This document shows positions 1-64,000 of a stretch of DNA of 64,000 bases, piece after piece. Both the position numbers and the translations under genes were made by a program. The stretch spans positions 1,023,099 to 1,087,098 of the forward strand of contig QJJF01000001.1 of assembly GCA_003202005.1 (NCBI GenBank), given 5' to 3'. This DNA comes from Williamsia faeni (GTDB lineage Bacteria; Actinomycetota; Actinomycetes; Mycobacteriales; Mycobacteriaceae). Numbering within the stretch: position 1 is the first letter of the stretch; each line of letters opens with the position of its first letter. The notes beneath the pieces are model-generated. The model saw only the letters and a list, made by a program, of their open reading frames with translations. It did no database searches and was not told the DNA's origin.

Positions 1-26
1 GCGCGTCACTGCGCCCATAGCAGCAA

Positions 27-94
27 AATTCGCTCCACCTCCCTGCATGTGATCCTGTTGCAACTGGATCGAACGCAGGGAGGTGGAGCGAATT
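27..94 (-). terminator. long hairpin terminator behind the MDR reductase gene
   Basis: Two exact 20-nt complementary arms lie at 27-46 and 75-94 and are separated by a 28-nt loop. Read leftward, the stem is followed by a short T-rich run. It sits just past the stop codon of the leftward reductase gene, as a factor-independent terminator would. The loop is long for a simple terminator, so it could also be a small palindromic repeat element. Confidence 0.6.
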
Positions 95-113
95 TGCGGG
101 GGGTGGGCCGGTC

Positions 114-1115
114 TCAGCCGAGACCGACCAGCATCTTGCCGACGTTGCCGCCACGGAGCATGGACAGGAAGGCGTCGACCGCGTTGTCGAGGCCGTCGTA
201 GATCGTCGATTCGGCCACCAGCTCACCGGCGTCAAGCCAGCCGGCGACCCGGTCCTCGAACTCGGGGCGCAGGTCCTCGTGGTCGCGAACGATGAACCCC
301 CGGATGGTGATCCGCTTCAGGATGGCGTTCATCAGATGGTCGATCGGCGGACTGTCGGGGCCGCCGTTGGAGATCATGCCGCACAGGGCGATGCGTCCAC
401 GCAATCGCAACGCCGTCAGTGCCGCCACCAGGTGGTCGCCGCCGACATTGTCGAAATAGAGATCGATTCCGTCGGGTGCCGCCTCGCGGAGACCGGCCCC
501 GATGGGCTGGGCGCGATAGTCGATACCCACGTCGAAGCCGAGGCGCCCGGTCAACAACGACGCCTTCTCCGCCCCACCGGCGCTGCCGATCACCCGCGAA
601 GCGCCGAGAAGTTTCGCGAACTGGCCGGCCGTACTGCCCACGGCTCCGGCGGCCGCGGACACAAAAACCTCGTCGCCGCTGCGTAATTCACCCGCACGTA
701 CCAGCCCGCAGTAGGCCGTGAACCCGGTTTGGCCGAGCACGCCGAGCCAGTGGTGCAAGTCGATTCCGCGGGGGTCGATCACGGTGGCCGCGGCGGTGTC
801 GACCACCGCATGTTCGCGCCAGCCGAGTCGATGCCTGACGTATGACCCGGCAGGTACCTCCCCGTTGCCCTCCACCACCACACCCAGCGCGGACCCGTCG
901 AGCGGCGCGTCCACCTGAAAATTGGTGGTGTAGTGCATTTCTGAAGTGCCCAGGCGTCCACGCATCGACGGATCAACGCTCATGAACAAATTGCGGACGA
1001 GAAGCTGCCCGCTGGTCCGCTCGGGTATCGCCAGGTCCCGGACCTCGAAATGCTCGGGACCGGGATCGCCGTCTGCAGGACGCTCGGACAGGAAGACCGC
1101 CCGCGTCGTGGTCAT
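114..1115 (-). CDS. NADP-dependent MDR-family oxidoreductase (zinc-free alkenal/one oxidoreductase-like)
   Basis: A 333-residue protein of the medium-chain dehydrogenase/reductase family, closest in layout to leukotriene B4 12-hydroxydehydrogenase and curcumin reductases, which reduce alpha,beta-unsaturated carbonyls with NADPH. A glycine-rich cofactor loop (SAAAGAVGSTAGQ) lies in the middle. The four-cysteine structural zinc motif of alcohol dehydrogenases is absent. The ATG at 1115 (MTTTRAVFLS) was chosen because an upstream in-frame extension would run into the preceding gene. Its start lies 11 nt beyond the stop of the PEP-mobile-domain gene, so the two are probably co-transcribed. The substrate is unknown. 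Confidence 0.85.
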   Translation of the reverse strand: MTTTRAVFLSERPADGDPGPEHFEVRDLAIPERTSGQLLVRNLFMSVDPSMRGRLGTSEMHYTTNFQVDAPLDGSALGVVVEGNGEVPAGSYVRHRLGWREHAVVDTAAATVIDPRGIDLHHWLGVLGQTGFTAYCGLVRAGELRSGDEVFVSAAAGAVGSTAGQFAKLLGASRVIGSAGGAEKASLLTGRLGFDVGIDYRAQPIGAGLREAAPDGIDLYFDNVGGDHLVAALTALRLRGRIALCGMISNGGPDSPPIDHLMNAILKRITIRGFIVRDHEDLRPEFEDRVAGWLDAGELVAESTIYDGLDNAVDAFLSMLRGGNVGKMLVGLG

Positions 1116-1126
1116 CACGCCGCTAC

Positions 1127-2851
1127 TCAAGGCAGTTCCAGGATCGTGACCGTGCCCTTGGACCCGTCGACCTCGACTAGCGCACCGTTCGGGATACGCC
1201 GCGTGGCCGCCTGAACACCGGCAGCACAAGCGATCCCGAGCTCACGGCTGACGATCATGGCATGCGAACCCATCGCACCGACATCGGTGATCGCGCCACC
1301 GGAGACCATGAACAGCGGAGTCCACGACGGATCGGTCTGCGGCGCCACGAGAATCTCGCCGACCTCGAACTCGTCCAGCGCTGCCATCGAGGTGATCACG
1401 CGCGTCCGCCCACGCGTGATGCCCGGCGATGCACCTGAACCCTGCAACACATCGCCCACCTTGACGGCCTCGACCGCGGTCTGACCCTTGCGGCCCAGCG
1501 ACGACAGCGGCGGCAGCGGTTCCCGTGCGTCGAGGAAGGTCGGCAGTTCGAGTCCGAACAACCCTTCCCATTCCTTGTGACGCTCGGCCAGCGTGACCTT
1601 CATCGACTCCGGGGCGCTTGCCAGCGCATCGAGTTCGTCATCCACGGCCATGAAGACGTGGTCGGCCGATTCGAGATGACCTTCCGCATGCAATCGGCGG
1701 CCGAGTTCGACAAGTGGGACCCGGGCCTCGTGGATCACCTTGATGCAGTTGGTCTTGGCCCGCTCGCGCCACGCCGCGAACCGGCGGGCCGAAGCCAACG
1801 CTGCGGCGAGCGTGGCCTGGCCCTCGGCGTCGTCACCCACGATGGCAACCGCCTGCGCCATCGCGGCCTCGGTGGCCGCGGCATGGTCGGAGAGTCGCGC
1901 CCCAGGTGAGGCCGCATCGTCCTGCAGCCGGAGACGGTCGATGAGCCCGTACACGAGCTCGGGCTGGGTCTCCCACGACACCGATCCGAGATCCCATTCG
2001 TTGGGTCCCCGGTAGCCGAAGTCGAGGATGAACTGATCGAACGTGGCGTCGAACTTGGGATCGACTCCCGCGATCCGGTCTCCGACACCCTTCACACCGG
2101 CGTCGAATGCGGCCATCAACTTCTCGTCGGCCCGCACCATCCGGCCGAGCTCCCACAACGCGTAGGACGGCAACGCCGAGTCCACATCGCCGGCCGCACC
2201 CACGAGGGTGACGATCAAGTCCTGGTGCTCGGCGCCGAGTAGCTGGCCGAGAACCGCCGGGCCGACCGCGGCGCAGTTGGTGGCAACGACCTCGCCGCGC
2301 CAAGCGACCCGCTCGAGCGGCATCACCGAGCGGGCACGCGCGACGAGCGCGGCCGGGGTCAGCGAGCGCAGGTCGGGCCGCTCGGTGCGCAACCGGTCGG
2401 CGAGGGTGCGGTCTTCTTCGAGTTCGGGGAAGGTCTCGGTCGACAGCGCCCAGGCGTTACGGGACTCCAGCCGACGACTGGCATCGGCGTTCTCGTCTTC
2501 CGGGTGTCCGACATAGGCCGGGATGTTCGGGTCCCCGCCGTACCAGAGCTGGTCGACGAGTTCGACCGGGATCCCGCCGCGGATGCCGACCAGGCGCGAC
2601 ATGGACAGGTTGATGTAGAGGTGTCCGTAGAAGATGCCGGACGACGCCGCCACGTCGGGCTTCTCCGCGAGGGAGTAGCTACCGAGGCTGGCGTAACCGA
2701 AATTCCATCCCGGAAGGATGTTCTGGATCCAGCCGAGATCGGCGCCCAGAGGCGTGATCGGGTCCGACAGGACATCGCTCGCATTGAGCCGTGTGTAGAC
2801 GGGGAGACGGTCGCTCGGATCGGTGTCGACCAACCAACGCTGTTCGGACAT
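1127..2851 (-). CDS. PEP-utilising swivelling-domain protein (PpsA-like half of a PEP synthase-type phosphotransferase)
   Basis: This 574-residue protein ends in a PEP-utilising mobile domain. The phosphohistidine motif GSHAMIVSRELGIACAAG is clear, with the His near residue 530. The first ~440 residues are helical-looking and do not show the ATP-grasp nucleotide-binding domain that full PEP synthases, pyruvate phosphate dikinases or rifampin phosphotransferases carry. The layout therefore resembles the PpsA-type half enzymes that pair with a separate ATP-binding subunit, but no such partner is in this window. It is the first gene of a two-gene leftward unit with an MDR reductase. Phosphorylation of a small organic substrate is plausible but inferred only from the family. 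Confidence 0.75.
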   Translation of the reverse strand: MSEQRWLVDTDPSDRLPVYTRLNASDVLSDPITPLGADLGWIQNILPGWNFGYASLGSYSLAEKPDVAASSGIFYGHLYINLSMSRLVGIRGGIPVELVDQLWYGGDPNIPAYVGHPEDENADASRRLESRNAWALSTETFPELEEDRTLADRLRTERPDLRSLTPAALVARARSVMPLERVAWRGEVVATNCAAVGPAVLGQLLGAEHQDLIVTLVGAAGDVDSALPSYALWELGRMVRADEKLMAAFDAGVKGVGDRIAGVDPKFDATFDQFILDFGYRGPNEWDLGSVSWETQPELVYGLIDRLRLQDDAASPGARLSDHAAATEAAMAQAVAIVGDDAEGQATLAAALASARRFAAWRERAKTNCIKVIHEARVPLVELGRRLHAEGHLESADHVFMAVDDELDALASAPESMKVTLAERHKEWEGLFGLELPTFLDAREPLPPLSSLGRKGQTAVEAVKVGDVLQGSGASPGITRGRTRVITSMAALDEFEVGEILVAPQTDPSWTPLFMVSGGAITDVGAMGSHAMIVSRELGIACAAGVQAATRRIPNGALVEVDGSKGTVTILELP

Positions 2852-2921
2852 TTGTGTTTCTCGTCTCTGCTCTCACCGATCGCGCCGCGATGGGTAGTTT
2901 CTTTATTCGGACTTGACTAGT

Positions 2922-2975
2922 GTGTGACATGTGACACTCTACATGCAAGACTGTAGTCGATCACAAGTTACTTGT
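2922..2975. promoter_or_regulatory. divergent control region with two palindromic sites
   Basis: This lies in the 160-nt gap between the divergent PEP-mobile and SDR genes. GTGTGACATGTGACAC at 2922-2937 is a near-perfect inverted repeat, and ACAAGTTACTTGT at 2963-2975 is a palindrome with a 3-nt centre. A TTGACT box at 2913-2918 could be a rightward -35 element. The cognate regulator is unknown. The second site is similar to, but has the wrong centre spacing for, the KstR2 motif. Confidence 0.4.
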
Positions 2976-3011
2976 CTGTGGTCCAGCCTGAAATCGTAGA
3001 GGAGAACTTCG

Positions 3012-3788
3012 ATGAAACTGCAAGACAAGGTTGTTGCCATCACAGGCGGCACCCAGGGAATCGGTCGCGGCATCGCCGAGGCGGCTTTGGCAGAAGGCGC
3101 GAAGGTGTCTCTCAACGGTCGGTCAAAGGAGAAGGGCGATAAAGCTCTGGCCGAATTCGGTGTCGGTGACCGCGCCGCGTTCTTTGCCGGTGACGTGACC
3201 GTGCAGGCCGATGTCGAAGACTTCATCGAGCAGACCGTGGCCACGTTCGGCCGGATCGACGTACTGGTCAACAATGCCGGTGGCGCAAAGGATCTCCAGC
3301 CCACCGTCAACCTGACGGACGAGGAATGGACTCTGGTCATGAACTGGAATCTCAACTCGAATTTCTGGGCCACTCGACGCGCCTTGCAGCACATGCTGCC
3401 GAACAAATACGGCCGGATCATCAACATCTCCTCGGTGGAGGGCAAGCACGGCAAGCCGGTGTTCACCGCCTATGTGGCCGCCAAGCACGCGATCAACGGG
3501 ATGACGAAGTCCATCGCCCGCGAGGTGGGTACCGAGGGCATCACCGTCAACTCCATCTGCCCAGGCCTGGTGATCACGGACATCATCAAGGACAACGGCC
3601 CCGACACCGCGAAGGCGATGGGGATGTCGTTCGAGGAGATGGTGGCACTGTTCGCCGAGGAGTCCGCCCTCAAACGCCCCAACACCGTCGAGGAAGTCGC
3701 CGCCATGGCGATGCTGCTCGCCTCGGACGCCGGCGCCGGTATCACCGGTGCGCTGATCAGCGTCGACGGCGGCACCGCCTCGTACTGA
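3012..3788 (+). CDS. SDR-family oxidoreductase
   Basis: A 258-residue classical short-chain dehydrogenase. It shows the N-terminal cofactor motif TGGTQGIG, the NNAG motif, a catalytic Ser in NISSVEG, the Tyr-x3-Lys pair in YVAAK and the C-terminal VDGG signature. Overall it resembles 3-hydroxyacyl/3-hydroxybutyrate and 3-oxoacyl reductases of about 255 residues. A ribosome-binding AGAGGAG lies just upstream of the ATG. It is divergent from the PEP-mobile gene and convergent with a ThuA gene. The exact substrate is not readable. Confidence 0.85.
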   Translation: MKLQDKVVAITGGTQGIGRGIAEAALAEGAKVSLNGRSKEKGDKALAEFGVGDRAAFFAGDVTVQADVEDFIEQTVATFGRIDVLVNNAGGAKDLQPTVNLTDEEWTLVMNWNLNSNFWATRRALQHMLPNKYGRIINISSVEGKHGKPVFTAYVAAKHAINGMTKSIAREVGTEGITVNSICPGLVITDIIKDNGPDTAKAMGMSFEEMVALFAEESALKRPNTVEEVAAMAMLLASDAGAGITGALISVDGGTASY

Positions 3789-3824
3789 TGCTCGCTCGCC
3801 GGTTTCGATCGGCGGGCAAAGAAG

Positions 3825-3870
3825 AAGGTGGTTCACCGGTCGACCCCTCCAAGGACCGGTGGACCACCTT
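3825..3870. terminator. bidirectional hairpin terminator
   Basis: Arms 3825-3841 and 3854-3870 are complementary over 17 nt with one mismatch and a 12-nt loop. T-rich sequence follows on the right, and A-rich sequence on the left gives Us when read leftward. It sits between the convergent SDR and ThuA genes and can serve both. Confidence 0.8.
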
Positions 3871-3890
3871 TTCAGTTCAGGTGAGGCCTT

Positions 3891-4670
3891 CTAGGCCCCC
3901 CGGGAGATCTCCCCGGTGACAGCCCAGGACAGGCAGCGCCCCAGGATGGTGTGGAACTCCGGGACGGCCCAGCTGCCGAGATCAACCCTGCCGAGGTCGT
4001 CGATGCCCAGATCCTGCACGTCGAAGCGCCCCCGGCAATGCCCGAGCGTGAAGTAGCAGACCGTTCCGCTGCCCTGCTGCTTGAGGTACAAGACCGGTCT
4101 CGGCTCGTCGACCGTCGTGTGGCCTTCCTCGAATCCTGTTGACTCACCGACGAAACGGGTGTGCGCCAGGACATCGAAGGGTGGATGCAACTCACTGATG
4201 TAGAGCTCGTCGGTGACCTCGAACGGTTCGACGCCGGCGACAAACGGATGCTCGGGCGCAGTGATTTCGACGAGATAGGGGGCAATCGGCGGATGTCCGA
4301 GGAATTGACTGCCGAGAACCTCGGGGAGATCTCCCAGAGTTCGCGGTGTCACGTACTTGCTCGCCGAACCGGGAGGTGTCCGGTCGATCGCGGAGTTGGT
4401 CCCGTGCAGCGCCAGCCACCGACCGCCGCCGGATACGAAGTCCGCCAAAGCCTTCTGCTGCACTTCATCCGGCACCCGATTGCAGGTGTAGGTGATCAAC
4501 AGATCGGCCGCTGCCAGGGCATCGAGGCAGTTGTAGTCCTCGAAGACCCTGGTGCGGACGTTCTCGTACTCGCCGAGAGCCGAAAGTAGCTGCAGCCGAG
4601 CGTAATCGAAGTCGTGCCACTGACCACCGCACACCACGACCGCGTCGAGCCGGCCTGCTGGTCCCGACAT
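3891..4670 (-). CDS. ThuA-domain protein (copy 1)
   Basis: A 259-residue protein of the ThuA / glutamine-amidotransferase-like family. It starts with a beta strand and a VVCGGQWHDF loop, has the WLALHGTNSA strand-turn typical of ThuA proteins, and carries conserved histidines in HPFV and LGHCRGRF. ThuA proteins are linked to sugar and other catabolic clusters, but their chemistry is mostly unproven. An AAGGAAC ribosome-binding sequence precedes the ATG. It is the last gene of a leftward unit with dihydrolipoyl dehydrogenase (29 nt away) and an SDR. A paralogous ThuA gene lies on the opposite strand at 9365. Confidence 0.75.
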   Translation of the reverse strand: MSGPAGRLDAVVVCGGQWHDFDYARLQLLSALGEYENVRTRVFEDYNCLDALAAADLLITYTCNRVPDEVQQKALADFVSGGGRWLALHGTNSAIDRTPPGSASKYVTPRTLGDLPEVLGSQFLGHPPIAPYLVEITAPEHPFVAGVEPFEVTDELYISELHPPFDVLAHTRFVGESTGFEEGHTTVDEPRPVLYLKQQGSGTVCYFTLGHCRGRFDVQDLGIDDLGRVDLGSWAVPEFHTILGRCLSWAVTGEISRGA

Positions 4671-4699
4671 TGTTCCTTCTTTCTGCGACGGCGGCCGTG

Positions 4700-6100
4700 T
4701 CAGCCGTGCGCGTGGAGTGCCTTGCCCGCGAGTGCCAGATGCGCTTCTCCCAGGGCTTCGGCCTGCGTGGGATGGGCATGGATCAACGGCGCCACGTCTG
4801 CGGCGGTCGCCTCCCAGTTGTAGATCAGTTGCGCTTCGCCGATGAGTTCCCCGACGCGCGCTCCGACGAGGTGGATACCCACCACCGGCCCGTCATCGCC
4901 CTGGCGCACGAGTTTCACGCCACCCGAGGTACGCAGGATCCGGCTCTTGCCGTTACCGCCCAGGTCGTACACCGCGGTGCTCACCTCGCCGTATTCCGCG
5001 GCGGCCTCCGCCTCGGTGAGACCGACCGACGCGACCTCGGGGTTGGAGTATGTGACGCGTGGAATTCCCTTGTCGGCGATGGGCATACAGTCGACCCCCG
5101 CCAGCTGTTCGGCGACGAGGATGCCCTGGGCGAAACCTCGGTGTGCCAATTGCGGTCCGGCGACGATGTCGCCCACGGCGAACACACCGGGAACCGAGGT
5201 CTGCAACCACTCATCGGTGACCACGAAGCCACGATCGATGTCGATGCCGGCCTCGGCGAATCCCATGTCCGCAGTGCGTGGACCTCGACCCACCGCGACG
5301 AGCATCAGGTCGGCTTCGATGTGTGAGCCGTCGGCGAGTTCGACGTCGACGCCCGCCTGATCGCCCTGGGTGACCGCGGCGAAGGCCGTCTTCGTCCGGA
5401 GCACCAATCCACGTTTACGGAAGGCACGTTCGACCTGTTTCGAGGTCCAGACATCCTCTGTGGGAAGGAGATTCGGCGCCGCCTCGACAATCGTGACGTG
5501 CGCACCGAGCGAGGACCAGACACTGGCGAACTCACACCCGATCACTCCACCGCCGAGCACGACCACGCGATCGGGAACGCTGTCGAGTTCCAGTGCACGA
5601 TCGCTGGTCATCACCCGCCCACCGATCTCGAGCCCGGGCAAGGATTTCGACTCCGAGCCGGTGGCCAGCACCAGTGCTTCACCACGGTAGGTGGCAGTAC
5701 CCCCATCGGCGAGTTCGACCTCGACGACGCGATCACCGACAACACGGCCACGACCGCTGACGAGCTCGATCTCACGCGACGCGACCAGCCCCTGCAAGCC
5801 GCGGTAGAGACCGGCGATGACGTCGTTCTTATAGCTGTTGACCGCGCTCATGTCGATACCATCGAGGGTCGCCTTGACCCCGAAACCCGGTGCCTCGCGG
5901 ACAGAATCGGCAACCTCGGCCGAGTGGAGCAACGCCTTGGTCGGGATACAGCCGTTGTGCAGGCAGGTTCCGCCGAGTTTGTCGGCTTCGATCAATATGA
6001 CCGACATACCCAATTGCGCGGCCCGCAACGCGCACGCATAGCCACCCGAACCTCCACCGAGGATCAGGACGTCGGCGCTGCCGGTCACCTCATTCGCCAT
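4700..6100 (-). CDS. lpdA: dihydrolipoyl dehydrogenase (E3-type flavoprotein disulfide reductase)
   Basis: A 466-residue FAD/NAD enzyme with the expected order of parts. The FAD dinucleotide loop is ILGGGSGGYA at about 14-22. The redox disulfide GGTCLHNGCIPTK uses Cys46 and Cys51. A second nucleotide loop VLGGGVIGCEFAS follows, and the C-terminal catalytic HAHPTQAEALGE has the His-Glu pair near 443/448. It oxidises dihydrolipoamide in 2-oxoacid dehydrogenase complexes. No E1/E2 or glycine-cleavage gene is nearby, so this may be a pathway-specific E3 serving the surrounding catabolic unit. It begins 7 nt after the upstream SDR gene. Confidence 0.88.
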   Translation of the reverse strand: MANEVTGSADVLILGGGSGGYACALRAAQLGMSVILIEADKLGGTCLHNGCIPTKALLHSAEVADSVREAPGFGVKATLDGIDMSAVNSYKNDVIAGLYRGLQGLVASREIELVSGRGRVVGDRVVEVELADGGTATYRGEALVLATGSESKSLPGLEIGGRVMTSDRALELDSVPDRVVVLGGGVIGCEFASVWSSLGAHVTIVEAAPNLLPTEDVWTSKQVERAFRKRGLVLRTKTAFAAVTQGDQAGVDVELADGSHIEADLMLVAVGRGPRTADMGFAEAGIDIDRGFVVTDEWLQTSVPGVFAVGDIVAGPQLAHRGFAQGILVAEQLAGVDCMPIADKGIPRVTYSNPEVASVGLTEAEAAAEYGEVSTAVYDLGGNGKSRILRTSGGVKLVRQGDDGPVVGIHLVGARVGELIGEAQLIYNWEATAADVAPLIHAHPTQAEALGEAHLALAGKALHAHG

Positions 6101-6107
6101 GTCGATC

Positions 6108-6869
6108 TCAGAAATCGAAGCGGTTGGTAAATCCGCCGTCGACGACCAGATTGGTTCCGGTGATGTGGCCGGCGGCCGGAGAAGCCAAGAACGTCACCGC
6201 ATTTGCGATGTCCTCGGCCGCGCCGAGTTTGCCCAGCGAGGCGACGGCCAGGGTGGACTCATACAGTTCCGGTCGATTGGTCTTGATCTTGTCCCAGTCG
6301 CCGCCATCGAAGTAGATCGGGCCGGGCGACACCGCGTTGAATCGGATGCCCTTCGGGCCGAGCGCCCGCGCCTGAGCCGAGGAGTGCTGCAGCACAGCTG
6401 CTTTCAATGCACCATAGCTGTTGGCGGTCGTGAAGGGACCCGCCTCGAGCGCCGACGTGGTGGCGATCGTGACCACCGCTGCCGCCTCACTGGCTTCGAG
6501 ATGGGGTTTCGCCGACTCGATGAATGTCACATAGCTCATCAGGTCCACGTTGAAGCTGTTCACCCACGACTGTGGGCCTTTGCCGGTGGACGCCGAAGCG
6601 TTGACCACAACGATGTCGAGACCACCCAGCGCTTCTGCGGCCTCGCCTACGAACGACGTCACTGCGTCCGCGTCACCCACGTCGAACGCTTTGTGAAAGA
6701 CCGTTCCCTGCTCGGATAGTTCGGCGGCGATTTCATTGAGATGGTCCGCACCACGAGCACAGATGGCCACCGACGCACCCTCGGCCAGCAGAGTGCGGGC
6801 GATGGCCAGACCGATGCCGCGGCTGGCTCCGCTGACGAGTGCTCGTTTGCCTTTGAGGTTGAGATCCAT
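6108..6869 (-). CDS. SDR-family oxidoreductase
   Basis: A 253-residue short-chain dehydrogenase. It has the cofactor loop SGASRGIG, a variant NAS motif (VVNASAS) in place of NNAG, the SYGALK Tyr-Lys pair, and the C-terminal VVDGGFTNRFDF. The second half resembles enzymes of dihydrodiol and hydroxyacyl metabolism. It is upstream of lpdA with 7 nt between them and is part of the leftward unit that probably also includes the histidine phosphatase 44 nt upstream. The substrate is unknown. Confidence 0.85.
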   Translation of the reverse strand: MDLNLKGKRALVSGASRGIGLAIARTLLAEGASVAICARGADHLNEIAAELSEQGTVFHKAFDVGDADAVTSFVGEAAEALGGLDIVVVNASASTGKGPQSWVNSFNVDLMSYVTFIESAKPHLEASEAAAVVTIATTSALEAGPFTTANSYGALKAAVLQHSSAQARALGPKGIRFNAVSPGPIYFDGGDWDKIKTNRPELYESTLAVASLGKLGAAEDIANAVTFLASPAAGHITGTNLVVDGGFTNRFDF

Positions 6870-6913
6870 GGGGACTCCTTTGTATGAACCGGGCTTTCAC
6901 ACCCAGCTGGTTT

Positions 6914-7621
6914 CTAGAGATTCATCGCTCCGACGTGGGTCTGGAACGGAAGTACGTGCGAAAAGTCGTTGACAGACTGAACGGCCCGGCGGGTGTCTGC
7001 GCCGCGGAGCACGGACAGCGAGGTGTGGTGAACCCGGACCGGCATGTCGAAACCACTCCCGAGCGCGTCGGCGAGCACCGCGTTGATCACGCCACCGTGG
7101 CAGGTCACCACCACCCGTTCGCCCAGGTGATCGTCGACTATCGCGGCGATCTGGCCCAGCACGCGGGCACGGAACTCGATCGGGTCCTCGGCGTAGGGAA
7201 ACGCCTCGTATCGACGAGTCCGGATGTGTTCGCGGAAAATTTGTGAGATCTCGTCATGCGGCAGCACCTCGAACGGTGACTGGTCGGCGGGAAACCGCTG
7301 CCACGGTTCGTACTCGGTCAGTTCGTCGCGAACCACCGGTACCAATCCGTGCTGGTCCGCGATCTCGGTGCCGGTGCGCAGCGCTCGGCGCAGCGGCGAG
7401 CTGTAGACCGCATCCACCTGCTTGGTGGCCAGGCGCTGCGCAACGGCACGCACCTGGCGTTCACCGAGTTCGGACAACGGCGGGTCGACGGTCTCGCCGG
7501 CACTGAGTTCTTTGCTGAGTTGCTGTTCGCCGTGACGGACCAACACCAACTCACACAGCCCGGTCAACGGCGCGAACGGGTTGTCGAGGTCGATGGACCG
7601 GGCGCGGGACTGGTTGAGCAC
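6914..7621 (-). CDS. histidine phosphatase family protein (phosphoglycerate-mutase-like)
   Basis: A 235-residue protein with the phosphohistidine motif LVRHGEQ (Arg29, His30), the SSPLRRALRTG helix, and the second catalytic His in VVTCHGGVINAV. This is the standard pattern of acid-phosphatase/cofactor-dependent mutase enzymes that dephosphorylate small molecules. It stands between a TetR gene and the SDR-lpdA-ThuA genes, all leftward. With the half-dikinase at 1127 it could in principle form a phosphorylate-then-dephosphorylate pair, but that is only a suggestion from proximity. Confidence 0.82.
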   Translation of the reverse strand: MLNQSRARSIDLDNPFAPLTGLCELVLVRHGEQQLSKELSAGETVDPPLSELGERQVRAVAQRLATKQVDAVYSSPLRRALRTGTEIADQHGLVPVVRDELTEYEPWQRFPADQSPFEVLPHDEISQIFREHIRTRRYEAFPYAEDPIEFRARVLGQIAAIVDDHLGERVVVTCHGGVINAVLADALGSGFDMPVRVHHTSLSVLRGADTRRAVQSVNDFSHVLPFQTHVGAMNL

Positions 7622-7676
7622 AACGACAAGTCAACCACAAACTGTCGCTGGTCTAAAGATACTTTCGACAATTACC

Positions 7677-7687
7677 TGGTCAGACCA
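7677..7687. promoter_or_regulatory. palindrome TGGTCAGACCA between phosphatase and TetR genes
   Basis: A perfect 11-nt palindrome with a single central base lies in the 109-nt gap upstream of the histidine phosphatase start. A related half site, TGGTCT, lies about 30 nt to the left. It is a candidate operator for the adjacent TetR regulator. The evidence is symmetry and position only. Confidence 0.3.
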
Positions 7688-7730
7688 CTCTGGGCGTGGG
7701 GTTACTGCTGATAATCACCAGCGATGTGGA

Positions 7731-8390
7731 TCACACACTTCCGATGTCGGCCGCCAATTCGCGTACCTCGTCGGAGAACTTTCGGCGCCCGAGGTTGGCC
7801 AGTACCGCGTCCTCGGTGAGCCACGACGAGGCCGACACCTCGAGCAGACTCGACAATGCCGTTGCGGCGGCGGCCTGTTTGGCGCGCGCGGTGATCCCGT
7901 TTCGGGTACGCAACTCGTCAGAGAAGAGGTTGAGCATCTCCAACCGCACCTCACGACGCAGGGCCTCGATCGACAGACTCCACCCCGGTGAACGCACGAA
8001 GTACACCAGCGATGCCGCACGGTGCCGATCTGTCCACTCGAGCAGTCGCACGATGATGTCACCGAGCGCTGCGTCCGGGTCGTTCGCGAGCTCGCCCCGG
8101 AGCTCGTCGAGGAGTCCGTTGGCATACAACCGGAGTCCACCGAGCAGGACTTCATCCTTGGAGGGGTAGTGGTAGTAGACCGCGGCCGAGGTCATGTGGG
8201 CCTCGGCGGCGATATCCGCGACGGTGACGTCCTCGATCGACCGCACCGAATACAGGTGCATGGCCGCCTCGACCACGACCTCGCGGCGAGACGGGCGGTG
8301 CGCCGCCCGCTTCGTCCCCTTGCCGGACGGTGCCGTCGCCGATTTCCGTTTCGCCCCGGTCTGCCCAGACGTCACTTCGTTGCCTGCCAT
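7731..8390 (-). CDS. TetR-family transcriptional regulator
   Basis: A 219-residue regulator. After a Lys/Ser/Thr-rich tail of about 30 residues, a TetR helix-turn-helix follows at about 35-80 (TVADIAAEAHMTSAAVYYHY). The remainder is a helical ligand-binding domain. It shares the HRPSRR lead-in to the DNA-binding domain with the divergently transcribed TetR at 8494, which suggests the two are paralogs. It precedes the leftward phosphatase-SDR-lpdA-ThuA genes. Confidence 0.88.
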   Translation of the reverse strand: MAGNEVTSGQTGAKRKSATAPSGKGTKRAAHRPSRREVVVEAAMHLYSVRSIEDVTVADIAAEAHMTSAAVYYHYPSKDEVLLGGLRLYANGLLDELRGELANDPDAALGDIIVRLLEWTDRHRAASLVYFVRSPGWSLSIEALRREVRLEMLNLFSDELRTRNGITARAKQAAAATALSSLLEVSASSWLTEDAVLANLGRRKFSDEVRELAADIGSV

Positions 8391-8493
8391 GGGCTAGATC
8401 ATGACACCAAACGGCCGGGCACGGATCCCGCCACCTGCCCGAAGGAGTAACTTTGGGGTGAATCCAGTGATCCAGGGCCGAGGAAGGACCGCT

Positions 8494-9288
8494 GTGCCAC
8501 GACGAAGCAGCAGTACGGAACACGTCACCGCGGAAGCCGACGGGCTCGAACCCGACCGGCTGGGCTGGGACTCGTCCCCCGCCGCCGACGACATTTCGCC
8601 AACCCTGGTGGTCGCGGACGCGCCTGAGCCGGACCTCGACGACGCGCCGCCCGCCGAGCCGACCACCCCGGCCAAAGGTTCGGCCCATCGGCCCTCACGG
8701 CGACATCTCATCGTGAAGGCCGCGGTCCGGGTGTTCTCGAAAAAGGGCTTCGCCGAGGCCTCGATCCAGGAGATCGCCGAGGAGGCCGGCATGGTTCCAA
8801 CGGCCGTCTACTACCACTTCGCCAGCAAAGAAGAGTTGTTCGAGAGCGCCTTGGGCTATGCCATGGACGCAAGCTCCGCGGCCGCCCAGACAGCGCGCCC
8901 AGACGATGTCTCAGGTGATGCCGACTCGTTCAAGGACGTATTGTCCGCCGTCTGGGACTGGACTGCCGAACATCCCAATTCCGCGCGAATGCTCTTCCTG
9001 CAGATGGCCGGTGGTGCGACCCCGGGCACCCGGCTGCTCACCAAGGAGTACGAGGAACGCCACATCCGCCGCGCGTTCGACTACTTCCCCGTCGAGGAGA
9101 CCCCGGCCAACAAGCGGTCGGCCGCCGCGCAACAGGCAGCCCGTTCGCTGCGAGTGCGGACGATGATCGCCACCACCATCGCCATTCAGCCGCTCCGCAT
9201 CGAGGGCGGACCACTCTCCAACATCTCGGTGCCACGGCTGCGATCGGCGACCACCGATGTGTGCTCGAAAATGATCGAAGGTCGCTGA
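8494..9288 (+). CDS. TetR-family transcriptional regulator
   Basis: A 264-residue regulator. An acidic, Pro-rich N-terminal stretch of about 65 residues leads into a TetR helix-turn-helix (SIQEIAEEAGMVPTAVYYHF) and a C-terminal helical effector domain. GTG 8494 was chosen because AGGAAGG lies 6 nt before it. GTG 8458, with AAGGAG 10 nt upstream, is also possible and would add 12 residues. It is divergent from the TetR at 7731, and the two share the HRPSRR segment. It is followed by the rightward ThuA, Rieske and ADH genes. Confidence 0.85.
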   Translation: MPRRSSSTEHVTAEADGLEPDRLGWDSSPAADDISPTLVVADAPEPDLDDAPPAEPTTPAKGSAHRPSRRHLIVKAAVRVFSKKGFAEASIQEIAEEAGMVPTAVYYHFASKEELFESALGYAMDASSAAAQTARPDDVSGDADSFKDVLSAVWDWTAEHPNSARMLFLQMAGGATPGTRLLTKEYEERHIRRAFDYFPVEETPANKRSAAAQQAARSLRVRTMIATTIAIQPLRIEGGPLSNISVPRLRSATTDVCSKMIEGR

Positions 9289-9364
9289 ACCCTCTCGTCG
9301 CGGACACTCTTGTCGAGTAACTTGACTGCAACACCAGTTGAACTACTCAGACAGGAGAGCGGCC

Positions 9365-10111
9365 ATGCGCATTGCGGCCTTCACCGGCGGGCACTCGTTT
9401 GATCGCGATGCCTTTGCCGGTTTTCTGGACTCGCTGCCCGGCGAAGTCACCTGGCACGAGCATCCGAACGCCGACCTGGGCCCGGACGACCTCGCGGCGT
9501 TCGACGTCTCGCTGCACTACGACATGCCCGGAACGCTGCCCACACCGTCGGATCCACCGGCCACGCTGCGCGCAGCGGTCGCCGCGGCACCGGACACCGG
9601 GCACGGCTACGTGGTGCTGCACCACGCCATCGCATCCTGGGCGGAGTGGGACGGGTGGGCGGAGTTCGTCGGCGGTCGCTATCTGTATCAGCCCGGAGTT
9701 ATCCGGGGCGTGGATTGCCCCGATTCCGGCTATCGCCATGCCGTCGAGCAGCAGATATCTGTCCTCGACACCTCGCATCCGGTGGTGTCCGGCCTACCCG
9801 CGACGTTCGACCTGATCGACGAGACCTACCTGTGTGAGGTCTTCGAGGACGACGTCACACCACTGCTGCAAACCGACGCGGAGATGACCGACGAGGTGCA
9901 CTGGTCGACGGCGCTGGCGATGGCCGGCCGACGTGACGAGCGGGAGGGCTGGCACCACCGGCCCGGCTCCCAGCTCGTCGGGTGGACGAAAACCAACGGA
10001 CGCAGCCGACTGGTGTACCTGCAGCCGGGCGACAAGGCTCCTACGCTGTCCGATCCCACGTACCGCCGTCTGGTGGCCGGTGCACTCGAATGGGCCGCCC
10101 GAAAGCGCTGA
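9365..10111 (+). CDS. ThuA-domain protein (copy 2)
   Basis: A 248-residue ThuA-family protein. The N-terminus MRIAAFTGGHSFDRDAF and the YVVLHHAIASW strand-loop match the ThuA fold, in which a Gly-Gly-His loop and a later His-rich strand recur. The HPVVSGLP and VYLQPGDKAPT segments are also typical. ATG 9365 follows ACAGGAGAG at good spacing. It is a distant paralog of the leftward ThuA at 3891. It opens the rightward group that leads to the Rieske oxygenase. Confidence 0.72.
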   Translation: MRIAAFTGGHSFDRDAFAGFLDSLPGEVTWHEHPNADLGPDDLAAFDVSLHYDMPGTLPTPSDPPATLRAAVAAAPDTGHGYVVLHHAIASWAEWDGWAEFVGGRYLYQPGVIRGVDCPDSGYRHAVEQQISVLDTSHPVVSGLPATFDLIDETYLCEVFEDDVTPLLQTDAEMTDEVHWSTALAMAGRRDEREGWHHRPGSQLVGWTKTNGRSRLVYLQPGDKAPTLSDPTYRRLVAGALEWAARKR

Positions 10112-10257
10112 CGGCGCTCCACTCGGACTCCGCTCCGCTCCGTCGCACTAGTTTTTGGAGCCAACCTAAAGAAAATTGTGCTCACGGTCACCTTTCGCTG
10201 CTACAGTTAGTGCATTCGGTACCAAGTAAGACAAACCCAGCCGACAAGGAGACCGTG

Positions 10258-10563
10258 ATGCGACAGATCCAGCATCCGATGAGCCGCGCAATCTACGAGT
10301 TCGACGAAGACTTCAACGTTCGGGTGACCACCAAGGACGGCAAAACCGGGACCTTCGATCCCGAGGGCCGATACCTGCACGGCGAGGTCAAGTCGGTCGA
10401 CCCAGAACTGGCCCGATGGGTGGGTCTCGGTCCCCGAGAACCGGTTCCGATCACCCAGAACCGGCGCTTCATGGGTGCAGCGAAGCTGCTCGAGAAGATG
10501 CAGGCCCACAAAATGGCAGACGATGCCCGCGCGATCGCGCTGGAACAGGGAGGCAAACTGTGA
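10258..10563 (+). CDS. small protein of unknown function preceding the Rieske oxygenase
   Basis: A 101-residue soluble protein with no recognised domain. It is rich in charged residues, with beta-like stretches such as YEFDEDFNVRVTTKDGKTG and a helical C-terminus. AAGGAGACC precedes the ATG. Its TGA overlaps the GTG start of the Rieske gene by 3 nt, which implies translational coupling and a role tied to the oxygenase, for example as an accessory or modulating protein. That role is inferred from coupling alone. Confidence 0.75.
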   Translation: MRQIQHPMSRAIYEFDEDFNVRVTTKDGKTGTFDPEGRYLHGEVKSVDPELARWVGLGPREPVPITQNRRFMGAAKLLEKMQAHKMADDARAIALEQGGKL

Positions 10564-11951
10564 CCAACATCGAAGAGCGCCCGGCCGGCCAGTCCACCGA
10601 ACCCGGTTTCATCGACAACGGCACGGGCTACCAGCGACTGCTGGATACCGACACCCACCCGGTCCCGGACATCCTGCGGGAGGAATCGCACGAACTGTAC
10701 GAAGACCAGAACTTCGTACCGGTCTCGCGCTACATCAGCCGCAAGTATCACGAGCTCGAGCGTGACCGGGTCTGGTACAAGGTCTGGCAGATGGCCTGCC
10801 GTGAAGAAGAGATTCCCGAGCCGGGCGACACCCTGGTGTACGAGATCTGCGAAAAGTCGATCTTGCTCGTCCGCGGCAAGGACATGGCCATCCGCGCGTT
10901 CTACAACTCCTGCCTGCATCGCGGCCGGACCCTTCGCGAGGAGGATGGTCCTGCGGGCAACGAAATACGTTGCCCATTCCACGGATTCGCCTGGAACTTC
11001 GACGGTTCATTGAAGTCGATGACCTGCGCGTGGGACTTCCCCCAGGTCGACAAGGGCAAGATGGACCTGCCGCAGGTCAAGGTCGACACCTGGGGCGGGT
11101 TCGTCTTCATCAACATGGATCCCGCGTCCGAATCACTCGACAGCTTCCTCGGCGACCTCGGAAAGCATTTCGAGGCTTGGCCTTTGGAGGACCGGTACAT
11201 CCAAGCCCACGTCGCCCAGGTGATCCAGGCCAACTGGAAGATCGCACAGGAGGCCTTCTCCGAGGCGTTCCATGTGATCACCACGCATCCGCAGCGCGTG
11301 GTCGGTACCGGCGACTCGAACAGCCAATACGACAGCTGGGGCAACTTCAACCGTGGCATCACCGCCAACGGAGTACCCAGCCCGCACATCAAGTTCGTCC
11401 CCACCGAGCAGGAGATGTTCGACTCGATGGTCGACGCCCGCATCGACGAGGATCCGATGCTGACCCTGCCCGATGGTGTCACCGCACGCGAGATGTCGGG
11501 CCTGCTGGCCCGCGAGGGTCTGCGCGACATCATCGGAGATGTCAAGGCCGACAACATGTCCGATGCCGAGTCTCTCGACAGCATCTACTACACCGTGTTC
11601 CCGAACTTTCACCCGTGGGGTGCGTACCAACGCATCGTCTACCGGTTCCGGCCCAACGGTGACAACCACGAGACCTCGATCATGGACGTATATCTGCTCG
11701 CCCCGTTCAAGGGTGAGCGGCCCAAGCCTGCGAAGACGCAGTGGCTCGAACCCGATCAGTCGTGGATCGAGGCCACCGTCCTCGGTAGTTCGGCGCGGGT
11801 GTTCGATCAGGACGCCTACAACATGCCCAAGGTGCACAAGGGCCTGAAGTCGGCGCAGTCGAAGACTCTGCCGCTGGCCCGCTACCAGGAGGTCAAGATC
11901 CGCCACATCCACCATCTGCTGGCGAAGTGGATCGGCGAGGAAGCAGACTGA
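10560..11951 (+). CDS. Rieske aromatic-ring-hydroxylating oxygenase, alpha subunit
   Basis: A 463-residue Rieske non-heme iron oxygenase large subunit. The [2Fe-2S] ligands are Cys118-x-His120 and Cys138-x2-His141 (CLHRGR and CPFHGFAW). The C-terminal catalytic domain holds the mononuclear iron motif EAFSEAFHVITTHPQ. The length fits dioxygenase alpha subunits. No beta subunit, ferredoxin or reductase gene adjoins, so electrons must come from elsewhere. The start GTG overlaps the stop of the small upstream gene, and a zinc alcohol dehydrogenase starts 4 nt downstream. The substrate is unknown, but a catabolic role is likely given the TetR neighbours. Confidence 0.88.
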   Translation: MTNIEERPAGQSTEPGFIDNGTGYQRLLDTDTHPVPDILREESHELYEDQNFVPVSRYISRKYHELERDRVWYKVWQMACREEEIPEPGDTLVYEICEKSILLVRGKDMAIRAFYNSCLHRGRTLREEDGPAGNEIRCPFHGFAWNFDGSLKSMTCAWDFPQVDKGKMDLPQVKVDTWGGFVFINMDPASESLDSFLGDLGKHFEAWPLEDRYIQAHVAQVIQANWKIAQEAFSEAFHVITTHPQRVVGTGDSNSQYDSWGNFNRGITANGVPSPHIKFVPTEQEMFDSMVDARIDEDPMLTLPDGVTAREMSGLLAREGLRDIIGDVKADNMSDAESLDSIYYTVFPNFHPWGAYQRIVYRFRPNGDNHETSIMDVYLLAPFKGERPKPAKTQWLEPDQSWIEATVLGSSARVFDQDAYNMPKVHKGLKSAQSKTLPLARYQEVKIRHIHHLLAKWIGEEAD

Positions 11952-11955
11952 CGCC

Positions 11956-12996
11956 ATGCCGACGATGAGGGCCTTGCAGTACCGCGAGTTCGGAGCCCGC
12001 CCGGAGGTGGTCGAGATCGCCAGGCCGGTGCCGGGAGCCGGCGAGGTCTTGCTGAAGATGACCGCGTCCGGAGCCTGTCACTCCGACGAGTTCATCATGT
12101 CGACGCCCGAAGATCAGTACGTGTTCGCCCCGCTGCCGCTGACCCTCGGACACGAGGGCGCGGGAGTGGTTGCCGAACTCGGACCCGGTACGACCGGAGT
12201 CGAGGTCGGCGACGCGGTGCTCGTCTACGGACCGTGGGGCTGCGGGGTCTGCCACTCGTGTGCTCAGGGCAGTGAAAACAACTGCGTCAAAGGCATTTCC
12301 GCACCGGGTATCCATCGTCCAGGCACGATGGCGGAATATCTGATCGTCGACGACGTCCGGCATCTGGTTCCGCTGGGAGATCTCGACCCGATCCCGAGTG
12401 TGTCGCTCACGGACGCGGGACTGACGCCGTACCACGCGGTCAAACCGTCGATCTCGCGGTTGATACCCGGGACCACCGCGCTGGTGATCGGCGTCGGCGG
12501 CCTGGGTCATGTGGGAGTCCAACTCCTCAAGGCCCTGACGCAGGCCTCGATCATCGCCGTGGACATCAATCCGGCGAGCATCGAACACGCTCGGGAACTC
12601 GGTGCCGACCATGCCTTCGCGTCGGATACCGACGCAGCCGCCCGCATTCGGGAACTCACCGATGGGCGCGGAGCCGACGTGGTCTTCGACTTCGTCGGGG
12701 CCGAACCGACGGCGGCGCTCGCGCAGTCGTCCGTCGCGGTTGCCGGCGAGATAGTGATGATCGGCGTCAGCACCGGTGCGGTGCCCGTCGGCTACCTCAC
12801 CGTCCCGTTCGATGTGTCTGTGCGCGTGGTCAACTGGGGTACCCGAGCAGAACTGATCGAGGTGGTCGAGTTGGCCCGTCGGGGCGCAATCGAGATCGCG
12901 GTGGAAGAATTCTCGATGGCCGACGCACCCGTTGCGTATGAACGACTCCACGCCGGTGAGATCCGCGGACGGGCAGTGGTCGTTCCGACCAGATAG
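11956..12996 (+). CDS. zinc-dependent alcohol dehydrogenase
   Basis: A 346-residue medium-chain alcohol dehydrogenase. The catalytic zinc ligands are Cys41 and the GHE motif (His66-Glu67). The structural zinc is held by Cys96, Cys99, Cys102 and Cys110. The NAD loop is IGVGGLGHVG, followed by an acidic Asp at the end of the second strand (AVDIN), which favours NAD over NADP. It follows the Rieske gene by 4 nt, so it probably oxidises an alcohol or diol formed in the same pathway. Confidence 0.87.
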   Translation: MPTMRALQYREFGARPEVVEIARPVPGAGEVLLKMTASGACHSDEFIMSTPEDQYVFAPLPLTLGHEGAGVVAELGPGTTGVEVGDAVLVYGPWGCGVCHSCAQGSENNCVKGISAPGIHRPGTMAEYLIVDDVRHLVPLGDLDPIPSVSLTDAGLTPYHAVKPSISRLIPGTTALVIGVGGLGHVGVQLLKALTQASIIAVDINPASIEHARELGADHAFASDTDAAARIRELTDGRGADVVFDFVGAEPTAALAQSSVAVAGEIVMIGVSTGAVPVGYLTVPFDVSVRVVNWGTRAELIEVVELARRGAIEIAVEEFSMADAPVAYERLHAGEIRGRAVVVPTR

Positions 12997-13007
12997 CCCC
13001 GCGCAAT

Positions 13008-13075
13008 CCCCAAAGTGGTGGGTTCGGGAGAGCCTGACCTGCGAAAACGCTCACCAGAACCCACCACTTTCGGGG
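13008..13075. terminator. palindromic terminator element A (shared with 45699-45749)
   Basis: Arms 13008-13025 and 13057-13075 pair over about 18 nt with one bulged base. It sits between the convergent ADH and TrpB-like genes. The 18-nt string GCTCACCAGAACCCACCA at 13049-13066 recurs exactly at 45732-45749 in another convergent gap, so this is a repeated element as well as a likely bidirectional terminator. Confidence 0.7.
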
Positions 13076-13076
13076 G

Positions 13077-14378
13077 TTACATGTCTCCGTCGAGGTAGGC
13101 CTTGTAGGCGGGCAGGTCCAGTTGACCGTGGCCGCTGAGGCCGATGACGACGACCTCTTCGGTATCCGAATCACGGACGCGGTCGACGGCCGCCGCGATC
13201 GCGTGAGTGGATTCCGGGGCCGGAACGATGCCCTGTGTGCGGGCGAAGAGGACACCGGCAGCGAACGCGTCCTGCTGTTCGATCGCAACGCCGTCGACGT
13301 AGCCGAGTTCGACGGTGTGGCTCAAGGCCGGCGACATCCCGTGGTAGCGCAGGCCGCCGGCGTGGATGGGGTCGGGCACGAAATCCATACCCAGCGTGTG
13401 CATCTTGAGCAGCGGCGTCAGACCCGCGACATCGCCGTGGTCATAACGGTATTCGCCCTGGGTGATCGATGGGCAGGCGGACGGCTCGGCGGCGATGATC
13501 TTCGGGTTCGACCGCCCGTGGATCAGCTCGCGGATGAACGGGAACGCCAGACCGGCGAGGTTGGATCCGCCTCCGGCACAGCCGAAGACGTAGTCGGCGC
13601 CACCGGACTCCACCAGCGCCAGCTGATCGACGGCTTCCTGTCCGATGACACTCTGATGCAGCACAACGTGATTGAGGACGCTACCGAGCGCATATCGGGC
13701 GCCGGGATCCTTCACCGCCGCTTCGACCGCCTCGCTGACCGCCATACCGAGGCTGCCGGTGGTGTCGGGAGTCGCCTTCAGGATCGCGCGGCCGGCCTCG
13801 GTCAGCTCCGAGGGGCTCGAATGCAGAGTTCCGCCGTAGGTTTCGATGAGGTGGCCGCGGTACGGCTTCGATTCGTACGAGGCGCGCACCTGCCACACCT
13901 CGACGTCGATTCCGAACAGCGCGCCTGCGAACGCCAGCGCGCTACCCCACTGTCCGGCGCCGGTCTCGGTGGTCAGACGGGTGACACCGTCTACCGAGTT
14001 GTAGTACGCCTGTGCCACTGCCGAGTTGGTCTTGTGGCTGCCGACCGGGCTGACACCCTCGTATTTCACGTAGATCCGCGCCTTGGTGTTCAGCGCCTTC
14101 TCGAAGCGACGCGCTCGGATCAGCGGCGACGGCCGCCACATCTTGTAGATCTCGCGGACCGGCTCGGGGATCTCGATGTAGAGCTCCGAGGACACCTCCT
14201 GCGCGATGAGTCCCGCGGGGAACAGGGGCGCGAGATCGTCGGGGCCGACCGGCTCCTTGGTCCCGGGATGCAGATGCGGCGGGATCGGCTCGGGCAACTC
14301 CGCTGCCAGGTTGTACCAGTGTGTCGGGACGTCGACGAGTGTCAGGTCGGCAGTGACCTCAGGGGTGTCAATGGTCAT
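13077..14378 (-). CDS. TrpB-like PLP-dependent enzyme (tryptophan synthase beta 2 type)
   Basis: A 433-residue protein of the TrpB2 / TrpB-related family, longer at the N-terminus than ordinary TrpB (about 400). The PLP lysine is in GSHKTNSA, and the glycine-rich phosphate-binding loop is GCAGGGSN. The family condenses indole with serine or salvages indole, and need not partner TrpA. No trpA or other trp gene is nearby. ATG 14378 (MTIDTPEV) is preferred over an upstream in-frame start. The stop sits only 2 nt from palindromic element A. Confidence 0.85.
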   Translation of the reverse strand: MTIDTPEVTADLTLVDVPTHWYNLAAELPEPIPPHLHPGTKEPVGPDDLAPLFPAGLIAQEVSSELYIEIPEPVREIYKMWRPSPLIRARRFEKALNTKARIYVKYEGVSPVGSHKTNSAVAQAYYNSVDGVTRLTTETGAGQWGSALAFAGALFGIDVEVWQVRASYESKPYRGHLIETYGGTLHSSPSELTEAGRAILKATPDTTGSLGMAVSEAVEAAVKDPGARYALGSVLNHVVLHQSVIGQEAVDQLALVESGGADYVFGCAGGGSNLAGLAFPFIRELIHGRSNPKIIAAEPSACPSITQGEYRYDHGDVAGLTPLLKMHTLGMDFVPDPIHAGGLRYHGMSPALSHTVELGYVDGVAIEQQDAFAAGVLFARTQGIVPAPESTHAIAAAVDRVRDSDTEEVVVIGLSGHGQLDLPAYKAYLDGDM

Positions 14379-14471
14379 GCACACGACTGTAGGTCGTCCC
14401 CCCGGCACCGTCACCCGGGTTACGCCGATTCCGGGACAGGTGGCGGCGGTACCCGGCTAGCATCCGTGGTG

Positions 14472-15374
14472 ATGATCAAACGCATTCGTAATCGCCACGT
14501 ATTCCACCCTGACCTGCGCTTGCCCTCGCTGTTCATCCCCCAGCGAGTGGTCACGCCCCGGACGGTGCCGGTGATCCGCAGGCTGTCCAAGCGGATCCGC
14601 GGCAGTTCCACCGCCACCGTCCACCACGTTGCTCCCGGTGTGAGTGTGCGGTTGTTCCGGCCGACCACACCGACCGCTGTTCCGGGGCCGGCGATCCTGT
14701 GGATCCACGGCGGCGGCATGGTGATCGGCACCGCCGCGCAGGACGATGCCACGTGCAGGCATTTCGCCGACACGGTGGGCGCGACCGTCGCATCTGTCGA
14801 GTACCGGCTGGCCCCCGAGAACCCCTATCCCATCCCCGCGGAGGACTGCTACGCCGCACTCCGATGGCTTGCCGAACGACCCGAGGTCGATTCCGACCGG
14901 ATCGTGGTCGGTGGTGCGAGCGCCGGTGGCGGACTGGCCGCAACTGTCGCGGCCTTTGCGCACGACCGCGGTGAAGTCACCCCGGTCCTGCAGTTGCTGG
15001 TCTATCCGATGCTCGACGACCGCTCGGTGACGCCCGATGCGAACCATCGACTGTGGGACGCGACGAGCAATCGTTTCGGCTGGGAGAGCTATATCGGTGA
15101 TGCCTCGCCAGAAGACGCGGTCCCGGCCCGCCGCGCCGATCTGACCGGACTGGCCCCGGCCTGGATCAGCGTCGGGTCACTCGACCTCTTCTTCGAAGAA
15201 GGCCGGACCTATGCCGAGCGACTGGAGGCCGCCGGGGTGCCCTGCACGTTCACGGTGATTCCGGGGGCTTTCCACGGCTTCGACGCGGTCGCCCGTGCGC
15301 GCGTCGCCAAGGATTTTCGGGCCGCTCAGACCAGTGCCCTCCAGACCGCGCTGCGGTCCGGCGAACACTGCTAG
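14472..15374 (+). CDS. alpha/beta-hydrolase, hormone-sensitive-lipase-type esterase
   Basis: A 300-residue serine esterase with the oxyanion motif HGGG, the nucleophile elbow GASAGG, a SLDLF acidic region and the catalytic His in GAFHGFD. This is the layout of acetyl-esterase / lipase family IV (HSL) enzymes that cleave short acyl esters. Two GTG codons lie directly before ATG 14472, so the start may be one or two residues longer. It is divergent from the TrpB-like gene, which starts 93 nt away. Confidence 0.85.
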   Translation: MIKRIRNRHVFHPDLRLPSLFIPQRVVTPRTVPVIRRLSKRIRGSSTATVHHVAPGVSVRLFRPTTPTAVPGPAILWIHGGGMVIGTAAQDDATCRHFADTVGATVASVEYRLAPENPYPIPAEDCYAALRWLAERPEVDSDRIVVGGASAGGGLAATVAAFAHDRGEVTPVLQLLVYPMLDDRSVTPDANHRLWDATSNRFGWESYIGDASPEDAVPARRADLTGLAPAWISVGSLDLFFEEGRTYAERLEAAGVPCTFTVIPGAFHGFDAVARARVAKDFRAAQTSALQTALRSGEHC

Positions 15375-15683
15375 TAGATCGCGGCCCGCTCCGGATCGAA
15401 CAGTGGCGAGAACCGAGAAGTCGCGGTGATCAAGGGATCCGAACTGCTTGAGGACGAAACCGTTCATTACGAGACGATCGGCGTCATCCAGGGGATGCGG
15501 CAAGCCGGTGACGGTCCGTCGCGCCGCCGCGGACCTGTCGTAGCTGACCGATCCGGTGAGGCGCCGTCGAGCGTGCCGATCCGACCGTCGAGCGTGCCGA
15601 TCCGACGGCGATTTGGGCACGGTGGGCGGCGTTTTCGGCACGGTCGACGGATGGTCGGATGGTACGGGCTACCGTCGGTGGGC
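15375..15683. other. 309-nt gene-free gap with a tandem 21-bp repeat and a 3'-end echo
   Basis: No credible coding sequence was seen. Two exact 21-nt tandem copies lie at 15564-15584 and 15585-15605. At the left end, 15372-15400 closely matches the 3' end of the neighbouring leftward gene (15684-15712). Read leftward it would encode the same ending, LFDPERAAIY-stop versus YFDPDRDAIY-stop. It looks like the stub of a duplicated gene end. Confidence 0.5.
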
Positions 15684-17228
15684 TCAGTAGATCGCGTCCC
15701 GGTCCGGGTCGAAGTAGTGACCGATCCGGCGGGCGGACAGCTGACGGAAGATCTCGCCCGCCGCCGACGGCCACGCCGAGGTGGTGACCGATTCGCTGGC
15801 ACGAAGAATGGTCACCGTGATCAGCCCGACGCGCCCTAGCGGAGTGTCGAATCCGCTCGGCGCACCCCAGCCCTTGTTGCTGAGGAGAACGCCGGCCGTG
15901 TTGTTCACCAGCCACTCCCGGGGACCGGTAATACCTGGCAGTTCGACATAGACGGCGTCGGGTGCCCCGGTGATCGACCCGACAAAATCAGAACCGTCGG
16001 TGGCCGTCCGTTCCGCAACCGCCGACAACACCGCGAAAAGCCAATGCTCACGGGCACTCTCGTCCGCCCGGAGTCCGGGATCGATCGACTCGAGGAAGAA
16101 CTCCGCGCCGACACCGAGCATCGAACCCCCGGGTACCGGACCGTATGCGGTGATCTTTCCGCCGCCGGTCAGGCTCGGTGCCGACAATCCGTCGGTGGCG
16201 ATCAGGGTGGTCCGCTCACGTCGCACCGCCCGGTAGGCACGTGTTCCGCCCGGCCAGAGCACCCCGTCCGCGTCGGTCGGCGACAGTGGCGACTCGTACA
16301 GGTGCCCGACACTGCGCCAGAGGTTGTCCCGAGCCGTCTGGGCCTCGCGGGCACCTGGGATATCCGCGGTGGACTCGGGTTCGCCTCGACTGGCGACCGC
16401 TACGCCGCCGTGGTGCATCGGGGTGGGGGCCGACGGTATCTGGCTCGCCAGATGAGCGCGCTGGAAGGCCCGTTGGGTGAAGGCCATCTCGTTCGCGTCG
16501 GGAGTCATCGCCGGTGTGGGTATCTCGACAACACCGTCGTCGGCGACGAGGAAGATCAGCCGCATCTGGCCACCGGCCCGGGACGGGTCTGCGGGCACCT
16601 GGGTGAAAACCCGCCATCCGGCCTGAATGCGTTGTGCAGTCAGGGAATACAGATTGTGTCCGACGAAGTCGATGCGCCGGACGCGAATGAAGTCGAGAGC
16701 GATGGCAACCGCCGCGCCGGCGTCGGTCGCGTGGGACGGCACCGCCTCCGGGTTCGGAAATGGGAAATACGTCCCGGACAGCAACTGGGCCAATGGCATT
16801 CCACCGACATAGTCGATCAACCACTGCGGTGCGGCCCGCGGATACCGGAGCAGATCGTCCCGATAGGAGTCGGGATCGAAGATCAGTCCCGGGTCGATCG
16901 GACCCATCTCCCCGTGGTCGAACCGAACCACCGGCGGTGCCGCACTCAGCGTGATCTCGAGGATCAGCGCCGCGTCGTGGCCGGCCTGATAACGCCCGAC
17001 CCGCAGATCTCGGGCCAGCTCCAAGGCAACCGGCGGCGCCGGGACCGGGGTCGGCGGGACCTGGCCGAAGTAGGTGAGCGTGTAGCGGGTGGCGGTTCCG
17101 GCGAAGCTGAATCGGATCTTCGCACCGTTGGCCCCGGGCGGCGCGACGGCCTGGATCGCGTGTCCGATGGCGGCGACGAACTCGGCTTCGGGCAGCAACC
17201 GGTTCTGCGATGTCGACCAATAGGTCAT
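15684..17228 (-). CDS. conserved-looking protein of unknown function, 514 aa
   Basis: I do not recognise this 514-residue protein. It has no signal peptide or membrane segment and looks like a mixed alpha/beta soluble protein with two or more domains. Features are an aromatic-rich N-terminus, a Pro-rich stretch near 60-70 (VPPTPVPAPPV), a central acidic region and a C-terminal domain ending FDPDRDAIY. Codon use and GC are like the neighbours. It is flanked by a leftward F420-type gene and a hairpin upstream. A partial copy of its 3' end lies just downstream (see 15375-15683). Confidence 0.7.
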   Translation of the reverse strand: MTYWSTSQNRLLPEAEFVAAIGHAIQAVAPPGANGAKIRFSFAGTATRYTLTYFGQVPPTPVPAPPVALELARDLRVGRYQAGHDAALILEITLSAAPPVVRFDHGEMGPIDPGLIFDPDSYRDDLLRYPRAAPQWLIDYVGGMPLAQLLSGTYFPFPNPEAVPSHATDAGAAVAIALDFIRVRRIDFVGHNLYSLTAQRIQAGWRVFTQVPADPSRAGGQMRLIFLVADDGVVEIPTPAMTPDANEMAFTQRAFQRAHLASQIPSAPTPMHHGGVAVASRGEPESTADIPGAREAQTARDNLWRSVGHLYESPLSPTDADGVLWPGGTRAYRAVRRERTTLIATDGLSAPSLTGGGKITAYGPVPGGSMLGVGAEFFLESIDPGLRADESAREHWLFAVLSAVAERTATDGSDFVGSITGAPDAVYVELPGITGPREWLVNNTAGVLLSNKGWGAPSGFDTPLGRVGLITVTILRASESVTTSAWPSAAGEIFRQLSARRIGHYFDPDRDAIY

Positions 17229-17316
17229 CGCATCTCACCTCGCTGCCTGACTTGCCGGGCCCCCCGACAGGCCTGGATGGAACACGGATCGGACGTACAG
17301 CGACCATTATCGCCGA

Positions 17317-17353
17317 AATTCACCCACCCGTAGTTCATCCGAGTGGGTGAATT
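17317..17353 (-). terminator. hairpin terminator behind the F420-type oxidoreductase gene
   Basis: Arms 17317-17327 and 17343-17353 (AATTCACCCAC and its complement) are perfect over 11 nt with a 15-nt loop. It lies 19 nt past the stop of the leftward gene that ends at 17372. There is no strong U tract. Confidence 0.6.
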
Positions 17354-17371
17354 CTCGCCGAAACGTGGACG

Positions 17372-18166
17372 CTACGCGCCGTTGCGCTTATCTCGCCAGG
17401 CACACAGCTCGGTGACCAGCGACAGATCGTAGTCCGGGCCGTTCAACCCAACGGTGAACAGTGTCACGCCCTCGGCGACCAGACTGTCCGCCAAAGAGAT
17501 GGTTTCGTCGAGCGTCCCCTTGTTCGACAGCTCGCTGGATCGGACGATCTCACTGGGATCGCGGCCGACCGCTGCGCAATGATCGGCCAGGACCTGGGCT
17601 TTGTGACGGTAGGTCTCGACATCGACAAACGAATGCCAGTAGTGCGCATGCTGGGCGACGTACTTCAGGGTCTTCTTCTCACCGCCGCCACCGATCAGGA
17701 TCGGGATCTCGCGGGTGGGGGCCGGGTTGAGTTTCCCGAACCGGTCTTTGATCCGGGGCAGCGCCTCGCCGAGCGCATCGAGCCGACCGCCCGCGGTGCC
17801 GAACTCGTATCCGTACTCGCTGTAGTCACGTTCAAACCAGCCTGATCCGATTCCGAGGATCAGCCGTCCATCCGAGATGTGGTCGACAGTGCGGGCCATG
17901 TCGGCAAGCAGCTCCGGATTGCGGTAGCTGTTGCAGGTGACCAGCGCGCCGATCTGGATGTTCGACGTCTGTTCCGCCCAGGCACCGAGCATCGTCCAGC
18001 ATTCGAAGTGCGCACCGTCGGGTTCGCCGTACAGCGGGTAAAAATGGTCCCAGTTGAACGCGATGTCGACGCCGGCGTCTTCGGACCGGAGGACCGCGTC
18101 GCGGATGTCGGAGTAGGTGGCGTGCTGGGGCTGAAGCTGAACGGCGATCTGAATGGGTGTGGTCAT
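17372..18166 (-). CDS. LLM-class F420-type oxidoreductase
   Basis: A 264-residue TIM-barrel protein of the luciferase-like monooxygenase class, in the branch that usually binds coenzyme F420. It shows the NWDHFYPLYG strand end, the ARTVDHISDGRLILGIGSGWFERDY signature region and a glycine-rich phosphate-binding stretch (ILIGGGGEKKTL). The family oxidises or reduces diverse small molecules. The next gene upstream ends 22 nt away on the same strand. The substrate is unknown. Confidence 0.85.
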   Translation of the reverse strand: MTTPIQIAVQLQPQHATYSDIRDAVLRSEDAGVDIAFNWDHFYPLYGEPDGAHFECWTMLGAWAEQTSNIQIGALVTCNSYRNPELLADMARTVDHISDGRLILGIGSGWFERDYSEYGYEFGTAGGRLDALGEALPRIKDRFGKLNPAPTREIPILIGGGGEKKTLKYVAQHAHYWHSFVDVETYRHKAQVLADHCAAVGRDPSEIVRSSELSNKGTLDETISLADSLVAEGVTLFTVGLNGPDYDLSLVTELCAWRDKRNGA

Positions 18167-18187
18167 GAACCCCAGTCTGCCTGAGAG

Positions 18188-19618
18188 TCAGCCTGAACTC
18201 TCCTGGGCCATGGCGGCTTCCGCCGCGTATTTCCCGCACATTCCATGGACGCCCCCACCCGGCGGCGTCGACGCCGAACACAAAAAGACTCCGGGTACCG
18301 GCGTTGCATACGGCACCCGGGCAGCCACCGGCCTGGTGAACTGCTGCCGCAGATCCGAAATGCCCGAATTGATATCGCCACCTACATAATTCGGGTTGTA
18401 TACCGAATACTGCTTCGCGGTCATCGTGTGCCGAGCGATCACGACGTCCTGAAAACCCGGTGCGCACCGCTCGATCTCCGCCTCTACCACTTCCGTCATG
18501 TCGACGTCGCTGCCGTGCGGTACATGGCAGTATGCCCAGGCCACGTGCTTGCCGTTCGGCGCTCTTGTCGGATCCAACACGGACGGTGTGCCACCGATCA
18601 GGTTCGGACGCTTGGGGATCCGACCGGCCTGCACATCTTTCTCGTTCTCCCTGATCTGCTGGTCGCTCTCCGCGATGTGGAATGTGACCGAGGATCCGGT
18701 GTGGGGGTCGGTCCACGGGATGGGTTCCGACAAGGCGTAGTCGACCTTGAACGTGCCGGGGCCGAAGCGAAACTTCCCGAGTCGGCGGCGATACCGGGCC
18801 GGCAGCCGGTCGCCCATGACCGCTGCGAACTGCCGGGGATCGATGTCGAAGAGCTTCAACGGCGCATCCGGCAGATCCTCGAATTTGTAGACCGGGTGAT
18901 CGGTCTCGACGTGTCCGCCGAGTTCCCGGAGTCCGGCGGCGAGCGCATCGGCGATCGACTGACTGCCGCCGCGAGCCAGTGGCCAGCCTCTGGCGTGGAT
19001 CAGCATCCCGAGCAGCAGACCCACAGCTGCCGTCGCGATCGCATCAGGTGGCCGGACCACATGCGTGGCGATCGCCGAGAACACTGTGCGCGTCCGCGGA
19101 TCCCGAAAAGCGATCCGGTTGAACAGATCTGCGCTCAGCAGCGCCTGCGGACCAAAATGGGCGGCGGTCAACGGGTGCCGCGGAATCCGAAACGGCCCGA
19201 AGAAGTCGGAGATCAGCTCGTCAGAATGCGCGGCCATGTACCCCAGGGTTGCCGACCACGCCCTGGCGTCGCGCCCGAGGAACTCGGCGCTGCGTGCCAG
19301 GTCTGTGTACAGCGGCAATGCGGTGCCGTCACCGAACACATGCGAGAGACCGATCTCGGGTACGAGCCACTGCAGGCCGTGCCGGGACAGGTCCATCGAA
19401 TTGAATGCCGGCGATGCCATCCCGGTCGGGTGCACCACCGAACACACGTCATGGAGAAAGCCCGGTTCAGTCAGTTCAGCCGTCCGGGTTCCGCCCCCGA
19501 TCGTAGGTTGCGACTCGAGCACCAGCACCTTACGGCCCGCCTTGGCCAGGGTGAGTGCGGCTGACAAACCGTTCGGACCCGAACCGACCACCACCGCGTC
19601 ATACCCGCCTGATCCCAT
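18188..19618 (-). CDS. phytoene-desaturase-like FAD/NAD(P) oxidoreductase
   Basis: A 476-residue flavoprotein of the CrtI/NAD(P)-binding Rossmann family. The N-terminal dinucleotide loop is VVVGSGPNGLSAA, with the E-S pair that binds ribose after strand 2 and the GGGTRT motif. The C-terminal FAD motif is PGVFLCSASTPPGGGVHGMCG. Members desaturate or oxidise lipids, carotenoids and related hydrophobic compounds. No other carotenoid genes are present. ATG 19618 (MGSGGYDAVVVG) is preferred. A GTG at 19672 would add 18 residues. Confidence 0.8.
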   Translation of the reverse strand: MGSGGYDAVVVGSGPNGLSAALTLAKAGRKVLVLESQPTIGGGTRTAELTEPGFLHDVCSVVHPTGMASPAFNSMDLSRHGLQWLVPEIGLSHVFGDGTALPLYTDLARSAEFLGRDARAWSATLGYMAAHSDELISDFFGPFRIPRHPLTAAHFGPQALLSADLFNRIAFRDPRTRTVFSAIATHVVRPPDAIATAAVGLLLGMLIHARGWPLARGGSQSIADALAAGLRELGGHVETDHPVYKFEDLPDAPLKLFDIDPRQFAAVMGDRLPARYRRRLGKFRFGPGTFKVDYALSEPIPWTDPHTGSSVTFHIAESDQQIRENEKDVQAGRIPKRPNLIGGTPSVLDPTRAPNGKHVAWAYCHVPHGSDVDMTEVVEAEIERCAPGFQDVVIARHTMTAKQYSVYNPNYVGGDINSGISDLRQQFTRPVAARVPYATPVPGVFLCSASTPPGGGVHGMCGKYAAEAAMAQESSG

Positions 19619-19674
19619 AGCCCACAACGGTAGACCCCGAGGCGTCGCCGAGTTTCCGGAAACAGTGGTCACGA

Positions 19675-19702
19675 AACCTATCCACGTGGGCCTGAATAGG
19701 TT
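19675..19702. promoter_or_regulatory. inverted repeat upstream of the phytoene-desaturase-like gene
   Basis: AACCTAT at 19675-19681 and ATAGGTT at 19696-19702 form a 7-nt inverted repeat with a 14-nt spacer. It lies between the divergent oxidoreductase and the 49-aa gene and is a candidate operator. Support is symmetry and position only. Confidence 0.25.
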
Positions 19703-19837
19703 ACGTTTCCAGGGATCCGACGGGGAGGGATCTACGGGGCGGGAGCATTTCCTGGCATCTTGACCAGGGCTGATTCGGCGCGTGAATCACCAACCAGACC
19801 GATCATCCATTACCGACTATCCACGGAGCGTACGAAC

Positions 19838-19987
19838 GTGTCAGAGCAAGCCAAGGAACCCACCCGTATCCAGAAAATCATCGGGGCGATCGTCATCAAG
19901 GCCTACCAGCTGAAGCAGAAGATCAAGCCTGCCAAAGCTGCGCCGCCGGCCGCCCCACAGCCGGAGACCGAGACCACGAACCCCTGA
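19838..19987 (+). CDS. small basic protein, 49 aa
   Basis: A 49-residue protein starting at GTG 19838, with CCACGGAGCG as a ribosome-binding sequence at good spacing. It has a short helix-forming stretch (IQKIIGAIVIKAYQLKQKIK) and a Pro/Ala/Thr-rich tail. No family is recognised. The length and amphipathic basic helix could mean membrane association. It lies between the divergent oxidoreductase promoter and a convergent TetR gene. Confidence 0.5.
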   Translation: MSEQAKEPTRIQKIIGAIVIKAYQLKQKIKPAKAAPPAAPQPETETTNP

Positions 19988-19996
19988 GCTGGTCCG

Positions 19997-20617
19997 CTAG
20001 GTGAACAGCTTCTCCATCACGTCGATCACCTGCGCGGCCAGATAGTCCCCGGCGGTGGTGTCACCGCCGAGCCAGCGGAGCAACGCCTGCTGGAACAGTC
20101 CGTCGATCAGCGCGTACGCCTGCGGCGGTGTCAGCGCCGGGGGCGCCTCGCTCAACTCGGAATAGCGGCTGGCGACCCGCCAGATCATGTCTTCGAGGCC
20201 CTTTTCGATCTCACCGACCGCGGGCCGAAAACTTTCGTCAAAGTAGCTCTGGGCGCGCATGTCGTACCAGAGCCGGTGCATGTCGGCGTCTTCGACGACC
20301 GTGTCGTTCAACGCCGCGGCAAAACGGGCGCACAGGTCGGCCGGGCTGGTCGCAAGTTCCAAGGCAGTGTCGTAGCGGGTCACGCATTCGACCTTGTACT
20401 CACGGACAACGAAGATCATGAGTTCGTTCTTGTCCGCGAAGTAGTAATGCAGAACACCGTGCGTGAAGTCGGAATTGTTTGCGATGTCGCGCAGGCTCGT
20501 GTTCGCATATCCGCGCTGCGCGAGCGTCAACAGCGCCGACTTCGCGAGCTCTCGGCGACGATCCCCGAATTTGTCGGGACGACGCTCCGCTCGCGGCTTG
20601 TTCATTGGCGTACTCAT
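19997..20617 (-). CDS. TetR-family transcriptional regulator
   Basis: A 206-residue regulator with a TetR helix-turn-helix at about 30-70 (SLRDIANNSDFTHGVLHYYF) and a C-terminal ligand domain of the length usual for BetI/TetR_C-type proteins. A GTG directly before the ATG would add one residue. The stop lies 9 nt from the convergent 49-aa gene. It is on the same strand as the two genes upstream (hydrolase, glucosylglycerate hydrolase), 91 nt from the first. What it controls is unclear. Confidence 0.86.
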   Translation of the reverse strand: MSTPMNKPRAERRPDKFGDRRRELAKSALLTLAQRGYANTSLRDIANNSDFTHGVLHYYFADKNELMIFVVREYKVECVTRYDTALELATSPADLCARFAAALNDTVVEDADMHRLWYDMRAQSYFDESFRPAVGEIEKGLEDMIWRVASRYSELSEAPPALTPPQAYALIDGLFQQALLRWLGGDTTAGDYLAAQVIDVMEKLFT

Positions 20618-20708
20618 CACAGGGGATTCTATGGCCCTCGATCGCCGCGACCAATTATCTATCCATTCGTCAAGAGAATTCGCGGATCCGTCAAGAAGCC
20701 TCAGTCCA

Positions 20709-21659
20709 TCACGAATTCCGGCGCAGATAGCCGACGATCAACTCCCCGACGACCTCCGGCCGTTCGAGGTGCAAGAAGTGTCCGGCGTCCGCCACCACAT
20801 GGGACTCGCTGCCCGGCGGCAAAACCTGCGCAGCACGTTCGGCGAACCCGGACTGCATGCAGCCGTCGTTGACGCCGTGGAGATACAGCAGCGGCGTCAG
20901 CGGCGCACCGAACGCCGCGGCCCGCATCCGGTGATTGCGGGCGCTGCCACGGGCCGGGCGCAACGTCGCCCGGTAGTAACCGAGCACCGCGCTCCGATGC
21001 CGCCCAATCGGCAGCGCGCCGAAGATCTGACGCAGATCGTGGCGCGCGTCGTAGCCCGGTGACCAGCGACGCCAGAGCAGCGGGATCAACCGGTCCAGGC
21101 TGCGCTCCGACACACGCGGCAACTGTACGAACACCATGTACCAACTCATGAACAACTGACGGCCGAGCAGTTTCATCAGCTGCAAGGTGTTGTCCGACAC
21201 CGACGTGAATGCCCCGACCGGTGGCACCGCCATCGACACCACCGCCGCGAACGGGGAATCCCCATACGCCGCAAGTCCATTGGATGTGAGCGCACCCCAG
21301 TCGTGGCCGATCACCACCGCGCGGTTGTCGGCCTCGAGCACCCGATGGATGTCGACGGCGTCGGACATCAGCGCGCCCACGTGGTAGTCGCCGTCCGATG
21401 CGACCGTCGACGGCGCATATCCCCGGGTGAAGGGTGCGACCACCCGATATCCCTCTGTCGCGAGCCGTGGGCCCAGATGCCGCCAACTGTGCGCGGTATC
21501 CGGGAAACCGTGCAGACACAGCGCAAGTGGGCCATCGACCGGGCCCCATGCAAAGGCCCGCAAAGTGACCGTCGGCAATTCCAGGGTGATCACCTCGGCG
21601 CCGCCGGGCACCGTGAAGTCAGATGGAGTCGCTTCGGATGGTGTCCCCTCAGTTCCCAT
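20709..21659 (-). CDS. alpha/beta hydrolase, epoxide-hydrolase-like
   Basis: A 316-residue alpha/beta hydrolase. The oxyanion strand is LHGFPDTAHSW, the nucleophile elbow VIGHDWGAL places Asp as nucleophile, and the catalytic His is in DAGHFLHLERP. An Asp nucleophile with HGFP is the signature of epoxide hydrolases and haloalkane dehalogenases. ATG 21659 (MGTEGTPSEAT) was chosen. It follows glucosylglycerate hydrolase by 67 nt on the same strand. Confidence 0.82.
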   Translation of the reverse strand: MGTEGTPSEATPSDFTVPGGAEVITLELPTVTLRAFAWGPVDGPLALCLHGFPDTAHSWRHLGPRLATEGYRVVAPFTRGYAPSTVASDGDYHVGALMSDAVDIHRVLEADNRAVVIGHDWGALTSNGLAAYGDSPFAAVVSMAVPPVGAFTSVSDNTLQLMKLLGRQLFMSWYMVFVQLPRVSERSLDRLIPLLWRRWSPGYDARHDLRQIFGALPIGRHRSAVLGYYRATLRPARGSARNHRMRAAAFGAPLTPLLYLHGVNDGCMQSGFAERAAQVLPPGSESHVVADAGHFLHLERPEVVGELIVGYLRRNS

Positions 21660-21726
21660 CGGATCACTCAAGTCGAAGACCCGGGCCCTTGTCCAGACCC
21701 CAATAGTGCGGCCTTCGAGGTGTTGG

Positions 21727-23076
21727 TCAGTCGAGCCAGTCGAGAACCGCCGCAGCCGTCCACGACTGCTGCATGCTGCCCAGCGGCGCGCCGGTGAACG
21801 GTTCGTAATACTCGGCGAACGACCCGTCCTGGGCCTGCCGCAGACCTTCTTCGCGCAGTTGCGCCGACCGCTCGGTCCACCCTCGCCGGGCAAACGCCCA
21901 CGAGAACAGCCAGGTCATCACAGGCCAGACCGGTCCTCGCCAATACTCACGCGGTTTGAAGTCCGCGGAGATCGGGGACGTTGACGGCGGGACCGCGTAT
22001 TTCAGATCGGGGTGCCCGCAGAAGCGTGGGCCCTCGAACAGACGCAGCAGCGCGCGTTCCCGGTCGCGGGGCAGACCGCCACAGAGCAGCGGTGCAAACA
22101 TCGCGATGGTCTCGGTGTTGATCCAGCGGTTCGCGCGGATGTCGAAATCCCGCGCTGCCCCGTTGCGCTCCGACGCCGAGGCGGCGACCCCGGATCGGAA
22201 GCGATCAGACCAGGCCCGCAGGTCCCGCACGTCGGCACGCGGCTTCGAGTAGTCCTCACCGATCGTTGCCAGCACGTCGCAGGCGACCGCAAAGATTGCG
22301 CTGACGAACACGTCCTCGATCGCGAAACTCATCACATCGGGCAGGACGGCGTCGTCGTAATTGGCGCGTTTCATCTGCTCGACGAGCCACAGGTACCGGT
22401 CGTATTCGATGTCGGTGGGACGCATGGACGCATCGGCGCCGTGCGAGAGATCCGCCCTCGTGTACGACGGGAGGTCGGCACCCGGGATCACGTTGTTGTA
22501 GGCCGCGTCCCACCGCGGCGAGTTGTCCATCCCGGACTCCCACCCGTGATAGAGCGTGATCCGGCCGCGGCCCTTCGGGTCCCGCGCGTGCGCCAGCCAT
22601 CGGTGCCAGCGCACCAGGTCACCCCAGCGCCGGTCCAGGAACTCCGCCGCCATCGACCTGGTGGTGCGTCCTTGCCGGCGGGAATGATCGAGAATCCGCT
22701 GAACGGCGATCGCGTGCACGGGCGGCTGCGTGATGCCCGAGGTATGCGGCGCCCGCGGCGCGTTGAACGCGAGTTCGGCGCATTCCCAGCGGGCCGGTCC
22801 GGGGAAGTAACCGTCACGACCGTTGGCGAACACGATGTGCGGGATCATCCCGTTGCCCCACTGCGCCGAGAGAAGCGTGTCCATCTCGACCACTGCCCGC
22901 TCGACACTCAGCGGCGCCAGACCCACCGTGACAAAAGCGGCATCCCAGCTCCACATGTGCGGATACAGGCGCGGTGCCGCGCTGGTCATCGTCCCCAGAT
23001 CGTTGCCGCGCAGAAGGTACGCCGCCCGGGCGGAGAGTTGTGTGTTCGTGAAGCCGGAATATCCCACGCTCCACAT
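21727..23076 (-). CDS. ggh: glucosylglycerate hydrolase (GH63-like)
   Basis: A 449-residue (alpha/alpha)6-barrel glycoside hydrolase that strongly resembles the mycobacterial glucosylglycerate hydrolase (about 446 residues). Shared segments recognised are AARAAYLLRGNDLGTMT, LYPHMWSWDAAFV, LYHGWESGMDNSPRWD and FAEYYEPFTGAPLGSMQQSW. The family enzyme hydrolyses glucosylglycerate, a solute stored under nitrogen limitation, to glucose and glycerate; the acid/base residue lies in the GWESGMDNSPRWD region. The ATG at 23076 (MWSVGYSG) gives the expected length. It is divergent from an SDR gene 81 nt away. Confidence 0.88.
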   Translation of the reverse strand: MWSVGYSGFTNTQLSARAAYLLRGNDLGTMTSAAPRLYPHMWSWDAAFVTVGLAPLSVERAVVEMDTLLSAQWGNGMIPHIVFANGRDGYFPGPARWECAELAFNAPRAPHTSGITQPPVHAIAVQRILDHSRRQGRTTRSMAAEFLDRRWGDLVRWHRWLAHARDPKGRGRITLYHGWESGMDNSPRWDAAYNNVIPGADLPSYTRADLSHGADASMRPTDIEYDRYLWLVEQMKRANYDDAVLPDVMSFAIEDVFVSAIFAVACDVLATIGEDYSKPRADVRDLRAWSDRFRSGVAASASERNGAARDFDIRANRWINTETIAMFAPLLCGGLPRDRERALLRLFEGPRFCGHPDLKYAVPPSTSPISADFKPREYWRGPVWPVMTWLFSWAFARRGWTERSAQLREEGLRQAQDGSFAEYYEPFTGAPLGSMQQSWTAAAVLDWLD

Positions 23077-23157
23077 TCTGACGCCCCGCAACCATTCGTG
23101 CCCGACCTGGTCGCCCGACCCACCGGACTCCGGTGTCGCGGCACTAAGGTCGAACGC

Positions 23158-23838
23158 ATGCCAACTGCGTTGATCACCGGCGCCAGCCGCGGACTGGGCG
23201 CAGCCATCGCCCGTCAGCTCGCCCCCACCCACGACCTGCTGCTCGGCGGTCGTCCGTCGACCGAGCTCGACAACATGGCGCTCTCGCTCGACGGCGCGAG
23301 CACCTGGCCGGTCGAGTTGACCGATCCCGAGGAACTCGAGGCCGCCACCGAGGCGATCAGCTCGCTCGACGTGCTGGTCCACAACGCCGGGGTGATCAGC
23401 TGGGGAACCCTCGAAGAGTCCCCCGCCGACGAGTGGCGACGGGTCCTGGAGGTCAATCTGATTGCGGCAGCCGAACTCACCCGGCTGTTGCTGCCGGCGT
23501 TGCGCCACGCCGGAGGACATGTGGTGTTCATCAATTCCGGTGCGGGCCAACGTGTCAACCCCGGCTGGGGTGTCTACGCGGCAAGCAAGTTCGGGCTCCG
23601 AGCGCTGGCCGACGCGGTCCGCGTGGAAGAACCGGCACTACGGGTCACCTCGATCTTCCCGGGCCGGATCGACACCGACATGCAGGCCGAACTCAATGCG
23701 CTGGAAGGCGGCGGTGACTACGACGGCACCCGCCATCTTCGGCCGGAGACCGTGGCCGCTGCCGTGGTCTCGGCCATTCACACACCCGTCGACGCCCATC
23801 CGCACGAGATCATCCTAAAACCCACCGGGCGGCGCTGA
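23158..23838 (+). CDS. SDR-family oxidoreductase
   Basis: A 226-residue short-chain dehydrogenase, short for the family. It has the cofactor motif TGASRGLG, the NAG motif in VLVHNAGV, a Ser in INSGAG and the YAASK catalytic pair. The ATG at 23158 follows weak ribosome-binding sequence and is close to the divergent ggh start. The small size resembles serine- or sepiapterin-type SDRs of mycobacteria. The substrate is unknown. Confidence 0.85.
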   Translation: MPTALITGASRGLGAAIARQLAPTHDLLLGGRPSTELDNMALSLDGASTWPVELTDPEELEAATEAISSLDVLVHNAGVISWGTLEESPADEWRRVLEVNLIAAAELTRLLLPALRHAGGHVVFINSGAGQRVNPGWGVYAASKFGLRALADAVRVEEPALRVTSIFPGRIDTDMQAELNALEGGGDYDGTRHLRPETVAAAVVSAIHTPVDAHPHEIILKPTGRR

Positions 23839-23856
23839 CCGGACTCAGCCGACACA

Positions 23857-24828
23857 TCACCGGTCGAGGGTCGTCGCGAACTCCACCAGGGCGGCGCTGA
23901 CCTCGTCGGCGCGTTCCATCTGGATGAAATGACCTGCACCATCATATGTTTCGACTGTTTCGAGCCGAAGCATCATCTCGCGCATCCGGGTGATCGCACC
24001 CGCGCCCGCGATCGTCAGCACCGGGTCGTTGGCACCGCAGAGGAACATCGCGGGCACGTCGAGTGTCCGTGGCCGGTCACCCTGCCGTTCCCAGTTGAGG
24101 TCGGCGGCGCGGTACCAGTTCAGTCCGCCGGTGAAACCGGCTTTGCGATAAGCGTTTTCGTAGACATCCATGTCGGTTGCCGTCAGCCACGACCACGGGA
24201 GGGGTGGCGCTTCGGGCAGGACGTCGAGGTATCCGAGCCGGGTACCGGCGCGATGACTCGGGTGCTGCCAGATGTCGAGGTACCGGTACGACCCCGACAG
24301 CGCGTGATGAATGCGGGCGAGGAATTCCCTCGGATTCGCATCGAGTTCCGCGTCAGCGGGTCCCCGCTGCAGGAAGTACTCGAAGTGGAAGAAGTGCTTC
24401 TTCGCCATGTGGGCGAATGCCTCGGACGGCCTGACCGGAATCCGGTCCGGCGCGTACGGCATTGACAGCAGTGCCAGTCCCGCAACACGAGACGGGTGCT
24501 CGAGCGCCAGCGTCCACGCCGTGGGTGCACCGAAGTCGTGGCCGACCACAATCGCCTGTTCCACATTCAGGGCGTCGAGCAAGCCGATCAAACGCCTGCC
24601 GACGGAGGTGTACGTGTAATCGATGAGGTCCCTCGGTGCTGCGGTGCCCCCGTATCCCGGCATGTCCGGGGCGATCACCCGGAACCCGGCGGTCACCAGC
24701 GGCGCGATCTGGCGTCGCCAGCTGTACCCGAGCCCCGGAAAGCCGTGGCAGAGCAGGATCGCCGGACCCGAACCCTCGTCGATGAGGTTCCAGTCGAATC
24801 CGGCGACCCGCAGTTGCCGACTGCGCAC
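23857..24828 (-). CDS. alpha/beta hydrolase, epoxide-hydrolase-like
   Basis: A 323-residue alpha/beta hydrolase. Its motifs are LLCHGFPGLGYSW, the nucleophile elbow VVGHDFGAP (Asp nucleophile) and the catalytic His in YDGAGHFIQMER. The pattern fits soluble epoxide hydrolases. GTG 24828 was chosen because it lies 4 nt beyond the stop of the upstream ketosteroid-isomerase-like gene, making a two-gene unit behind a KstR-type box. A steroid- or terpenoid-related substrate is therefore possible. Confidence 0.8.
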   Translation of the reverse strand: MRSRQLRVAGFDWNLIDEGSGPAILLCHGFPGLGYSWRRQIAPLVTAGFRVIAPDMPGYGGTAAPRDLIDYTYTSVGRRLIGLLDALNVEQAIVVGHDFGAPTAWTLALEHPSRVAGLALLSMPYAPDRIPVRPSEAFAHMAKKHFFHFEYFLQRGPADAELDANPREFLARIHHALSGSYRYLDIWQHPSHRAGTRLGYLDVLPEAPPLPWSWLTATDMDVYENAYRKAGFTGGLNWYRAADLNWERQGDRPRTLDVPAMFLCGANDPVLTIAGAGAITRMREMMLRLETVETYDGAGHFIQMERADEVSAALVEFATTLDR

Positions 24829-24832
24829 GAAA

Positions 24833-25207
24833 CTAGAGCTGCTGCAGGTCCTCGGGACGCCACACGGCACGCATCGTCTTGATCTTGCCGTTGTCGTCGA
24901 ACACCATGATGTCGACCGGGGTGATCTTGAATGACATCCCGGCGGTTTCGGTGATCAGTGTGAACTCGAAGACCGCCGTGTTCCCGGCGATCTTGGTCCA
25001 CAGCAGTTCTGAGGTGACCTTTTCCATCGCCGCGATGACGCCGTAGAACTCGATCAGCGACTCGCGGGTGTTCCGGATCTCGGCGCCGATGGGATCTTCG
25101 ACGGTGGCGCCGTCTGCGTAGAGGTCGGCGACCTGTTCCGGCGTCCCGTTCGCGACCAGATCCACGTAGGACTCGACGATTTTCTGCAGTTCTTCAACAC
25201 TCGCCAT
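24833..25207 (-). CDS. ketosteroid-isomerase-like protein (delta5-3-ketosteroid isomerase candidate)
   Basis: A 124-residue SnoaL/NTF2-fold protein. It aligns well with bacterial delta5-3-ketosteroid isomerase: the early Tyr in ESYVDLV, the LYADGATVEDPIG block carrying the general-base Asp, and the VDIMVFDDNGKIKTM block carrying the second catalytic Asp are all present. Those enzymes move the double bond in 3-oxo-delta5 steroids. A ribosome-binding GAGGGAG precedes the ATG. A perfect KstR-type operator lies 22 nt upstream, which supports a place in steroid catabolism. Confidence 0.78.
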   Translation of the reverse strand: MASVEELQKIVESYVDLVANGTPEQVADLYADGATVEDPIGAEIRNTRESLIEFYGVIAAMEKVTSELLWTKIAGNTAVFEFTLITETAGMSFKITPVDIMVFDDNGKIKTMRAVWRPEDLQQL

Positions 25208-25228
25208 CTGGCTTCTCCCTCGACTGTG

Positions 25229-25242
25229 TAGAACGTGTTCTA
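25229..25242. promoter_or_regulatory. KstR-type operator TAGAACGTGTTCTA
   Basis: This 14-nt sequence matches the KstR consensus TnnAACnnGTTnnA at every fixed position and is symmetrical apart from its 2-nt centre. KstR is the TetR repressor of cholesterol catabolism genes in mycobacteria and rhodococci. The site lies directly upstream of the ketosteroid-isomerase-like gene, 22 nt from its ATG, where repressor binding would block transcription. Confidence 0.75.
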
Positions 25243-25256
25243 GTTCGAAGGGCGAC

Positions 25257-25291
25257 AATACCCCGCCGACAAGTTCTGTCGACGGGGTATT
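25257..25291 (-). terminator. hairpin terminator behind dps
   Basis: Arms 25257-25270 and 25278-25291 pair over 14 nt with one mismatch and a 7-nt loop. It is 22 nt past the leftward dps stop and upstream of the KstR-type box, so it separates the two units. Confidence 0.75.
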
Positions 25292-25313
25292 CACAGATCG
25301 ATCAAGCGTCGGG

Positions 25314-25850
25314 TCAGCGACTCTTCTTCGCCGCAGCTGCCTCGGTCTTGGTGCCGGCATTGGACAACTCGCCCGACGAGTTCTCCAGGTGCGCCCGGAC
25401 AAACCAGTGGAACTTCTCGAGTTCCGCGGTCTGACCGATGAACATGTCCTCGGTGACCGGATCGATCTCACCGGCGACGGCGATCGCCTCGCGGTGGGAG
25501 GAGATGAAACCGACGTACACCAGGTCAAGCGCACCGAGATGTGCCTGCACGGTGTCACGGCCGACGGAATAGTCCTTCCACGACCGATCGTGTTCGATGG
25601 CCTTTGCGGTTCCGTTCGGAGATCCGCCCAGGGTCGCGATTCTCTCGGCGACGGTGTCTGCGTACCCGCGCGTCAGCTCCACTTGCGGATCGATCATTTC
25701 GTGGACACCGATGAAGTTGGCTCCGACCACATTCCAGTGAATGTGTTTGAGGGTCAGATGGAGGTCATTGAACGCGCTCAGTCGTTCCTGCATGACGCCG
25801 ATCAGCTTCTTGGTGGCCTTGTTCGAGAGGCCTGGTGCGGTGAATGTCAT
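25314..25850 (-). CDS. dps: Dps-family ferritin-like DNA protection protein
   Basis: A 178-residue Dps/miniferritin protein that oxidises and stores iron and protects DNA in starvation. The ferroxidase-site motif is present: His in HWNVVGANFIGVHEMID plus the acidic residues that follow. The downstream helix with AERIATLGGSPNGT is typical. A Lys/Ala-rich C-terminal tail (TEAAAAKKSR) resembles mycobacterial Dps tails that contact DNA. ATG 25850 gives the usual start MTFTAPGL. Confidence 0.88.
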   Translation of the reverse strand: MTFTAPGLSNKATKKLIGVMQERLSAFNDLHLTLKHIHWNVVGANFIGVHEMIDPQVELTRGYADTVAERIATLGGSPNGTAKAIEHDRSWKDYSVGRDTVQAHLGALDLVYVGFISSHREAIAVAGEIDPVTEDMFIGQTAELEKFHWFVRAHLENSSGELSNAGTKTEAAAAKKSR

Positions 25851-25917
25851 GTATGCCGGTTTCCCGTACCCCCCGATGCCTAAACTTGTCGTGCCTGTCG
25901 ATTCGCGACTCCCGTGA

Positions 25918-26170
25918 ACGGCCTGGTCGTGAAAAGGTTCCGTCACCTGCTCGACGATTACGATCGCCTCGCCGGAGCCCTTCTCGCCCGGCCACATTCG
26001 AGGTCACTCGACCCGCGTTTGTTGTCGGGGTATTTCGGCGAGGGCACTGCCCTCGACAAGGATTTCGCGAGCTTCGTTGTCCGCTGTGCGGACCAGACCG
26101 AGAGGGACCCCTCCGTCCGGTCCTCGTCTACGCAGTGACCGCGGGAACGATTGAGGCACAGATCGAATAG
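25918..26170 (+). pseudogene. C-terminal remnant of a DUF2252 gene, frameshifted
   Basis: In one frame the segment reads LAGALLARPHSRSLDPRLLSG and then GYFGEGTALDKDFASFVVRCADQTERD, which matches the conserved C-terminus of DUF2252 proteins (LARAHARSGD, then GYLGKSDxFDxAxxxFAxxYADQTERD). After ERD the reading moves to another frame at about 26105-26120 and ends VYAVTAGTIEAQIE-stop, again like the family end (AVRAGRIEAQ). The rest of the roughly 450-residue gene is absent. It is therefore a decayed 3' fragment between dps and a Pro-rich membrane protein gene. Confidence 0.65.
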
Positions 26171-26266
26171 CCACGCACCGATGTCCTTGACACCCCATAC
26201 CCGGTGGGATTGGGTCAATTGAACACTTTTGCCGAAGTCCCAACGGATTGTCGAAGGATTCGAAAA

Positions 26267-27262
26267 ATGACGCAGAACCCTCCCCCGCCCGGGAACGAAC
26301 CGAACGTTCCCCTCGGAAAGAATCCAGGACAGCCCGAACCACCGCAGGGCGGGCAATATCCGCCGCCCGGTGGCTACCAGCCTCCGCAGGGTGGTCAGTA
26401 CCCGCCGCCGCAAGGTGGAGGTGGTCAGTACCCGCCGCCGCAGGGTGGAGGTGGTCACTACCCGCCGCCGCAGGGTGGAGGTGGTCAGTACCCGCCGCCG
26501 CAGGGTGGCTACCAGCCTCCTCCGCAGCAAGGTGGCTATCAGCCCCCGCAGGGTGGTTACCCGCCACCACCACCGGCCGGTCAGTACGCACCGCAGGGCG
26601 GCGGTTACCCCGCGGCCGGCGGCTTCGGACCGCCGCAACTGTCCGTGGGCGCGGCGATCAACTACGGCTGGGACAAATACAAGGCAAATCCCGGACCTTG
26701 GATCGCGATCTGCCTGCTTGGGTTTGTTGTCAGCGTGTTTGTCCAGTTTGCGTTCTCGGGCTTCAGCTTCAACAACGATTCGCTGGTCCTGAGCCTGCTC
26801 GGCAGCCTGGTGTCGTTTGTCGTCAGCACACTCTTCAAGGCCGCCTTCACCAACGGCGCCCTGTCCGAACTCGACGGACAGCGCCCCACCTTCAGCGCGT
26901 TCTTCAATTTCAGGAACCTGAGCGCGGTGTTCATCGTTGCCATCATCGTGGGCATCGCCACCGTGATCGGCTTCATCCTGCTGATCATCCCGGGCCTGAT
27001 CGTCATGTTCCTGACCTGGTACGCACTCACCTTCGCGATCGATCGGGACATGGATGCCGTGACCGCAATCAAGGCGAGCTTCGAATTGACATCGAAGAAC
27101 GTCGGACCGCTGTTCCTGCTGGCACTGGCCTGCATCGGCCTGAACATCGTGGGCGCAATACTTTGCGGCCTCGGGCTGCTGGTGACCATCCCACTCACGA
27201 TCATCGCGAGCACCTACGCCTACCGCGTCCTGACCGGCGGTACCGTCTCTCCCACCGCGTAA
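26267..27262 (+). CDS. Pro/Gln/Gly-rich membrane protein
   Basis: A 331-residue protein. The first ~125 residues are a low-complexity QYPPPQGGG-type domain, partly encoded by exact 30-bp repeats. The remaining ~200 residues hold about five to six membrane segments (for example IAICLLGFVVSVFVQFAF and AVFIVAIIVGIATVIGFILL), like the DUF975/glycerophosphodiesterase-membrane-domain group found next to cell-envelope functions. ATG 26267 follows GAAGGA. A strong terminator follows at 27299. Function unknown. Confidence 0.8.
   Translation: MTQNPPPPGNEPNVPLGKNPGQPEPPQGGQYPPPGGYQPPQGGQYPPPQGGGGQYPPPQGGGGHYPPPQGGGGQYPPPQGGYQPPPQQGGYQPPQGGYPPPPPAGQYAPQGGGYPAAGGFGPPQLSVGAAINYGWDKYKANPGPWIAICLLGFVVSVFVQFAFSGFSFNNDSLVLSLLGSLVSFVVSTLFKAAFTNGALSELDGQRPTFSAFFNFRNLSAVFIVAIIVGIATVIGFILLIIPGLIVMFLTWYALTFAIDRDMDAVTAIKASFELTSKNVGPLFLLALACIGLNIVGAILCGLGLLVTIPLTIIASTYAYRVLTGGTVSPTA
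26401..26508 (+). repeat. 30-bp tandem coding repeat
   Basis: Three full 30-nt units start at 26401, 26431 and 26461, with an 18-nt partial fourth unit at 26491-26508. They differ at only a few positions and encode YPPPQGGGGQ. The repeats extend the Pro-rich head of the membrane protein and could vary in number by slippage or recombination. Confidence 0.85.
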
Positions 27263-27298
27263 TCGACAGCGGATAGGCGAGCAGACAACTCGTCCAAG

Positions 27299-27338
27299 CC
27301 CGATACCGGCACCGATCGTGGAGCCGGTATCGGGTTTT
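27299..27338 (+). terminator. intrinsic terminator
   Basis: Perfect 12-nt arms CCCGATACCGGC (27299-27310) and its complement (27323-27334) are followed by TTTT at 27335-27338. It lies just past the rightward Pro-rich membrane protein gene. Confidence 0.88.
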
Positions 27339-27368
27339 CGTGTCCTGGCCTGGTACTAGCCTGAACCG

Positions 27369-28283
27369 GTGGGTGGACAACGTCAGTCGAGCGGTCTGCG
27401 GCCCAGCGTGGTTCTCGCCTCCTGCCAACAACTTCCGAACAGCGACGGCGACGACGACGGGCTCGTCGAAGCCCTCGCGCGCGCCGGTGTCGACGCCGAG
27501 TGGTTGCCATGGGACGACCCGAGAATCCATGACGCCGATGCCGTCATCCTGCGGGCGACCTGGGATTACCCGCAGCGATTGGCCGAGTTCATCGACTGGA
27601 CCAAAAGTGTTCACAGACTGATCAATTCGCCGGCCATGGTGCAGTGGAACCACGACAAGGGCTACATGCTCGACCTCGAACGCGCGGGGATCCCGATTGT
27701 CCCGACCGCGGTCTTCGCGCCCGGTGATCAGGTGACGATCCCGGACGGCGAAGTGGTCGTGAAGCCGGCAGTGGCCGGCGGCAGTCGCGGTGCCGCACGG
27801 TTCATCGAACCCGCCGGGGCGCTTGCCCATTCCACGTCGTTGCACCGCGACGGCCACCGGGTGCTGGTGCAGCCGTTCGATCCGCTGATCACCGCCGGGG
27901 AGACCGCGCTCGTATACCTCGCGGGCGAGCGGTCGCACGCGTTCACCAAGGGCCCGATGCTCCCGCAGCCCGGTGAATCGGGAGAACTGGATGAGTCCGG
28001 TCTCTATCTCGTCGAGAAGCTCACACCGGCGTTGCCACCAGAATCGTTCTGGGCGTTGGGTGATGCCGTCATGAAAGCCGCCGCGCACGCGGTCGGGATG
28101 GTGCCGTCGGATCTGCTCTACGCACGGGTGGATCTGGTGGGCACCGCCGACGCAGGTCCCAAGCTACTCGAGTTCGAGGCGATCGAACCGTCACTCGGTT
28201 GGCGGCAGATCGCTGCCGCCGACCGCGGAATGGCGATGGACCGTTTCGCTGCTGCCACCGCCGCTGCCCTCGCCGGGCACTGA
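27369..28283 (+). CDS. ATP-grasp domain protein (RimK/glutathione-synthetase-like)
   Basis: A 304-residue protein starting at GTG 27369. The central ATP-grasp part shows GEVVVKPAVAGGSRGAARF as the nucleotide-binding strand and loop, and LLYARVDLVG with LLEFEAIEPSL as the metal/ATP-binding end. Such enzymes ligate carboxylates to amines, alcohols or thiols. It stands alone with no biosynthetic neighbour, so the reaction is unknown. Its last 93 nt overlap the 3' end of the convergent MFS gene, which is unusual. Confidence 0.75.
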   Translation: MGGQRQSSGLRPSVVLASCQQLPNSDGDDDGLVEALARAGVDAEWLPWDDPRIHDADAVILRATWDYPQRLAEFIDWTKSVHRLINSPAMVQWNHDKGYMLDLERAGIPIVPTAVFAPGDQVTIPDGEVVVKPAVAGGSRGAARFIEPAGALAHSTSLHRDGHRVLVQPFDPLITAGETALVYLAGERSHAFTKGPMLPQPGESGELDESGLYLVEKLTPALPPESFWALGDAVMKAAAHAVGMVPSDLLYARVDLVGTADAGPKLLEFEAIEPSLGWRQIAAADRGMAMDRFAAATAAALAGH

Positions 28284-29534
28284 CACCGCCGTGGGTACCG
28301 GGACTTCGATGGGTCGGACCCGAGCTTCGCGGCGCGCCCCGCCGCGGGTGACCAGGACGCCCACGATGGCGATGAACCACACGGCGAACTGCACGGTCCA
28401 GGCGACGCGGAAGGAGCCGAAGGAGTAACCGCCCATCGCGCCGATGACGCTGCCCATCGTCTGCATCACCACCATGGAGACCAGGAATCCGCCCATGTTG
28501 ACCAGACCCTGCGCGGTACCCAGGACCGAACCCGGGTTCGAGGTCCGGGCGAAGTCGAATCCGATCACCGACCCCGGACCCCCGACCGAGATGACGACCA
28601 CCAGGAGCACCAGCAACCACATGGGTGCCTGTGTGGGAAGCAGCAATACGATCGCCCAGATCACCGCGTTGCTGCCCATGATCACCAGCACCAGATCAGA
28701 CCGTCGCGCCGGATGGCGCCCGGTGAACACTCCGATCCCGATCCCGGCGACGATCATCACGCCGACGGACACCGTCAGGATCCCACCGGCGGTCTCTTTG
28801 GAAAGTCCCTGCGCAGTGGTCAGGTACGGGATGCCCCACATCAGCGCGAACACCGTGAGCGAGAACTGGGTGCCCATGTGGGTGAAGAGGCCCAATTTGG
28901 TCCCGGACCGCGACCAGACCGTCTTGACGCCACCCAACGTGCGGCGCAGCGATGTCCGCGGCACGGCGGTTTCTGTTCCGGCCGGCGCATTGCGCACCAC
29001 TGCCACTGTCAGCACGACCGACAACATGCCGAGGGCCGCGGCCGACATGTACGCCGCCGTCCAGCCGCGGGCATTGAGCAGCATCAGGAACGGCACAGCC
29101 GACAGCACCTGACCGAACTGCCCACAGATACCGGTCAATTGGGTGACCAGCGGAACCCGGCGCGGAGTGAACCACCGCGGTACCAGCCTCAGCACCGAGA
29201 TGAACGTGAACGCGTCACCGATCCCGACCAGGACGCGCGCCGCGATGGCGACCGGCAGTTCTTCGGTCAGCGCCATCGTCATCTGACCGGTGACCAGGAT
29301 CAACCCACCGGTCACGAGCATCGCGCGCGACCCGAAGCGATCCAGCAGCAACCCGGCGGGTACCTGCGAGAGTGCATAGACGGAGAGCTGCAGCACCACA
29401 AAAGTCGAGAGCACACCGGGCGGCGCCGAGAATCGTTCAGCGGCGTCGAGCCCCGAGACACCCAGTGTCGTCCGGGCGAGAATCGCCACCACATAAGCGA
29501 ATACACCTGTCGCCCAGATCACCCATGAGCGCAC
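28191..29534 (-). CDS. MFS transporter
   Basis: A 447-residue major-facilitator protein with about 12 membrane segments. It shows the LLLDRFGSRAML loop between helices 2 and 3 (a version of the DRxGxR motif) and a second-half repeat. The C-terminal ~35 residues are Ser/Gly/Pro-rich and cytoplasmic. GTG 29534 is chosen because GAAGGGA lies 6 nt before it. The substrate cannot be inferred. The 3' end overlaps the convergent ATP-grasp gene by 93 nt. Confidence 0.83.
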   Translation of the reverse strand: MRSWVIWATGVFAYVVAILARTTLGVSGLDAAERFSAPPGVLSTFVVLQLSVYALSQVPAGLLLDRFGSRAMLVTGGLILVTGQMTMALTEELPVAIAARVLVGIGDAFTFISVLRLVPRWFTPRRVPLVTQLTGICGQFGQVLSAVPFLMLLNARGWTAAYMSAAALGMLSVVLTVAVVRNAPAGTETAVPRTSLRRTLGGVKTVWSRSGTKLGLFTHMGTQFSLTVFALMWGIPYLTTAQGLSKETAGGILTVSVGVMIVAGIGIGVFTGRHPARRSDLVLVIMGSNAVIWAIVLLLPTQAPMWLLVLLVVVISVGGPGSVIGFDFARTSNPGSVLGTAQGLVNMGGFLVSMVVMQTMGSVIGAMGGYSFGSFRVAWTVQFAVWFIAIVGVLVTRGGARREARVRPIEVPVPTAVSVPGEGSGGGSSETVHRHSAVGGSDLPPTE

Positions 29535-29619
29535 AGCTGTCCCTTCGCGTTTTCGGTCCTCAGACTTCAAGGATGGTCCTGACCGATTCGCCGGCGTCAT
29601 CCGCCCCTGGACACCGTGG

Positions 29620-30012
29620 GTGATGCGCGATGATGGAACCGTGCCGACTCCGGATGGTCCGCCGAAGGACCCAAGGCCCACTCCCGGTGCGGTCGACGCC
29701 CGCTTCACTCTCGCCGCCGAGCGAACGGTGTTGTCGTGGATCCGGACCGCACTCGGGCTGATCGCAGCCGGGCTCGCGGTGATGCACGTGCTGCCCGACT
29801 ACTCGACGCAGACCCCCCGCGACGTACTCGGCATCGGCCTGGTGGCATTCGGGGCATTCACCGCGATCGTTGGCGGCGTCCGCTGGCGACAGACCACCAC
29901 AGCACTGCGCGACGGCGGCGACATGCCCGGTCCGCTGCCGGTGTGGCTGCTGATCGCGCTGCTCACCGTGTTCTCGGTGCTCGCCGTGATTCTCGGGCTG
30001 CAATCGCACTGA
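29620..30012 (+). CDS. DUF202 / YidH-family membrane protein
   Basis: A 130-residue inner-membrane protein with the DUF202 signature LAAERTVLSWIRTALGLIAAGLA followed by two more membrane segments (LGIGLVAFGAFTAIVGG and LPVWLLIALLTVFSVLAVIL). The N-terminal ~25 residues are Pro/Asp-rich and cytoplasmic. The start is GTG 29620 or ATG 29623, with little ribosome-binding sequence. It is divergent from the MFS gene. Function unknown in the family. Confidence 0.8.
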   Translation: MMRDDGTVPTPDGPPKDPRPTPGAVDARFTLAAERTVLSWIRTALGLIAAGLAVMHVLPDYSTQTPRDVLGIGLVAFGAFTAIVGGVRWRQTTTALRDGGDMPGPLPVWLLIALLTVFSVLAVILGLQSH

Positions 30013-30156
30013 TCGAGACCGGGTCGATGGAACACTCGCCTGTCGGGACGAAGGAACACCGTGGCGTCGTCCGTCGTTATACAACCGAGCTCCACGACTC
30101 CCGCCGAATGCCCGACACGGGCACCCGGTGGTGACAATTTACGAAGGAGAGTCCAC

Positions 30157-30615
30157 GTGTCGAATGAGTACCGCAAAGACCCCGACGCCATCGCCCGGCT
30201 GAACCCGGCGCAGTTTGCCGTCACGCAGGAATCGGCCACCGAACCGGCCTTCCGGAACGAGTTCTGGGACAACCACGAAGCCGGCCTCTACGTTGACATC
30301 GTGTCCGGCGAGCCGCTGTTCACGTCGACCCAGAAGTTCGACAGCGGTTGTGGCTGGCCGAGTTTCACGACTCCGATCGAACCGGCCAACGTTGTCGAGA
30401 AGCGCGACGCCACGCATGGGATGGTCCGCACCGAGGTCCGTTCGGCGCACGGCGACAGCCACCTCGGCCACGTCTTCAACGACGGACCCATCGCCGAAGG
30501 TGGTCTGCGCTACTGCATCAACTCCGCTTCGCTTCGCTTCATCCAGGTCGCAGACATGGAGAAGGAAGGCTATGGCGAGTACCTGAAGCTGTTTTCAACC
30601 GAGGAGGCGAAGTAG
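30157..30615 (+). CDS. msrB: peptide-methionine (R)-S-oxide reductase MsrB
   Basis: A 152-residue MsrB that reduces methionine-R-sulfoxide. The catalytic cysteine is Cys120 in [11 protein letters not shown], and Cys65 in SGCGWPSF fits the resolving position. The two CxxC zinc-binding pairs of many MsrB proteins are missing (IVSGEPLF and [10 protein letters not shown] in their place), so this is the zinc-free type. GTG 30157 follows GAAGGAGA. The stop directly abuts the ATG of msrA, so the two are co-transcribed. Confidence 0.93.
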
Positions 30616-31125
30616 ATGACCGACAAGGCGATTCTGGCGGGTGGATGTTTCTGGGGCGTGCAGGATCTGATCCGTAAGCGCCCGGGTGTTGTCTCTACCC
30701 GGGTCGGATACACCGGCGGCGACGTACCGAATGCGACGTACCGCAACCACGGCACGCACGCCGAAGCCCTGGAGATCGAATACGACCCGGAACAGATCAC
30801 CTACCGCGATCTACTGGAGTTCTTCTTCCAGATCCATGACCCGTCGACCAAGAACCGGCAGGGCAATGACGTCGGAGCCAGCTACCGGTCGGCGATCTTC
30901 TACACCGACGACGAGCAGAAGCAGGTTGCCCAGGACACGATCGCGGACGTCGATGCATCCGGTTTGTGGCCGGGCAGGGTGGTCACCGAGGTGACCCCCG
31001 CCGGCGATTTCTGGGAGGCAGAGCCCGAGCACCAGGACTACCTCGAACGCATCCCGAATGGCTACACGTGCCATTACGTGCGGCCGGGCTGGAAGCTCCC
31101 ACGCCGGACACAAACCACCAGCTAG
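30616..31125 (+). CDS. msrA: peptide-methionine (S)-S-oxide reductase MsrA
   Basis: A 169-residue MsrA with the catalytic GCFWG motif (Cys11), and the conserved [16 protein letters not shown] and [14 protein letters not shown] blocks. It reduces methionine-S-sulfoxide, complementing MsrB. It starts immediately after the msrB stop and is followed by a hairpin terminator. The extra C-terminal cysteines used as resolving residues in some MsrA are not obvious beyond YTCHYVRPG. Confidence 0.95.
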
Positions 31126-31138
31126 ACGAGCATTTCTC

Positions 31139-31172
31139 AAATCCCCGCCAGACCACGGTCGAGCGGGGATTT
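31139..31172 (+). terminator. hairpin terminator behind msrA
   Basis: Perfect 10-nt arms AAATCCCCGC (31139-31148) and its complement (31163-31172) have a 14-nt loop. It lies 13 nt past the msrA stop and immediately before the promoter of the next unit. Confidence 0.75.
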
Positions 31173-31217
31173 GACTTTCCTATCAGGAAAGTAGAGACTA
31201 CTTTCCAACTAGGAAAG
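31171..31217 (+). promoter_or_regulatory. promoter with two tandem CTTTCC-N5-GGAAAG operators
   Basis: TTGACT at 31171-31176 is a good -35 box. CTTTCC-TATCA-GGAAAG (31175-31191) fills the spacer, and CTTTCC-AACTA-GGAAAG (31201-31217) follows the -10 region around 31192-31200. The two 17-nt palindromes are spaced exactly 26 nt centre to centre. They end 12 nt before the membrane-protein ATG, so the encoded winged-helix regulator at 31691 probably represses its own operon here. Confidence 0.65.
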
Positions 31218-31229
31218 TGAGATTACATC

Positions 31230-31694
31230 ATGGCCGACATCGATCCAGAAGAAGCCCGCAGCGCCTTGGAGTCCGCCGATAGCGCCCGGCGCCAGATGAG
31301 CGACGAAGTGGGTTTGCCCGCCACGTACTGGTGGGGCCTGGCCGCCGGCTGGCTCCTGTTGGGAGTTGTCGTCGAATTCTGTCCGTGGTGGATATCGATG
31401 GCGGCAACGATCCTCTTCGGCATCGGGCATTCCGTCGTCGCTTCGCGGCTGCTGAGCGGCCGTCGGCGCACCTCCGGAGTCCAGGTGAGCCGCGAGGTGA
31501 CCGGCGCAAAGAACGCGATGCTGGTGGTCGGGATCCTGCTGATGCTGGTGGCGCTGACCATCGCGTTCGCGCTCATCCTCGACGCCCAGGATGTCGGGAT
31601 GCCCGCGCTGTGGTCGGCACTGATCGTCGCCGTACTGACCGGAATCGGCGGACCGGAGATCCTGGCAGCCGTGCGCAAGTGGACACGTGCGTGA
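31230..31694 (+). CDS. small four-helix membrane protein
   Basis: A 154-residue protein. After about 30 soluble residues come four hydrophobic segments (about 32-50, 52-70, 88-110 and 115-138). No family name is certain. It resembles the membrane partners of small winged-helix regulators seen in other actinomycetes. Its stop overlaps the GTG of the regulator gene by 4 nt, giving tight coupling. It may sense or respond to a membrane condition, but nothing in the sequence proves that. Confidence 0.78.
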   Translation: MADIDPEEARSALESADSARRQMSDEVGLPATYWWGLAAGWLLLGVVVEFCPWWISMAATILFGIGHSVVASRLLSGRRRTSGVQVSREVTGAKNAMLVVGILLMLVALTIAFALILDAQDVGMPALWSALIVAVLTGIGGPEILAAVRKWTRA

Positions 31695-31987
31695 GCGCAA
31701 CCGACGGTTTCGACGAACTCATCCACCCGAGTACGCGTCTGACGTTGGTCGCCACCCTGGCAGCTGCCGACTGGGCCGAGTTCGCATTCTTGAAGGAACA
31801 CCTCAATCTCTCCGATTCGGCGCTGTCCAAGCAGTTGTCGACGCTGGAGGGTGCCGGTTACCTGATCACCGAACGGGCCACCACCGGGCGTAGGCGCACT
31901 GTCCGGGTCAGCCTTACCGAGGCGGGCCGACAAGCATTCGACGGCCATATCGCCGCGCTGAAGACGATCGTCGGCATGACTGAATGA
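31691..31987 (+). CDS. small winged-helix (MarR/ArsR-like) regulator
   Basis: A 98-residue DNA-binding protein with one winged-helix domain. The recognition helix region is LKEHLNLSDSALSKQLSTLEGAGYL, and the wing is RATTGRRRTVRVSLTEAGR. This is the HTH_27-like type that usually acts as an autorepressor. GTG 31691 overlaps the upstream stop. The paired palindromes at 31175-31217 are its likely binding sites. Confidence 0.82.
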   Translation: MSATDGFDELIHPSTRLTLVATLAAADWAEFAFLKEHLNLSDSALSKQLSTLEGAGYLITERATTGRRRTVRVSLTEAGRQAFDGHIAALKTIVGMTE

Positions 31988-32011
31988 GATTCACCCACGC
32001 CCGCACAGCGG

Positions 32012-32293
32012 TCAGAAGCCCAGACCCATCCAGTCGGTGGCGGTGAACGCCTTCTCCAGATGCGTGGCCTCGACCTTGACCTCATCGGGGTCCGGGTCGA
32101 GTCCGTCTCCGGCAATGGCACGCAAGGCGGCGGTGACACCCGCCTCGTAGGTCTCGAACCCGCCGATGACCACGCTGTCGGCACGCCACCACACGAGCAG
32201 GTGGGATCCACTCGGGGACGGGCAGAAGCCGATCACCTGACCATCGCGGGCCAACGTCGGGCAGTCGTCCGGGAAGGCGTCGGTTTCACTCAT
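32012..32293 (-). CDS. hypothetical protein, 93 aa
   Basis: A 93-residue soluble protein of unknown function. It has a beta-rich first half (VIGFCPSPSGSHLLVWWRADSVVIGGFE) and a helical second half, with one or two cysteines. ATG 32293 (MSETDAFPDD) was chosen. It is convergent with the winged-helix gene, whose stop is 24 nt away, and divergent from the Asn/Gln-rich membrane protein. Confidence 0.6.
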   Translation of the reverse strand: MSETDAFPDDCPTLARDGQVIGFCPSPSGSHLLVWWRADSVVIGGFETYEAGVTAALRAIAGDGLDPDPDEVKVEATHLEKAFTATDWMGLGF

Positions 32294-32421
32294 GGGAGCA
32301 CTGTATTCCGGGCTCCCGACGCCCCTGTGAACAGCGGCGACCCCGGGCGCACCGAACCGATTTGTTTGCAGCCACGACCCGGCGGGTAGTCCTACAGCAA
32401 CATCAATCATTGGAGCTGATC

Positions 32422-32943
32422 ATGGACACCGTTGTCTGGATTGTTATCGCAGTTGTGGTCGTACTTCTTCTGATCGCTCTCGCGTTCGCGCTGATGCGTC
32501 AGCGGAAAGCCCGGCGTCGCGCCCAGGCCGGGGAGATCCGGGAAGCCGCCTCTCGCCGTGTGAACGACGTCCAGCGGGAAGAGGCCATCGCAGAGGAAGC
32601 CGCCGCACGGGCCCGTCGCGCGAAGGCCGATGCGGATGCCAAGGCAGCCGAGGCCAAGCGCCTATCGGCCGAGGCCCAGAACCGTCACGGGGTTGCGGCA
32701 TCGTCGCGTGAGGAACTGCAGTCCGAGTTCGCGCAGGCTGACAAGATCGATCCCGATGTGCGTAAGAATCGGAACCAGAACGAGAACCTGAACCAGAACC
32801 AGAACCATGGTCGGCACGAAAGCCCGCAGAACATCGGGAACGACAACGGCCAGAACACCCGGAACGACATTCCCCAGAACACCCGGAATGACGTCCCGCA
32901 GAACACTCGTCGTCAGACCCCGGAGAACACACAGAACTTGTGA
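32422..32943 (+). CDS. single-pass membrane protein with coiled coil and Asn/Gln-rich tail
   Basis: A 173-residue protein in three parts. An N-terminal membrane anchor spans about residues 3-25 (VVWIVIAVVVVLLLIALAFAL). A charged, Ala/Glu/Lys/Arg-rich helix that should form a coiled coil spans about 28-100. A low-complexity tail of about 60 residues is rich in Asn and Gln, with repeated QNTRND-like units. The orientation suggests a cytoplasmic helix and tail. No family is recognised. Its role could be structural or scaffolding. Confidence 0.72.
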   Translation: MDTVVWIVIAVVVVLLLIALAFALMRQRKARRRAQAGEIREAASRRVNDVQREEAIAEEAAARARRAKADADAKAAEAKRLSAEAQNRHGVAASSREELQSEFAQADKIDPDVRKNRNQNENLNQNQNHGRHESPQNIGNDNGQNTRNDIPQNTRNDVPQNTRRQTPENTQNL

Positions 32944-32980
32944 GGCACGCGTTCGACGCGTTTCCGTTTAGGCTCAGCAG

Positions 32981-33844
32981 ATGCGCTATGGGATCTCGAT
33001 TCTTCCGGATCAACCATGGCGGGAAGCTCGCCCGAAATGGGAACGCGTCGACGCGATGGGTTTCGACCACGGGTGGTTCTTCGATCACCTGGTGTGGGGT
33101 GGACTTCCCGATTCCCAGTGGTTCTCCTGCATTCCCACCATGACCGCCGCCGCGGCGGTGACACCGATCAAGCTCGGAACGTTTGTCGCAACACCCAACT
33201 TCCGACATCCGGTGTCGTTCTCCCGCGAGATCGAAACGCTGCTAGACATCGCCGGTGACCGGATCCTGTTGGGGCTCGGGGCGGGTGGAACACCTGACGA
33301 CGTTGTCGAGGGTAGGCCGCCGTTGACCGCAAAAGAGAAGGTCGACAGGTTTCAGGAGTTCACCGGGCTGCTCGGACAGTTACTGGGTGAGGACCATGTC
33401 ACCGCTGACGGTGACTACTACCAGGCCCGGGACATGCGCCTGGTCGGTGGCGCCGTCCGCGACAACGTCACGTTCATCCTCGCCGGCAACGGCCCACGAT
33501 CGGTTCGCTTCGCCGCGAAACACGGCGACGCCTGGATGACCACCGGCACGAAGGTCGAGACCCTCGACGAGTGGTTCACCGGGATCGCCGCGAATTGCGG
33601 ACTACTCGACAAGACCCTGATCGAAAATGACCGCGATCCAGAAACGTTCGACCGCTATCTGAACCTCGACGCCTCACCACAGTTCTCCTTGGAGAGCATC
33701 GGGGTCTTCGACGACATGGTCGGCCAGGCAGCAGAACTCGGATTCACCGATGTGATCACGCACTGGCCACGGGACGGCGATCCCTTTCGCGGATCGGTCT
33801 CGGTCCTCGAGTCGTTGGCCGAGCGCGGATTCGAAGGTCGGTAG
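32981..33844 (+). CDS. LLM-class F420-type oxidoreductase
   Basis: A 287-residue luciferase-like TIM-barrel protein. It starts MRYGISILPDQPWREA, has the barrel segment GFDHGWFFDHLVW with conserved His and Trp, and the RILLGLGAGGTPDDV phosphate-loop region of the F420 branch. It is a lone gene upstream of lon. The reaction cannot be inferred. Confidence 0.84.
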   Translation: MRYGISILPDQPWREARPKWERVDAMGFDHGWFFDHLVWGGLPDSQWFSCIPTMTAAAAVTPIKLGTFVATPNFRHPVSFSREIETLLDIAGDRILLGLGAGGTPDDVVEGRPPLTAKEKVDRFQEFTGLLGQLLGEDHVTADGDYYQARDMRLVGGAVRDNVTFILAGNGPRSVRFAAKHGDAWMTTGTKVETLDEWFTGIAANCGLLDKTLIENDRDPETFDRYLNLDASPQFSLESIGVFDDMVGQAAELGFTDVITHWPRDGDPFRGSVSVLESLAERGFEGR

Positions 33845-33925
33845 AGCCGACAGCACTTCCGTCACCTGTTTTTTCGCTGTCGATGAACAGGACCCGACAG
33901 GGGAACAAAGCTCCTAAAAAAGAAG

Positions 33926-33944
33926 TTGAGCCCAGAGTACTTAA
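33926..33944 (+). promoter_or_regulatory. HAIR-like element upstream of lon
   Basis: TTGAGC at 33926-33931 and ACTTAA at 33939-33944 are separated by exactly 7 nt. This matches 10 of 12 inner positions of the HAIR inverted repeat (CTTGAGT-N7-ACTCAAG) bound by the repressor HspR; the two outermost positions differ. It lies just ahead of the ribosome-binding GGAGG of lon. HspR controls lon in some actinomycetes, so heat-shock control is plausible. Confidence 0.5.
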
Positions 33945-33957
33945 CTTTGGAGGAAAC

Positions 33958-36282
33958 ATGACGGAACTCAATCGTTTGCCGGTGCTGTTCCTGACCGACC
34001 CCGTTTTGCTGCCTGGCATGGTGGTCCCGGTCGAGCTGGATGACGCCGCACGCGCTGCTGTCGATGCCGCGAAGGCATCTGACGCCGGCAAACTCCTGGT
34101 CGCTCCACGCCTGGACGACCGCTATCCCGCCTATGGCGTCGTCGCCTCGATCGTGCAGCTCGGCCGGATGGCCGGCGGCCAATCGGGTGCTGTACTCAAG
34201 GGCGAATCCCGAGCCCACATCGGGTCCGGCACCACCGGACCGGGCGCCGCACTCTGGGTCGAGGTCGAGCCCGTCGACGACCCCGACGTCACCGACGACG
34301 TCCGCGAACTGGCCGCCGAATACAAACAACTGGTGCTCGCGATGCTGCAGCGCCGTGAGGCCTGGCAGGTCATCGACTCGGTGAACAAACTGAGCGACCC
34401 CTCGGCCCTCGCCGACACTGCCGGGTACGCCTCGTACCTCACCGATGTGCAGAAGCGCGAATTGCTGGAGACCCCTGACGTGGGCGAGCGTCTGCGCACC
34501 CTGATCACCTGGACCCGCGACCATCTCGCGGAGGTCGAGGTCAACGACAAGATCGCCGGTGACGTCCGCGACGGCATGGAGAAGACCCAGAAGGAATTCC
34601 TGCTGCGCCAGCAACTCGCCGCGATCCGCAAGGAACTCGGCGAAGACGAGCCCGACGGTAGCGACGACTACCGCGCCCGCGTCGAATCCGCCGAGCTGCC
34701 CGACAACGTGCGCGAAGCCGCGATGCGAGAGGTCGGCAAGTTGGAGCGCGCCAGCGACCAGAGCCCCGAATCCGGTTGGATCCGAACCTGGTTGGACACG
34801 GTCCTCGACCTGCCGTGGAACGTCACCACCACCGACTCCACCGACATCAAGGGCGCCCGCGCGATCCTCGACGCCGATCACCACGGTCTGGACGACGTGA
34901 AAGATCGCATCGTCGAGTATCTCGCCGTGCGTGCCCGCCGGGCCGAACGTGGCCTGCAGGTCGTCGGCGGCCGCGGCTCCGGTGCCGTGATGGTGCTGGC
35001 CGGGCCTCCCGGTGTGGGCAAGACATCGCTGGGCGAGAGCGTGGCCCGGGCCCTGGGTCGCAAGTTCGTTCGCGTCGCCCTTGGCGGCGTCCGCGACGAG
35101 GCCGAGATCCGTGGACACCGGCGCACCTACGTGGGAGCACTGCCCGGACGCATCGTGCGGGCAATCGGCGAGGCGGGATCGATGAATCCCGTTGTGCTGC
35201 TGGATGAGATCGACAAGGTCGGCGCCGACTACCGCGGCGACCCCAGTGCGGCACTGCTCGAGGTCCTGGATCCGGCGCAGAACCACACGTTCCGCGACCA
35301 CTACCTCGACCTGGACCTCGACCTGTCCGACGTGGTCTTCCTGGCGACCGCCAACGTGATCGAGCAGATCCCGTCGGCCCTGCTGGACCGCATGGAGCTC
35401 GTCACCATCGACGGTTACACCGAGGACGACAAGGTGGTCATCGCTCGCAACTACCTGCTGCCCCGGCAACAGGAACGCGCCGCGATCACCGGCGACGAAG
35501 TGGAGGTCACCGACTCGGCCCTGCGGAAGATCGCCGCGGACTACACCCGGGAGCCCGGTGTCCGTCAGTTCGAGCGATTCCTCGCGAAGCTGATGCGCAA
35601 AGTCACCACGGCACTGAGTGATTCGTCCGAGGGCACCAAGATCACGGTGGACGAACCCGATCTGGTCGGCTATCTCGGCAAGCCGCGATTCACGCCGGAC
35701 TCGGAAGAGCGCACAGCGGTGCCGGGTGTCGCAACCGGGCTCGCGGTCACCGGACTCGGCGGCGATGTGCTCTACATCGAGGCCGGTTCCACCGACGGAG
35801 AAGGGCTGGTCCTCACCGGACAGCTCGGAGACGTGATGAAGGAGTCCGCGCAGATCGCACTGAGCTATGTGCGTTCGCACGCAGTCGAATTCGGCATCGA
35901 TCCGAAGTCCCTGGAGCGCAGCATCCACGTGCACGTCCCGGCCGGTGCCACTCCCAAGGACGGACCGTCCGCGGGTGTCACCATGGTCACCGCCCTGGTG
36001 TCGATGGCGACCGGACGCAAGGTCCGAGCGGATGTCGCGATGACCGGTGAAGTCACGCTGAACGGGCGCGTCCTGCCTATCGGTGGCGTGAAGCAGAAGC
36101 TCCTCGCCGCGGCGCGATCGGGAATGAAGACCGTATTCATCCCGCAGCGCAACGAGCCCGATCTCGATGACGTGCCCGCCGAGGTGCTGGAAGCACTGAC
36201 CGTGCATCCGATGACCGATGTCGCCGACATCATCGCCCAGGCGCTGGAGCCGGTGGAGCAGAACGCGACCGCCGCGGCCTGA
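33958..36282 (+). CDS. lon: ATP-dependent Lon protease
   Basis: A 774-residue Lon, full length for the family. The N-terminal substrate domain occupies about 1-300. The AAA+ module has Walker A GPPGVGKT near 348-355 and Walker B VVLLDEIDK. The C-terminal protease domain has the catalytic Ser in KDGPSAG (near 671) and the Lys in GGVKQKLL. It degrades misfolded and regulatory proteins in the cytoplasm. ATG 33958 follows GGAGG. A HAIR-like site is upstream and a strong terminator downstream. Confidence 0.96.
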   Translation: MTELNRLPVLFLTDPVLLPGMVVPVELDDAARAAVDAAKASDAGKLLVAPRLDDRYPAYGVVASIVQLGRMAGGQSGAVLKGESRAHIGSGTTGPGAALWVEVEPVDDPDVTDDVRELAAEYKQLVLAMLQRREAWQVIDSVNKLSDPSALADTAGYASYLTDVQKRELLETPDVGERLRTLITWTRDHLAEVEVNDKIAGDVRDGMEKTQKEFLLRQQLAAIRKELGEDEPDGSDDYRARVESAELPDNVREAAMREVGKLERASDQSPESGWIRTWLDTVLDLPWNVTTTDSTDIKGARAILDADHHGLDDVKDRIVEYLAVRARRAERGLQVVGGRGSGAVMVLAGPPGVGKTSLGESVARALGRKFVRVALGGVRDEAEIRGHRRTYVGALPGRIVRAIGEAGSMNPVVLLDEIDKVGADYRGDPSAALLEVLDPAQNHTFRDHYLDLDLDLSDVVFLATANVIEQIPSALLDRMELVTIDGYTEDDKVVIARNYLLPRQQERAAITGDEVEVTDSALRKIAADYTREPGVRQFERFLAKLMRKVTTALSDSSEGTKITVDEPDLVGYLGKPRFTPDSEERTAVPGVATGLAVTGLGGDVLYIEAGSTDGEGLVLTGQLGDVMKESAQIALSYVRSHAVEFGIDPKSLERSIHVHVPAGATPKDGPSAGVTMVTALVSMATGRKVRADVAMTGEVTLNGRVLPIGGVKQKLLAAARSGMKTVFIPQRNEPDLDDVPAEVLEALTVHPMTDVADIIAQALEPVEQNATAAA

Positions 36283-36293
36283 CACGCGACACC

Positions 36294-36330
36294 AAGACCC
36301 CACCGACATCTCGACTGTCGGTGGGGTCTT
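36294..36330 (+). terminator. intrinsic terminator of lon
   Basis: Perfect 15-nt arms at 36294-36308 and 36316-36330 (AAGACCCCACCGACA and its complement) have a 7-nt loop and end in TT. It lies 11 nt past the lon stop. Confidence 0.85.
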
Positions 36331-36347
36331 CGCCTATCGTCCGTGTG

Positions 36348-36734
36348 GTGCCGACTGATCGCCGTAACCGCATCACCCTCGCTCTCCAGAGGCGAGTGGG
36401 CAACCCCATAACCAAACTGTCCCCGTTCCAGACACTCCTGGAGACCACCGGCCGGAAGTCCGGGCAACCGCGTCGAACGGCCCTCGGAGGCAGGCGGGTG
36501 GGCAACGAGTTCTGGTTCGTGTCGGAGTTCGGGACCGGGTCGCAGTACATCAAGAACATTCAGGCCGATCCGAGTGTCCGGGTCCGCCTGCGCGGTAAGT
36601 GGCACACCGGAACCGCTCATCTGCTTCCCGACGACGATGCCGCCGCACGCCTCAAGGCACTGCCGACTGTCAACAGCTTCGGCGTCAAGACGTTCGGTAC
36701 AAATCTCCTGACCGTACGCATCGATCTCGACTGA
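36348..36734 (+). CDS. deazaflavin (F420)-dependent nitroreductase-family protein
   Basis: A 128-residue split-barrel protein of the DDN/FDOR type found in F420-producing actinomycetes. It has the TTGRKSGQPRRTAL motif that contacts the F420 phosphate side, and the VSEFGTGSQYIKNIQADPSVRVRL strand set. Start codons GTG 36345 and 36348 are both possible. Earlier in-frame codons lie in the lon terminator. Family members reduce quinones, nitroimidazoles and other electron acceptors. Confidence 0.78.
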   Translation: MPTDRRNRITLALQRRVGNPITKLSPFQTLLETTGRKSGQPRRTALGGRRVGNEFWFVSEFGTGSQYIKNIQADPSVRVRLRGKWHTGTAHLLPDDDAAARLKALPTVNSFGVKTFGTNLLTVRIDLD

Positions 36735-36944
36735 ATACCGGCGCACGCCACATCGAACAGATCCGCCTCCCGATCTGACCGGGAGGTCCGGCCAGGTCAT
36801 CCGGCTGATCGCGGTTAGATCGTCCGCCTCAGCCAACTCAAAGGGGAATACGCCCCCTCGGTGACCACTGGCGGGGACGATCTTGGGCACCGCAAATGGC
36901 TCATCGGGGACCAAAGCGACCTCCTGCTGTCGGACAATAGGACC

Positions 36945-37271
36945 ATGGCGTACGACGAGCATCTCGCCGGCCGGATCCGCGAATTGGTCGGGCCCGAACC
37001 CGGCGTTTCCGAGAAGCGCATGTTCGGCGGGCTGGCGTTCCTCGTAGACGGCCACATGGCGGTCGCGGCGAGCGGCCAGGGCGGCCTCATGGTGCGGGTC
37101 GCCCGCGACGAACAGGAGGTCCTGCTTTCCCGAAAGCACGTCTCACCGATGGTGATGCGTGGCAACGAGACCCGTGGCTGGATTCGGGTCGACGCCGAGG
37201 GGGTCAAGACCAGGCGTCAGCTGCAGACCTGGGTCTCCCGCGGCATCGCGCAGGCCCGCTCGGCTCCCTGA
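36945..37271 (+). CDS. TfoX N-terminal domain protein
   Basis: A 108-residue protein made of the TfoX_N domain: MAYDEHLAGRIRELV helix, the KRMFGGLAFLVDGHMAVAAS sheet, then the VARDEQEVLLSRKHVSPM region. In enterics TfoX activates competence genes, but stand-alone actinobacterial versions have no known role. It is preceded by a 210-nt gap in which nothing else is evident. Confidence 0.82.
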   Translation: MAYDEHLAGRIRELVGPEPGVSEKRMFGGLAFLVDGHMAVAASGQGGLMVRVARDEQEVLLSRKHVSPMVMRGNETRGWIRVDAEGVKTRRQLQTWVSRGIAQARSAP

Positions 37272-37347
37272 TCCAGCAGAGGTTTCGACATCGCCGCGGA
37301 TCGGTACTCTCTGGTCGTCTGATCCGCGTTCGAGGAAAGGGAAGCGC

Positions 37348-37617
37348 ATGAGTGTCACATCCAAAGCCATGTACAAGCCGTTGTCGCTGGCAACCGGGGT
37401 GCTGGGTGGACTGGCTGCTTCCGCTGCCTTCGGGCAGGTGTGGAAACGGTTGGGAAATGACCGGGACGTCCCGGACCCGAAGGATCTGAACAAGAGCAAC
37501 ACCGAGGTGCTGGCCGCCGCGGCTCTGCAGGGCCTGATCTTCGGTCTGGTCCGCGCGGCGATCGACCGCGCCGGCGCACGCGGTTACAAGGCCGTGACAC
37601 ACGAGAACCCGGCCTGA
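37348..37617 (+). CDS. DUF4235 small membrane protein
   Basis: An 89-residue protein with two hydrophobic segments (about 11-28, GVLGGLAASAAFGQVW, and about 52-68, LAAAALQGLIFGLVRAAI) separated by an acidic loop, as in DUF4235 proteins of actinomycetes. The ATG follows GAGGAAAGGGA. Function is unknown, and it stands alone. Confidence 0.75.
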   Translation: MSVTSKAMYKPLSLATGVLGGLAASAAFGQVWKRLGNDRDVPDPKDLNKSNTEVLAAAALQGLIFGLVRAAIDRAGARGYKAVTHENPA

Positions 37618-37750
37618 GCGAGGAGTCCTCTTTACCTCTCCGACGGGTTAGATCGCTAACAAGCCGGTCAACCTCGCTGCCCCGAATCCGGCCAATGAAT
37701 CCGCCGGAACCGGCCTCCCCAACTTACGTTTCATGCAGAAACGGACCGAT

Positions 37751-37778
37751 GCCGGACGCGAAACTCATCGCGTCCGGC
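37751..37778 (-). terminator. hairpin terminator of the PKS-exporter operon
   Basis: Perfect 10-nt arms at 37751-37760 and 37769-37778 (GCCGGACGCG and its complement) have an 8-nt loop. It lies 14 nt past the leftward ABC exporter stop. There is no strong U tract. Confidence 0.6.
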
Positions 37779-37792
37779 AGGTCCAGCAATTT

Positions 37793-39535
37793 CTACACAG
37801 TTGCTTGGAGCGCACCCACCGGTTCCCGCCCGGCGGACTCCGCTGACTCCAGCTGACCGAAGTCGAGCTTGACCAGCTGGTCGGCGAGATCGAAGTAGCG
37901 ATCGTCGTGCGTGATCACCACAACTGTCTTGCCGGCTTCCTTGAGATCGCTCAGGATTCGGCGGTAGAAATACTCCCGGAACTGCGGTTCCTGATCGGCC
38001 GCCCACTCGTCGAAGACATAGATCGGACGATCCTCGAGCAACGCTGTCACCAGGGTCAGGCGCTTGCGTTGTCCCTGCGACAGTGCTGTCGTCGACAACT
38101 TCCCGTCCTGAACCGTCACCTTGTGCGCGATCTGCAACTGATGCAGGTAGCCCCGCACCTGGTCGTCGATCCCTGGCCCGTCGAATCCGAGGTAGTCCTC
38201 GAACAGGTGGAAGTCGGTGAAGACGGCCGAAACGTTCTGGCGATACCACTCGACATTGCTGTAATCGATGGGTTCGCCGTTGAGCACCACCTGTCCGTGA
38301 TGGGGTGCGTACAAACCCGTGATCAGTTTGGCCAGAGTCGACTTGCCACTTCCGTTGCCGCCCACGACGAAGGTCACCTGCCCGGGGTCGAGCACCAGAT
38401 CGATCGGTCCGAGATGGAAACCTGAACCCTCACCGGGACCACCGGGAGGAGGTCCGGCCGGCCGGCCGCCTGACTTGGGCGGACCAGCCGACGGTGGTGC
38501 CGGCGGACCACTCATCTGCTCACCGCGGTACGCGTACCCGAGGCCACGCAGCTCGACCCGGGCGTGGGAGGCGGTGGGGCGCTCGATGTAAGGGAGGTTA
38601 GATTCGTCCTGTCCCGATTCCATGGACAGGTTCATGTCCTGAATCTTCGCCAGCGCCACATCTCCGCGGAGGATGTCCGGGATCAGGTGCATCATGTTCT
38701 GCATCGGCATCGACAAGAACGTGGTGATCAGGACGTAGCCGATCATGTCATCACGCGGAATCTTCAGCAGCACAGCCAATCCGAAGAGGATGAATGCCAT
38801 CGTGCCCAGCTGGCACAGCTGCCCGAAACCCTGCGCCATCGAGAACTTGGTGCCGGCCGAGACATTCTTGCCGCGCAGGTCCTCCGCCGTACCGAGCAGG
38901 TGCCGGTCCATGAAGTCGCGGCGGCGACCACGGTGCAGCTTGAGCTCCTTGATACCGAACGTGACCGACTGGAAGGACCGGAGCAGGTCGTCCTCCCGCT
39001 CACGGGCGTGGTGGTAGATCGATCGCACCCGTCGCAAAACCGTTTCGACACAGAGGATTGCGGCCAGAGTGGAGCCCACTGTGATCGCGAAGATCGGACC
39101 GGACACCATCGCCAGGTAAGCCAGGCAGCCGACGATCGTCGCGGCGTCGATGCAGATGCTCGGGATCGCCGAGACGGCCTGCGACAGAGCCCGCACGTCC
39201 TCGGTGAGGGTGGCCATCAACCGGTGCATGCCCAGACGTTCGAGATGTTCCAGTGGAGCCGAGACCACACCGGTGCTGAGCTTCGCACGCAGTCGGTAGA
39301 TCGCGTTCTGCGCCAGGTGGATCAACAGAATCTGGGAGAGGAGACCGGTGACCAGGACCACCGCCGCGGTGACGGCGAACCGGGTGATTGTGCTGTCGGG
39401 GTGGGGCTGCGGAGAGATGATGCTGTTGATCTGGGTGACCAGGTACGCGTTGGCCGCGCCGCCGATCAGGCCGGCGATCACCGCGAAGGCGATACCTTTC
39501 CACGACACCGAGATCAGGAATCGGATGAGCTGCAT
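37793..39535 (-). CDS. SyrD/PvdE-type ABC exporter (cyclic-peptide-export family)
   Basis: A 580-residue half transporter. An N-terminal six-helix ABC exporter domain occupies about 1-300, and the C-terminal ATPase has Walker A GGNGSGKST, the signature ALSQGQRKR and Walker B PIYVFDEWAADQEP, the variant Walker B seen in the SyrD/PvdE group. A Pro/Gly-rich insertion of about 35 residues sits at the start of the ATPase domain. It is the third gene of a leftward operon, 36 nt after the type III PKS. It therefore probably exports or flips the product of that operon. Confidence 0.82.
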   Translation of the reverse strand: MQLIRFLISVSWKGIAFAVIAGLIGGAANAYLVTQINSIISPQPHPDSTITRFAVTAAVVLVTGLLSQILLIHLAQNAIYRLRAKLSTGVVSAPLEHLERLGMHRLMATLTEDVRALSQAVSAIPSICIDAATIVGCLAYLAMVSGPIFAITVGSTLAAILCVETVLRRVRSIYHHAREREDDLLRSFQSVTFGIKELKLHRGRRRDFMDRHLLGTAEDLRGKNVSAGTKFSMAQGFGQLCQLGTMAFILFGLAVLLKIPRDDMIGYVLITTFLSMPMQNMMHLIPDILRGDVALAKIQDMNLSMESGQDESNLPYIERPTASHARVELRGLGYAYRGEQMSGPPAPPSAGPPKSGGRPAGPPPGGPGEGSGFHLGPIDLVLDPGQVTFVVGGNGSGKSTLAKLITGLYAPHHGQVVLNGEPIDYSNVEWYRQNVSAVFTDFHLFEDYLGFDGPGIDDQVRGYLHQLQIAHKVTVQDGKLSTTALSQGQRKRLTLVTALLEDRPIYVFDEWAADQEPQFREYFYRRILSDLKEAGKTVVVITHDDRYFDLADQLVKLDFGQLESAESAGREPVGALQATV

Positions 39536-39571
39536 GATGATTGACCTTTGGGTTGGTTGACTCGGAGCCGC

Positions 39572-40759
39572 TCAGCGACGAACGATGTCGAAGAGGAGTC
39601 CCTCGAGGGTGACTCCCGGGGCGAAGGAGAAGGCAACGCCGGTGGTGACCTTCTCGTCGGTGTCGGTGCGCTGCGCCATCTGCTCGAGGACGAAGATCAG
39701 CGAGACGCTGAGCATGTTCCCGTAGCGGGCCAGGATGTCCCAGCTGGCGTCGGCCCGCTCCGGGTCGAGGCCGAGCGAGTGCGCCGACTCGTTGATGATC
39801 TTCGGACCACCCGGGTGGATAGCCCACAGATCGATGTCGGACTTGCCCAGCCCATGCTCACCCAGCACCCGGCTGATGACCGGATCGACCCCCCGATAGA
39901 TGTACTGGGGAAGGTCCTCGGCGAGTTCACAGGTGATCCCGTTGTCGTTGACGCCCAGCACGATTCCGTCTTCGGCATCATCGAGGAGGTGGCTGAATGT
40001 GTCCCTGATGACGATGTGGCCGGCGGGGATCGGCTGGCGCACCTCGCTGGCACCCACCACCACAGCGCCGCACCCGTCACCGAAAAGGCTGTGGGTGATG
40101 ACCTCGTTGATGTCTCCGGAGAACACGGCATTGACCGATGACACCTCCAGGGCGATCACCAACGCCTTCTTGTCCGGGTTGGCGCGGGCGAAATCGCTGG
40201 CGATTCGGATGCCGTTCATCGCCGCGGCGCAGCCCATGAAGTTGACGACCACGCGGTTGGTTGTGCGGGGCAATCCGAGTTCCTTGATGACCGCGACATC
40301 GACCCCCGGTGCGATGAACCCGGTGCTGGTGACAAACACCAGGAGACCGACCTCGACTTCGCCGGGCACACTGCCCAACGCCCGGCGGGCCACGTCGACC
40401 GCGAGCGGAGCGGCATGCTCGAGGTAGAGATTCATGCGGTCCCGGATGGTGCCACGCCGCTCGCTGAAGTCGCGGAACTCGGGGTCGGTGGGGTCGATCG
40501 CCAAATGGCGCTCGTTGATTCGGGTCTTCTCGTAGACCCGGCGGATACGGGCTTGCTGCACCGGATCGGTGAACAGCGCGGCCACCTCGTCGGCGGCGTC
40601 GGCCTGGGAGAAGACCTGCTCCGGTGCGCCGGTGGCAATACCTTCGATGACGGCAACTGTGGTGGGCGGAGCCGGTGGGAGGATCGACCGGGTGTGCGGG
40701 CGCCGGCCCACGAATGTGGGATGCGATGCGGTGATGGGGCGTTCAGGGATGACAGACAT
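39572..40759 (-). CDS. type III polyketide synthase
   Basis: A 395-residue chalcone-synthase-family enzyme with the full Cys-His-Asn triad: Cys177 in NFMGCAAAMNG, His315 in AIHPGGPK and Asn348 in YGNMLS. Actinobacterial relatives (PKS11/PKS18 type) extend long-chain acyl-CoA with malonyl-CoA to alkylpyrones or alkylresorcinols. The preceding gene encodes a fatty-acid desaturase fusion and the next an exporter. A fatty starter unit is thus likely, but the product is not known. Confidence 0.9.
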   Translation of the reverse strand: MSVIPERPITASHPTFVGRRPHTRSILPPAPPTTVAVIEGIATGAPEQVFSQADAADEVAALFTDPVQQARIRRVYEKTRINERHLAIDPTDPEFRDFSERRGTIRDRMNLYLEHAAPLAVDVARRALGSVPGEVEVGLLVFVTSTGFIAPGVDVAVIKELGLPRTTNRVVVNFMGCAAAMNGIRIASDFARANPDKKALVIALEVSSVNAVFSGDINEVITHSLFGDGCGAVVVGASEVRQPIPAGHIVIRDTFSHLLDDAEDGIVLGVNDNGITCELAEDLPQYIYRGVDPVISRVLGEHGLGKSDIDLWAIHPGGPKIINESAHSLGLDPERADASWDILARYGNMLSVSLIFVLEQMAQRTDTDEKVTTGVAFSFAPGVTLEGLLFDIVRR

Positions 40760-40823
40760 GAGCGTGGTCCTTTCGGGAATTGCTTGAAATGGTTGGTGGA
40801 GGGTGTGTTTCGAACTGGTCTGG

Positions 40824-42326
40824 TCAGACGGTGCCGATTCCGGTGAAGCCCTTGATGGTGTAGTCGGCGCAGGTCTTCAGTGCTGCGGGTGAGAAGTGCT
40901 CTCGGAAGAAGCCCCATCCGTGTTCCTGGGCCGGCCGCGAACGCGAACCCAGGTAGACGCGGCATTGTTTCGGCAGTCGATCGGTCACGAAGCTCTTGGC
41001 CGGCAGCCATTCGACACCGAACGCCGCGGCTTCTTCGCGCACCACGTCTTCGGTGGCGATGTTGGCAAAACCACTGCGCTGGAACGGAAGAACGTGGTGC
41101 ACCCGATGGGAGCTGAGACCGGCGGACAGGAAGCAGTCGGCGTACCGGTTGCCGATGACCTTGAGGTCGTAGGCCTTCTCCAGCTGATCCACGGCCCAGT
41201 CGTCGGTCTCGACCTCGGGCAGGTCGTGGGTGTCGACATCGAAGTCATGGCTGGCCACCACCAGGAACGTGCTGAACCACAGGACGGCCACAAACTGTGC
41301 CAGCCAGGCCCAGAAGTCCCCCATCGCGATGAAGATCGCGAGTTCGGAGATCAGCAGGGCACGTAGTCCGAAGGCGCCGAAGAAGTGCGGCAGTCCACCC
41401 CGCAGCGATCCGTACATGTCCGAGACACCGACCTGCCGTGTGAGCTTGCAGATCTCGAGCAGCCGGATCACCATGCCGGTGGTGGCGTGTCCGAACTTGT
41501 GGAGGGTGTGGATCGGTATCCGGAAAGCCCTGGGCAGATCCATCATGAAGGTGAAGACATTCTTCTTGATGTCCACTTCGCTCTGCGTGTGCGGATGGTG
41601 CAGCAGCGCATGGCCATCCGCCGTGACGAACGACAGCGCGACGTAGTTGATGTCGAAGGCACTGACCAGAGCCTTGTTGGCGCCCTTCTGTGCCCGGTGT
41701 ATCGCGTAGTGCCCATAGCCGGCAATTCCGCTGCGCAGCACAACCATTGCGACCACGAAGGCCGGCAACGGCATCCAGCTGGTGTTGTACAGTCGCAGGC
41801 CCTGGACCGCGAAGTACGCCAGCACCAACGAGATGACCACGATGTTGAAAATCGTGTCCATGCGCTTGATGCGGGCCGCGAGTTCCGGTTCGCGCAGCCG
41901 GCGCTTGATCCGGTGCAGCAGGTCGTTCTTGTCGTCAAACCGGAAATGCGGGGTGTCACGCCAGCTGTCGAAGCCCTCCTTGAAGAGGAAGTCGGGGGCG
42001 TTGGCCTTCGGGTGGATGTCCTCGACCTCGGCGTCACGATCGAGTGCGTACTTCTCCAGCATCTTTTCGACTCGCTCCGGATTCTTGTGGTACGAACCGA
42101 TGATCGAGGTGATGTCGCGGTTTTTCGTCCGCCCGATGAAGAACTCGCCGCCGGGATGCTTCGAGATCCAGTCGGTCAGGTCGTAAGCGCGGCCCTTGTA
42201 GATCCAGACATTGGCCAGCCGGGGTCCGCCGTCGGGTCCCGGTGCGCGGCCGAGGTCGTGATCCTCTGCCGGACCCTGATCGACATCGTCGACCTTGGTC
42301 ACCTCGTCGATCTGCGTTTCGGTCAT
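40824..42326 (-). CDS. cytochrome b5-fatty acid desaturase fusion
   Basis: A 500-residue membrane enzyme. Residues about 36-95 form a cytochrome b5 domain with the heme motif HPGG (His57) and a second His near 79. A di-iron desaturase/hydroxylase domain with several membrane segments follows. Its histidine boxes include GHYAIHRAQK, HALLHHPHTQ and SSHRVHHVLPF. Such fusions use the attached b5 for electrons to desaturate or hydroxylate acyl chains (front-end type). ATG 42326 is first of the operon, 64 nt before the type III PKS. Confidence 0.85.
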   Translation of the reverse strand: MTETQIDEVTKVDDVDQGPAEDHDLGRAPGPDGGPRLANVWIYKGRAYDLTDWISKHPGGEFFIGRTKNRDITSIIGSYHKNPERVEKMLEKYALDRDAEVEDIHPKANAPDFLFKEGFDSWRDTPHFRFDDKNDLLHRIKRRLREPELAARIKRMDTIFNIVVISLVLAYFAVQGLRLYNTSWMPLPAFVVAMVVLRSGIAGYGHYAIHRAQKGANKALVSAFDINYVALSFVTADGHALLHHPHTQSEVDIKKNVFTFMMDLPRAFRIPIHTLHKFGHATTGMVIRLLEICKLTRQVGVSDMYGSLRGGLPHFFGAFGLRALLISELAIFIAMGDFWAWLAQFVAVLWFSTFLVVASHDFDVDTHDLPEVETDDWAVDQLEKAYDLKVIGNRYADCFLSAGLSSHRVHHVLPFQRSGFANIATEDVVREEAAAFGVEWLPAKSFVTDRLPKQCRVYLGSRSRPAQEHGWGFFREHFSPAALKTCADYTIKGFTGIGTV

Positions 42327-42486
42327 CCGATTCCTCCGTTGTCGGCTGCCGGAATCAGGTGACGGCAGCGGGTGTGGTTTGGCTATAGGAGTACGCGGAA
42401 GCCGCCGATGTTCCCGGACGAGGAAACTGATTACGGTCAATTGAACGACTATTGCCGGGCTGCCAGGCGCTATAGCGTCCCAGAGC

Positions 42487-43284
42487 ATGTCAAAACAACC
42501 ACGTCGCAACCCGAGAATCACGCGCTCGAAATCCAACCTGATCGCGGCTGCGGTCGCGTTGTCGCTTTCCGGAGTCCTGCTGACCGCATGTGGCGGTGGA
42601 GGCTCGAACGATGCGGATTCGACTGTGTCCCAGTCGGTTCCACCGGTTCTGGAAACCTCCAGGTCGACTCAGCCATCAGTGGTGGCCACCGATCCCGCGG
42701 CGGTGATCGAGCAGAGTGCCCAGACGACCCGGATGATGAACTCCGTGCACATCGCACTGGTGGTGGATGACTCGATCGAGAGTCTTCCGATCCAGACGAT
42801 CAACGGTGACGTCACCAATCAGCCGGCCGTCGGCGCCCAGGGCGACGGCGAGTTCCGGATCAACAACAACCTGACCCAGTCGGACTTCATCGTCACCGAG
42901 GGCAACCTCTACACCCAGGGCGACGGTGCCGACAGCTACACCAACCTCGGTCCGGCCAACCGGATCTACGACCCGGCCATCATCCTCGACAAGGACAAGG
43001 GCCTGGCGAATGTGATCTCCAAGGTCCAGAATCCGACCGTTGTGGGCACTGAGACGGTCAACGGTGTCGAGGCGATCAAGATCGAGGGCACCATCGCGAG
43101 CACCGAACTCAAGCCGATCCTGCCCGAGGTCGACAAGACCGGAGCCGAGCTGCCGATCACTCTCTGGGTCACCGCCGAAGCCCCGTACAACCTGGTGCAG
43201 ATCACCGTGGAGGTCTCCGGTGGTGAGGTCAACATCGTCACCTCGAAGTGGCAAGAACCTGTCACCATCAACAGCCCCGAGTAG
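42487..43284 (+). CDS. LppX/LprAFG-family lipoprotein
   Basis: A 265-residue secreted lipoprotein. The signal peptide runs to the lipobox LTAC (Cys35). A Ser/Thr-rich linker follows, then a single half-barrel domain of the LppX_LprAFG family. In mycobacteria these proteins bind and carry acylated glycolipids across the cell wall. It is divergent from the desaturase-PKS-exporter operon, with 160 nt between the starts, and 49 nt upstream of an FHA-ABC transporter. A role in moving the locus product or another envelope lipid is plausible. Confidence 0.83.
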   Translation: MSKQPRRNPRITRSKSNLIAAAVALSLSGVLLTACGGGGSNDADSTVSQSVPPVLETSRSTQPSVVATDPAAVIEQSAQTTRMMNSVHIALVVDDSIESLPIQTINGDVTNQPAVGAQGDGEFRINNNLTQSDFIVTEGNLYTQGDGADSYTNLGPANRIYDPAIILDKDKGLANVISKVQNPTVVGTETVNGVEAIKIEGTIASTELKPILPEVDKTGAELPITLWVTAEAPYNLVQITVEVSGGEVNIVTSKWQEPVTINSPE

Positions 43285-43333
43285 GGTTCTGACCGGTAGC
43301 GTCCACCCCTACTGACGGCAGGTTCACCGAACA

Positions 43334-45688
43334 ATGACCACATCGAACCCCTCTGAGCTGCAGATTTGGGTCGACGGGATCCAGGCACCGGCGGTGCCGG
43401 GCACCACCCGAATCCAGATCGGCCGGGTGCCGGAGAACGACATCACGATCGACCATCCGCTGATCTCGCGTCGGCACGCGGTGCTGAGCTGGAACGGCGG
43501 GTGGTCGATCGCCGACGCCGGCAGCACCAATGGCATGTATGCCGGCGGTCAGCGGGTGCAGGCGGTGAACCTGCGGGGCACCCAGGACGTCCGTCTCGGT
43601 GGTCCCGACGCGGGCCCGGTATTGCGGATCCGCGTCGCACAACCTGCGACGCCATCGGTCCCATCCCTGCAGAAGCCGGTCGGGGTCGACGACCGGCCAC
43701 ACATGCAGGCGCTGCGGCAGAACATGTCGGCCGTGTACCGAACCGCCGGGAATCAGCCGGCACCACAGCGGCAGGCGGTCGACATCGCCAGCGGTTCGGC
43801 GGTCCGGATCGGTCGCACCCCGGACAACCACGTCGTGGTCAGCGATGTGCTGGCATCTCGCCATCATGCCCAGATGATCAGCAGCCCAACAGGTCTGGTG
43901 ATCGAGGACCTGCGCAGTGTCAACGGAACGTATGTCAACGGTCGCCGGATCACCCGGCAGTCCCTGACCGACGGCGACGTCGTCACCATCGGCAACAGCG
44001 ACTTCGTGGTCGCCGAGGGTCGACTGGTCCGCGGCCAGGCCAAGTCGGTGGTCTCCGGTGGCGTGCACGTGAGCTCGGTGAGTCTGACGATCGACGGCAA
44101 ACAACTCCTCGACGACATCGACTTCACCGCCGCACCCGGAACCCTGACTGCCATCATCGGTCCATCGGGTGCCGGCAAATCGACTGTGTCCAAGATTGTT
44201 TCGGGTTCGCACCATCCATCGGTCGGCACCGTGACGTTCGAGGGGCACGGAGTCCACGAAGAGTACGAGGCTCTGCGAACCCGTATCGGTATGGTCCCGC
44301 AGGACGACGTCCTGCACAGCCGGCTGACCCTGCGCCAGGCTCTGCGCTACGCCGCCCAACTGCGGCTACCGCCGGACATGTCGCGGGCCGACCGGGATCT
44401 GGTGATCGACGGCGTGCTCGCCGAGTTGCAGTTGTCCGAACACACCGCGACCCGCATCGACAAACTGTCCGGCGGACAACGTAAACGGGCGTCCGTGGCC
44501 ATGGAACTGCTGACCGGCCCCGCGCTGCTCATCCTCGATGAGCCGACATCCGGCCTGGACCCCGCGCTCGACCGGCAGGTGATGCTGACCCTGCGTCGCC
44601 TGGCCGATGCCGGTCGTGTGGTCATCGTCGTCACCCACTCGGTGGCCCACCTCGCCATGTGCGATCAGGTGCTGTTGCTGGCACCCGGTGGGAGGACCGC
44701 CTTCTGCGGTCCGCCCCGATCCGTCGAATCCGCCATGGGAACCTCCGATTGGCCCGAGATCTTCGCCTACGTCGCAGCGGAGCCGATCGAGGCGTCGAAT
44801 CGATACCGCGCCACTGTGCGGCGGCGGCCACCGCCGGCACCGCCGCAACCCGGCGCCGGACGCCCGCGTCCCCGGCAGGCGAGTTCACTGCGCCAGGTGA
44901 GCACCATCGCCAGACGGCAGTTCCGGCTGATCCTGGCCGACCGCGGCTATCTGGCGTTCCTGCTGCTCCTGCCGGTCGTCCTGGGGGCCTTGACCCTGGT
45001 GATCCCCGGTTCGGCCGGATTCGGGCTGAATGCACCCGCAACCACGGAAACCCTTCAGATCCTGGTGATCCTGGTCATCGGTGCGACCTTCATGGGTTCG
45101 GCACTGACAGTCCGCGACCTGGTGGGCGAGCGATCGATCTTCGAACGTGAACGGGCCGTGGGACTACGCCCCGGCGCCTACCTGGCAGCCAAGGTCATCG
45201 TCTTCGCGCTCTTCGCGACCATACAGTCGGTGGTCATGCTCCTGATCTGCTACGCCGGCCGCGGCACCCCGGGCAAGGGCGTATATCTGCCTGCCACAGT
45301 CGAACTCGGCATCGACCTCGCATTGTTGACCTGCCTCGGCGCGCTCATCGGTCTGGCCATCTCGGCCAGTGTTCGCACGCCGGAGCAGACGATGCCACCA
45401 CTGGTCGTGGTGGTGATGATCCAGCTCGTGTTCTGTGGCGGCCTGTTTGCACTGCACGGCCGGTCCGGACTCGAGCAGATCGCCTGGCTGATCCCGTCCC
45501 GATGGGGCTACGGCGCAGCAGCGTCAACCGTCGAAGTGCAGTGGACGACACCGGGTTCGGCCACCGAGGACGAACCACTCTGGCAACACGACATGTCCAC
45601 CCTCGGTGTCAGCTACGCGATCCTGGGCGCGATGGCCGTCGTCCTGGTGCTGTTCATCTACAGCCGCCTCCGGCTGAAGCGCGCCTGA
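43334..45688 (+). CDS. FHA-domain ABC transporter (Rv1747-like)
   Basis: A 784-residue full transporter. It has an N-terminal FHA domain (about 8-95, SRRHAVLSW and GSTNGMY), a second FHA domain (about 145-230, SRHHAQM and SVNGTYVNG), then an ABC ATPase (Walker A GPSGAGKST, signature LSGGQRKR, Walker B LLILDEPTSGLDP), then six membrane segments of the ABC-2 type (about 550-784). The order matches Rv1747 of M. tuberculosis, whose FHA domains are docked by the kinase PknF and which affects phosphatidylinositol mannoside export. No kinase gene lies next to it here. Confidence 0.88.
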   Translation: MTTSNPSELQIWVDGIQAPAVPGTTRIQIGRVPENDITIDHPLISRRHAVLSWNGGWSIADAGSTNGMYAGGQRVQAVNLRGTQDVRLGGPDAGPVLRIRVAQPATPSVPSLQKPVGVDDRPHMQALRQNMSAVYRTAGNQPAPQRQAVDIASGSAVRIGRTPDNHVVVSDVLASRHHAQMISSPTGLVIEDLRSVNGTYVNGRRITRQSLTDGDVVTIGNSDFVVAEGRLVRGQAKSVVSGGVHVSSVSLTIDGKQLLDDIDFTAAPGTLTAIIGPSGAGKSTVSKIVSGSHHPSVGTVTFEGHGVHEEYEALRTRIGMVPQDDVLHSRLTLRQALRYAAQLRLPPDMSRADRDLVIDGVLAELQLSEHTATRIDKLSGGQRKRASVAMELLTGPALLILDEPTSGLDPALDRQVMLTLRRLADAGRVVIVVTHSVAHLAMCDQVLLLAPGGRTAFCGPPRSVESAMGTSDWPEIFAYVAAEPIEASNRYRATVRRRPPPAPPQPGAGRPRPRQASSLRQVSTIARRQFRLILADRGYLAFLLLLPVVLGALTLVIPGSAGFGLNAPATTETLQILVILVIGATFMGSALTVRDLVGERSIFERERAVGLRPGAYLAAKVIVFALFATIQSVVMLLICYAGRGTPGKGVYLPATVELGIDLALLTCLGALIGLAISASVRTPEQTMPPLVVVVMIQLVFCGGLFALHGRSGLEQIAWLIPSRWGYGAAASTVEVQWTTPGSATEDEPLWQHDMSTLGVSYAILGAMAVVLVLFIYSRLRLKRA

Positions 45689-45698
45689 CGCCCGATCC

Positions 45699-45749
45699 TG
45701 GTGGGTTTCGGTGAGCGCGACCTGGCCTTTTGCTCACCAGAACCCACCA
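45699..45749. terminator. palindromic terminator element B (shared with 13008-13075)
   Basis: Arms 45699-45716 and 45732-45749 pair over 18 nt with two mismatches. It lies between the convergent FHA-ABC and acyl-CoA dehydrogenase genes. Its right arm GCTCACCAGAACCCACCA is identical to 13049-13066 in element A. Confidence 0.7.
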
Positions 45750-45768
45750 AAACCGGGTGTGCGGGGGG

Positions 45769-46797
45769 TTATTTGGTTATCAGGGCCCAGAGGTTGTCGC
45801 GGCCGGCGGCGGCAGCGGCTTCGGCAAGCTTGGTGTCCCAATGGTGGACGGAGCCGTACTCCGAACGCCAGGCCAGCGCAGCCTGGGTGAACTCGTGCAG
45901 ACGGTGTTCGCGGGTGGTGCCGATGGCACCGTGGACCTGATGTGCGTTGCGGACCACCACTGATGCGGCATGGCCGGCGCAGGATCGGGCCGCGGCCACC
46001 AGGAACTCGAGATTGCCCCCCGTCCAATCGGTTCGGATCACCTCACCCAGGGCTGCCTCGACGGCAGCACGGGCGAGGGAGGTCTCGGCGGCGATGTCGG
46101 CGACCAGATTCTGCACGGCCTGGAACTTGGCCAGCGAACGGCCGAACTGGACCCGTTCGACAGTGTGAGCGATCGACATCTCGAGGATGCGGTCGAGTGC
46201 GGCACAGACCTGCACCCCGCGGATCAGCGCGCTGCGTAGCGTCAACTGGTCGACGACGGCGTCGGGAACGAGAGTGCCCTCGAGTCCGCTCGTGTCGAAT
46301 CTGACCGTGTCGCGCGGCTCGCCCGCGATGTTGGAACCCGAACTGATGCTCAGTTCACCGGCCGCGACATCGACGACGCGGTAGGTATCGGCGGCGCACC
46401 ACACGACGACAACGTTGTCGGCGGCAGACGCCCACGGCACCCCGGCCGCAACTCCCGACTCATCGAGGCGGCAGAGGGTGCGTCGGGCATCGCCGACCGG
46501 CAGTCCGGCTGTGTCGAGGAGCCATCCCGCCAGCAGATCGTGTTCGGCCAAGGGGATCCGGACGCCGTTGTACGCGGCCGCGTGGATGAGCGCGGCGGCC
46601 TCGCGCCAGCCCGCTCCACTTCCACCCGCGTCTTCGCTGCCGGTCAGCCGTACCAGGCCCAATTCCCCCAGCTGGCTCCACAACCCGGTATCCCATTCTG
46701 CAACAGCGGTTTCCGGGGAACTCTGCTCGCGGTAGGCAGCGAACACCGCGTCCATCATGTCGACCAATTCGCGATCGACGCCGGTGGTCGCATCCAT
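45769..46797 (-). CDS. acyl-CoA dehydrogenase family protein (non-catalytic partner subunit)
   Basis: A 342-residue acyl-CoA dehydrogenase-fold protein. The C-terminal domain has FAD-contacting features (RVQFGRSLAKFQAVQNLVAD) and the GAIGTTREHRLHEF end, but no obvious catalytic Glu. The ATG overlaps the stop of the upstream dehydrogenase gene. Paired genes of this kind in actinomycetes encode heterotetrameric enzymes, as in steroid side-chain breakdown (ChsE1-ChsE2 type), in which one subunit carries the base and the other completes the FAD site. Confidence 0.82.
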   Translation of the reverse strand: MDATTGVDRELVDMMDAVFAAYREQSSPETAVAEWDTGLWSQLGELGLVRLTGSEDAGGSGAGWREAAALIHAAAYNGVRIPLAEHDLLAGWLLDTAGLPVGDARRTLCRLDESGVAAGVPWASAADNVVVVWCAADTYRVVDVAAGELSISSGSNIAGEPRDTVRFDTSGLEGTLVPDAVVDQLTLRSALIRGVQVCAALDRILEMSIAHTVERVQFGRSLAKFQAVQNLVADIAAETSLARAAVEAALGEVIRTDWTGGNLEFLVAAARSCAGHAASVVVRNAHQVHGAIGTTREHRLHEFTQAALAWRSEYGSVHHWDTKLAEAAAAAGRDNLWALITK

Positions 46798-47942
46798 CAG
46801 CGCATCCCCAATCCCCGTGCGATCACGCCGCGCAGAACTTCGCTGGTTCCGCCGCGCAGTGTGAACCCGGGGCGCTGGGACACCGCGTCGTCGACCATCG
46901 CGGCATAGTCGGCGTCGATCAGATCGCCGCCGAGAAGATCTGCGAAGTCGGCGATGTCACCTTCGGTGGCAGTGCCCAGAACCTTGACCACGGCTGCGGC
47001 GGTATCGGCCGGCTCGGAACGCTCCAGTGCGCCGGCAACCGCTGTCGACATCTGGTGCAGGCCCGCGATCCGCCCGACGAATCTGCCCAGGTCCGGGTGG
47101 GCGGGCAGAGTGCCCGCTGCGTTGTGCTCCGCCACTTCGGCGAGCAGCGTGAACGTCGACAGAAATCGTTCCGGGCCACTGCGTTCGAAACTGAGCTCGG
47201 AGGTGACCTGGTTCCAGCCGTCGCCGATGGTGCCGAACACCATCTCGTCCGGAACGAAGACGTCGTCGAGAATCACCTCGTTGAAATGATGTCTGCCGTT
47301 CATCCCGATGATGGGGCGGATGTCGACACCGGGCGAGCGCAGGTCGACGATGAACTGACTCAGACCGGCATGACGGTGTGCGGGGTCGACAGCCTCGGTG
47401 CGGGTCAGGCAGATGAAGGCGTGGGCGAGGTGCGCGCCGGACGTCCACACCTTGGTTCCGGAGATCGTCCAGCCACCGTCGACCGCGGTCGCCCTGGTCC
47501 GGACACTCGCCAGGTCGGAGCCGGAATCGGGCTCGCTCATACCGATTCCGAAGTAGCACTCGCCCTGCGCGATGGCGGGCAGGTATTTGCGCTTCTGAAT
47601 CTCGGTGCCGTACTTGAGGAGCGACGGCACGATCTGCCGGTCGGCGATCCAGTGCGCGCCAACGGGCGCGCCCGCCGCTAGCAATTCCTCGGTGACAACA
47701 AACCTTTCGAGGTGACTGCGGCCGTGCCCGCCATACTCTTCGGGCACGGTCATCCCCAGCCAACCGCGGGCGGCCAGTGCACGGGAGAAATCCTCGTCCC
47801 AGCCGGTGAGCCAGCAATCGACCTCGCGGCCGATGCGTCCGTCGGCCCGCTGATCGGCGATGAACCGACGGACCTCGTCGCGCAGTCCGTCAAAGGCATG
47901 CGGATCATCCGATCCCGGGGGAACCAATCTCAGATCCGTCAT
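46797..47942 (-). CDS. acyl-CoA dehydrogenase
   Basis: A 381-residue acyl-CoA dehydrogenase with the usual helical N-terminus, the GMSEPDSGSDLAS FAD/substrate region and the WTISGTKVWTSGAHLAHAFI middle sheet. The C-terminus RGGTSEVLRGVIARGLG carries the candidate catalytic Glu. It introduces an alpha,beta double bond into an acyl-CoA. ATG 47942 (MTDLRLVPPG) was chosen. The stop overlaps the partner-subunit start. It is divergent from the MarR gene at 48139. Confidence 0.87.
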   Translation of the reverse strand: MTDLRLVPPGSDDPHAFDGLRDEVRRFIADQRADGRIGREVDCWLTGWDEDFSRALAARGWLGMTVPEEYGGHGRSHLERFVVTEELLAAGAPVGAHWIADRQIVPSLLKYGTEIQKRKYLPAIAQGECYFGIGMSEPDSGSDLASVRTRATAVDGGWTISGTKVWTSGAHLAHAFICLTRTEAVDPAHRHAGLSQFIVDLRSPGVDIRPIIGMNGRHHFNEVILDDVFVPDEMVFGTIGDGWNQVTSELSFERSGPERFLSTFTLLAEVAEHNAAGTLPAHPDLGRFVGRIAGLHQMSTAVAGALERSEPADTAAAVVKVLGTATEGDIADFADLLGGDLIDADYAAMVDDAVSQRPGFTLRGGTSEVLRGVIARGLGMR

Positions 47943-48032
47943 ACCGGTGTGTCCCTTTCCTTGCGCTCGCTGTGACGGGCGGTACACGGAACTATGGCAG
48001 TAGCTCAATTCTTGGGCAATACCGTGACAACT

Positions 48033-48046
48033 TACGTATTTACGTA
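48033..48046. promoter_or_regulatory. palindrome TACGTATTTACGTA between acyl-CoA dehydrogenase and MarR genes
   Basis: Two copies of TACGTA are separated by TT, giving an inverted repeat at the centre of the 196-nt divergent gap. It is a candidate operator for the MarR regulator or another factor controlling the dehydrogenase pair. The evidence is symmetry and position. Confidence 0.35.
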
Positions 48047-48138
48047 GCCGCGGAGGAGTGTTGCGCCCTACCTGCTTCGTACGTCGCCTGGATGGGTGCT
48101 GCCCCTCAATGAACTCGGCCGTGACGTAGTTTGGCACC

Positions 48139-48672
48139 ATGGACGGAGTCGATGTCATCGTGTCGCACTGGGCTGTTGCGCGCCCGGAACTCGACGTCTC
48201 GGGTTTGAAGGTCTTCGGACGGCTGCATCGCAGCTTCCTGGTCTACAAGAATCGCATCGCCGAAACATTCGAGAAGCACAACATCACCGACTCCGGTTTC
48301 GACGTTCTGGCCTGCCTGCGCCGTGCGGTACCCGATCACCGCTTGACCTCAGGTGAACTGGCCGAGCAGACATTGGTCACCACCGGCGGACTCAGCTTGC
48401 GGGTCAAGCGGCTCGAAGAAGCGGGTTTGGTGACGCGCTCGCGCGATGCCGGAGATGCACGGCTGGTCTATGTACAACTCACTCCGGAGGGCAGCGCACT
48501 CGTCGATGCCGTCGCGGACGAACATTTTCGCAAGCTGAAGGCAATGCTCGGCGACATGAGCGAAGACGACATCCAGACCTTGGCCACCCTCCTCGGACGC
48601 CTCGAAAGTTCCGCACGCACAGTCCCCGGAACCGACTCCGCGAGCGCTGCGCGAGCTGTCACCTCCGCCTGA
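48139..48672 (+). CDS. MarR-family transcriptional regulator
   Basis: A 177-residue MarR protein. The winged helix-turn-helix lies at about 65-130 (LTSGELAEQTLVTTGGLSLRVKRLEEAG, wing SRDAGDARLVYVQLTPEG), flanked by dimerisation helices. MarR proteins often sense aromatic acids or their CoA esters and repress nearby catabolic genes. The start has little ribosome-binding sequence and may be leaderless. It sits between the divergent dehydrogenase pair and the long rightward operon, whose upstream palindromes (48793-48831) are likely its targets. Confidence 0.85.
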   Translation: MDGVDVIVSHWAVARPELDVSGLKVFGRLHRSFLVYKNRIAETFEKHNITDSGFDVLACLRRAVPDHRLTSGELAEQTLVTTGGLSLRVKRLEEAGLVTRSRDAGDARLVYVQLTPEGSALVDAVADEHFRKLKAMLGDMSEDDIQTLATLLGRLESSARTVPGTDSASAARAVTSA

Positions 48673-48780
48673 CGCAAAATATTTTCGGTTCTTCGTGACC
48701 CGGCACACACCCGGTGTGACCTGCGTCTCTTCCGTTTCGTAGACGTAAAAACCGCGTAACAGCAGCTCTGACGGGCAAGT

Positions 48781-48831
48781 TTGACATTGACGTCTTAGCG
48801 CTAAGAGATTACAAATGTCTTAGCGCAAAGA
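48781..48831 (+). promoter_or_regulatory. promoter and paired operators of the long catabolic operon
   Basis: TTGACA at 48781-48786 is a consensus -35 box. TCTTAGCGCTAAGA (48793-48806) is a perfect 14-nt palindrome lying in the spacer, and TCTTAGCGCAAAGA (48818-48831) is a second copy with one changed base, 25 nt further on. The -10 region would be at about 48804-48812. The TTAG...CTAA half sites are typical of MarR-family operators. Repression by the adjacent MarR protein is the simplest reading. Confidence 0.65.
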
Positions 48832-48876
48832 TATTTGCGAAGCGCACTGAAAAGTCTCCTGTCGAACGGATACCCG

Positions 48877-50415
48877 ATGACACTCGCTGCACAACCCGCT
48901 CCAACGGTTCTGAGAACGGCGCCCGGAGGCGCATCCGCCACCGATCTGATCGACGAGATTTATGTCGGCGGCAACTGGTGTCGCGGCTCGGGTGATGCAC
49001 TCGACACGGTCGACCCCTCCACCGGAGAGGTGTTCGCCACCCTCCACGGCGCAACCGCCGACGATGTCGACGTCGCAGTGCAGGCAGGCCTCGACACCGC
49101 TCACCGCAGCGGATGGTCCTCGATGTACGTGCATGAGCGCGCCGCGGTACTCCACCGCATCGGCAACGCCGTCGAGCACAACCGGGACCGCATCGCAGCA
49201 CTACAGACCCTCGACACCGGCAAGACGCTGACGGAGACGCGGGCACTTGCGATGAGCGCTGCCAACACATTTCGTTACATGGCGGCAGCCGTGGAGACCA
49301 TGGACGGCGCGCTGACCACACCGCGTGGGCCGTGGATGACGATGTCGACTCACGAGCCGATGGGTGTCATCGGTGCCATCACACCCTGGAACTCGCCGAT
49401 CGCCTCCGACGCCCAAAAGATCGCTCCCGCACTGGCTGCCGGCAATGCCGTCGTCTCCAAGCCGCCCGTGTGGGCGCCGTGGGTGACACTGCTGCTGGCC
49501 CGCCTGTGCGAGGAAGCAGGGCTACCGGCCGGCCTCTTGTCCGTACTCCCCGGTCCCGGCCGCACCGTGGGTGAAGCCCTGGTCCGGCACCCCGACGTCG
49601 CCAAGGTCACCTTCACCGGAGGCACCGGCACCGGACGCCACCTCGCCCACCTGGCCGCCGACAAACTCATGCCGATCACCCTCGAGCTCGGCGGCAAGTC
49701 CCCCACCATCGTCTTCGCCGATGCCGACATCGAACGCGCCCTCCAGGGCGTCCTGTACGGCATCTTCTCCTCCAGCGGTCAGAGCTGTATCGCAGGATCG
49801 CGAGTCTTCGTTCAGCGCAGCATCTTCGACGAGTTCACCGCCGAGCTCGCCGACCGGGCACAACGCCTGCGCCTTGGCGCCGGAACGGACGCCCGCACGG
49901 ACGTCGCACCGATGATCGCTGCGGCGCACCGTGATTCGGTGGCACGGATGGTCGATGACGCCGTCGCCGCCGGTGCAACACTGCTGTGCGGAGGCGCCGT
50001 CCCCACGGAGGGAGACCTCGCCTTCGGCGCCTACTACCCTCCCACCGTTCTCAGCGGTGTCACCAACGCCGCGGTGATCTGTCAAGAAGAGGTCTTCGGT
50101 CCCGTGGCGGTCGTTCTCCCGTTCGACGACGAACGCGATCTGATCGAGCAGGCCAACGACAGTGTCTACGGTCTCGCCTGCGGTATCTGGACCGAGGACT
50201 ACCGGCGGGCGACGCGCATCGCCAACACCATCTCGGCCGGCACCGTGTGGGTCAACACGTACAAGCAGTTCTCCATCTCGACCCCGTTCACCGGTCTGCG
50301 CGACAGCGGACTCGGCACCGAGAAGGGTCGAGATGCGGTGCGGCAGTACAGCAATCAGAAGAGCATCTACCTCGATCTTTCCGAGGCCCCACTCTCCTGG
50401 GGTCACCGGAATTGA
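48877..50415 (+). CDS. NAD(P)-dependent aldehyde dehydrogenase
   Basis: A 512-residue ALDH with the catalytic Cys304 in GQSCIAGSR, the general-base Glu270 in LELGGKSP, and the cofactor motif FTGGTGTGRH. It oxidises an aldehyde to a carboxylate. It is the first gene of the operon and is followed by RidA. The same pairing occurs in 2-aminomuconate-type pathways (semialdehyde dehydrogenase plus RidA-family deaminase), which may be a clue. ATG 48877 has a weak ribosome-binding sequence, and an in-frame TTG at 48835 would overlap the operators. Confidence 0.87.
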   Translation: MTLAAQPAPTVLRTAPGGASATDLIDEIYVGGNWCRGSGDALDTVDPSTGEVFATLHGATADDVDVAVQAGLDTAHRSGWSSMYVHERAAVLHRIGNAVEHNRDRIAALQTLDTGKTLTETRALAMSAANTFRYMAAAVETMDGALTTPRGPWMTMSTHEPMGVIGAITPWNSPIASDAQKIAPALAAGNAVVSKPPVWAPWVTLLLARLCEEAGLPAGLLSVLPGPGRTVGEALVRHPDVAKVTFTGGTGTGRHLAHLAADKLMPITLELGGKSPTIVFADADIERALQGVLYGIFSSSGQSCIAGSRVFVQRSIFDEFTAELADRAQRLRLGAGTDARTDVAPMIAAAHRDSVARMVDDAVAAGATLLCGGAVPTEGDLAFGAYYPPTVLSGVTNAAVICQEEVFGPVAVVLPFDDERDLIEQANDSVYGLACGIWTEDYRRATRIANTISAGTVWVNTYKQFSISTPFTGLRDSGLGTEKGRDAVRQYSNQKSIYLDLSEAPLSWGHRN

Positions 50416-50447
50416 CACACCCAACCCCTCCCGAAAGGACACCCGCC

Positions 50448-50813
50448 ATGGCAAACACCGTTACCACCACGAGTCCGGCGCACCCCTACAGTCCCGCATA
50501 CGCGGTGGCCGGCTTCGGATTCGTCTCCGGCGCTTTGTCGGTCGATGTTGACGGCCACGCCGTCGAAGGAGTCGAACCAGCTCTCGACGCCGCCGTCGCC
50601 CGGCTGACCGAACGCCTCGCCACGATTGACATGGCGCTGACCGATGTCGTGAAGACCACCTACTTCGTCACCGACGTCGCCACCCGCGATGCGGCCAACA
50701 AGCACTACGAGCGCATCTTCGATGCGCCGCGGCCGGCACGCTCGTTCGTCGAGGTCGCTGCCTTGCCGTACGGGGCGACCGTCGAAATCGAAGCCATCGC
50801 CCACCGCCCCTGA
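50448..50813 (+). CDS. RidA-family protein (imine/enamine deaminase)
   Basis: A 121-residue RidA/YjgF protein. The active-site Arg of the family is present in RPARSFVEVAALPYGATVEIEAIA, so it should hydrolyse imines or enamines to ketones and ammonia. GAAAGGA lies ahead of the ATG. It follows the ALDH gene by 32 nt. A second RidA-like gene at 59654 in the same operon lacks this Arg, so this copy is the likely active one. Confidence 0.87.
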   Translation: MANTVTTTSPAHPYSPAYAVAGFGFVSGALSVDVDGHAVEGVEPALDAAVARLTERLATIDMALTDVVKTTYFVTDVATRDAANKHYERIFDAPRPARSFVEVAALPYGATVEIEAIAHRP

Positions 50814-50873
50814 GTATTTCAGTACTCCCTGCACCACGGCGCGCACCATCCCGCTCTTCCGAAAGGACCCAAC

Positions 50874-51392
50874 ATGACCGCTCCAGAAAAGACCCACGCC
50901 GACCTCGAGAACCTGATCGACTCGTGCATCGCCAGCAAGGAAACCCGCTACGAGGACTGGGACACTCTCGGCTTCCAGGCCGCCAAGGGCGGCGACCGCT
51001 TCAAGCGCGCCCAGATCCGCTACATCGGCTCCGGCGCAACCGGCAACCACGAGGGCGACTCCCGCTCCCTTCCGTCCGAGCACTTCACCTTCTCCAACAT
51101 GCGCCTCCCCGCAGGCGCAGTAGGACCCGAACACACCCACCACGACGTCGAAGAAGTCTTCTACGTTCTGGAGGGAGAACTCGAAGTCGCCGTCCACGAC
51201 GTCGAGGACGGCACCAAGACCGCCGTCCGGCGCCTGGGCTACCGCGACCTCATCCGCGTCCCCGCCGGTGTGCCCCGCAGTCTCGCCAACGTGGGCGAGA
51301 CCGACGCGCTCTTCTGCGTGGTCATCGGTGCACCCAAGCCCCAGCTACCCACCTACCCGCCCAGCTCGGAGATGTACGGCGTCACGCGCTGA
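50874..51392 (+). CDS. cupin-domain protein
   Basis: A 172-residue protein with one cupin barrel. Motif 1 is GPEHTHHDVEEVFYVLEGELEV, with two His and a Glu as metal ligands, and motif 2 is in IRVPAGVPRSLANVG. Small cupins act as dioxygenases, isomerases or sensors. The size is near 3-hydroxyanthranilate dioxygenase, but the sequence motifs do not specifically match it. GAAAGGA precedes the ATG. It lies between RidA and the VanB-type reductase, so a ring-cleavage or isomerase step is possible but unproven. Confidence 0.78.
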   Translation: MTAPEKTHADLENLIDSCIASKETRYEDWDTLGFQAAKGGDRFKRAQIRYIGSGATGNHEGDSRSLPSEHFTFSNMRLPAGAVGPEHTHHDVEEVFYVLEGELEVAVHDVEDGTKTAVRRLGYRDLIRVPAGVPRSLANVGETDALFCVVIGAPKPQLPTYPPSSEMYGVTR

Positions 51393-51435
51393 CCCCAATT
51401 GGGTCACCCGGACGGCAGACACGGAAGGAACAGCG

Positions 51436-52389
51436 ATGCACGAGAACACCACCAGACGACTCCGCGTGCAGCAGAAGAGCTTCGAGGCCGAAGGCGTCAC
51501 CAGTGTCACCCTGGTCGACCCGACCGGAGCACCACTGCCGACGTGGGAGCCGGGTGCTCATGTGGCTCTCCACCTCCCTGGAGGACTGGTCCGCGAATAC
51601 TCGTTGTGCTCGGATCCCGAGGACACGAACAGATGGACCGTCGCTGTCCTGCGTGCTGAACGATCCCGGGGCGGAAGTGTCCACGTGCACGACAAGCTTT
51701 CCGTCGGAACGGAAATCGAGGTGGCCGGGCCCCGCAGCGCATTCGCGTTGGACACCGGTGCCGACGAACACGTCCTGATCGCCGGCGGTGTCGGCATCAC
51801 GCCCATCGTGGCAATGATGCGGCACCTCGAAAGGACCGCCCGCCCCTGGCGCATGCTCTACGCCGGCCGGTCCCGCTCGTCGATGGCATTCGCCGACGAG
51901 GTCAGTCGATCGGCGGGTGAAGCGGCGATCCACGCCGACGACGAACAGGGCGGGCTCCCGGACCTACCTGCGATGCTCGGCGAACTCGGTCCCGGCGCAG
52001 TCGTCTACTGCTGTGGCCCGGCCCCCCTCCTCGACGCTGTCGCGAACGCGGTACCGGCCCAGGCGTCGCTGCGCACCGAGCGGTTCGCCGCCCCGGAGGT
52101 CGTGGTCTCCGAGACCGGCGACACGGCCTTCGACGTGGTCCTCGAACGCAGCGGCCGGCGGCTCCCGGTGGCCCCGGAACAGTCGGTGCTCGATGCGCTC
52201 CTCGACGGCGGCCTCGACGTCCCCAGCTCCTGCACCGAAGGGATCTGCGGAACGTGCGAGGTCGGCGTGATCAAGGGCGATGTCGACCATCGTGACTTTC
52301 TTCTCGGTGAATCCGAACATGCCGACAACAAGATCATGTTCCCGTGTGTATCCCGTTGCCGCTCAGCCGAACTCGTTCTCGATCTCTAA
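51436..52389 (+). CDS. VanB/PDR-type oxygenase reductase (FMN, NAD, [2Fe-2S])
   Basis: A 317-residue single-chain reductase. The FMN domain has REYSLCSDP, the NAD domain has IAGGVGITPIVAMM and CCGPAPLLDAV, and the C-terminal plant-type ferredoxin has SSCTEGICGTCEVG with the fourth Cys in FPCVSRC. Such proteins pass electrons from NADH to Rieske oxygenases of the VanA/phthalate type. In this operon the partner should be the Rieske oxygenase at 58210. Confidence 0.9.
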   Translation: MHENTTRRLRVQQKSFEAEGVTSVTLVDPTGAPLPTWEPGAHVALHLPGGLVREYSLCSDPEDTNRWTVAVLRAERSRGGSVHVHDKLSVGTEIEVAGPRSAFALDTGADEHVLIAGGVGITPIVAMMRHLERTARPWRMLYAGRSRSSMAFADEVSRSAGEAAIHADDEQGGLPDLPAMLGELGPGAVVYCCGPAPLLDAVANAVPAQASLRTERFAAPEVVVSETGDTAFDVVLERSGRRLPVAPEQSVLDALLDGGLDVPSSCTEGICGTCEVGVIKGDVDHRDFLLGESEHADNKIMFPCVSRCRSAELVLDL

Positions 52390-52400
52390 GGAGTCCCACC

Positions 52401-53414
52401 ATGACCGCCGATCACCTGCCGGTACACCGCCGGCCTGTGCTCACCGATCGACCCGTCTGTGCTCTGCGCAGCCTCCGATCCGTGGCGCTGACCGTGCCGG
52501 ATCCGAGCGCAGCCCGCGACTTCTACCACGAGGTATGGGGCCTGACGACCGTAGAAGAGGACGGCGATCGCTTCTGGCTTCGCGCCACCGGAACCGACCA
52601 CCACGTGCTCGATCTGCGGCGCGGTGACCATAATGCGTTGGGCCGCATCAGCTTCGCCGTCGGGACACCCCGCGAGGTGGACGATGCCGCACGTGCTCTG
52701 CATCGCATCGGAGTCCCGGTTCTCCGCGAACCCGGTCCCCTCGACCACGCCGGCGGTGGCTACGGAATGCGACTGGTGGACCCCGAGGGTCGCATCGTCG
52801 AGTTGTCCGCCGACACCTACGCGGTGCCGGCACAGGAACCGGCGGGACGACGCGCGATTCCCCGCAAGATCGCCCACGTCGTGCTCAACACCACCGACAT
52901 CGAACGCACCGCCGCGTTCTACACGCAGGTCCTCGGCATGAAGATCTCCGACTGGTCAGAACGTCAGATGACGTTCCTGCGCTGCAACTCCGACCATCAC
53001 GTCATCGCGCTCAATCAGGCACCGTGGGCTTCGCTGAACCACGTCGCCTATGAGATGCCGTCGATCGACCACTTCATGCGCGGCATCGGAAGCCTGCGCG
53101 CACACGGCATCTCACCGCAGTGGGGGCCGGGTCGCCACGGACCGGGTGACAACACCTTCTCCTATTTCACCGACCCGGCCGGACTGGTCTGCGAGTACAC
53201 CTCCGAGGTGGCGCAGATCGACGAGGACTCCTGGTTGTGCCGCACTTGGCGACGCACCCCCGAACTGTCCGATCAATGGGGCACGGCCGGTGCACCCACA
53301 ACCTCCGTCCGAACGGCGATGGCCGGCATCCCCGACCTCGGCGCGCAGCCACTCTTCGTGGCCGACCACCCCGACTACTTCATCCCGATGCCCGAAACCG
53401 TGGGTGTCTCATGA
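52401..53414 (+). CDS. VOC-family extradiol-type ring-cleavage dioxygenase candidate
   Basis: A 337-residue protein with two vicinal-oxygen-chelate modules (about 25-150 and 165-290). The second carries the metal ligands of type I extradiol dioxygenases: His in AHVVLNTTDIE, His in LNHVAYEM and Glu in GLVCEYTSE. A near-match to the extradiol signature (GRHGPGDNTFSYFTDPAG) is present, with a shift by one at the aromatic pair. It probably cleaves a catechol in the meta position. Its stop overlaps the start of an alpha/beta hydrolase, the usual next enzyme. Confidence 0.78.
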   Translation: MTADHLPVHRRPVLTDRPVCALRSLRSVALTVPDPSAARDFYHEVWGLTTVEEDGDRFWLRATGTDHHVLDLRRGDHNALGRISFAVGTPREVDDAARALHRIGVPVLREPGPLDHAGGGYGMRLVDPEGRIVELSADTYAVPAQEPAGRRAIPRKIAHVVLNTTDIERTAAFYTQVLGMKISDWSERQMTFLRCNSDHHVIALNQAPWASLNHVAYEMPSIDHFMRGIGSLRAHGISPQWGPGRHGPGDNTFSYFTDPAGLVCEYTSEVAQIDEDSWLCRTWRRTPELSDQWGTAGAPTTSVRTAMAGIPDLGAQPLFVADHPDYFIPMPETVGVS

Positions 53415-54244
53415 CGGGGACAACGGTGACGGGGACAACGTTGACCCGGACCCTGTTCGTCGACCGACTGTGTGTCGTCGGGTACCACCCGGACAGCGAA
53501 AACATCACGGCACCTACGGTTCTGCTCCTGCACGGAATCGGCGGCTCGGCAGACTCGTGTGCGCCGCTCGCCGGCATTCTCGCCCATCTCGGCATCCACG
53601 CCTGGTGCCTCGACGCCGCTGGGTACGGCAAGTCCGCAGATCCGACGAGCGTGCACCACCACGACTTCGTCGCAGATGTCCTGACGGTTGCCGAGGCAGT
53701 GTCGCCCGGACGTCCGGTGGTGCTGCTGGGGACCTCATGGGGCGGCGTCATCGCCGCCGCCGCAGCGCTACGCCGACCCGACCTCGTGGCAGGTCTCGTG
53801 CTCGCCGACAGCACCCGCGGCAGTGGGACGTCGCCGGCCAAAGCCGACGCCATGCGGGCCCGGGCCGCCGACATGTTGCTGCGCGGACCCGCCGCGCTCG
53901 CCGACGAACGAGCGGCCCGCCTGGTCGCCCCCGGTGCGGACCCCGCGATCGCGGAATCGGTGCGCGCGTCTATGGCGTCGGTGCGCGACAGCGGATTCTC
54001 GGCGGCCGCGGAGTTCATGGCATCGGCCGATCTCGGACCACTGCTTGGTCAGATCAGTTGCCCCACCGCCGTTGTCGTCGGAGAGGCCGATGTGATCACC
54101 GGCGTCGAAGAATCCCGACTGCTCGCGGAGTCGATTCCGGGGGCCCGGCTGTACGAGGTCGCGGGTGCCGGGCACGTCGCGATCCAGGAACAGCCGGCGA
54201 TCGTGGCCGCTCACGTCTTACAACTCCTGGAAGGCCTGTCATGA
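53411..54244 (+). CDS. alpha/beta hydrolase, meta-cleavage-product-hydrolase-like
   Basis: A 277-residue serine hydrolase. It has LLLHGIGGSADS as the oxyanion loop, LLGTSWGGVIAA as the nucleophile elbow, Asp in VVVGEADVITG, and His in GAGHVAIQEQP. The size and sequence type fit C-C hydrolases of the BphD/MhpC group. An ATGA overlap with the upstream extradiol-type gene supports hydrolysis of the ring-cleavage product, and another ATGA overlap leads into the SDR gene. Confidence 0.82.
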   Translation: MTGTTVTGTTLTRTLFVDRLCVVGYHPDSENITAPTVLLLHGIGGSADSCAPLAGILAHLGIHAWCLDAAGYGKSADPTSVHHHDFVADVLTVAEAVSPGRPVVLLGTSWGGVIAAAAALRRPDLVAGLVLADSTRGSGTSPAKADAMRARAADMLLRGPAALADERAARLVAPGADPAIAESVRASMASVRDSGFSAAAEFMASADLGPLLGQISCPTAVVVGEADVITGVEESRLLAESIPGARLYEVAGAGHVAIQEQPAIVAAHVLQLLEGLS

Positions 54245-54984
54245 CGGGCGGCACTGTTGTCGTCACCGGAGGCGGGCGCGGCCTGGGTCTGAGCATCGCG
54301 CAGCGCCTGTGCAGCGACGGTAAGCGGGTCGTCATCGCCGAACGCGATCCCGACACTGCACACGCGTCGGCCGAAGGACTGCGGCGAAGCGGTTACGACG
54401 CCCACGCCGTGATCACCGACATCGGCGACAGCAGTTCGATCCGGGCGCTCGTGTCCGGGTTGCACACCGACGGTGACCGCGTCGTCGGCCTCGTCAACAA
54501 CGCCGCGATCGCCGACGGTGTCGGCGGCAAAACGTTCTTCGACCTCGACGAGGCAGAGTTCGACCGGGTCACCTCCGTCAACATCCGCGGGACGTGGGCG
54601 ATGACGAAATACCTGTGGCCGGCGATCTCGGATGCAAAGGGATCGATCGTCAACATCGCCTCCGACGTCGCGATGTACGGATCACCACGGCTCGTACATT
54701 ACGTGAGCTCCAAAGCCGCCGTCATCGGCATGACGCGATCGATGGCTCGCGACGCCGGTGAACACGGAGTCAGGGTGAATGCTGTTGCCCCCGGGCTTAT
54801 TCGGGTGGAGGCCACCGAATCCGTTCCTGACGCCCGTTACCGGACCTATGCCGAAGGCCGGTCACTGAACCGGGAGCAAACTCCCGAGGACGTCGCCGGC
54901 GTCGTCCGTTTCCTCCTGTCCGACGACGCAGCCTTCGTCACCGGACAGACCATCGTCGTCGACGGCGGATTCATCTTCCGCTGA
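54241..54984 (+). CDS. SDR-family dehydrogenase (dihydrodiol dehydrogenase candidate)
   Basis: A 247-residue classical SDR with the cofactor loop TGGGRGLG, the NNAA motif, the catalytic Ser and the HYVSSKAA Tyr-Lys pair, and the end VVDGGFIFR. It starts by a 4-nt overlap with the hydrolase gene. In a pathway with a Rieske oxygenase it is the natural candidate to rearomatise a cis-dihydrodiol to a catechol. That assignment rests on context. Confidence 0.85.
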   Translation: MTGGTVVVTGGGRGLGLSIAQRLCSDGKRVVIAERDPDTAHASAEGLRRSGYDAHAVITDIGDSSSIRALVSGLHTDGDRVVGLVNNAAIADGVGGKTFFDLDEAEFDRVTSVNIRGTWAMTKYLWPAISDAKGSIVNIASDVAMYGSPRLVHYVSSKAAVIGMTRSMARDAGEHGVRVNAVAPGLIRVEATESVPDARYRTYAEGRSLNREQTPEDVAGVVRFLLSDDAAFVTGQTIVVDGGFIFR

Positions 54985-55008
54985 CAGCGCATTCTCAGGA
55001 GTTAGTTC

Positions 55009-55791
55009 ATGGATCTGCATCTCAAAGACCGACGAATACTGATCACGGGTGCCAGCTCGGGTATCGGACTCGCGACGGCGACGATGCTCGCCGCCGAGGG
55101 TGCACGACTGGCCCTGTGCGCCCGGGATCAGGACCGGTTGCGTGCGGTGACAGCACCTCTCGCCGAGCAGACCGACGTGGTGACCGCATCGTGCGACGTC
55201 ACTTCGAAGCAGTCGGTCGAAGACTTCGTCGGCCGGGCCGTCGACCACCTCGGGGGGCTCGACGGTGTGGTCTGCAATGCCGGCCGCTCACTGATGAGCA
55301 CCGTCGAGGAGACGACCGACGATGAGATCCGGGAGGAGTTCGACCTCAAGATCTTCGGCGCACTCAACGTCGTCCGTTCGGCCCGCAAAGTCCTGGCGTC
55401 CTCGGATGCCGGATCGATCGTCGTCGTGAACGCAATCCTGTCGCGTCAGCCGGAATCACGGCTGGCCGTCACCGCCGCAGCGAGGGCCGGCTTGCTGAAC
55501 CTGTCCCGTTCGCTCGCAAATGATCTGGCAGTGGACAACATTCGGGTCAACTCGGTCCTTCTCGGTCTGGTCGACACCGGACAGTGGCAGCGCCGTTATG
55601 CAGACAGCAACTCCGCCCTCGACTTCGCCCAGTGGAGCGCCGAGATCGCCGCTGACCGCGGTATTGCATTGGGCCGCTTCGGCACAGCCGAAGAACTGGC
55701 CTTTCCGATCACCACGCTCCTGTCCCCACGCAGCAGCTACATCACCGGTGCCGCGCTCGACGTCGGCGGCGGTGTCCACCGCTACATCTGA
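55009..55791 (+). CDS. SDR-family protein with non-canonical active site
   Basis: A 260-residue SDR. The cofactor loop TGASSGIG and the CNAG motif are normal, but the catalytic Tyr-x3-Lys region reads RLAVTAAARAGLLNLSRSL, placing Thr and Arg where Tyr and Lys should be. The C-terminal DVGGG replaces the VDGG end. It may use another mechanism, act as a reductase of a special subclass, or be structural. It lies 24 nt after the first SDR. CAGGAG precedes the ATG. Confidence 0.78.
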   Translation: MDLHLKDRRILITGASSGIGLATATMLAAEGARLALCARDQDRLRAVTAPLAEQTDVVTASCDVTSKQSVEDFVGRAVDHLGGLDGVVCNAGRSLMSTVEETTDDEIREEFDLKIFGALNVVRSARKVLASSDAGSIVVVNAILSRQPESRLAVTAAARAGLLNLSRSLANDLAVDNIRVNSVLLGLVDTGQWQRRYADSNSALDFAQWSAEIAADRGIALGRFGTAEELAFPITTLLSPRSSYITGAALDVGGGVHRYI

Positions 55792-55837
55792 CCGCCGAAC
55801 CCAAACAGACTTCCACGCCACCAACTCAGGAGAAGAC

Positions 55838-57514
55838 ATGCAACCAGAAGCAGGCACCCGCCCCACCGGTGGTGACGTGCTGGTCGACGTCATGAAACGA
55901 CACGGTGTGACAACCGCGTTCGGCGTCATCAGTATCCACAACCTGCCGCTCGTCGAGGCCGTCGACCGTGACCTCGACTTCGTCGAAATGCGCCACGAAG
56001 CTGCCGCCGTCAACGCCGCGGACGCCTACGCCCGCACCACCGGGGGTATCGGGATCGCACTGACGAGCACCGGAACCGGAGCCGGCAACGCGGCCGGGTC
56101 GATGGTCGAAGCCCTGACCGCGGGCAGTCGCGTCCTGCACATCACCGGTCAGATCGAGAGCGAGCACCTCTCACCCGGCCGCCCGGCGCCCAGTCGCGGT
56201 GTCATCCACGAATTCCCGAAACAGCCCCAACTGCTCGATGCGGTATCGGCATACAGCGCCACGATCACCGACGTGAAAAGCGTTCAGTTCGAACTCGAGA
56301 ACGCAATTGCACGGATCCGGTCGGCACCGAACGGTCCGGCAAGCATCGAATGGCCCACCGACCTGCAGTACCTCGCGTCACTGGAGAACCAGCGACCGTT
56401 CGAGACACCCGGCCGTTCACTACCCGAACTCGACACCGACGCGATAGCACGGGCGGCCGAGTTGGTCCGACAGGCGAAGACCCCGTTGATCTGGCTGGGC
56501 GGCGGCGCCGCAGGTGCGGGCGAAGAGTTGACCGAACTCGCACATCGGCTCGGAGCCGGGATTCTCACCAGCAATTCCGGACGTGGCATCGTGCCCGAGA
56601 GCGACCCACTGGTCGTCGGCAACTTCGCCACGACACCACCGGCGCGCGCCCTCATCGCCGATGCCGACCTCCTCATCGCGATCGGCACCCACTTTCGCTC
56701 CAACGAGACTGCGACGTACAGCCTGTCGTTGCCGGACAAGATGATTCAGATCGACATCGAACCTTCGACGATCGGCCGGGTCTACCCCGCCGTGGTCGGG
56801 ATCGTCGGGGACGCCAGGGCAACGGTGGCCGCTCTGGCAGAGCAGGTCGGTGTCGTCGACGTCGCCGCCGACTGGGCGGCGCGGGTGACCGAGGTGCGCG
56901 AGAGCGTGCGCGCAGATCTGACCGAGTACATCGGCGGTTACGCAGACATCTGCACCGCGATGCGCGCGATCCTGCCGGAGCGCTCACCGATCGCCCGGGA
57001 CGTCACCATCCCGTCCAGTCAATGGGGCAATCGACTTCTGCCGATCCTCGACCGCGCCACCAACATCTTTCCGCTGGGCGGCGGCATCGGTCAGGGTCTC
57101 GCGATGGGAATCGGTGCGGCACATGGCCGCTCGGATGTGCCCACGCTGGTCATGGTCGGTGACGGCGGTTTGGCCGTCCACCTTGGCGAGCTGGCCTCAC
57201 TGGCAGGCTCGAATGCGCACTGCATAGTGGTCGTGTTCAACGACGGTGGGTACGGGGTCCTTCGGAACATGCAGGAGAAGAACGGGTTCCGGCGATCCGG
57301 GGTCGACCTGCACACCCCGCGGTTCGATCTGCTCGCGAAGTCGATGGGGATACCCCACCACTTGATTCAGAGTGCTGATCTGTTCGGGGCAGCGCTGACC
57401 GAGGCGGTCGAGCGGCAGGGACCGTCCATGATCGAAGTCGACGTCTCCGCCATTGCGCCCACACCGGGGGCATTCGTTCCGCCCGTACACGTGCCGACGG
57501 ACGCCGGCCGATGA
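55838..57514 (+). CDS. thiamine-diphosphate-dependent enzyme (acetolactate synthase / benzoylformate decarboxylase superfamily)
   Basis: A 558-residue ThDP enzyme. The N-terminal PYR domain has the activating Glu in MRHEAAAVNAADAYAR, a central Rossmann-like domain follows, and the C-terminal PP domain has the metal/ThDP motif GDGGLAVH leading to VVFNDGGYG. Family members decarboxylate 2-oxoacids or carry out carboligation. In this operon a 2-oxoacid decarboxylase feeding the aldehyde dehydrogenase would make sense. The gene overlaps the next by ATGA. Confidence 0.85.
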   Translation: MQPEAGTRPTGGDVLVDVMKRHGVTTAFGVISIHNLPLVEAVDRDLDFVEMRHEAAAVNAADAYARTTGGIGIALTSTGTGAGNAAGSMVEALTAGSRVLHITGQIESEHLSPGRPAPSRGVIHEFPKQPQLLDAVSAYSATITDVKSVQFELENAIARIRSAPNGPASIEWPTDLQYLASLENQRPFETPGRSLPELDTDAIARAAELVRQAKTPLIWLGGGAAGAGEELTELAHRLGAGILTSNSGRGIVPESDPLVVGNFATTPPARALIADADLLIAIGTHFRSNETATYSLSLPDKMIQIDIEPSTIGRVYPAVVGIVGDARATVAALAEQVGVVDVAADWAARVTEVRESVRADLTEYIGGYADICTAMRAILPERSPIARDVTIPSSQWGNRLLPILDRATNIFPLGGGIGQGLAMGIGAAHGRSDVPTLVMVGDGGLAVHLGELASLAGSNAHCIVVVFNDGGYGVLRNMQEKNGFRRSGVDLHTPRFDLLAKSMGIPHHLIQSADLFGAALTEAVERQGPSMIEVDVSAIAPTPGAFVPPVHVPTDAGR

Positions 57515-57978
57515 ACGCACTCGCACCGAAGCGCTGGTGGGACGACGGCGCCCGCATGGCCGTCGAAGCCGCCAACCCGACGCACGTATTCGCATCCGGC
57601 GCCGATGCCCGCGCCGCCATCGAACTCGCCGTCGATCATCCGGCCACCGTCGTGAGCCTCGTGCTCGCCGACCCGGTCTTCGATGTCGACAGCGACACCG
57701 GCGAGCGGCTACTGAACTCGGTGACGGTACCGACACTCGTCATCGCATCCGCCCCGGAATCCGATACCGATCTGGGCGTTGCGCAACGCCTCGCCGGAGA
57801 CATCGACAACGCGGTTTTCGTCGTCGTCGACGGTTCGACCAACCCGGTGCACACCGGCAGCCGGGAGTCATTCCACGAGTGGAGTTCCTCCTTCGTCACC
57901 ATCGCCGAAGGGTTGGCACTCCGCTCGGGGACCGTTCTCACCCCACCCACCCCCCTCGTCGAAGGAGAAGTCCGATGA
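57511..57978 (+). CDS. short degenerate alpha/beta-hydrolase-like protein
   Basis: A 155-residue protein that looks like half of an alpha/beta hydrolase. HVFASGADARAAIELAVDHP lies where the nucleophile elbow and following helix should be, but the G-x-S-x-G pattern is lost. Later, VVVDGSTNPVHTGSRESF lies where the catalytic His loop (GxGH) should be, and that His is also gone. The N-terminal oxyanion strand is missing. The frame is intact and linked by ATGA overlaps on both sides, so it is expressed and retained, perhaps as a structural partner of the ThDP enzyme or the Rieske oxygenase. Confidence 0.7.
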   Translation: MNALAPKRWWDDGARMAVEAANPTHVFASGADARAAIELAVDHPATVVSLVLADPVFDVDSDTGERLLNSVTVPTLVIASAPESDTDLGVAQRLAGDIDNAVFVVVDGSTNPVHTGSRESFHEWSSSFVTIAEGLALRSGTVLTPPTPLVEGEVR

Positions 57979-58208
57979 CCACTCGCACAGCCCGCGAGCC
58001 CTATCTCGAAACACACCAATCCCACCCGGAACCGATCACACCGTACGAGCGCAAGCTCGCCGGATCACTCAGCGAGGTCTACGCCGGTGGCGTCGACACC
58101 TTGGACGGTGTCGTCGAAGGCCTCAACAACCTGGGCCTTCACGGGCCGAATGGCGGCCCCTGGACCGCCGAGGGTTTTCGCGCCGAGATGCGCAGATTGG
58201 GGAAGTGA
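57975..58208 (+). CDS. small protein of unknown function (77 aa) before the Rieske oxygenase
   Basis: A 77-residue protein. The C-terminus GGPWTAEGFRAEMRRLG resembles the short helix found in recombinase-like domains (GxxWTxxxxRxxLxxxG), but it is far too small to be a recombinase. The N-terminal half is polar and may be disordered. ATGA overlap with the gene before and a 1-nt gap to the Rieske gene suggest a tight functional tie. Similar placement is seen for the unrelated small protein before the other Rieske gene at 10258. Confidence 0.72.
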   Translation: MTTRTAREPYLETHQSHPEPITPYERKLAGSLSEVYAGGVDTLDGVVEGLNNLGLHGPNGGPWTAEGFRAEMRRLGK

Positions 58209-58209
58209 C

Positions 58210-59319
58210 ATGACCACCGAAACCACCACCACTGCCACAACCGGCACGCCGGCGCGAGCGACCGCCCGCCGATCCGGCCCGACCTATGCCGTCGGCACCC
58301 GGCGTCACCTCGACGCCGACGACATCGCTGCCACCGGCATCCGGGACCGTTGGTACCCGATCCTGCCCTCCCACATGGTTCAGGCCGGCGACATGGTCCC
58401 CGTGCGCCGCCTTGACGTGGACTGGGTTCTGTTCCGCGACGCGGAAGGCAACGTGCGCATGCTCGAGGACCGTTGCCCGCACCGCAGCGCACCGCTGTCG
58501 GTCGGACAGCACCTCGGCGACCGCATCGCGTGCATGTATCACGGGGTCCAGGTCGACGGAACCGGAACTGTGGTCTCCGTCCCGGGCATGCCGGGGTGCG
58601 CGCTGGAGGGACGGCGAGCGACTGTATCGCTGGACGTGGTCGAAGCCGCCGACACCATCTTCGCGTTCGTCCCACTGACCGCGGACTCCGTCACCACCCC
58701 GTTTGCATTGCCTGATCGACTGGCCGATCCAGAGGTGTCCTCGTTCCCGAATTACGCCGAGTGGGCCGGGCCCTGGCGCTTCTACATGGACAACGTCCTC
58801 GACCCGATGCACGGAGCCTTCCTGCACCGCAACTCCCACTCGATGTTCGGCGGCGACGTCACCGCGCGTTTCCGTATCCGGGAGACCGATCGCGGCTTCT
58901 TCTTCGAGAAGACCGACCAGCGCGGCGTCAATTTCGACTGGGTCGAGTTCGTCCGCGGGTCGATGGACTACGTCGACCTGGAAATCCCGTACGGCCCCGG
59001 TGCAGGTCCGGGCGGAGTGTTCGGCATCGTCGGTATGAGCACCCCGATCGATCGGCAGAACTCCGCGATCTTCCATTGGCGTACCCGACGGGTCGACGGA
59101 TGGCAGCGTGAATCGTGGCGGTTCCTGTACCGAACCATGCTCGAGGCAAAACACTGGGAAGTTCTCGAACAGGACCGTGCCGTCCTCGAGGTACTCGCGT
59201 CGGACGCCGATCACGAGGAGCACCTGTACCAACACGATCTCGGTGTCTCGCGGATCCGCCGGCTCTACCGGGCCGATGCGAAAGCCCAGGCTCAGACTCT
59301 GGCGGAAGCCGGCCGATGA
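58210..59319 (+). CDS. Rieske oxygenase, VanA/phthalate-type
   Basis: A 369-residue single-component oxygenase. The Rieske ligands are Cys89-x-His91 (CPHRSAPL) and Cys108-x2-His111 (CMYHG). The mononuclear iron motif NVLDPMHGAFLHRN gives His201 and His206, and Asn195/Asp198 form the electron bridge. The length fits the alpha-only family that works with a VanB-type reductase, as at 51436. It would hydroxylate or demethylate the aromatic substrate. A Thr-rich tail precedes the domain. It overlaps the next gene by ATGA. Confidence 0.88.
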   Translation: MTTETTTTATTGTPARATARRSGPTYAVGTRRHLDADDIAATGIRDRWYPILPSHMVQAGDMVPVRRLDVDWVLFRDAEGNVRMLEDRCPHRSAPLSVGQHLGDRIACMYHGVQVDGTGTVVSVPGMPGCALEGRRATVSLDVVEAADTIFAFVPLTADSVTTPFALPDRLADPEVSSFPNYAEWAGPWRFYMDNVLDPMHGAFLHRNSHSMFGGDVTARFRIRETDRGFFFEKTDQRGVNFDWVEFVRGSMDYVDLEIPYGPGAGPGGVFGIVGMSTPIDRQNSAIFHWRTRRVDGWQRESWRFLYRTMLEAKHWEVLEQDRAVLEVLASDADHEEHLYQHDLGVSRIRRLYRADAKAQAQTLAEAGR

Positions 59320-59657
59320 CCGCGCCCACCACCGAGACGATGATGCTGACCATCTTCCTGCGGCATGACCAGAGCCAAAACCTCGAGCAACTGCAGACCC
59401 GGCTCGACGACAACGACTGGTGGCACGGGTTTCCCCCGGAAGGCTGCGAGGTCGTGTCGTGGGTCGTCGCCATGGGGATCGGGCAGATCGTCACCCTGCG
59501 CCTACCCGCCCATCGGCTACCGGCGGTCAACGTCGAACTCGAACGACGGGCGTGGGGAACGTTTCGCACCGACTTCTACCCGACCTACGACTTCACCGAG
59601 GTACGCGAACGTCTCGCCCGCGAATCCGACGCCCGGCGCACAGTGTCCAGCTCATGA
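59316..59657 (+). CDS. small protein of unknown function (113 aa) after the Rieske oxygenase
   Basis: A 113-residue protein. It shows alternating strands and helices (MLTIFLRHDQ, then a helix, then EVVSWVVAMGIGQIVTLRLP, then a Tyr/Phe-rich DFYPTYDF segment), which could form a ferredoxin-like alpha/beta fold, but no family is recognised. ATG 59316 overlaps the Rieske stop. An in-frame ATG at 59340 is also possible. The tight coupling suggests it works with the oxygenase. Confidence 0.72.
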   Translation: MTAPTTETMMLTIFLRHDQSQNLEQLQTRLDDNDWWHGFPPEGCEVVSWVVAMGIGQIVTLRLPAHRLPAVNVELERRAWGTFRTDFYPTYDFTEVRERLARESDARRTVSSS

Positions 59658-60046
59658 CCCGCGTGACGCACTCCGACGTGCCCGAGCCGCCTCGGGCGGG
59701 AATGTTCAGCAACGCCCGAGTCATCGGAAGCCAGTTCTTTCTCTCCGGCATGCACGCGGGCACACCGTCGGGACCGATCGGTGGATCCGACACCTATGAG
59801 CAGGCCAAGGAGGCGTTTCGCCGCGTCGCAGCTCTCTGCGAGGCCTGCGGCGCCGGCGTCGACGACATCGTCACCCTACGGATCTACGTCACCGACGTCG
59901 CCGACAAAGCTGCCGTCGGGCGGGCCCGGGGCGAAGTCTTCACCGGCGACCTCCCCTGCTCGACATTGCTGGAGGTCTGCGCACTTGTCGAACCCGGTCT
60001 CACCGTCGAGATCGAAGCACAAGGTTTCATCCCCACCTTCCACTAG
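59654..60046 (+). CDS. RidA-family protein lacking the active-site Arg
   Basis: A 130-residue RidA/YjgF-fold protein. The C-terminal core reads LPCSTLLEVCALVEPGLTVEIEAQGF, so Ser stands where imine deaminases have the essential Arg. The rest of the trimer-forming fold is kept. It may bind a different ligand or have another activity, or act with the canonical RidA at 50448. It is linked by ATGA overlap to the 113-aa gene and is the last gene before the transporter. Confidence 0.83.
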   Translation: MTRVTHSDVPEPPRAGMFSNARVIGSQFFLSGMHAGTPSGPIGGSDTYEQAKEAFRRVAALCEACGAGVDDIVTLRIYVTDVADKAAVGRARGEVFTGDLPCSTLLEVCALVEPGLTVEIEAQGFIPTFH

Positions 60047-60103
60047 CGGACAATTGACAACAGCACCCGGCGCTCGTCGCCGACCGACCCTTAGGACGCC
60101 ATC

Positions 60104-61393
60104 ATGAGCGGACCAACTTCAACAGGAAAAACAACTGCAGCGATCACCCGCCCGAACTGGACTGTGCTGACGCTGGCCTTCATCGCTGTCGTGCTCGACG
60201 GCTACGACACCATCGCGCTCGGGCTGTCGGTGCCCGCGATGTCCCGCGACTGGGGGGAGGCTCCGTCGCACTTCACACCCGCTCTTGCACTCACCAGTCT
60301 CGGTGTCGCCCTCGGCTACATCGCCGTCGGACGCCTCACCGCACGCCACGGGTGCCGCAACGTCATTCTGGTCGCGGTCGGCGTGTTCACGGTCGGTTCG
60401 CTACTGACCGCCTGGTCCGGATCGATCATCGAGCTCTCTGCCCTGCGGTTCATGACCGGCCTCGGACTGGGTGCGGTCATGCCCGCGGCCGTTGCGCAGG
60501 CAACCGCCCTCAATCCGGCTCGGCTGCGTCAGTCGATCGCCGTGTTCGTGACCATGGGAATCTCGCTCGGCGCCCTCATCGCCGGACTGGCGGGCAGCCA
60601 ACTCGTGTCCCACTTCGGGTGGCCGTCCGTGTTCATCGCCGGCGCAATAGCCTCTGCCTCGCTGTTCCCGTTCCTGTGGTTCGGGCTGCCCGACGAGCGC
60701 GGCGCAATCGGTCAGGTCACGCCCGCCGATGCGAAGCACAGTGCCTCGGTCGCGCGGTTGTTCGATCCCGAGGTCCGGGCCCGCACGCTCGTTCTGTGGG
60801 GATTCGCGTTCCTCGTCTTCTCGGTGTTCTACATCTTCTCCTCGTGGCTCCCGACGCTGCTCACCAGTTACGGATTCAGCACCGGACTTGCACCGCTCGG
60901 CTCCGCCGCCTTGGGTGTCGGCAGCATCATCGGCGCCGGCATCCTCATCGTCGGCGTTCTCAAGTTTCGACTGACCTCCGTTCTCGTCTGCACCACAACG
61001 GCCGCGATCGTGTTCCTGGTGATCTCCGCGTTTCTCGGGCCGGACAAAGCATTGCTGCTGATCGTGTTCGGCGGTGTCGGCCTCGGCCTGCAAGCGGGCA
61101 TGATCGGACAAGCCGCGGTCGCTGTATCGATCTACCCTCATCGCACCGTCGCAACCGGTGTCGGCTGGGCATCATCGATGGGCCGATTGGGCTCGGTCAT
61201 CGGCCCGATCGTCGGCGGAGCGCTCATCGGACTCGGAACCTCTACCAGCACCATCGTGCTGCTCTCCTGCGTGCCGGTGTCCGCGGCCCTGGTGTTGATG
61301 GTCATCCTCGGCAGGATGCGTACTGCGGCTGACGATTCCGGCGATGTGCCCACCACAACGTCCGCGCCAAGGGACCACGCGTTGAGGTCATGA
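60104..61393 (+). CDS. MFS transporter, aromatic acid:H+ symporter type
   Basis: A 429-residue major-facilitator protein with 12 predicted membrane segments. The first helix carries VVLDGYDTIALGLSVPAM, matching the DGYD motif of the aromatic-acid:proton symporter family (PcaK type). The loop between helices 2 and 3 is a diverged GRLTARHGCRN. It probably imports the substrate of the operon. The end of the gene overlaps the aspartate-dehydrogenase-like gene by ATGA. Confidence 0.84.
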   Translation: MSGPTSTGKTTAAITRPNWTVLTLAFIAVVLDGYDTIALGLSVPAMSRDWGEAPSHFTPALALTSLGVALGYIAVGRLTARHGCRNVILVAVGVFTVGSLLTAWSGSIIELSALRFMTGLGLGAVMPAAVAQATALNPARLRQSIAVFVTMGISLGALIAGLAGSQLVSHFGWPSVFIAGAIASASLFPFLWFGLPDERGAIGQVTPADAKHSASVARLFDPEVRARTLVLWGFAFLVFSVFYIFSSWLPTLLTSYGFSTGLAPLGSAALGVGSIIGAGILIVGVLKFRLTSVLVCTTTAAIVFLVISAFLGPDKALLLIVFGGVGLGLQAGMIGQAAVAVSIYPHRTVATGVGWASSMGRLGSVIGPIVGGALIGLGTSTSTIVLLSCVPVSAALVLMVILGRMRTAADDSGDVPTTTSAPRDHALRS

Positions 61394-62241
61394 ACATGAA
61401 CGAGGATCTTGTGCAACACAATTCGTCGAACTCGACAACCACCGCCCCGCCCATAGCGGTGTCAATAGTCGGTTACGGTGCGATAGGCAGGGTGCTCGCC
61501 GACCGATTGCTCTCCGGAGCCGTTCTGAGCGTCGACCTGGTCGGCGTCGTCGATCAGAAGCCACTGTCCTCAGCACCCGCCGGGTTGCGACGTCTTGACT
61601 TCGAGGAAGCCTTGAGCGCATCGCAGATCATAGTCGAATGCGCCGGACCCGGATTCGTGCGTCAACGTGCACGCACCATCGTCGAAAGCGGCGTCGACCT
61701 GGTCCTCTGCTCGATCGGCGCGTACGCCGATCCAGAGCTGCGGGCACAATTGAATGCAGCCGGCCCAGGACGAATCGTCCGCCCGACCGGCGCGATCGGC
61801 GCCTTGGACTTCCTCGAAGCCGCAGCACGATTCGAGCGGTTCGACCAGGTCACGCTCACCACCACCAAACCACCCCGCGCGCTGCTGCGGGACTGGATGA
61901 GCAACGACGAACAACAGGAGTTGCTCGCGTCCACGGCACCACGGGAGGTGTTCCGCGGATCAGTCCGCAAAGCCTGCGAGCTCTACCCCAGCTCGATCAA
62001 TGTGGCCGCCGCAATCGCGATGGCCATCAACGACTTCGACGCCGTCGAGGTCGTGATCCGCAGCGACCCGGATGCGTCCTTCAACACGCACAGTATCGAC
62101 GCCGGCGCATCGTTCGGGCAGTACCGGTTCACCTTCGAAAACCGCCCCAGCGCCGAGAATCCGCGTACCAGTGGCATCGTGGCCGCGTCGGTACTGCATT
62201 CGCTCGAACAACTGGCGCAGCGCCAACGCGCACTTCTCTGA
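61390..62241 (+). CDS. aspartate dehydrogenase-like protein
   Basis: A 283-residue protein of the L-aspartate dehydrogenase family. The Rossmann loop is SIVGYGAIGRVLAD, the conserved PTGAIGALDFLEAA segment and the C-terminal NPRTSGIVAASVL motif are present, and the first ~22 residues are a polar extension. The family oxidises an amino acid to its imine with NAD(P), or reduces it in reverse. It fits with the RidA proteins, which hydrolyse imines. The true amino acid is unknown. An in-frame ATG at 61396 is an alternative start. Confidence 0.8.
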   Translation: MNMNEDLVQHNSSNSTTTAPPIAVSIVGYGAIGRVLADRLLSGAVLSVDLVGVVDQKPLSSAPAGLRRLDFEEALSASQIIVECAGPGFVRQRARTIVESGVDLVLCSIGAYADPELRAQLNAAGPGRIVRPTGAIGALDFLEAAARFERFDQVTLTTTKPPRALLRDWMSNDEQQELLASTAPREVFRGSVRKACELYPSSINVAAAIAMAINDFDAVEVVIRSDPDASFNTHSIDAGASFGQYRFTFENRPSAENPRTSGIVAASVLHSLEQLAQRQRALL

Positions 62242-62268
62242 GCCGACGCAGCCGACGCACAACCCGAG

Positions 62269-62290
62269 CCCCCCGGGAAGTCCCGGGGGC
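62269..62290. terminator. hairpin between the catabolic operon and leuS
   Basis: CCCCCGGGA at 62270-62278 pairs with its complement at 62281-62289 around a 2-nt loop. Such a tight loop is unusual, so the real loop may open the inner pairs. It separates the convergent aspartate-dehydrogenase-like and leuS genes. Confidence 0.6.
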
Positions 62291-62298
62291 GCTGGGGG

Positions 62299-64000
62299 TC
62301 ACGGGATGATGTTCACCATGCGGCCCGGGACCACGATGACCTTGCGAGGTTCACCGTCGAGCAACGGGATGATCTTCTCGTCCGCCAGGGCGGTCGCGCG
62401 CAGGGTCGCCTCATCGGCATCGGCCGCCACCGTCATCCGGCTCCGGACCTTGCCCTTCACCTGGATCGGGATCTCGATGGTGTCGTGGACCAGCCACTGC
62501 TCCTGCGCCACGGGGAACGGCCCGTGTGCCAGAGATGCGGTGTTGCCCAGTCGTTCCCACAATTCTTCGGCCGCGTGCGGCGCCACCGGAGCGAGCATCA
62601 GAACCAGCGGCGTGACCGCGTCGCGCGGTGCGCCTTCGGGGTACTGCTTGGTCAGGTGGTTGGTCAGCTCGATGAGCTTGGCGACTGCGGTGTTGTCTCG
62701 CAGGTTCGAATAGTCTTCGCGCACACCGTCGATCGTCTTGTGCAGCAACCGATTGGTGTCGTCGGTCAGCTCCACGTCGACCACGCGGGTCGTCCCGGTG
62801 ATCTCGTCGACGACCAGACGCCAGGCGCGCTGCAGGAATCGCTGTGCACCGACGACGTCCTTGGTCGCCCAGGCACGTGAGGTGTCCAGCGGTCCCATCG
62901 ACATCTCGTAGACACGCAGGGTGTCCGCACCGTAGTCGCGGCAGATGTCGTCCGGCGCAACGGAGTTCTTGAGGGACTTGCCCATCTTTCCGTATTCGCG
63001 GTTGACCTCTTGGCCGTCGTAGAAGAACTTGCCGCCTTCTTCGGTGACCTCTTCGGCCGGCACGTAGACGCCGCGCGCGTCGGTGTACGCATACGCCTGG
63101 ATCATTCCCTGGTTGTACAGACGGCGGTACGGCTCGGCCGAGCTCACGTGTCCGAGGTCGAACAGCACCTTGTGCCAGAAGCGTGAGTACAGCAGGTGCA
63201 GCACCGCATGCTCGACACCGCCGACGTACAGATCGAGCCCGCCGGGATCGTTCTCACCGTGCAGATCGGTCCGCGGACCCATCCAGTACGCCTCGTTCTC
63301 TTTGGCGCACAACTCATCCGAGTTGGTCGGGTCGATGTAGCGCAGCTGATACCAGGAGCTACCCGCCCACTGCGGCATCACATTGGTGTCGCGGGTGTAG
63401 TCCTTCAGGCCATCGCCCAAGTCGAGTTCGACACTCACCCAGTCGGTCGCCTTCGCCAGCGGCGGTGACGGTTCACTGTTCGGATCGTCCGGGTCGAACG
63501 ACACCGGCGCGTAGTCGATGACGTCCGGAAGTTCCACGGGCAGCATCGAATCCGGAATCGGATGCGGCGCACCCGAGGCGTCGTAGACGATGGGGAACGG
63601 CTCGCCCCAGTACCGCTGCCGCGCAAAGAGCCAGTCGCGCAGCTTGTACTGGATGGTGCCGCTTCCGGTGCCGTCGGCCTCGAGGCGCTCGATGGTGGCC
63701 GACTTGGCCTCGTCGACCCGCATTCCGTCGAGGAAGCCGGAGTTGACCAGCGGTCCGTCGCCGGTGAAAGCCTCTTCGGCCACACCCTGATCCGAGCCGA
63801 TGACCTCGATGATCGGCAGTTCGAAGGCGGTGGCGAACTCGTAGTCGCGACCGTCGTGGGCCGGGACCGCCATGATGGCGCCGGTTCCGTAACCGATCAG
63901 CACGTAGTCGGCGATGAACACCGGGACCGGCTCGCCGTTGAGCGGATTGACCGCGTAGCTGCCGGTGAAGACGCCGGTCTTCTCCTTGTTCTCCTGCCGT
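62299..64000 (-). CDS. leuS: leucyl-tRNA synthetase, C-terminal part (runs off the window)
   Basis: The 567 C-terminal residues present belong to a class I leucyl-tRNA synthetase that charges tRNA-Leu. The editing-domain segment [21 protein letters not shown], the HxLY-type [18 protein letters not shown] region and the KMSKS loop in the variant form KMGKSLKNS are all seen. The reading frame stays open to the right edge ([15 protein letters not shown]), so the start lies outside. It is a housekeeping gene convergent with the catabolic operon. Confidence 0.95.

Follow-up and report, generated by a model that had tools for sequence, protein, structure and literature searches.

A widespread bacterial ring-cleavage operon with a proposed role in the degradation of kynurenate-type quinoline carboxylates

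Which compound is broken down by an operon that combines ring-hydroxylating and ring-cleaving enzymes with enzymes of amine and 2-oxo-acid metabolism? We examined this question for a locus of Williamsia faeni within a 64,000-nucleotide stretch of DNA, hereafter the window (GenBank assembly GCA_003202005.1, contig QJJF01000001.1, positions 1,023,099–1,087,098, forward strand). We propose that the operon degrades 4-hydroxylated quinoline-2-carboxylates, most likely kynurenate (4-hydroxyquinoline-2-carboxylate, a nitrogen-containing breakdown product of tryptophan), by the aerobic route of Pseudomonas. We assign this reading, in which we infer the substrate and every intermediate, a probability of about 55%. 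It fits the substrate class suggested by the first-pass annotation, a nitrogen-bearing aromatic acid.

Gene content and conserved residues

An ORF check confirmed a single same-strand operon of a MarR regulator and 16 further genes, all on the + strand at 48139–62241 of the window. ATGA overlaps occur at seven junctions (VOC/ABH1, ABH1/SDR1, ThDP/ABH2, ABH2/HTH62, Rieske/p113, p113/RidA2, and MFS/AspDH). The remaining intergenic gaps downstream of ALDH are 1–60 bp, and MarR and ALDH are 204 bp apart. The enzyme families named previously were recovered with Pfam and NCBIfam: ALDH, two RidA-family proteins, cupin, ferredoxin-type reductase, two-domain VOC, alpha/beta hydrolase, two SDRs, ThDP enzyme, PF20552, Rieske oxygenase, MFS, and PF01958. 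The features and their proposed roles are as follows.

48139..48672, +, MarR-family regulator (PF12802/PF01047 above cut-off), followed 3′ by two conserved operator-like repeats
48785..48835, +, promoter/operator region; TTGAC element and –10-like stretch (read by eye), overlapped by the repeat pair
48877..50415, +, aldehyde dehydrogenase, ALDH (PF00171); proposed oxidation of a formylethyl to a carboxyethyl side chain
50448..50813, +, RidA1, imine/enamine deaminase (PF01042); proposed iminosuccinate/aminofumarate hydrolysis
50874..51392, +, cupin (PF07883); proposed oxygenolytic dihydroxypicolinate ring opening
51436..52389, +, VanB-type reductase with [2Fe-2S] domain (PF00111, PF00175); would serve the Rieske oxygenase
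52401..53414, +, two-domain VOC extradiol dioxygenase; proposed 8,8a-cleavage of 7,8-dihydroxykynurenate
53411..54244, +, ABH1, alpha/beta hydrolase (PF00561); proposed amide/C–C hydrolysis during ring opening
54241..54984, +, SDR1, classical SDR (PF13561); proposed dihydrodiol dehydrogenase
55009..55791, +, SDR2, atypical SDR (PRK07062, NCBIfam, above cut-off); proposed C=C reductase for an oxopropenyl side chain
55838..57514, +, ThDP enzyme (PRK07064); proposed 2-oxo-acid decarboxylase
57511..57978, +, ABH2, short hydrolase-like protein (weak NCBIfam matches); possibly a non-catalytic partner
57975..58208, +, 77-aa PF20552 (HTH_62) protein; proposed Rieske accessory protein
58210..59319, +, Rieske oxygenase alpha subunit (PF00355); proposed kynurenate 7,8-dioxygenase
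59316..59657, +, 113-aa protein (p113), no family match
59654..60046, +, RidA2, RidA fold lacking the catalytic Arg (PF01042)
60104..61393, +, MFS importer (PF07690), nearest to the aromatic-acid:H+ symport type
61390..62241, +, aspartate dehydrogenase, AspDH (PF01958); proposed iminosuccinate/aspartate step

The operator-like repeats, CTTAGCGCTAAG at 48794–48805 and CTTAGCGCAAAG at 48819–48830, are spaced 25 bp apart. The pair is exact in 12 of 14 related loci and degenerate in the other two; in the 5.5-Mb genome, exact CTTAGCGCWAAG sites occur at these two positions and nowhere else. A sigma-70 consensus scan detected no promoter.

Alignments show that the Rieske and iron ligands of the oxygenase are intact (C89/H91/C108/H111 and N195/D198/H201/H206/D322 in 60/60), and its electron-transfer partner, the reductase, is encoded in the operon. 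The VOC protein has, by alignment, the residue set of a bona fide extradiol dioxygenase: the His-His-Glu Fe(II) site of the type I enzymes (H159/H214/E265) together with H200, R245-H246, and Y255, kept in 56–57 of 57 sequences and aligning with homoprotocatechuate 2,3-dioxygenase. Catalytic residues are likewise conserved in ABH1 (S109-D227-H255, 57/57), SDR1 (intact triad S141-Y154-K158, 58/58), ALDH (Glu270 and Cys304, 56/56), the ThDP enzyme (E54 in 55/58, N468 in 58/58), and AspDH (H234, presumably the catalytic His, 23/23). RidA1 has Arg98, the catalytic residue of RidA imine deaminases, in 40/40, and RidA2 has Ser103-Thr104 in its place in 42/42. SDR2 has N141/T155/R159 instead of the Ser-Tyr-Lys triad in 54–55 of 56 sequences. 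In the cupin, H87, H89, and E93 are invariant in 55 sequences, and the motif-2 His is replaced by Arg135 in 53 of them.

The ThDP enzyme scored 651.7 bits against the PRK07064 equivalog (cut-off 495), and the 77-aa protein 95.4 bits against PF20552 (cut-off 27). The best NCBIfam scores of ALDH were to BADH and then HpaE, and those of the MFS protein were to the TIGR00895 (aromatic-acid) and MhpT models, all below cut-off. ABH2 had no Pfam match and weak NCBIfam hydrolase scores, and the 113-aa protein matched nothing in either collection. Any role for ABH1, ABH2, RidA2, or the 113-aa protein is conjectural.

Distribution and nitrogen handling

Of 50 actinobacterial loci that extend 8.7 kb or more upstream of the Rieske gene (long loci), 48 hold all 10 core genes together (recounted with one gene per place), so the grouping is not due to chance, in line with the co-conservation anticipated earlier. 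The PF20552 protein is present in 50/50 long loci, ABH2 in 49, the 113-aa protein in 40, and RidA2 in 38. Many actinobacteria have nearly the same gene set, and Klebsiella, Acinetobacter, Caballeronia, Novosphingobium, and other Proteobacteria carry a related form. All 10 annotated proteobacterial clusters contain a gene with the PF20552 product name; most are annotated with a ferredoxin or flavodoxin and an FAD-dependent oxidoreductase as other electron-transfer genes, and one (L078) with a PDR/VanB reductase. In the genus, five of nine genomes have both PF20552 and an above-cut-off match to the ThDP family, and four have neither, an all-or-none pattern on these two markers. Beyond the genus, one genome of the same order (G038) breaks the pattern, with a ThDP-family match above cut-off but none to PF20552.

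The AspDH of the K. pneumoniae cluster (L070) has the first nine and last five residues encoded by the primers for KpnAspDH, and its mass of 26.816 kDa compares with 26.8 kDa for that enzyme (PMC5554190). By this match to an assayed protein, the cluster AspDH probably acts on aspartate. KpnAspDH was studied as a production enzyme, in a paper whose text contains neither "gene cluster" nor "operon"; it oxidized aspartate at 3.42 U/mg and aminated oxaloacetate at 26.5 U/mg (PMC5554190). The faster amination in vitro counts against a catabolic reading. The window AspDH is 30% identical to the Klebsiella enzyme and, in a midpoint-rooted tree without outgroup, branches among the AspDHs of actinobacterial clusters.

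Whole-genome searches of 13 cluster carriers gave no AspDH match, and RidA1 is present in every one of them. Conversely, RidA1 is absent from 10 full actinobacterial clusters, all with AspDH; five of these lack both RidAs. The exclusion pattern has P = 0.025, a value valid only with relatedness ignored. AspDH and RidA1 look interchangeable among the clusters.

These results bear on the route proposed in the first-pass annotation, in which AspDH and RidA first deaminate an aromatic amine or amino acid, the ThDP enzyme decarboxylates and ALDH oxidizes the product, and ring hydroxylation and meta cleavage come last. Every named enzyme class is present, and the importer is nearest the aromatic-acid type. 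However, AspDH is not an obligatory first step, since 13 carriers have no match to it, and its Klebsiella counterpart is a genuine aspartate dehydrogenase. No lower meta-pathway is annotated in the 10 proteobacterial clusters, and the route leaves a flanking molybdenum-hydroxylase module (see below) unexplained; we consider it improbable. The alternative offered with it, a 2-aminomuconate-type route, is closer in spirit in handling nitrogen after cleavage, and RidA and ALDH are present, but there is no sign of its lower pathway: 4-oxalocrotonate decarboxylase is not among the 17 window genes, and RidA1 is dispensed with in the 10 clusters above.

A proposed kynurenate pathway and its alternatives

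Following uptake by the MFS protein, kynurenate would be converted to the 7,8-dihydrodiol by the Rieske oxygenase and VanB-type reductase, perhaps with the 77-aa protein, and rearomatized by SDR1 to 7,8-dihydroxykynurenate. C8–C8a cleavage by the VOC enzyme would give a dihydroxypicolinate with an oxopropenyl-carboxylate side chain, whose double bond SDR2 may reduce; the ThDP enzyme would then decarboxylate the 2-oxo acid and ALDH oxidize the resulting aldehyde. The cupin and alpha/beta hydrolase are candidates for opening the remaining pyridine ring. By carbon counting, the products would be CO2, aminofumarate/iminosuccinate, and a C5 diacid, which would be 2-oxoglutarate with a cupin dioxygenase and glutarate with purely hydrolytic opening. 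From aminofumarate/iminosuccinate, AspDH or RidA1 would form aspartate or oxaloacetate and ammonia. On chemical grounds, an N–C(COOH)=C–C(=O) unit such as C2–C4 of kynurenate would yield iminosuccinate.

The kynurenate reading is supported by the genuine Klebsiella AspDH, the AspDH/RidA1 exchange, a molybdenum hydroxylase beside 8 of 16 clusters, the extradiol residue set of the VOC protein, and the missing hydroxypentadienoate lower pathway. Hydroxypentadienoate hydratase, aldolase, and acylating aldehyde dehydrogenase are annotated inside none of the 10 proteobacterial clusters and are not among the 17 window genes, so that the cleavage product would fall to the ThDP enzyme and ALDH. These two and AspDH would fit better after ring cleavage. 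Near one cluster (L080), a fumarylacetoacetate-hydrolase-family gene lies in a separate neighboring gene group on the opposite strand.

Flanks were fetched for 16 clusters, each of which has at least one of two modules. The first, a three-subunit molybdenum hydroxylase of the xanthine-dehydrogenase family (PF02738/PF20256, PF00941, and PF01799 at L084), directly precedes AspDH in 7 of its 8 cases; Caballeronia NK8 carries a second ferredoxin-PF20552-Rieske-ThDP-VOC set with a molybdenum hydroxylase about 8 kb past its full cluster. Such an enzyme would serve the 4-hydroxylation of quinaldate to kynurenate. The second module, a flavoprotein in 13/16 clusters, scored best, below cut-off, against 3-hydroxybenzoate 6-hydroxylase, and had no match in the window genome at E 1e-60. 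Importers vary between MFS and NMT1-type ABC systems, and BenE adjoins one cluster.

Several features count against kynurenate. The cupin lacks the usual motif-2 His and SDR2 the SDR triad. Among solved relatives of the molybdenum hydroxylase, 4-hydroxybenzoyl-CoA reductase ranks first and 6-hydroxypseudooxynicotine dehydrogenase second, with quinoline 2-oxidoreductase third or fourth. The flavoprotein, too, scores best against a model other than a quinoline enzyme. In addition, a published table places A. baumannii ABUW_2942, 2943, and 2946 alongside vitamin B12-induced genes of sulfur acquisition, an observation that a kynurenate pathway leaves unaccounted for.

Both modules suggest several entry substrates, as expected if the operon mainly served a different bicyclic N-heteroaromatic acid (xanthurenate, quinaldate, a quinolone, or the like), with kynurenate only related to it or formed along the way. 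However, neither lies next to the operon in the window (read by eye) or is annotated next to the Klebsiella or Acinetobacter clusters; the minimal gene set must therefore be self-sufficient, and we regard this alternative as unlikely. A phenyl substrate with an alanyl side chain (2,3-dihydroxyphenylalanine type), cleaved by VOC and hydrolase to hydroxypentadienoate and aspartate, the latter removed by AspDH, would account for the genuine AspDH and MhpT-like importer and for a Rieske-SDR-VOC-hydrolase set like that of phenylpropionate pathways. Against it, no hydratase or aldolase is annotated in the 10 proteobacterial clusters, the ThDP enzyme, ALDH, SDR2, and cupin would have no job, and the molybdenum hydroxylase would go unexplained, giving it a small chance of being correct. 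An aromatic organosulfur compound as sulfur source would suit the A. baumannii grouping and the scores of importers against sulfonate-binding proteins, but those scores are below cut-off, the table category is its authors' label, and no known desulfurization family is among the 17 window genes, so that it is very improbable.

A fuller version of the kynurenate reading is more tentative, at somewhat under even odds: a complete and hitherto unassigned gene set in which, by a final stage not described before, a cupin dioxygenase and an alpha/beta hydrolase split the last ring to 2-oxoglutarate and iminosuccinate, AspDH and RidA are interchangeable, the molybdenum hydroxylase and flavoprotein are plug-ins for quinaldate and xanthurenate, and the Klebsiella and Acinetobacter versions consume an immune- and neuroactive host metabolite.

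If kynurenate is the substrate, the operon would supply genes for three enzymes that, to our knowledge, have since the 1960s been known as activities without genes, and would explain the natural role of biotechnologically used bacterial aspartate dehydrogenases. In that case genetics could be used to test how bacteria destroy kynurenic acid, a neurally and immunologically active product of human tryptophan metabolism. Even with another quinoline acid as substrate, this is a widespread uncharacterized ring-cleavage operon, seemingly without a standard lower pathway. Consistent with the earlier view that the pathway is undescribed, open-access literature searches found no description of the gene set and no gene assignment for aerobic kynurenate degradation.

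Comparison with known systems

Aerobic kynurenate degradation in Pseudomonas (EC 1.14.99.2, 1.3.1.18, and 1.13.11.10) was described biochemically in the 1960s, and the intermediate names used here follow that pathway. The operon has a matching enzyme class for its dioxygenation, dihydrodiol dehydrogenation, extradiol cleavage, side-chain reduction, decarboxylation, and aldehyde oxidation; terminal ring opening and nitrogen release are proposals made here. Glutamate, alanine, and organic acids are reported as products formed from kynurenic acid by certain pseudomonads (PMC11354673), and a degradation pathway in P. fluorescens has been suggested, citing a paper titled on the enzymatic formation of 7,8-dihydroxykynurenic acid (PMC5610271).

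The homoprotocatechuate (hpa) pathway is echoed in the best VOC score (HpaD), the second-best ALDH score (HpaE), and HpaR, also of MarR type, among the MarR matches. However, all scores are below equivalog cut-offs, and the operon has nitrogen-handling enzymes and no HpaF/G/H/I lower pathway; its Rieske entry differs from the flavin hydroxylase entry of hpa. With the phenylpropionate (hca/mhp) pathways it shares a Rieske oxygenase, SDR, extradiol dioxygenase, alpha/beta hydrolase, and MhpT-like importer, but it has a single alpha-subunit Rieske oxygenase with a VanB-type reductase, no MhpD/E/F, and an additional ThDP enzyme, ALDH, cupin, and AspDH/RidA. The iad auxin degradation operon of Variovorax probably has a different gene set. 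It is similarly a catabolic operon for an N-heteroaromatic acid, and the word Rieske occurs in the paper on it (PMC10374108).

Operon layout and conservation among actinobacteria

The operon comprises a MarR gene and 16 further genes on the plus strand, in the order MarR, aldehyde dehydrogenase (ALDH), RidA1 (with the catalytic arginine), cupin, VanB-type reductase, extradiol dioxygenase (VOC), alpha/beta-hydrolase-like ABH1, SDR1, SDR2, ThDP enzyme, ABH2, a 77-aa PF20552 protein, Rieske oxygenase, a 113-aa protein, RidA2, MFS transporter and aspartate dehydrogenase (AspDH), with ATGA overlaps at seven gene junctions. The genome around it measures 5.5 Mb.

45769-48158, minus strand: two adjacent genes, read in the window as acyl-CoA dehydrogenases, divergent and upstream of the operon
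48139-62241, plus strand: the operon, MarR to AspDH
55009-55791, plus strand: SDR2
57511-57978, plus strand: ABH2
57975-58208, plus strand: PF20552 protein
downstream of the operon, minus strand: a gene read in the window as leuS

The acyl-CoA-dehydrogenase-like pair was rejected as part of the operon, having no match beside the cluster in 9/9 upstream regions of relatives.

Read by eye, the MarR-ALDH gap contains a TTGAC element as well as a stretch resembling a -10 box; CTTAGCGCTAAG and CTTAGCGCAAAG, spaced 25 bp, overlap them. A sigma-70 consensus scan found no promoter. Of 14 related loci, 12 have this operator-like pair in exact form and two in degenerate form, and exact copies of the repeat occur genome-wide at these two sites only. 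Candidate sites with at most one mismatch flank MarR in the upstream modules of other genera. These features suggest that the operon is controlled locally, as one unit, and induced by its substrate.

A scan with the Rieske protein as query returned 55 loci, 50 of which include at least 8.7 kb upstream. A core set of 10 genes (ALDH, cupin, reductase, VOC, ABH1, SDR1, SDR2, ThDP, PF20552 and Rieske) is complete in 48 of these 50, a value that is the same under either counting rule. This confirms the operon proposed in the first-pass annotation, and goes beyond what could be known from the window. The exceptions are L057, where the cupin is absent from the stretch examined, and L059, a partial cluster without RidA1, AspDH, ALDH, cupin, VOC, ABH1 and ThDP, whose SDR matches may be unrelated SDRs. 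Counted as one gene per place, non-core genes are present in the 50 long loci as follows: ABH2 49, 113-aa gene 40, RidA1 39, RidA2 38, AspDH 32, MarR 31 and MFS 17; counting any match per locus gives 50/50 for ABH2 and 39/50 for RidA2. Within the window's genus the pattern is all-or-none for two markers (5/9 genomes with, 4/9 without).

Two side observations concern these loci. ABH2 is short and hydrolase-like and has no Pfam match, yet it recurs almost throughout. The locus labelled Kitasatospora arboriphila NRRL B-24581 (L013) has its Rieske gene at the position found in G008, a genome of the window's genus; it seemingly belongs to that genus and is perhaps mislabelled.

The conserved positions scored below are those that act as functional residues in these families. 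The Rieske ligands and mononuclear-iron ligands are kept in 60/60 sequences, the triads of ABH1 and SDR1 in 57/57 and 58/58, the ALDH catalytic residues in 56/56, and the RidA1 arginine in 40/40. In VOC, H159, H214 and E265, together with second-sphere H200, R245, H246 and Y255, are present in 56-57 of 57 and align with homoprotocatechuate 2,3-dioxygenase. The RidA arginine is missing from RidA2 in 42/42. In SDR2 and its relatives, Asn, Thr and Arg stand where classical SDRs have Ser, Tyr and Lys (54-55 of 56), an unusual set that speaks against ordinary carbonyl reduction. The PF20552 protein may be a partner of the oxygenase and not a DNA-binding protein.

Proteobacterial clusters and possible heterocycle modules

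The ThDP protein and the Rieske protein of Klebsiella, used as queries, matched 26 plasmid-collection records. Ten annotated regions (L067-L071 and L076-L080) were examined, from Novosphingobium, Nitratireductor, Caballeronia, Klebsiella, Acinetobacter, Paracoccus and Pseudosulfitobacter. Rieske, PF20552-type, SDR, ThDP and cupin genes occur in all ten, and nine have annotated AspDH and ALDH genes; the tenth, L078, is truncated at the record end, and its AspDH was detected by tblastn. RidA is annotated in one (L078). Across six loci, one of them a Streptomyces plasmid, the Rieske protein is 47-57% identical to that of the window. Nothing close to the Rieske gene of Klebsiella was found in E. 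coli.

The PF20552 gene, whose family is named recombinase-like HTH, directly precedes the Rieske gene in most clusters; in L068, L076 and L077 it instead precedes an ABC importer. These three clusters have no annotated ferredoxin gene; each has a gene with a flavodoxin domain and, next to it downstream, a pentapeptide-repeat or hypothetical gene (L068:17224-18290, L076:24573-25630, L077:24482-25548). The cluster of Novosphingobium resinovorum pHR1a (L067:7708-19042) is interspersed with genes for a TonB receptor, a GH3 glycosidase and a SIR2-family protein, a hint that the substrate may be taken up there in glycosylated form.

Some clusters adjoin further oxidative genes, counted here in the 16 genomes whose AspDH flanks were retrieved. 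A molybdenum hydroxylase adjoins the cluster in eight (immediately before AspDH in seven of those), a flavoprotein hydroxylase occurs in 13, and at least one of the two is present in 16/16. The gene order in Rhodococcus sp. HNM0569 runs from MarR through an NMT1-type ABC importer, the molybdenum hydroxylase (FAD, FeS and Mo subunits) and AspDH to ALDH and the genes after it. Molybdenum hydroxylases of this type often oxidise N-heteroaromatic rings. Of the solved relatives of the cluster enzyme, 4-hydroxybenzoyl-CoA reductase ranks first and quinoline 2-oxidoreductase third or fourth. The top family score of the flavoprotein is for 3-hydroxybenzoate 6-hydroxylase, below the cut-off; at E 1e-60 it has no match in the window genome and genus (9/9 genomes), and it has a match in L054, a carrier that lacks AspDH. 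About 8 kb past the full cluster, Caballeronia sp. NK8 pNK84 (L081:14287-23518) carries a second, partial set of ferredoxin, PF20552, Rieske, ThDP and VOC genes with its own three-subunit molybdenum hydroxylase and an SRPBCC protein, as if only substrate-specific enzymes had been duplicated.

Proposed nitrogen release and pathway

AspDH of the Klebsiella cluster (L070) shares its ends and mass with the K. pneumoniae aspartate dehydrogenase KpnAspDH, which was purified and shown to interconvert aspartate and oxaloacetate (PMC5554190). The whole genomes of 13 cluster carriers contain no AspDH match, and all 13 have RidA1; conversely, AspDH is present in 10/10 full clusters without RidA1. No locus in this comparison lacks both (P = 0.025), and as this value ignores relatedness, the pattern is suggestive only. 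The comparison omits the cut or short loci L018, L036, L046, L052, L057 and L063, the partial L059 (without both genes) and L024, whose AspDH match is weak (E 9.3e-4); AspDH of L032 and L041 was scored from the locus, where it lies, and the same-genome pairs L011/G001, L012/G006, L022/G003 and L013/G008 were each entered once among the 13. In Nocardioides sp. B-3 (L065; G092:C1:805644-806409) AspDH matches as two separate pieces and may be split or frameshifted. The simplest reading of the pattern is that AspDH and RidA1 both dispose of one imine, iminosuccinate.

In the proposed scheme, the carbocycle of a bicyclic N-heteroaromatic acid would be dioxygenated, rearomatised and extradiol-cleaved to a pyridine bearing a 2-oxo-acid side chain, which would be shortened by SDR2 reduction, ThDP decarboxylation and ALDH oxidation. 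Cupin and ABH1 would then open the pyridine of 4-hydroxyquinoline-2-carboxylate to aminofumarate, the enamine of iminosuccinate; this last ring opening, with 2-oxoglutarate or glutarate as product, is our own proposal. The scheme agrees step for step with the aerobic kynurenate pathway as reported in the 1960s. It also agrees with glutamate and alanine, which a recent review gives as products of kynurenic acid (PMC11354673). Kynurenate is the best single candidate for the substrate (probability about 0.55), and a substrate among the quinoline-2-carboxylates in general is likely.

The first-pass annotation had named a nitrogen-bearing aromatic acid, a class that these results support; its step order, with the amine removed first, is not borne out, AspDH being dispensable in the 13 carriers. 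A 2-aminomuconate route was given little or no weight. The same holds for a phenylalanine-type substrate releasing aspartate, as no lower pathway is annotated in the ten proteobacterial clusters or seen among the operon's 17 genes, and ThDP and ALDH are left without a role.

Expression hints and related clusters

Expression hints for the Acinetobacter baumannii cluster genes, whose A1S and ABUW tags were equated with the cluster by annotation names and order, are mixed. Mucin raises expression of A1S_0954 and A1S_0956-0958 (PMC5757984), one list gives A1S_0945, 0946 and 0956 as active in biofilm only (PMC3758355), and vitamin B12 induces ABUW_2942, 2943 and 2946 alongside sulfur-acquisition genes (PMC12892962). 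The vitamin B12 induction is unexplained by kynurenate as substrate, and the listing of these genes among those for sulfur acquisition is why a role of the cluster in using a sulfur source is retained, at low weight. Among the matches listed in open-access PubMed Central, represented mostly by title and abstract start, no paper ties the genes to the kynurenate pathway.

PA3498-PA3508 of Pseudomonas aeruginosa may be a homologous cluster. One paper reports PA3505 to be essential under three of the four host-like conditions it covers. The kynurenine cluster described for A. baumannii (PMC9162365) is KynU-based and distinct from the present cluster.
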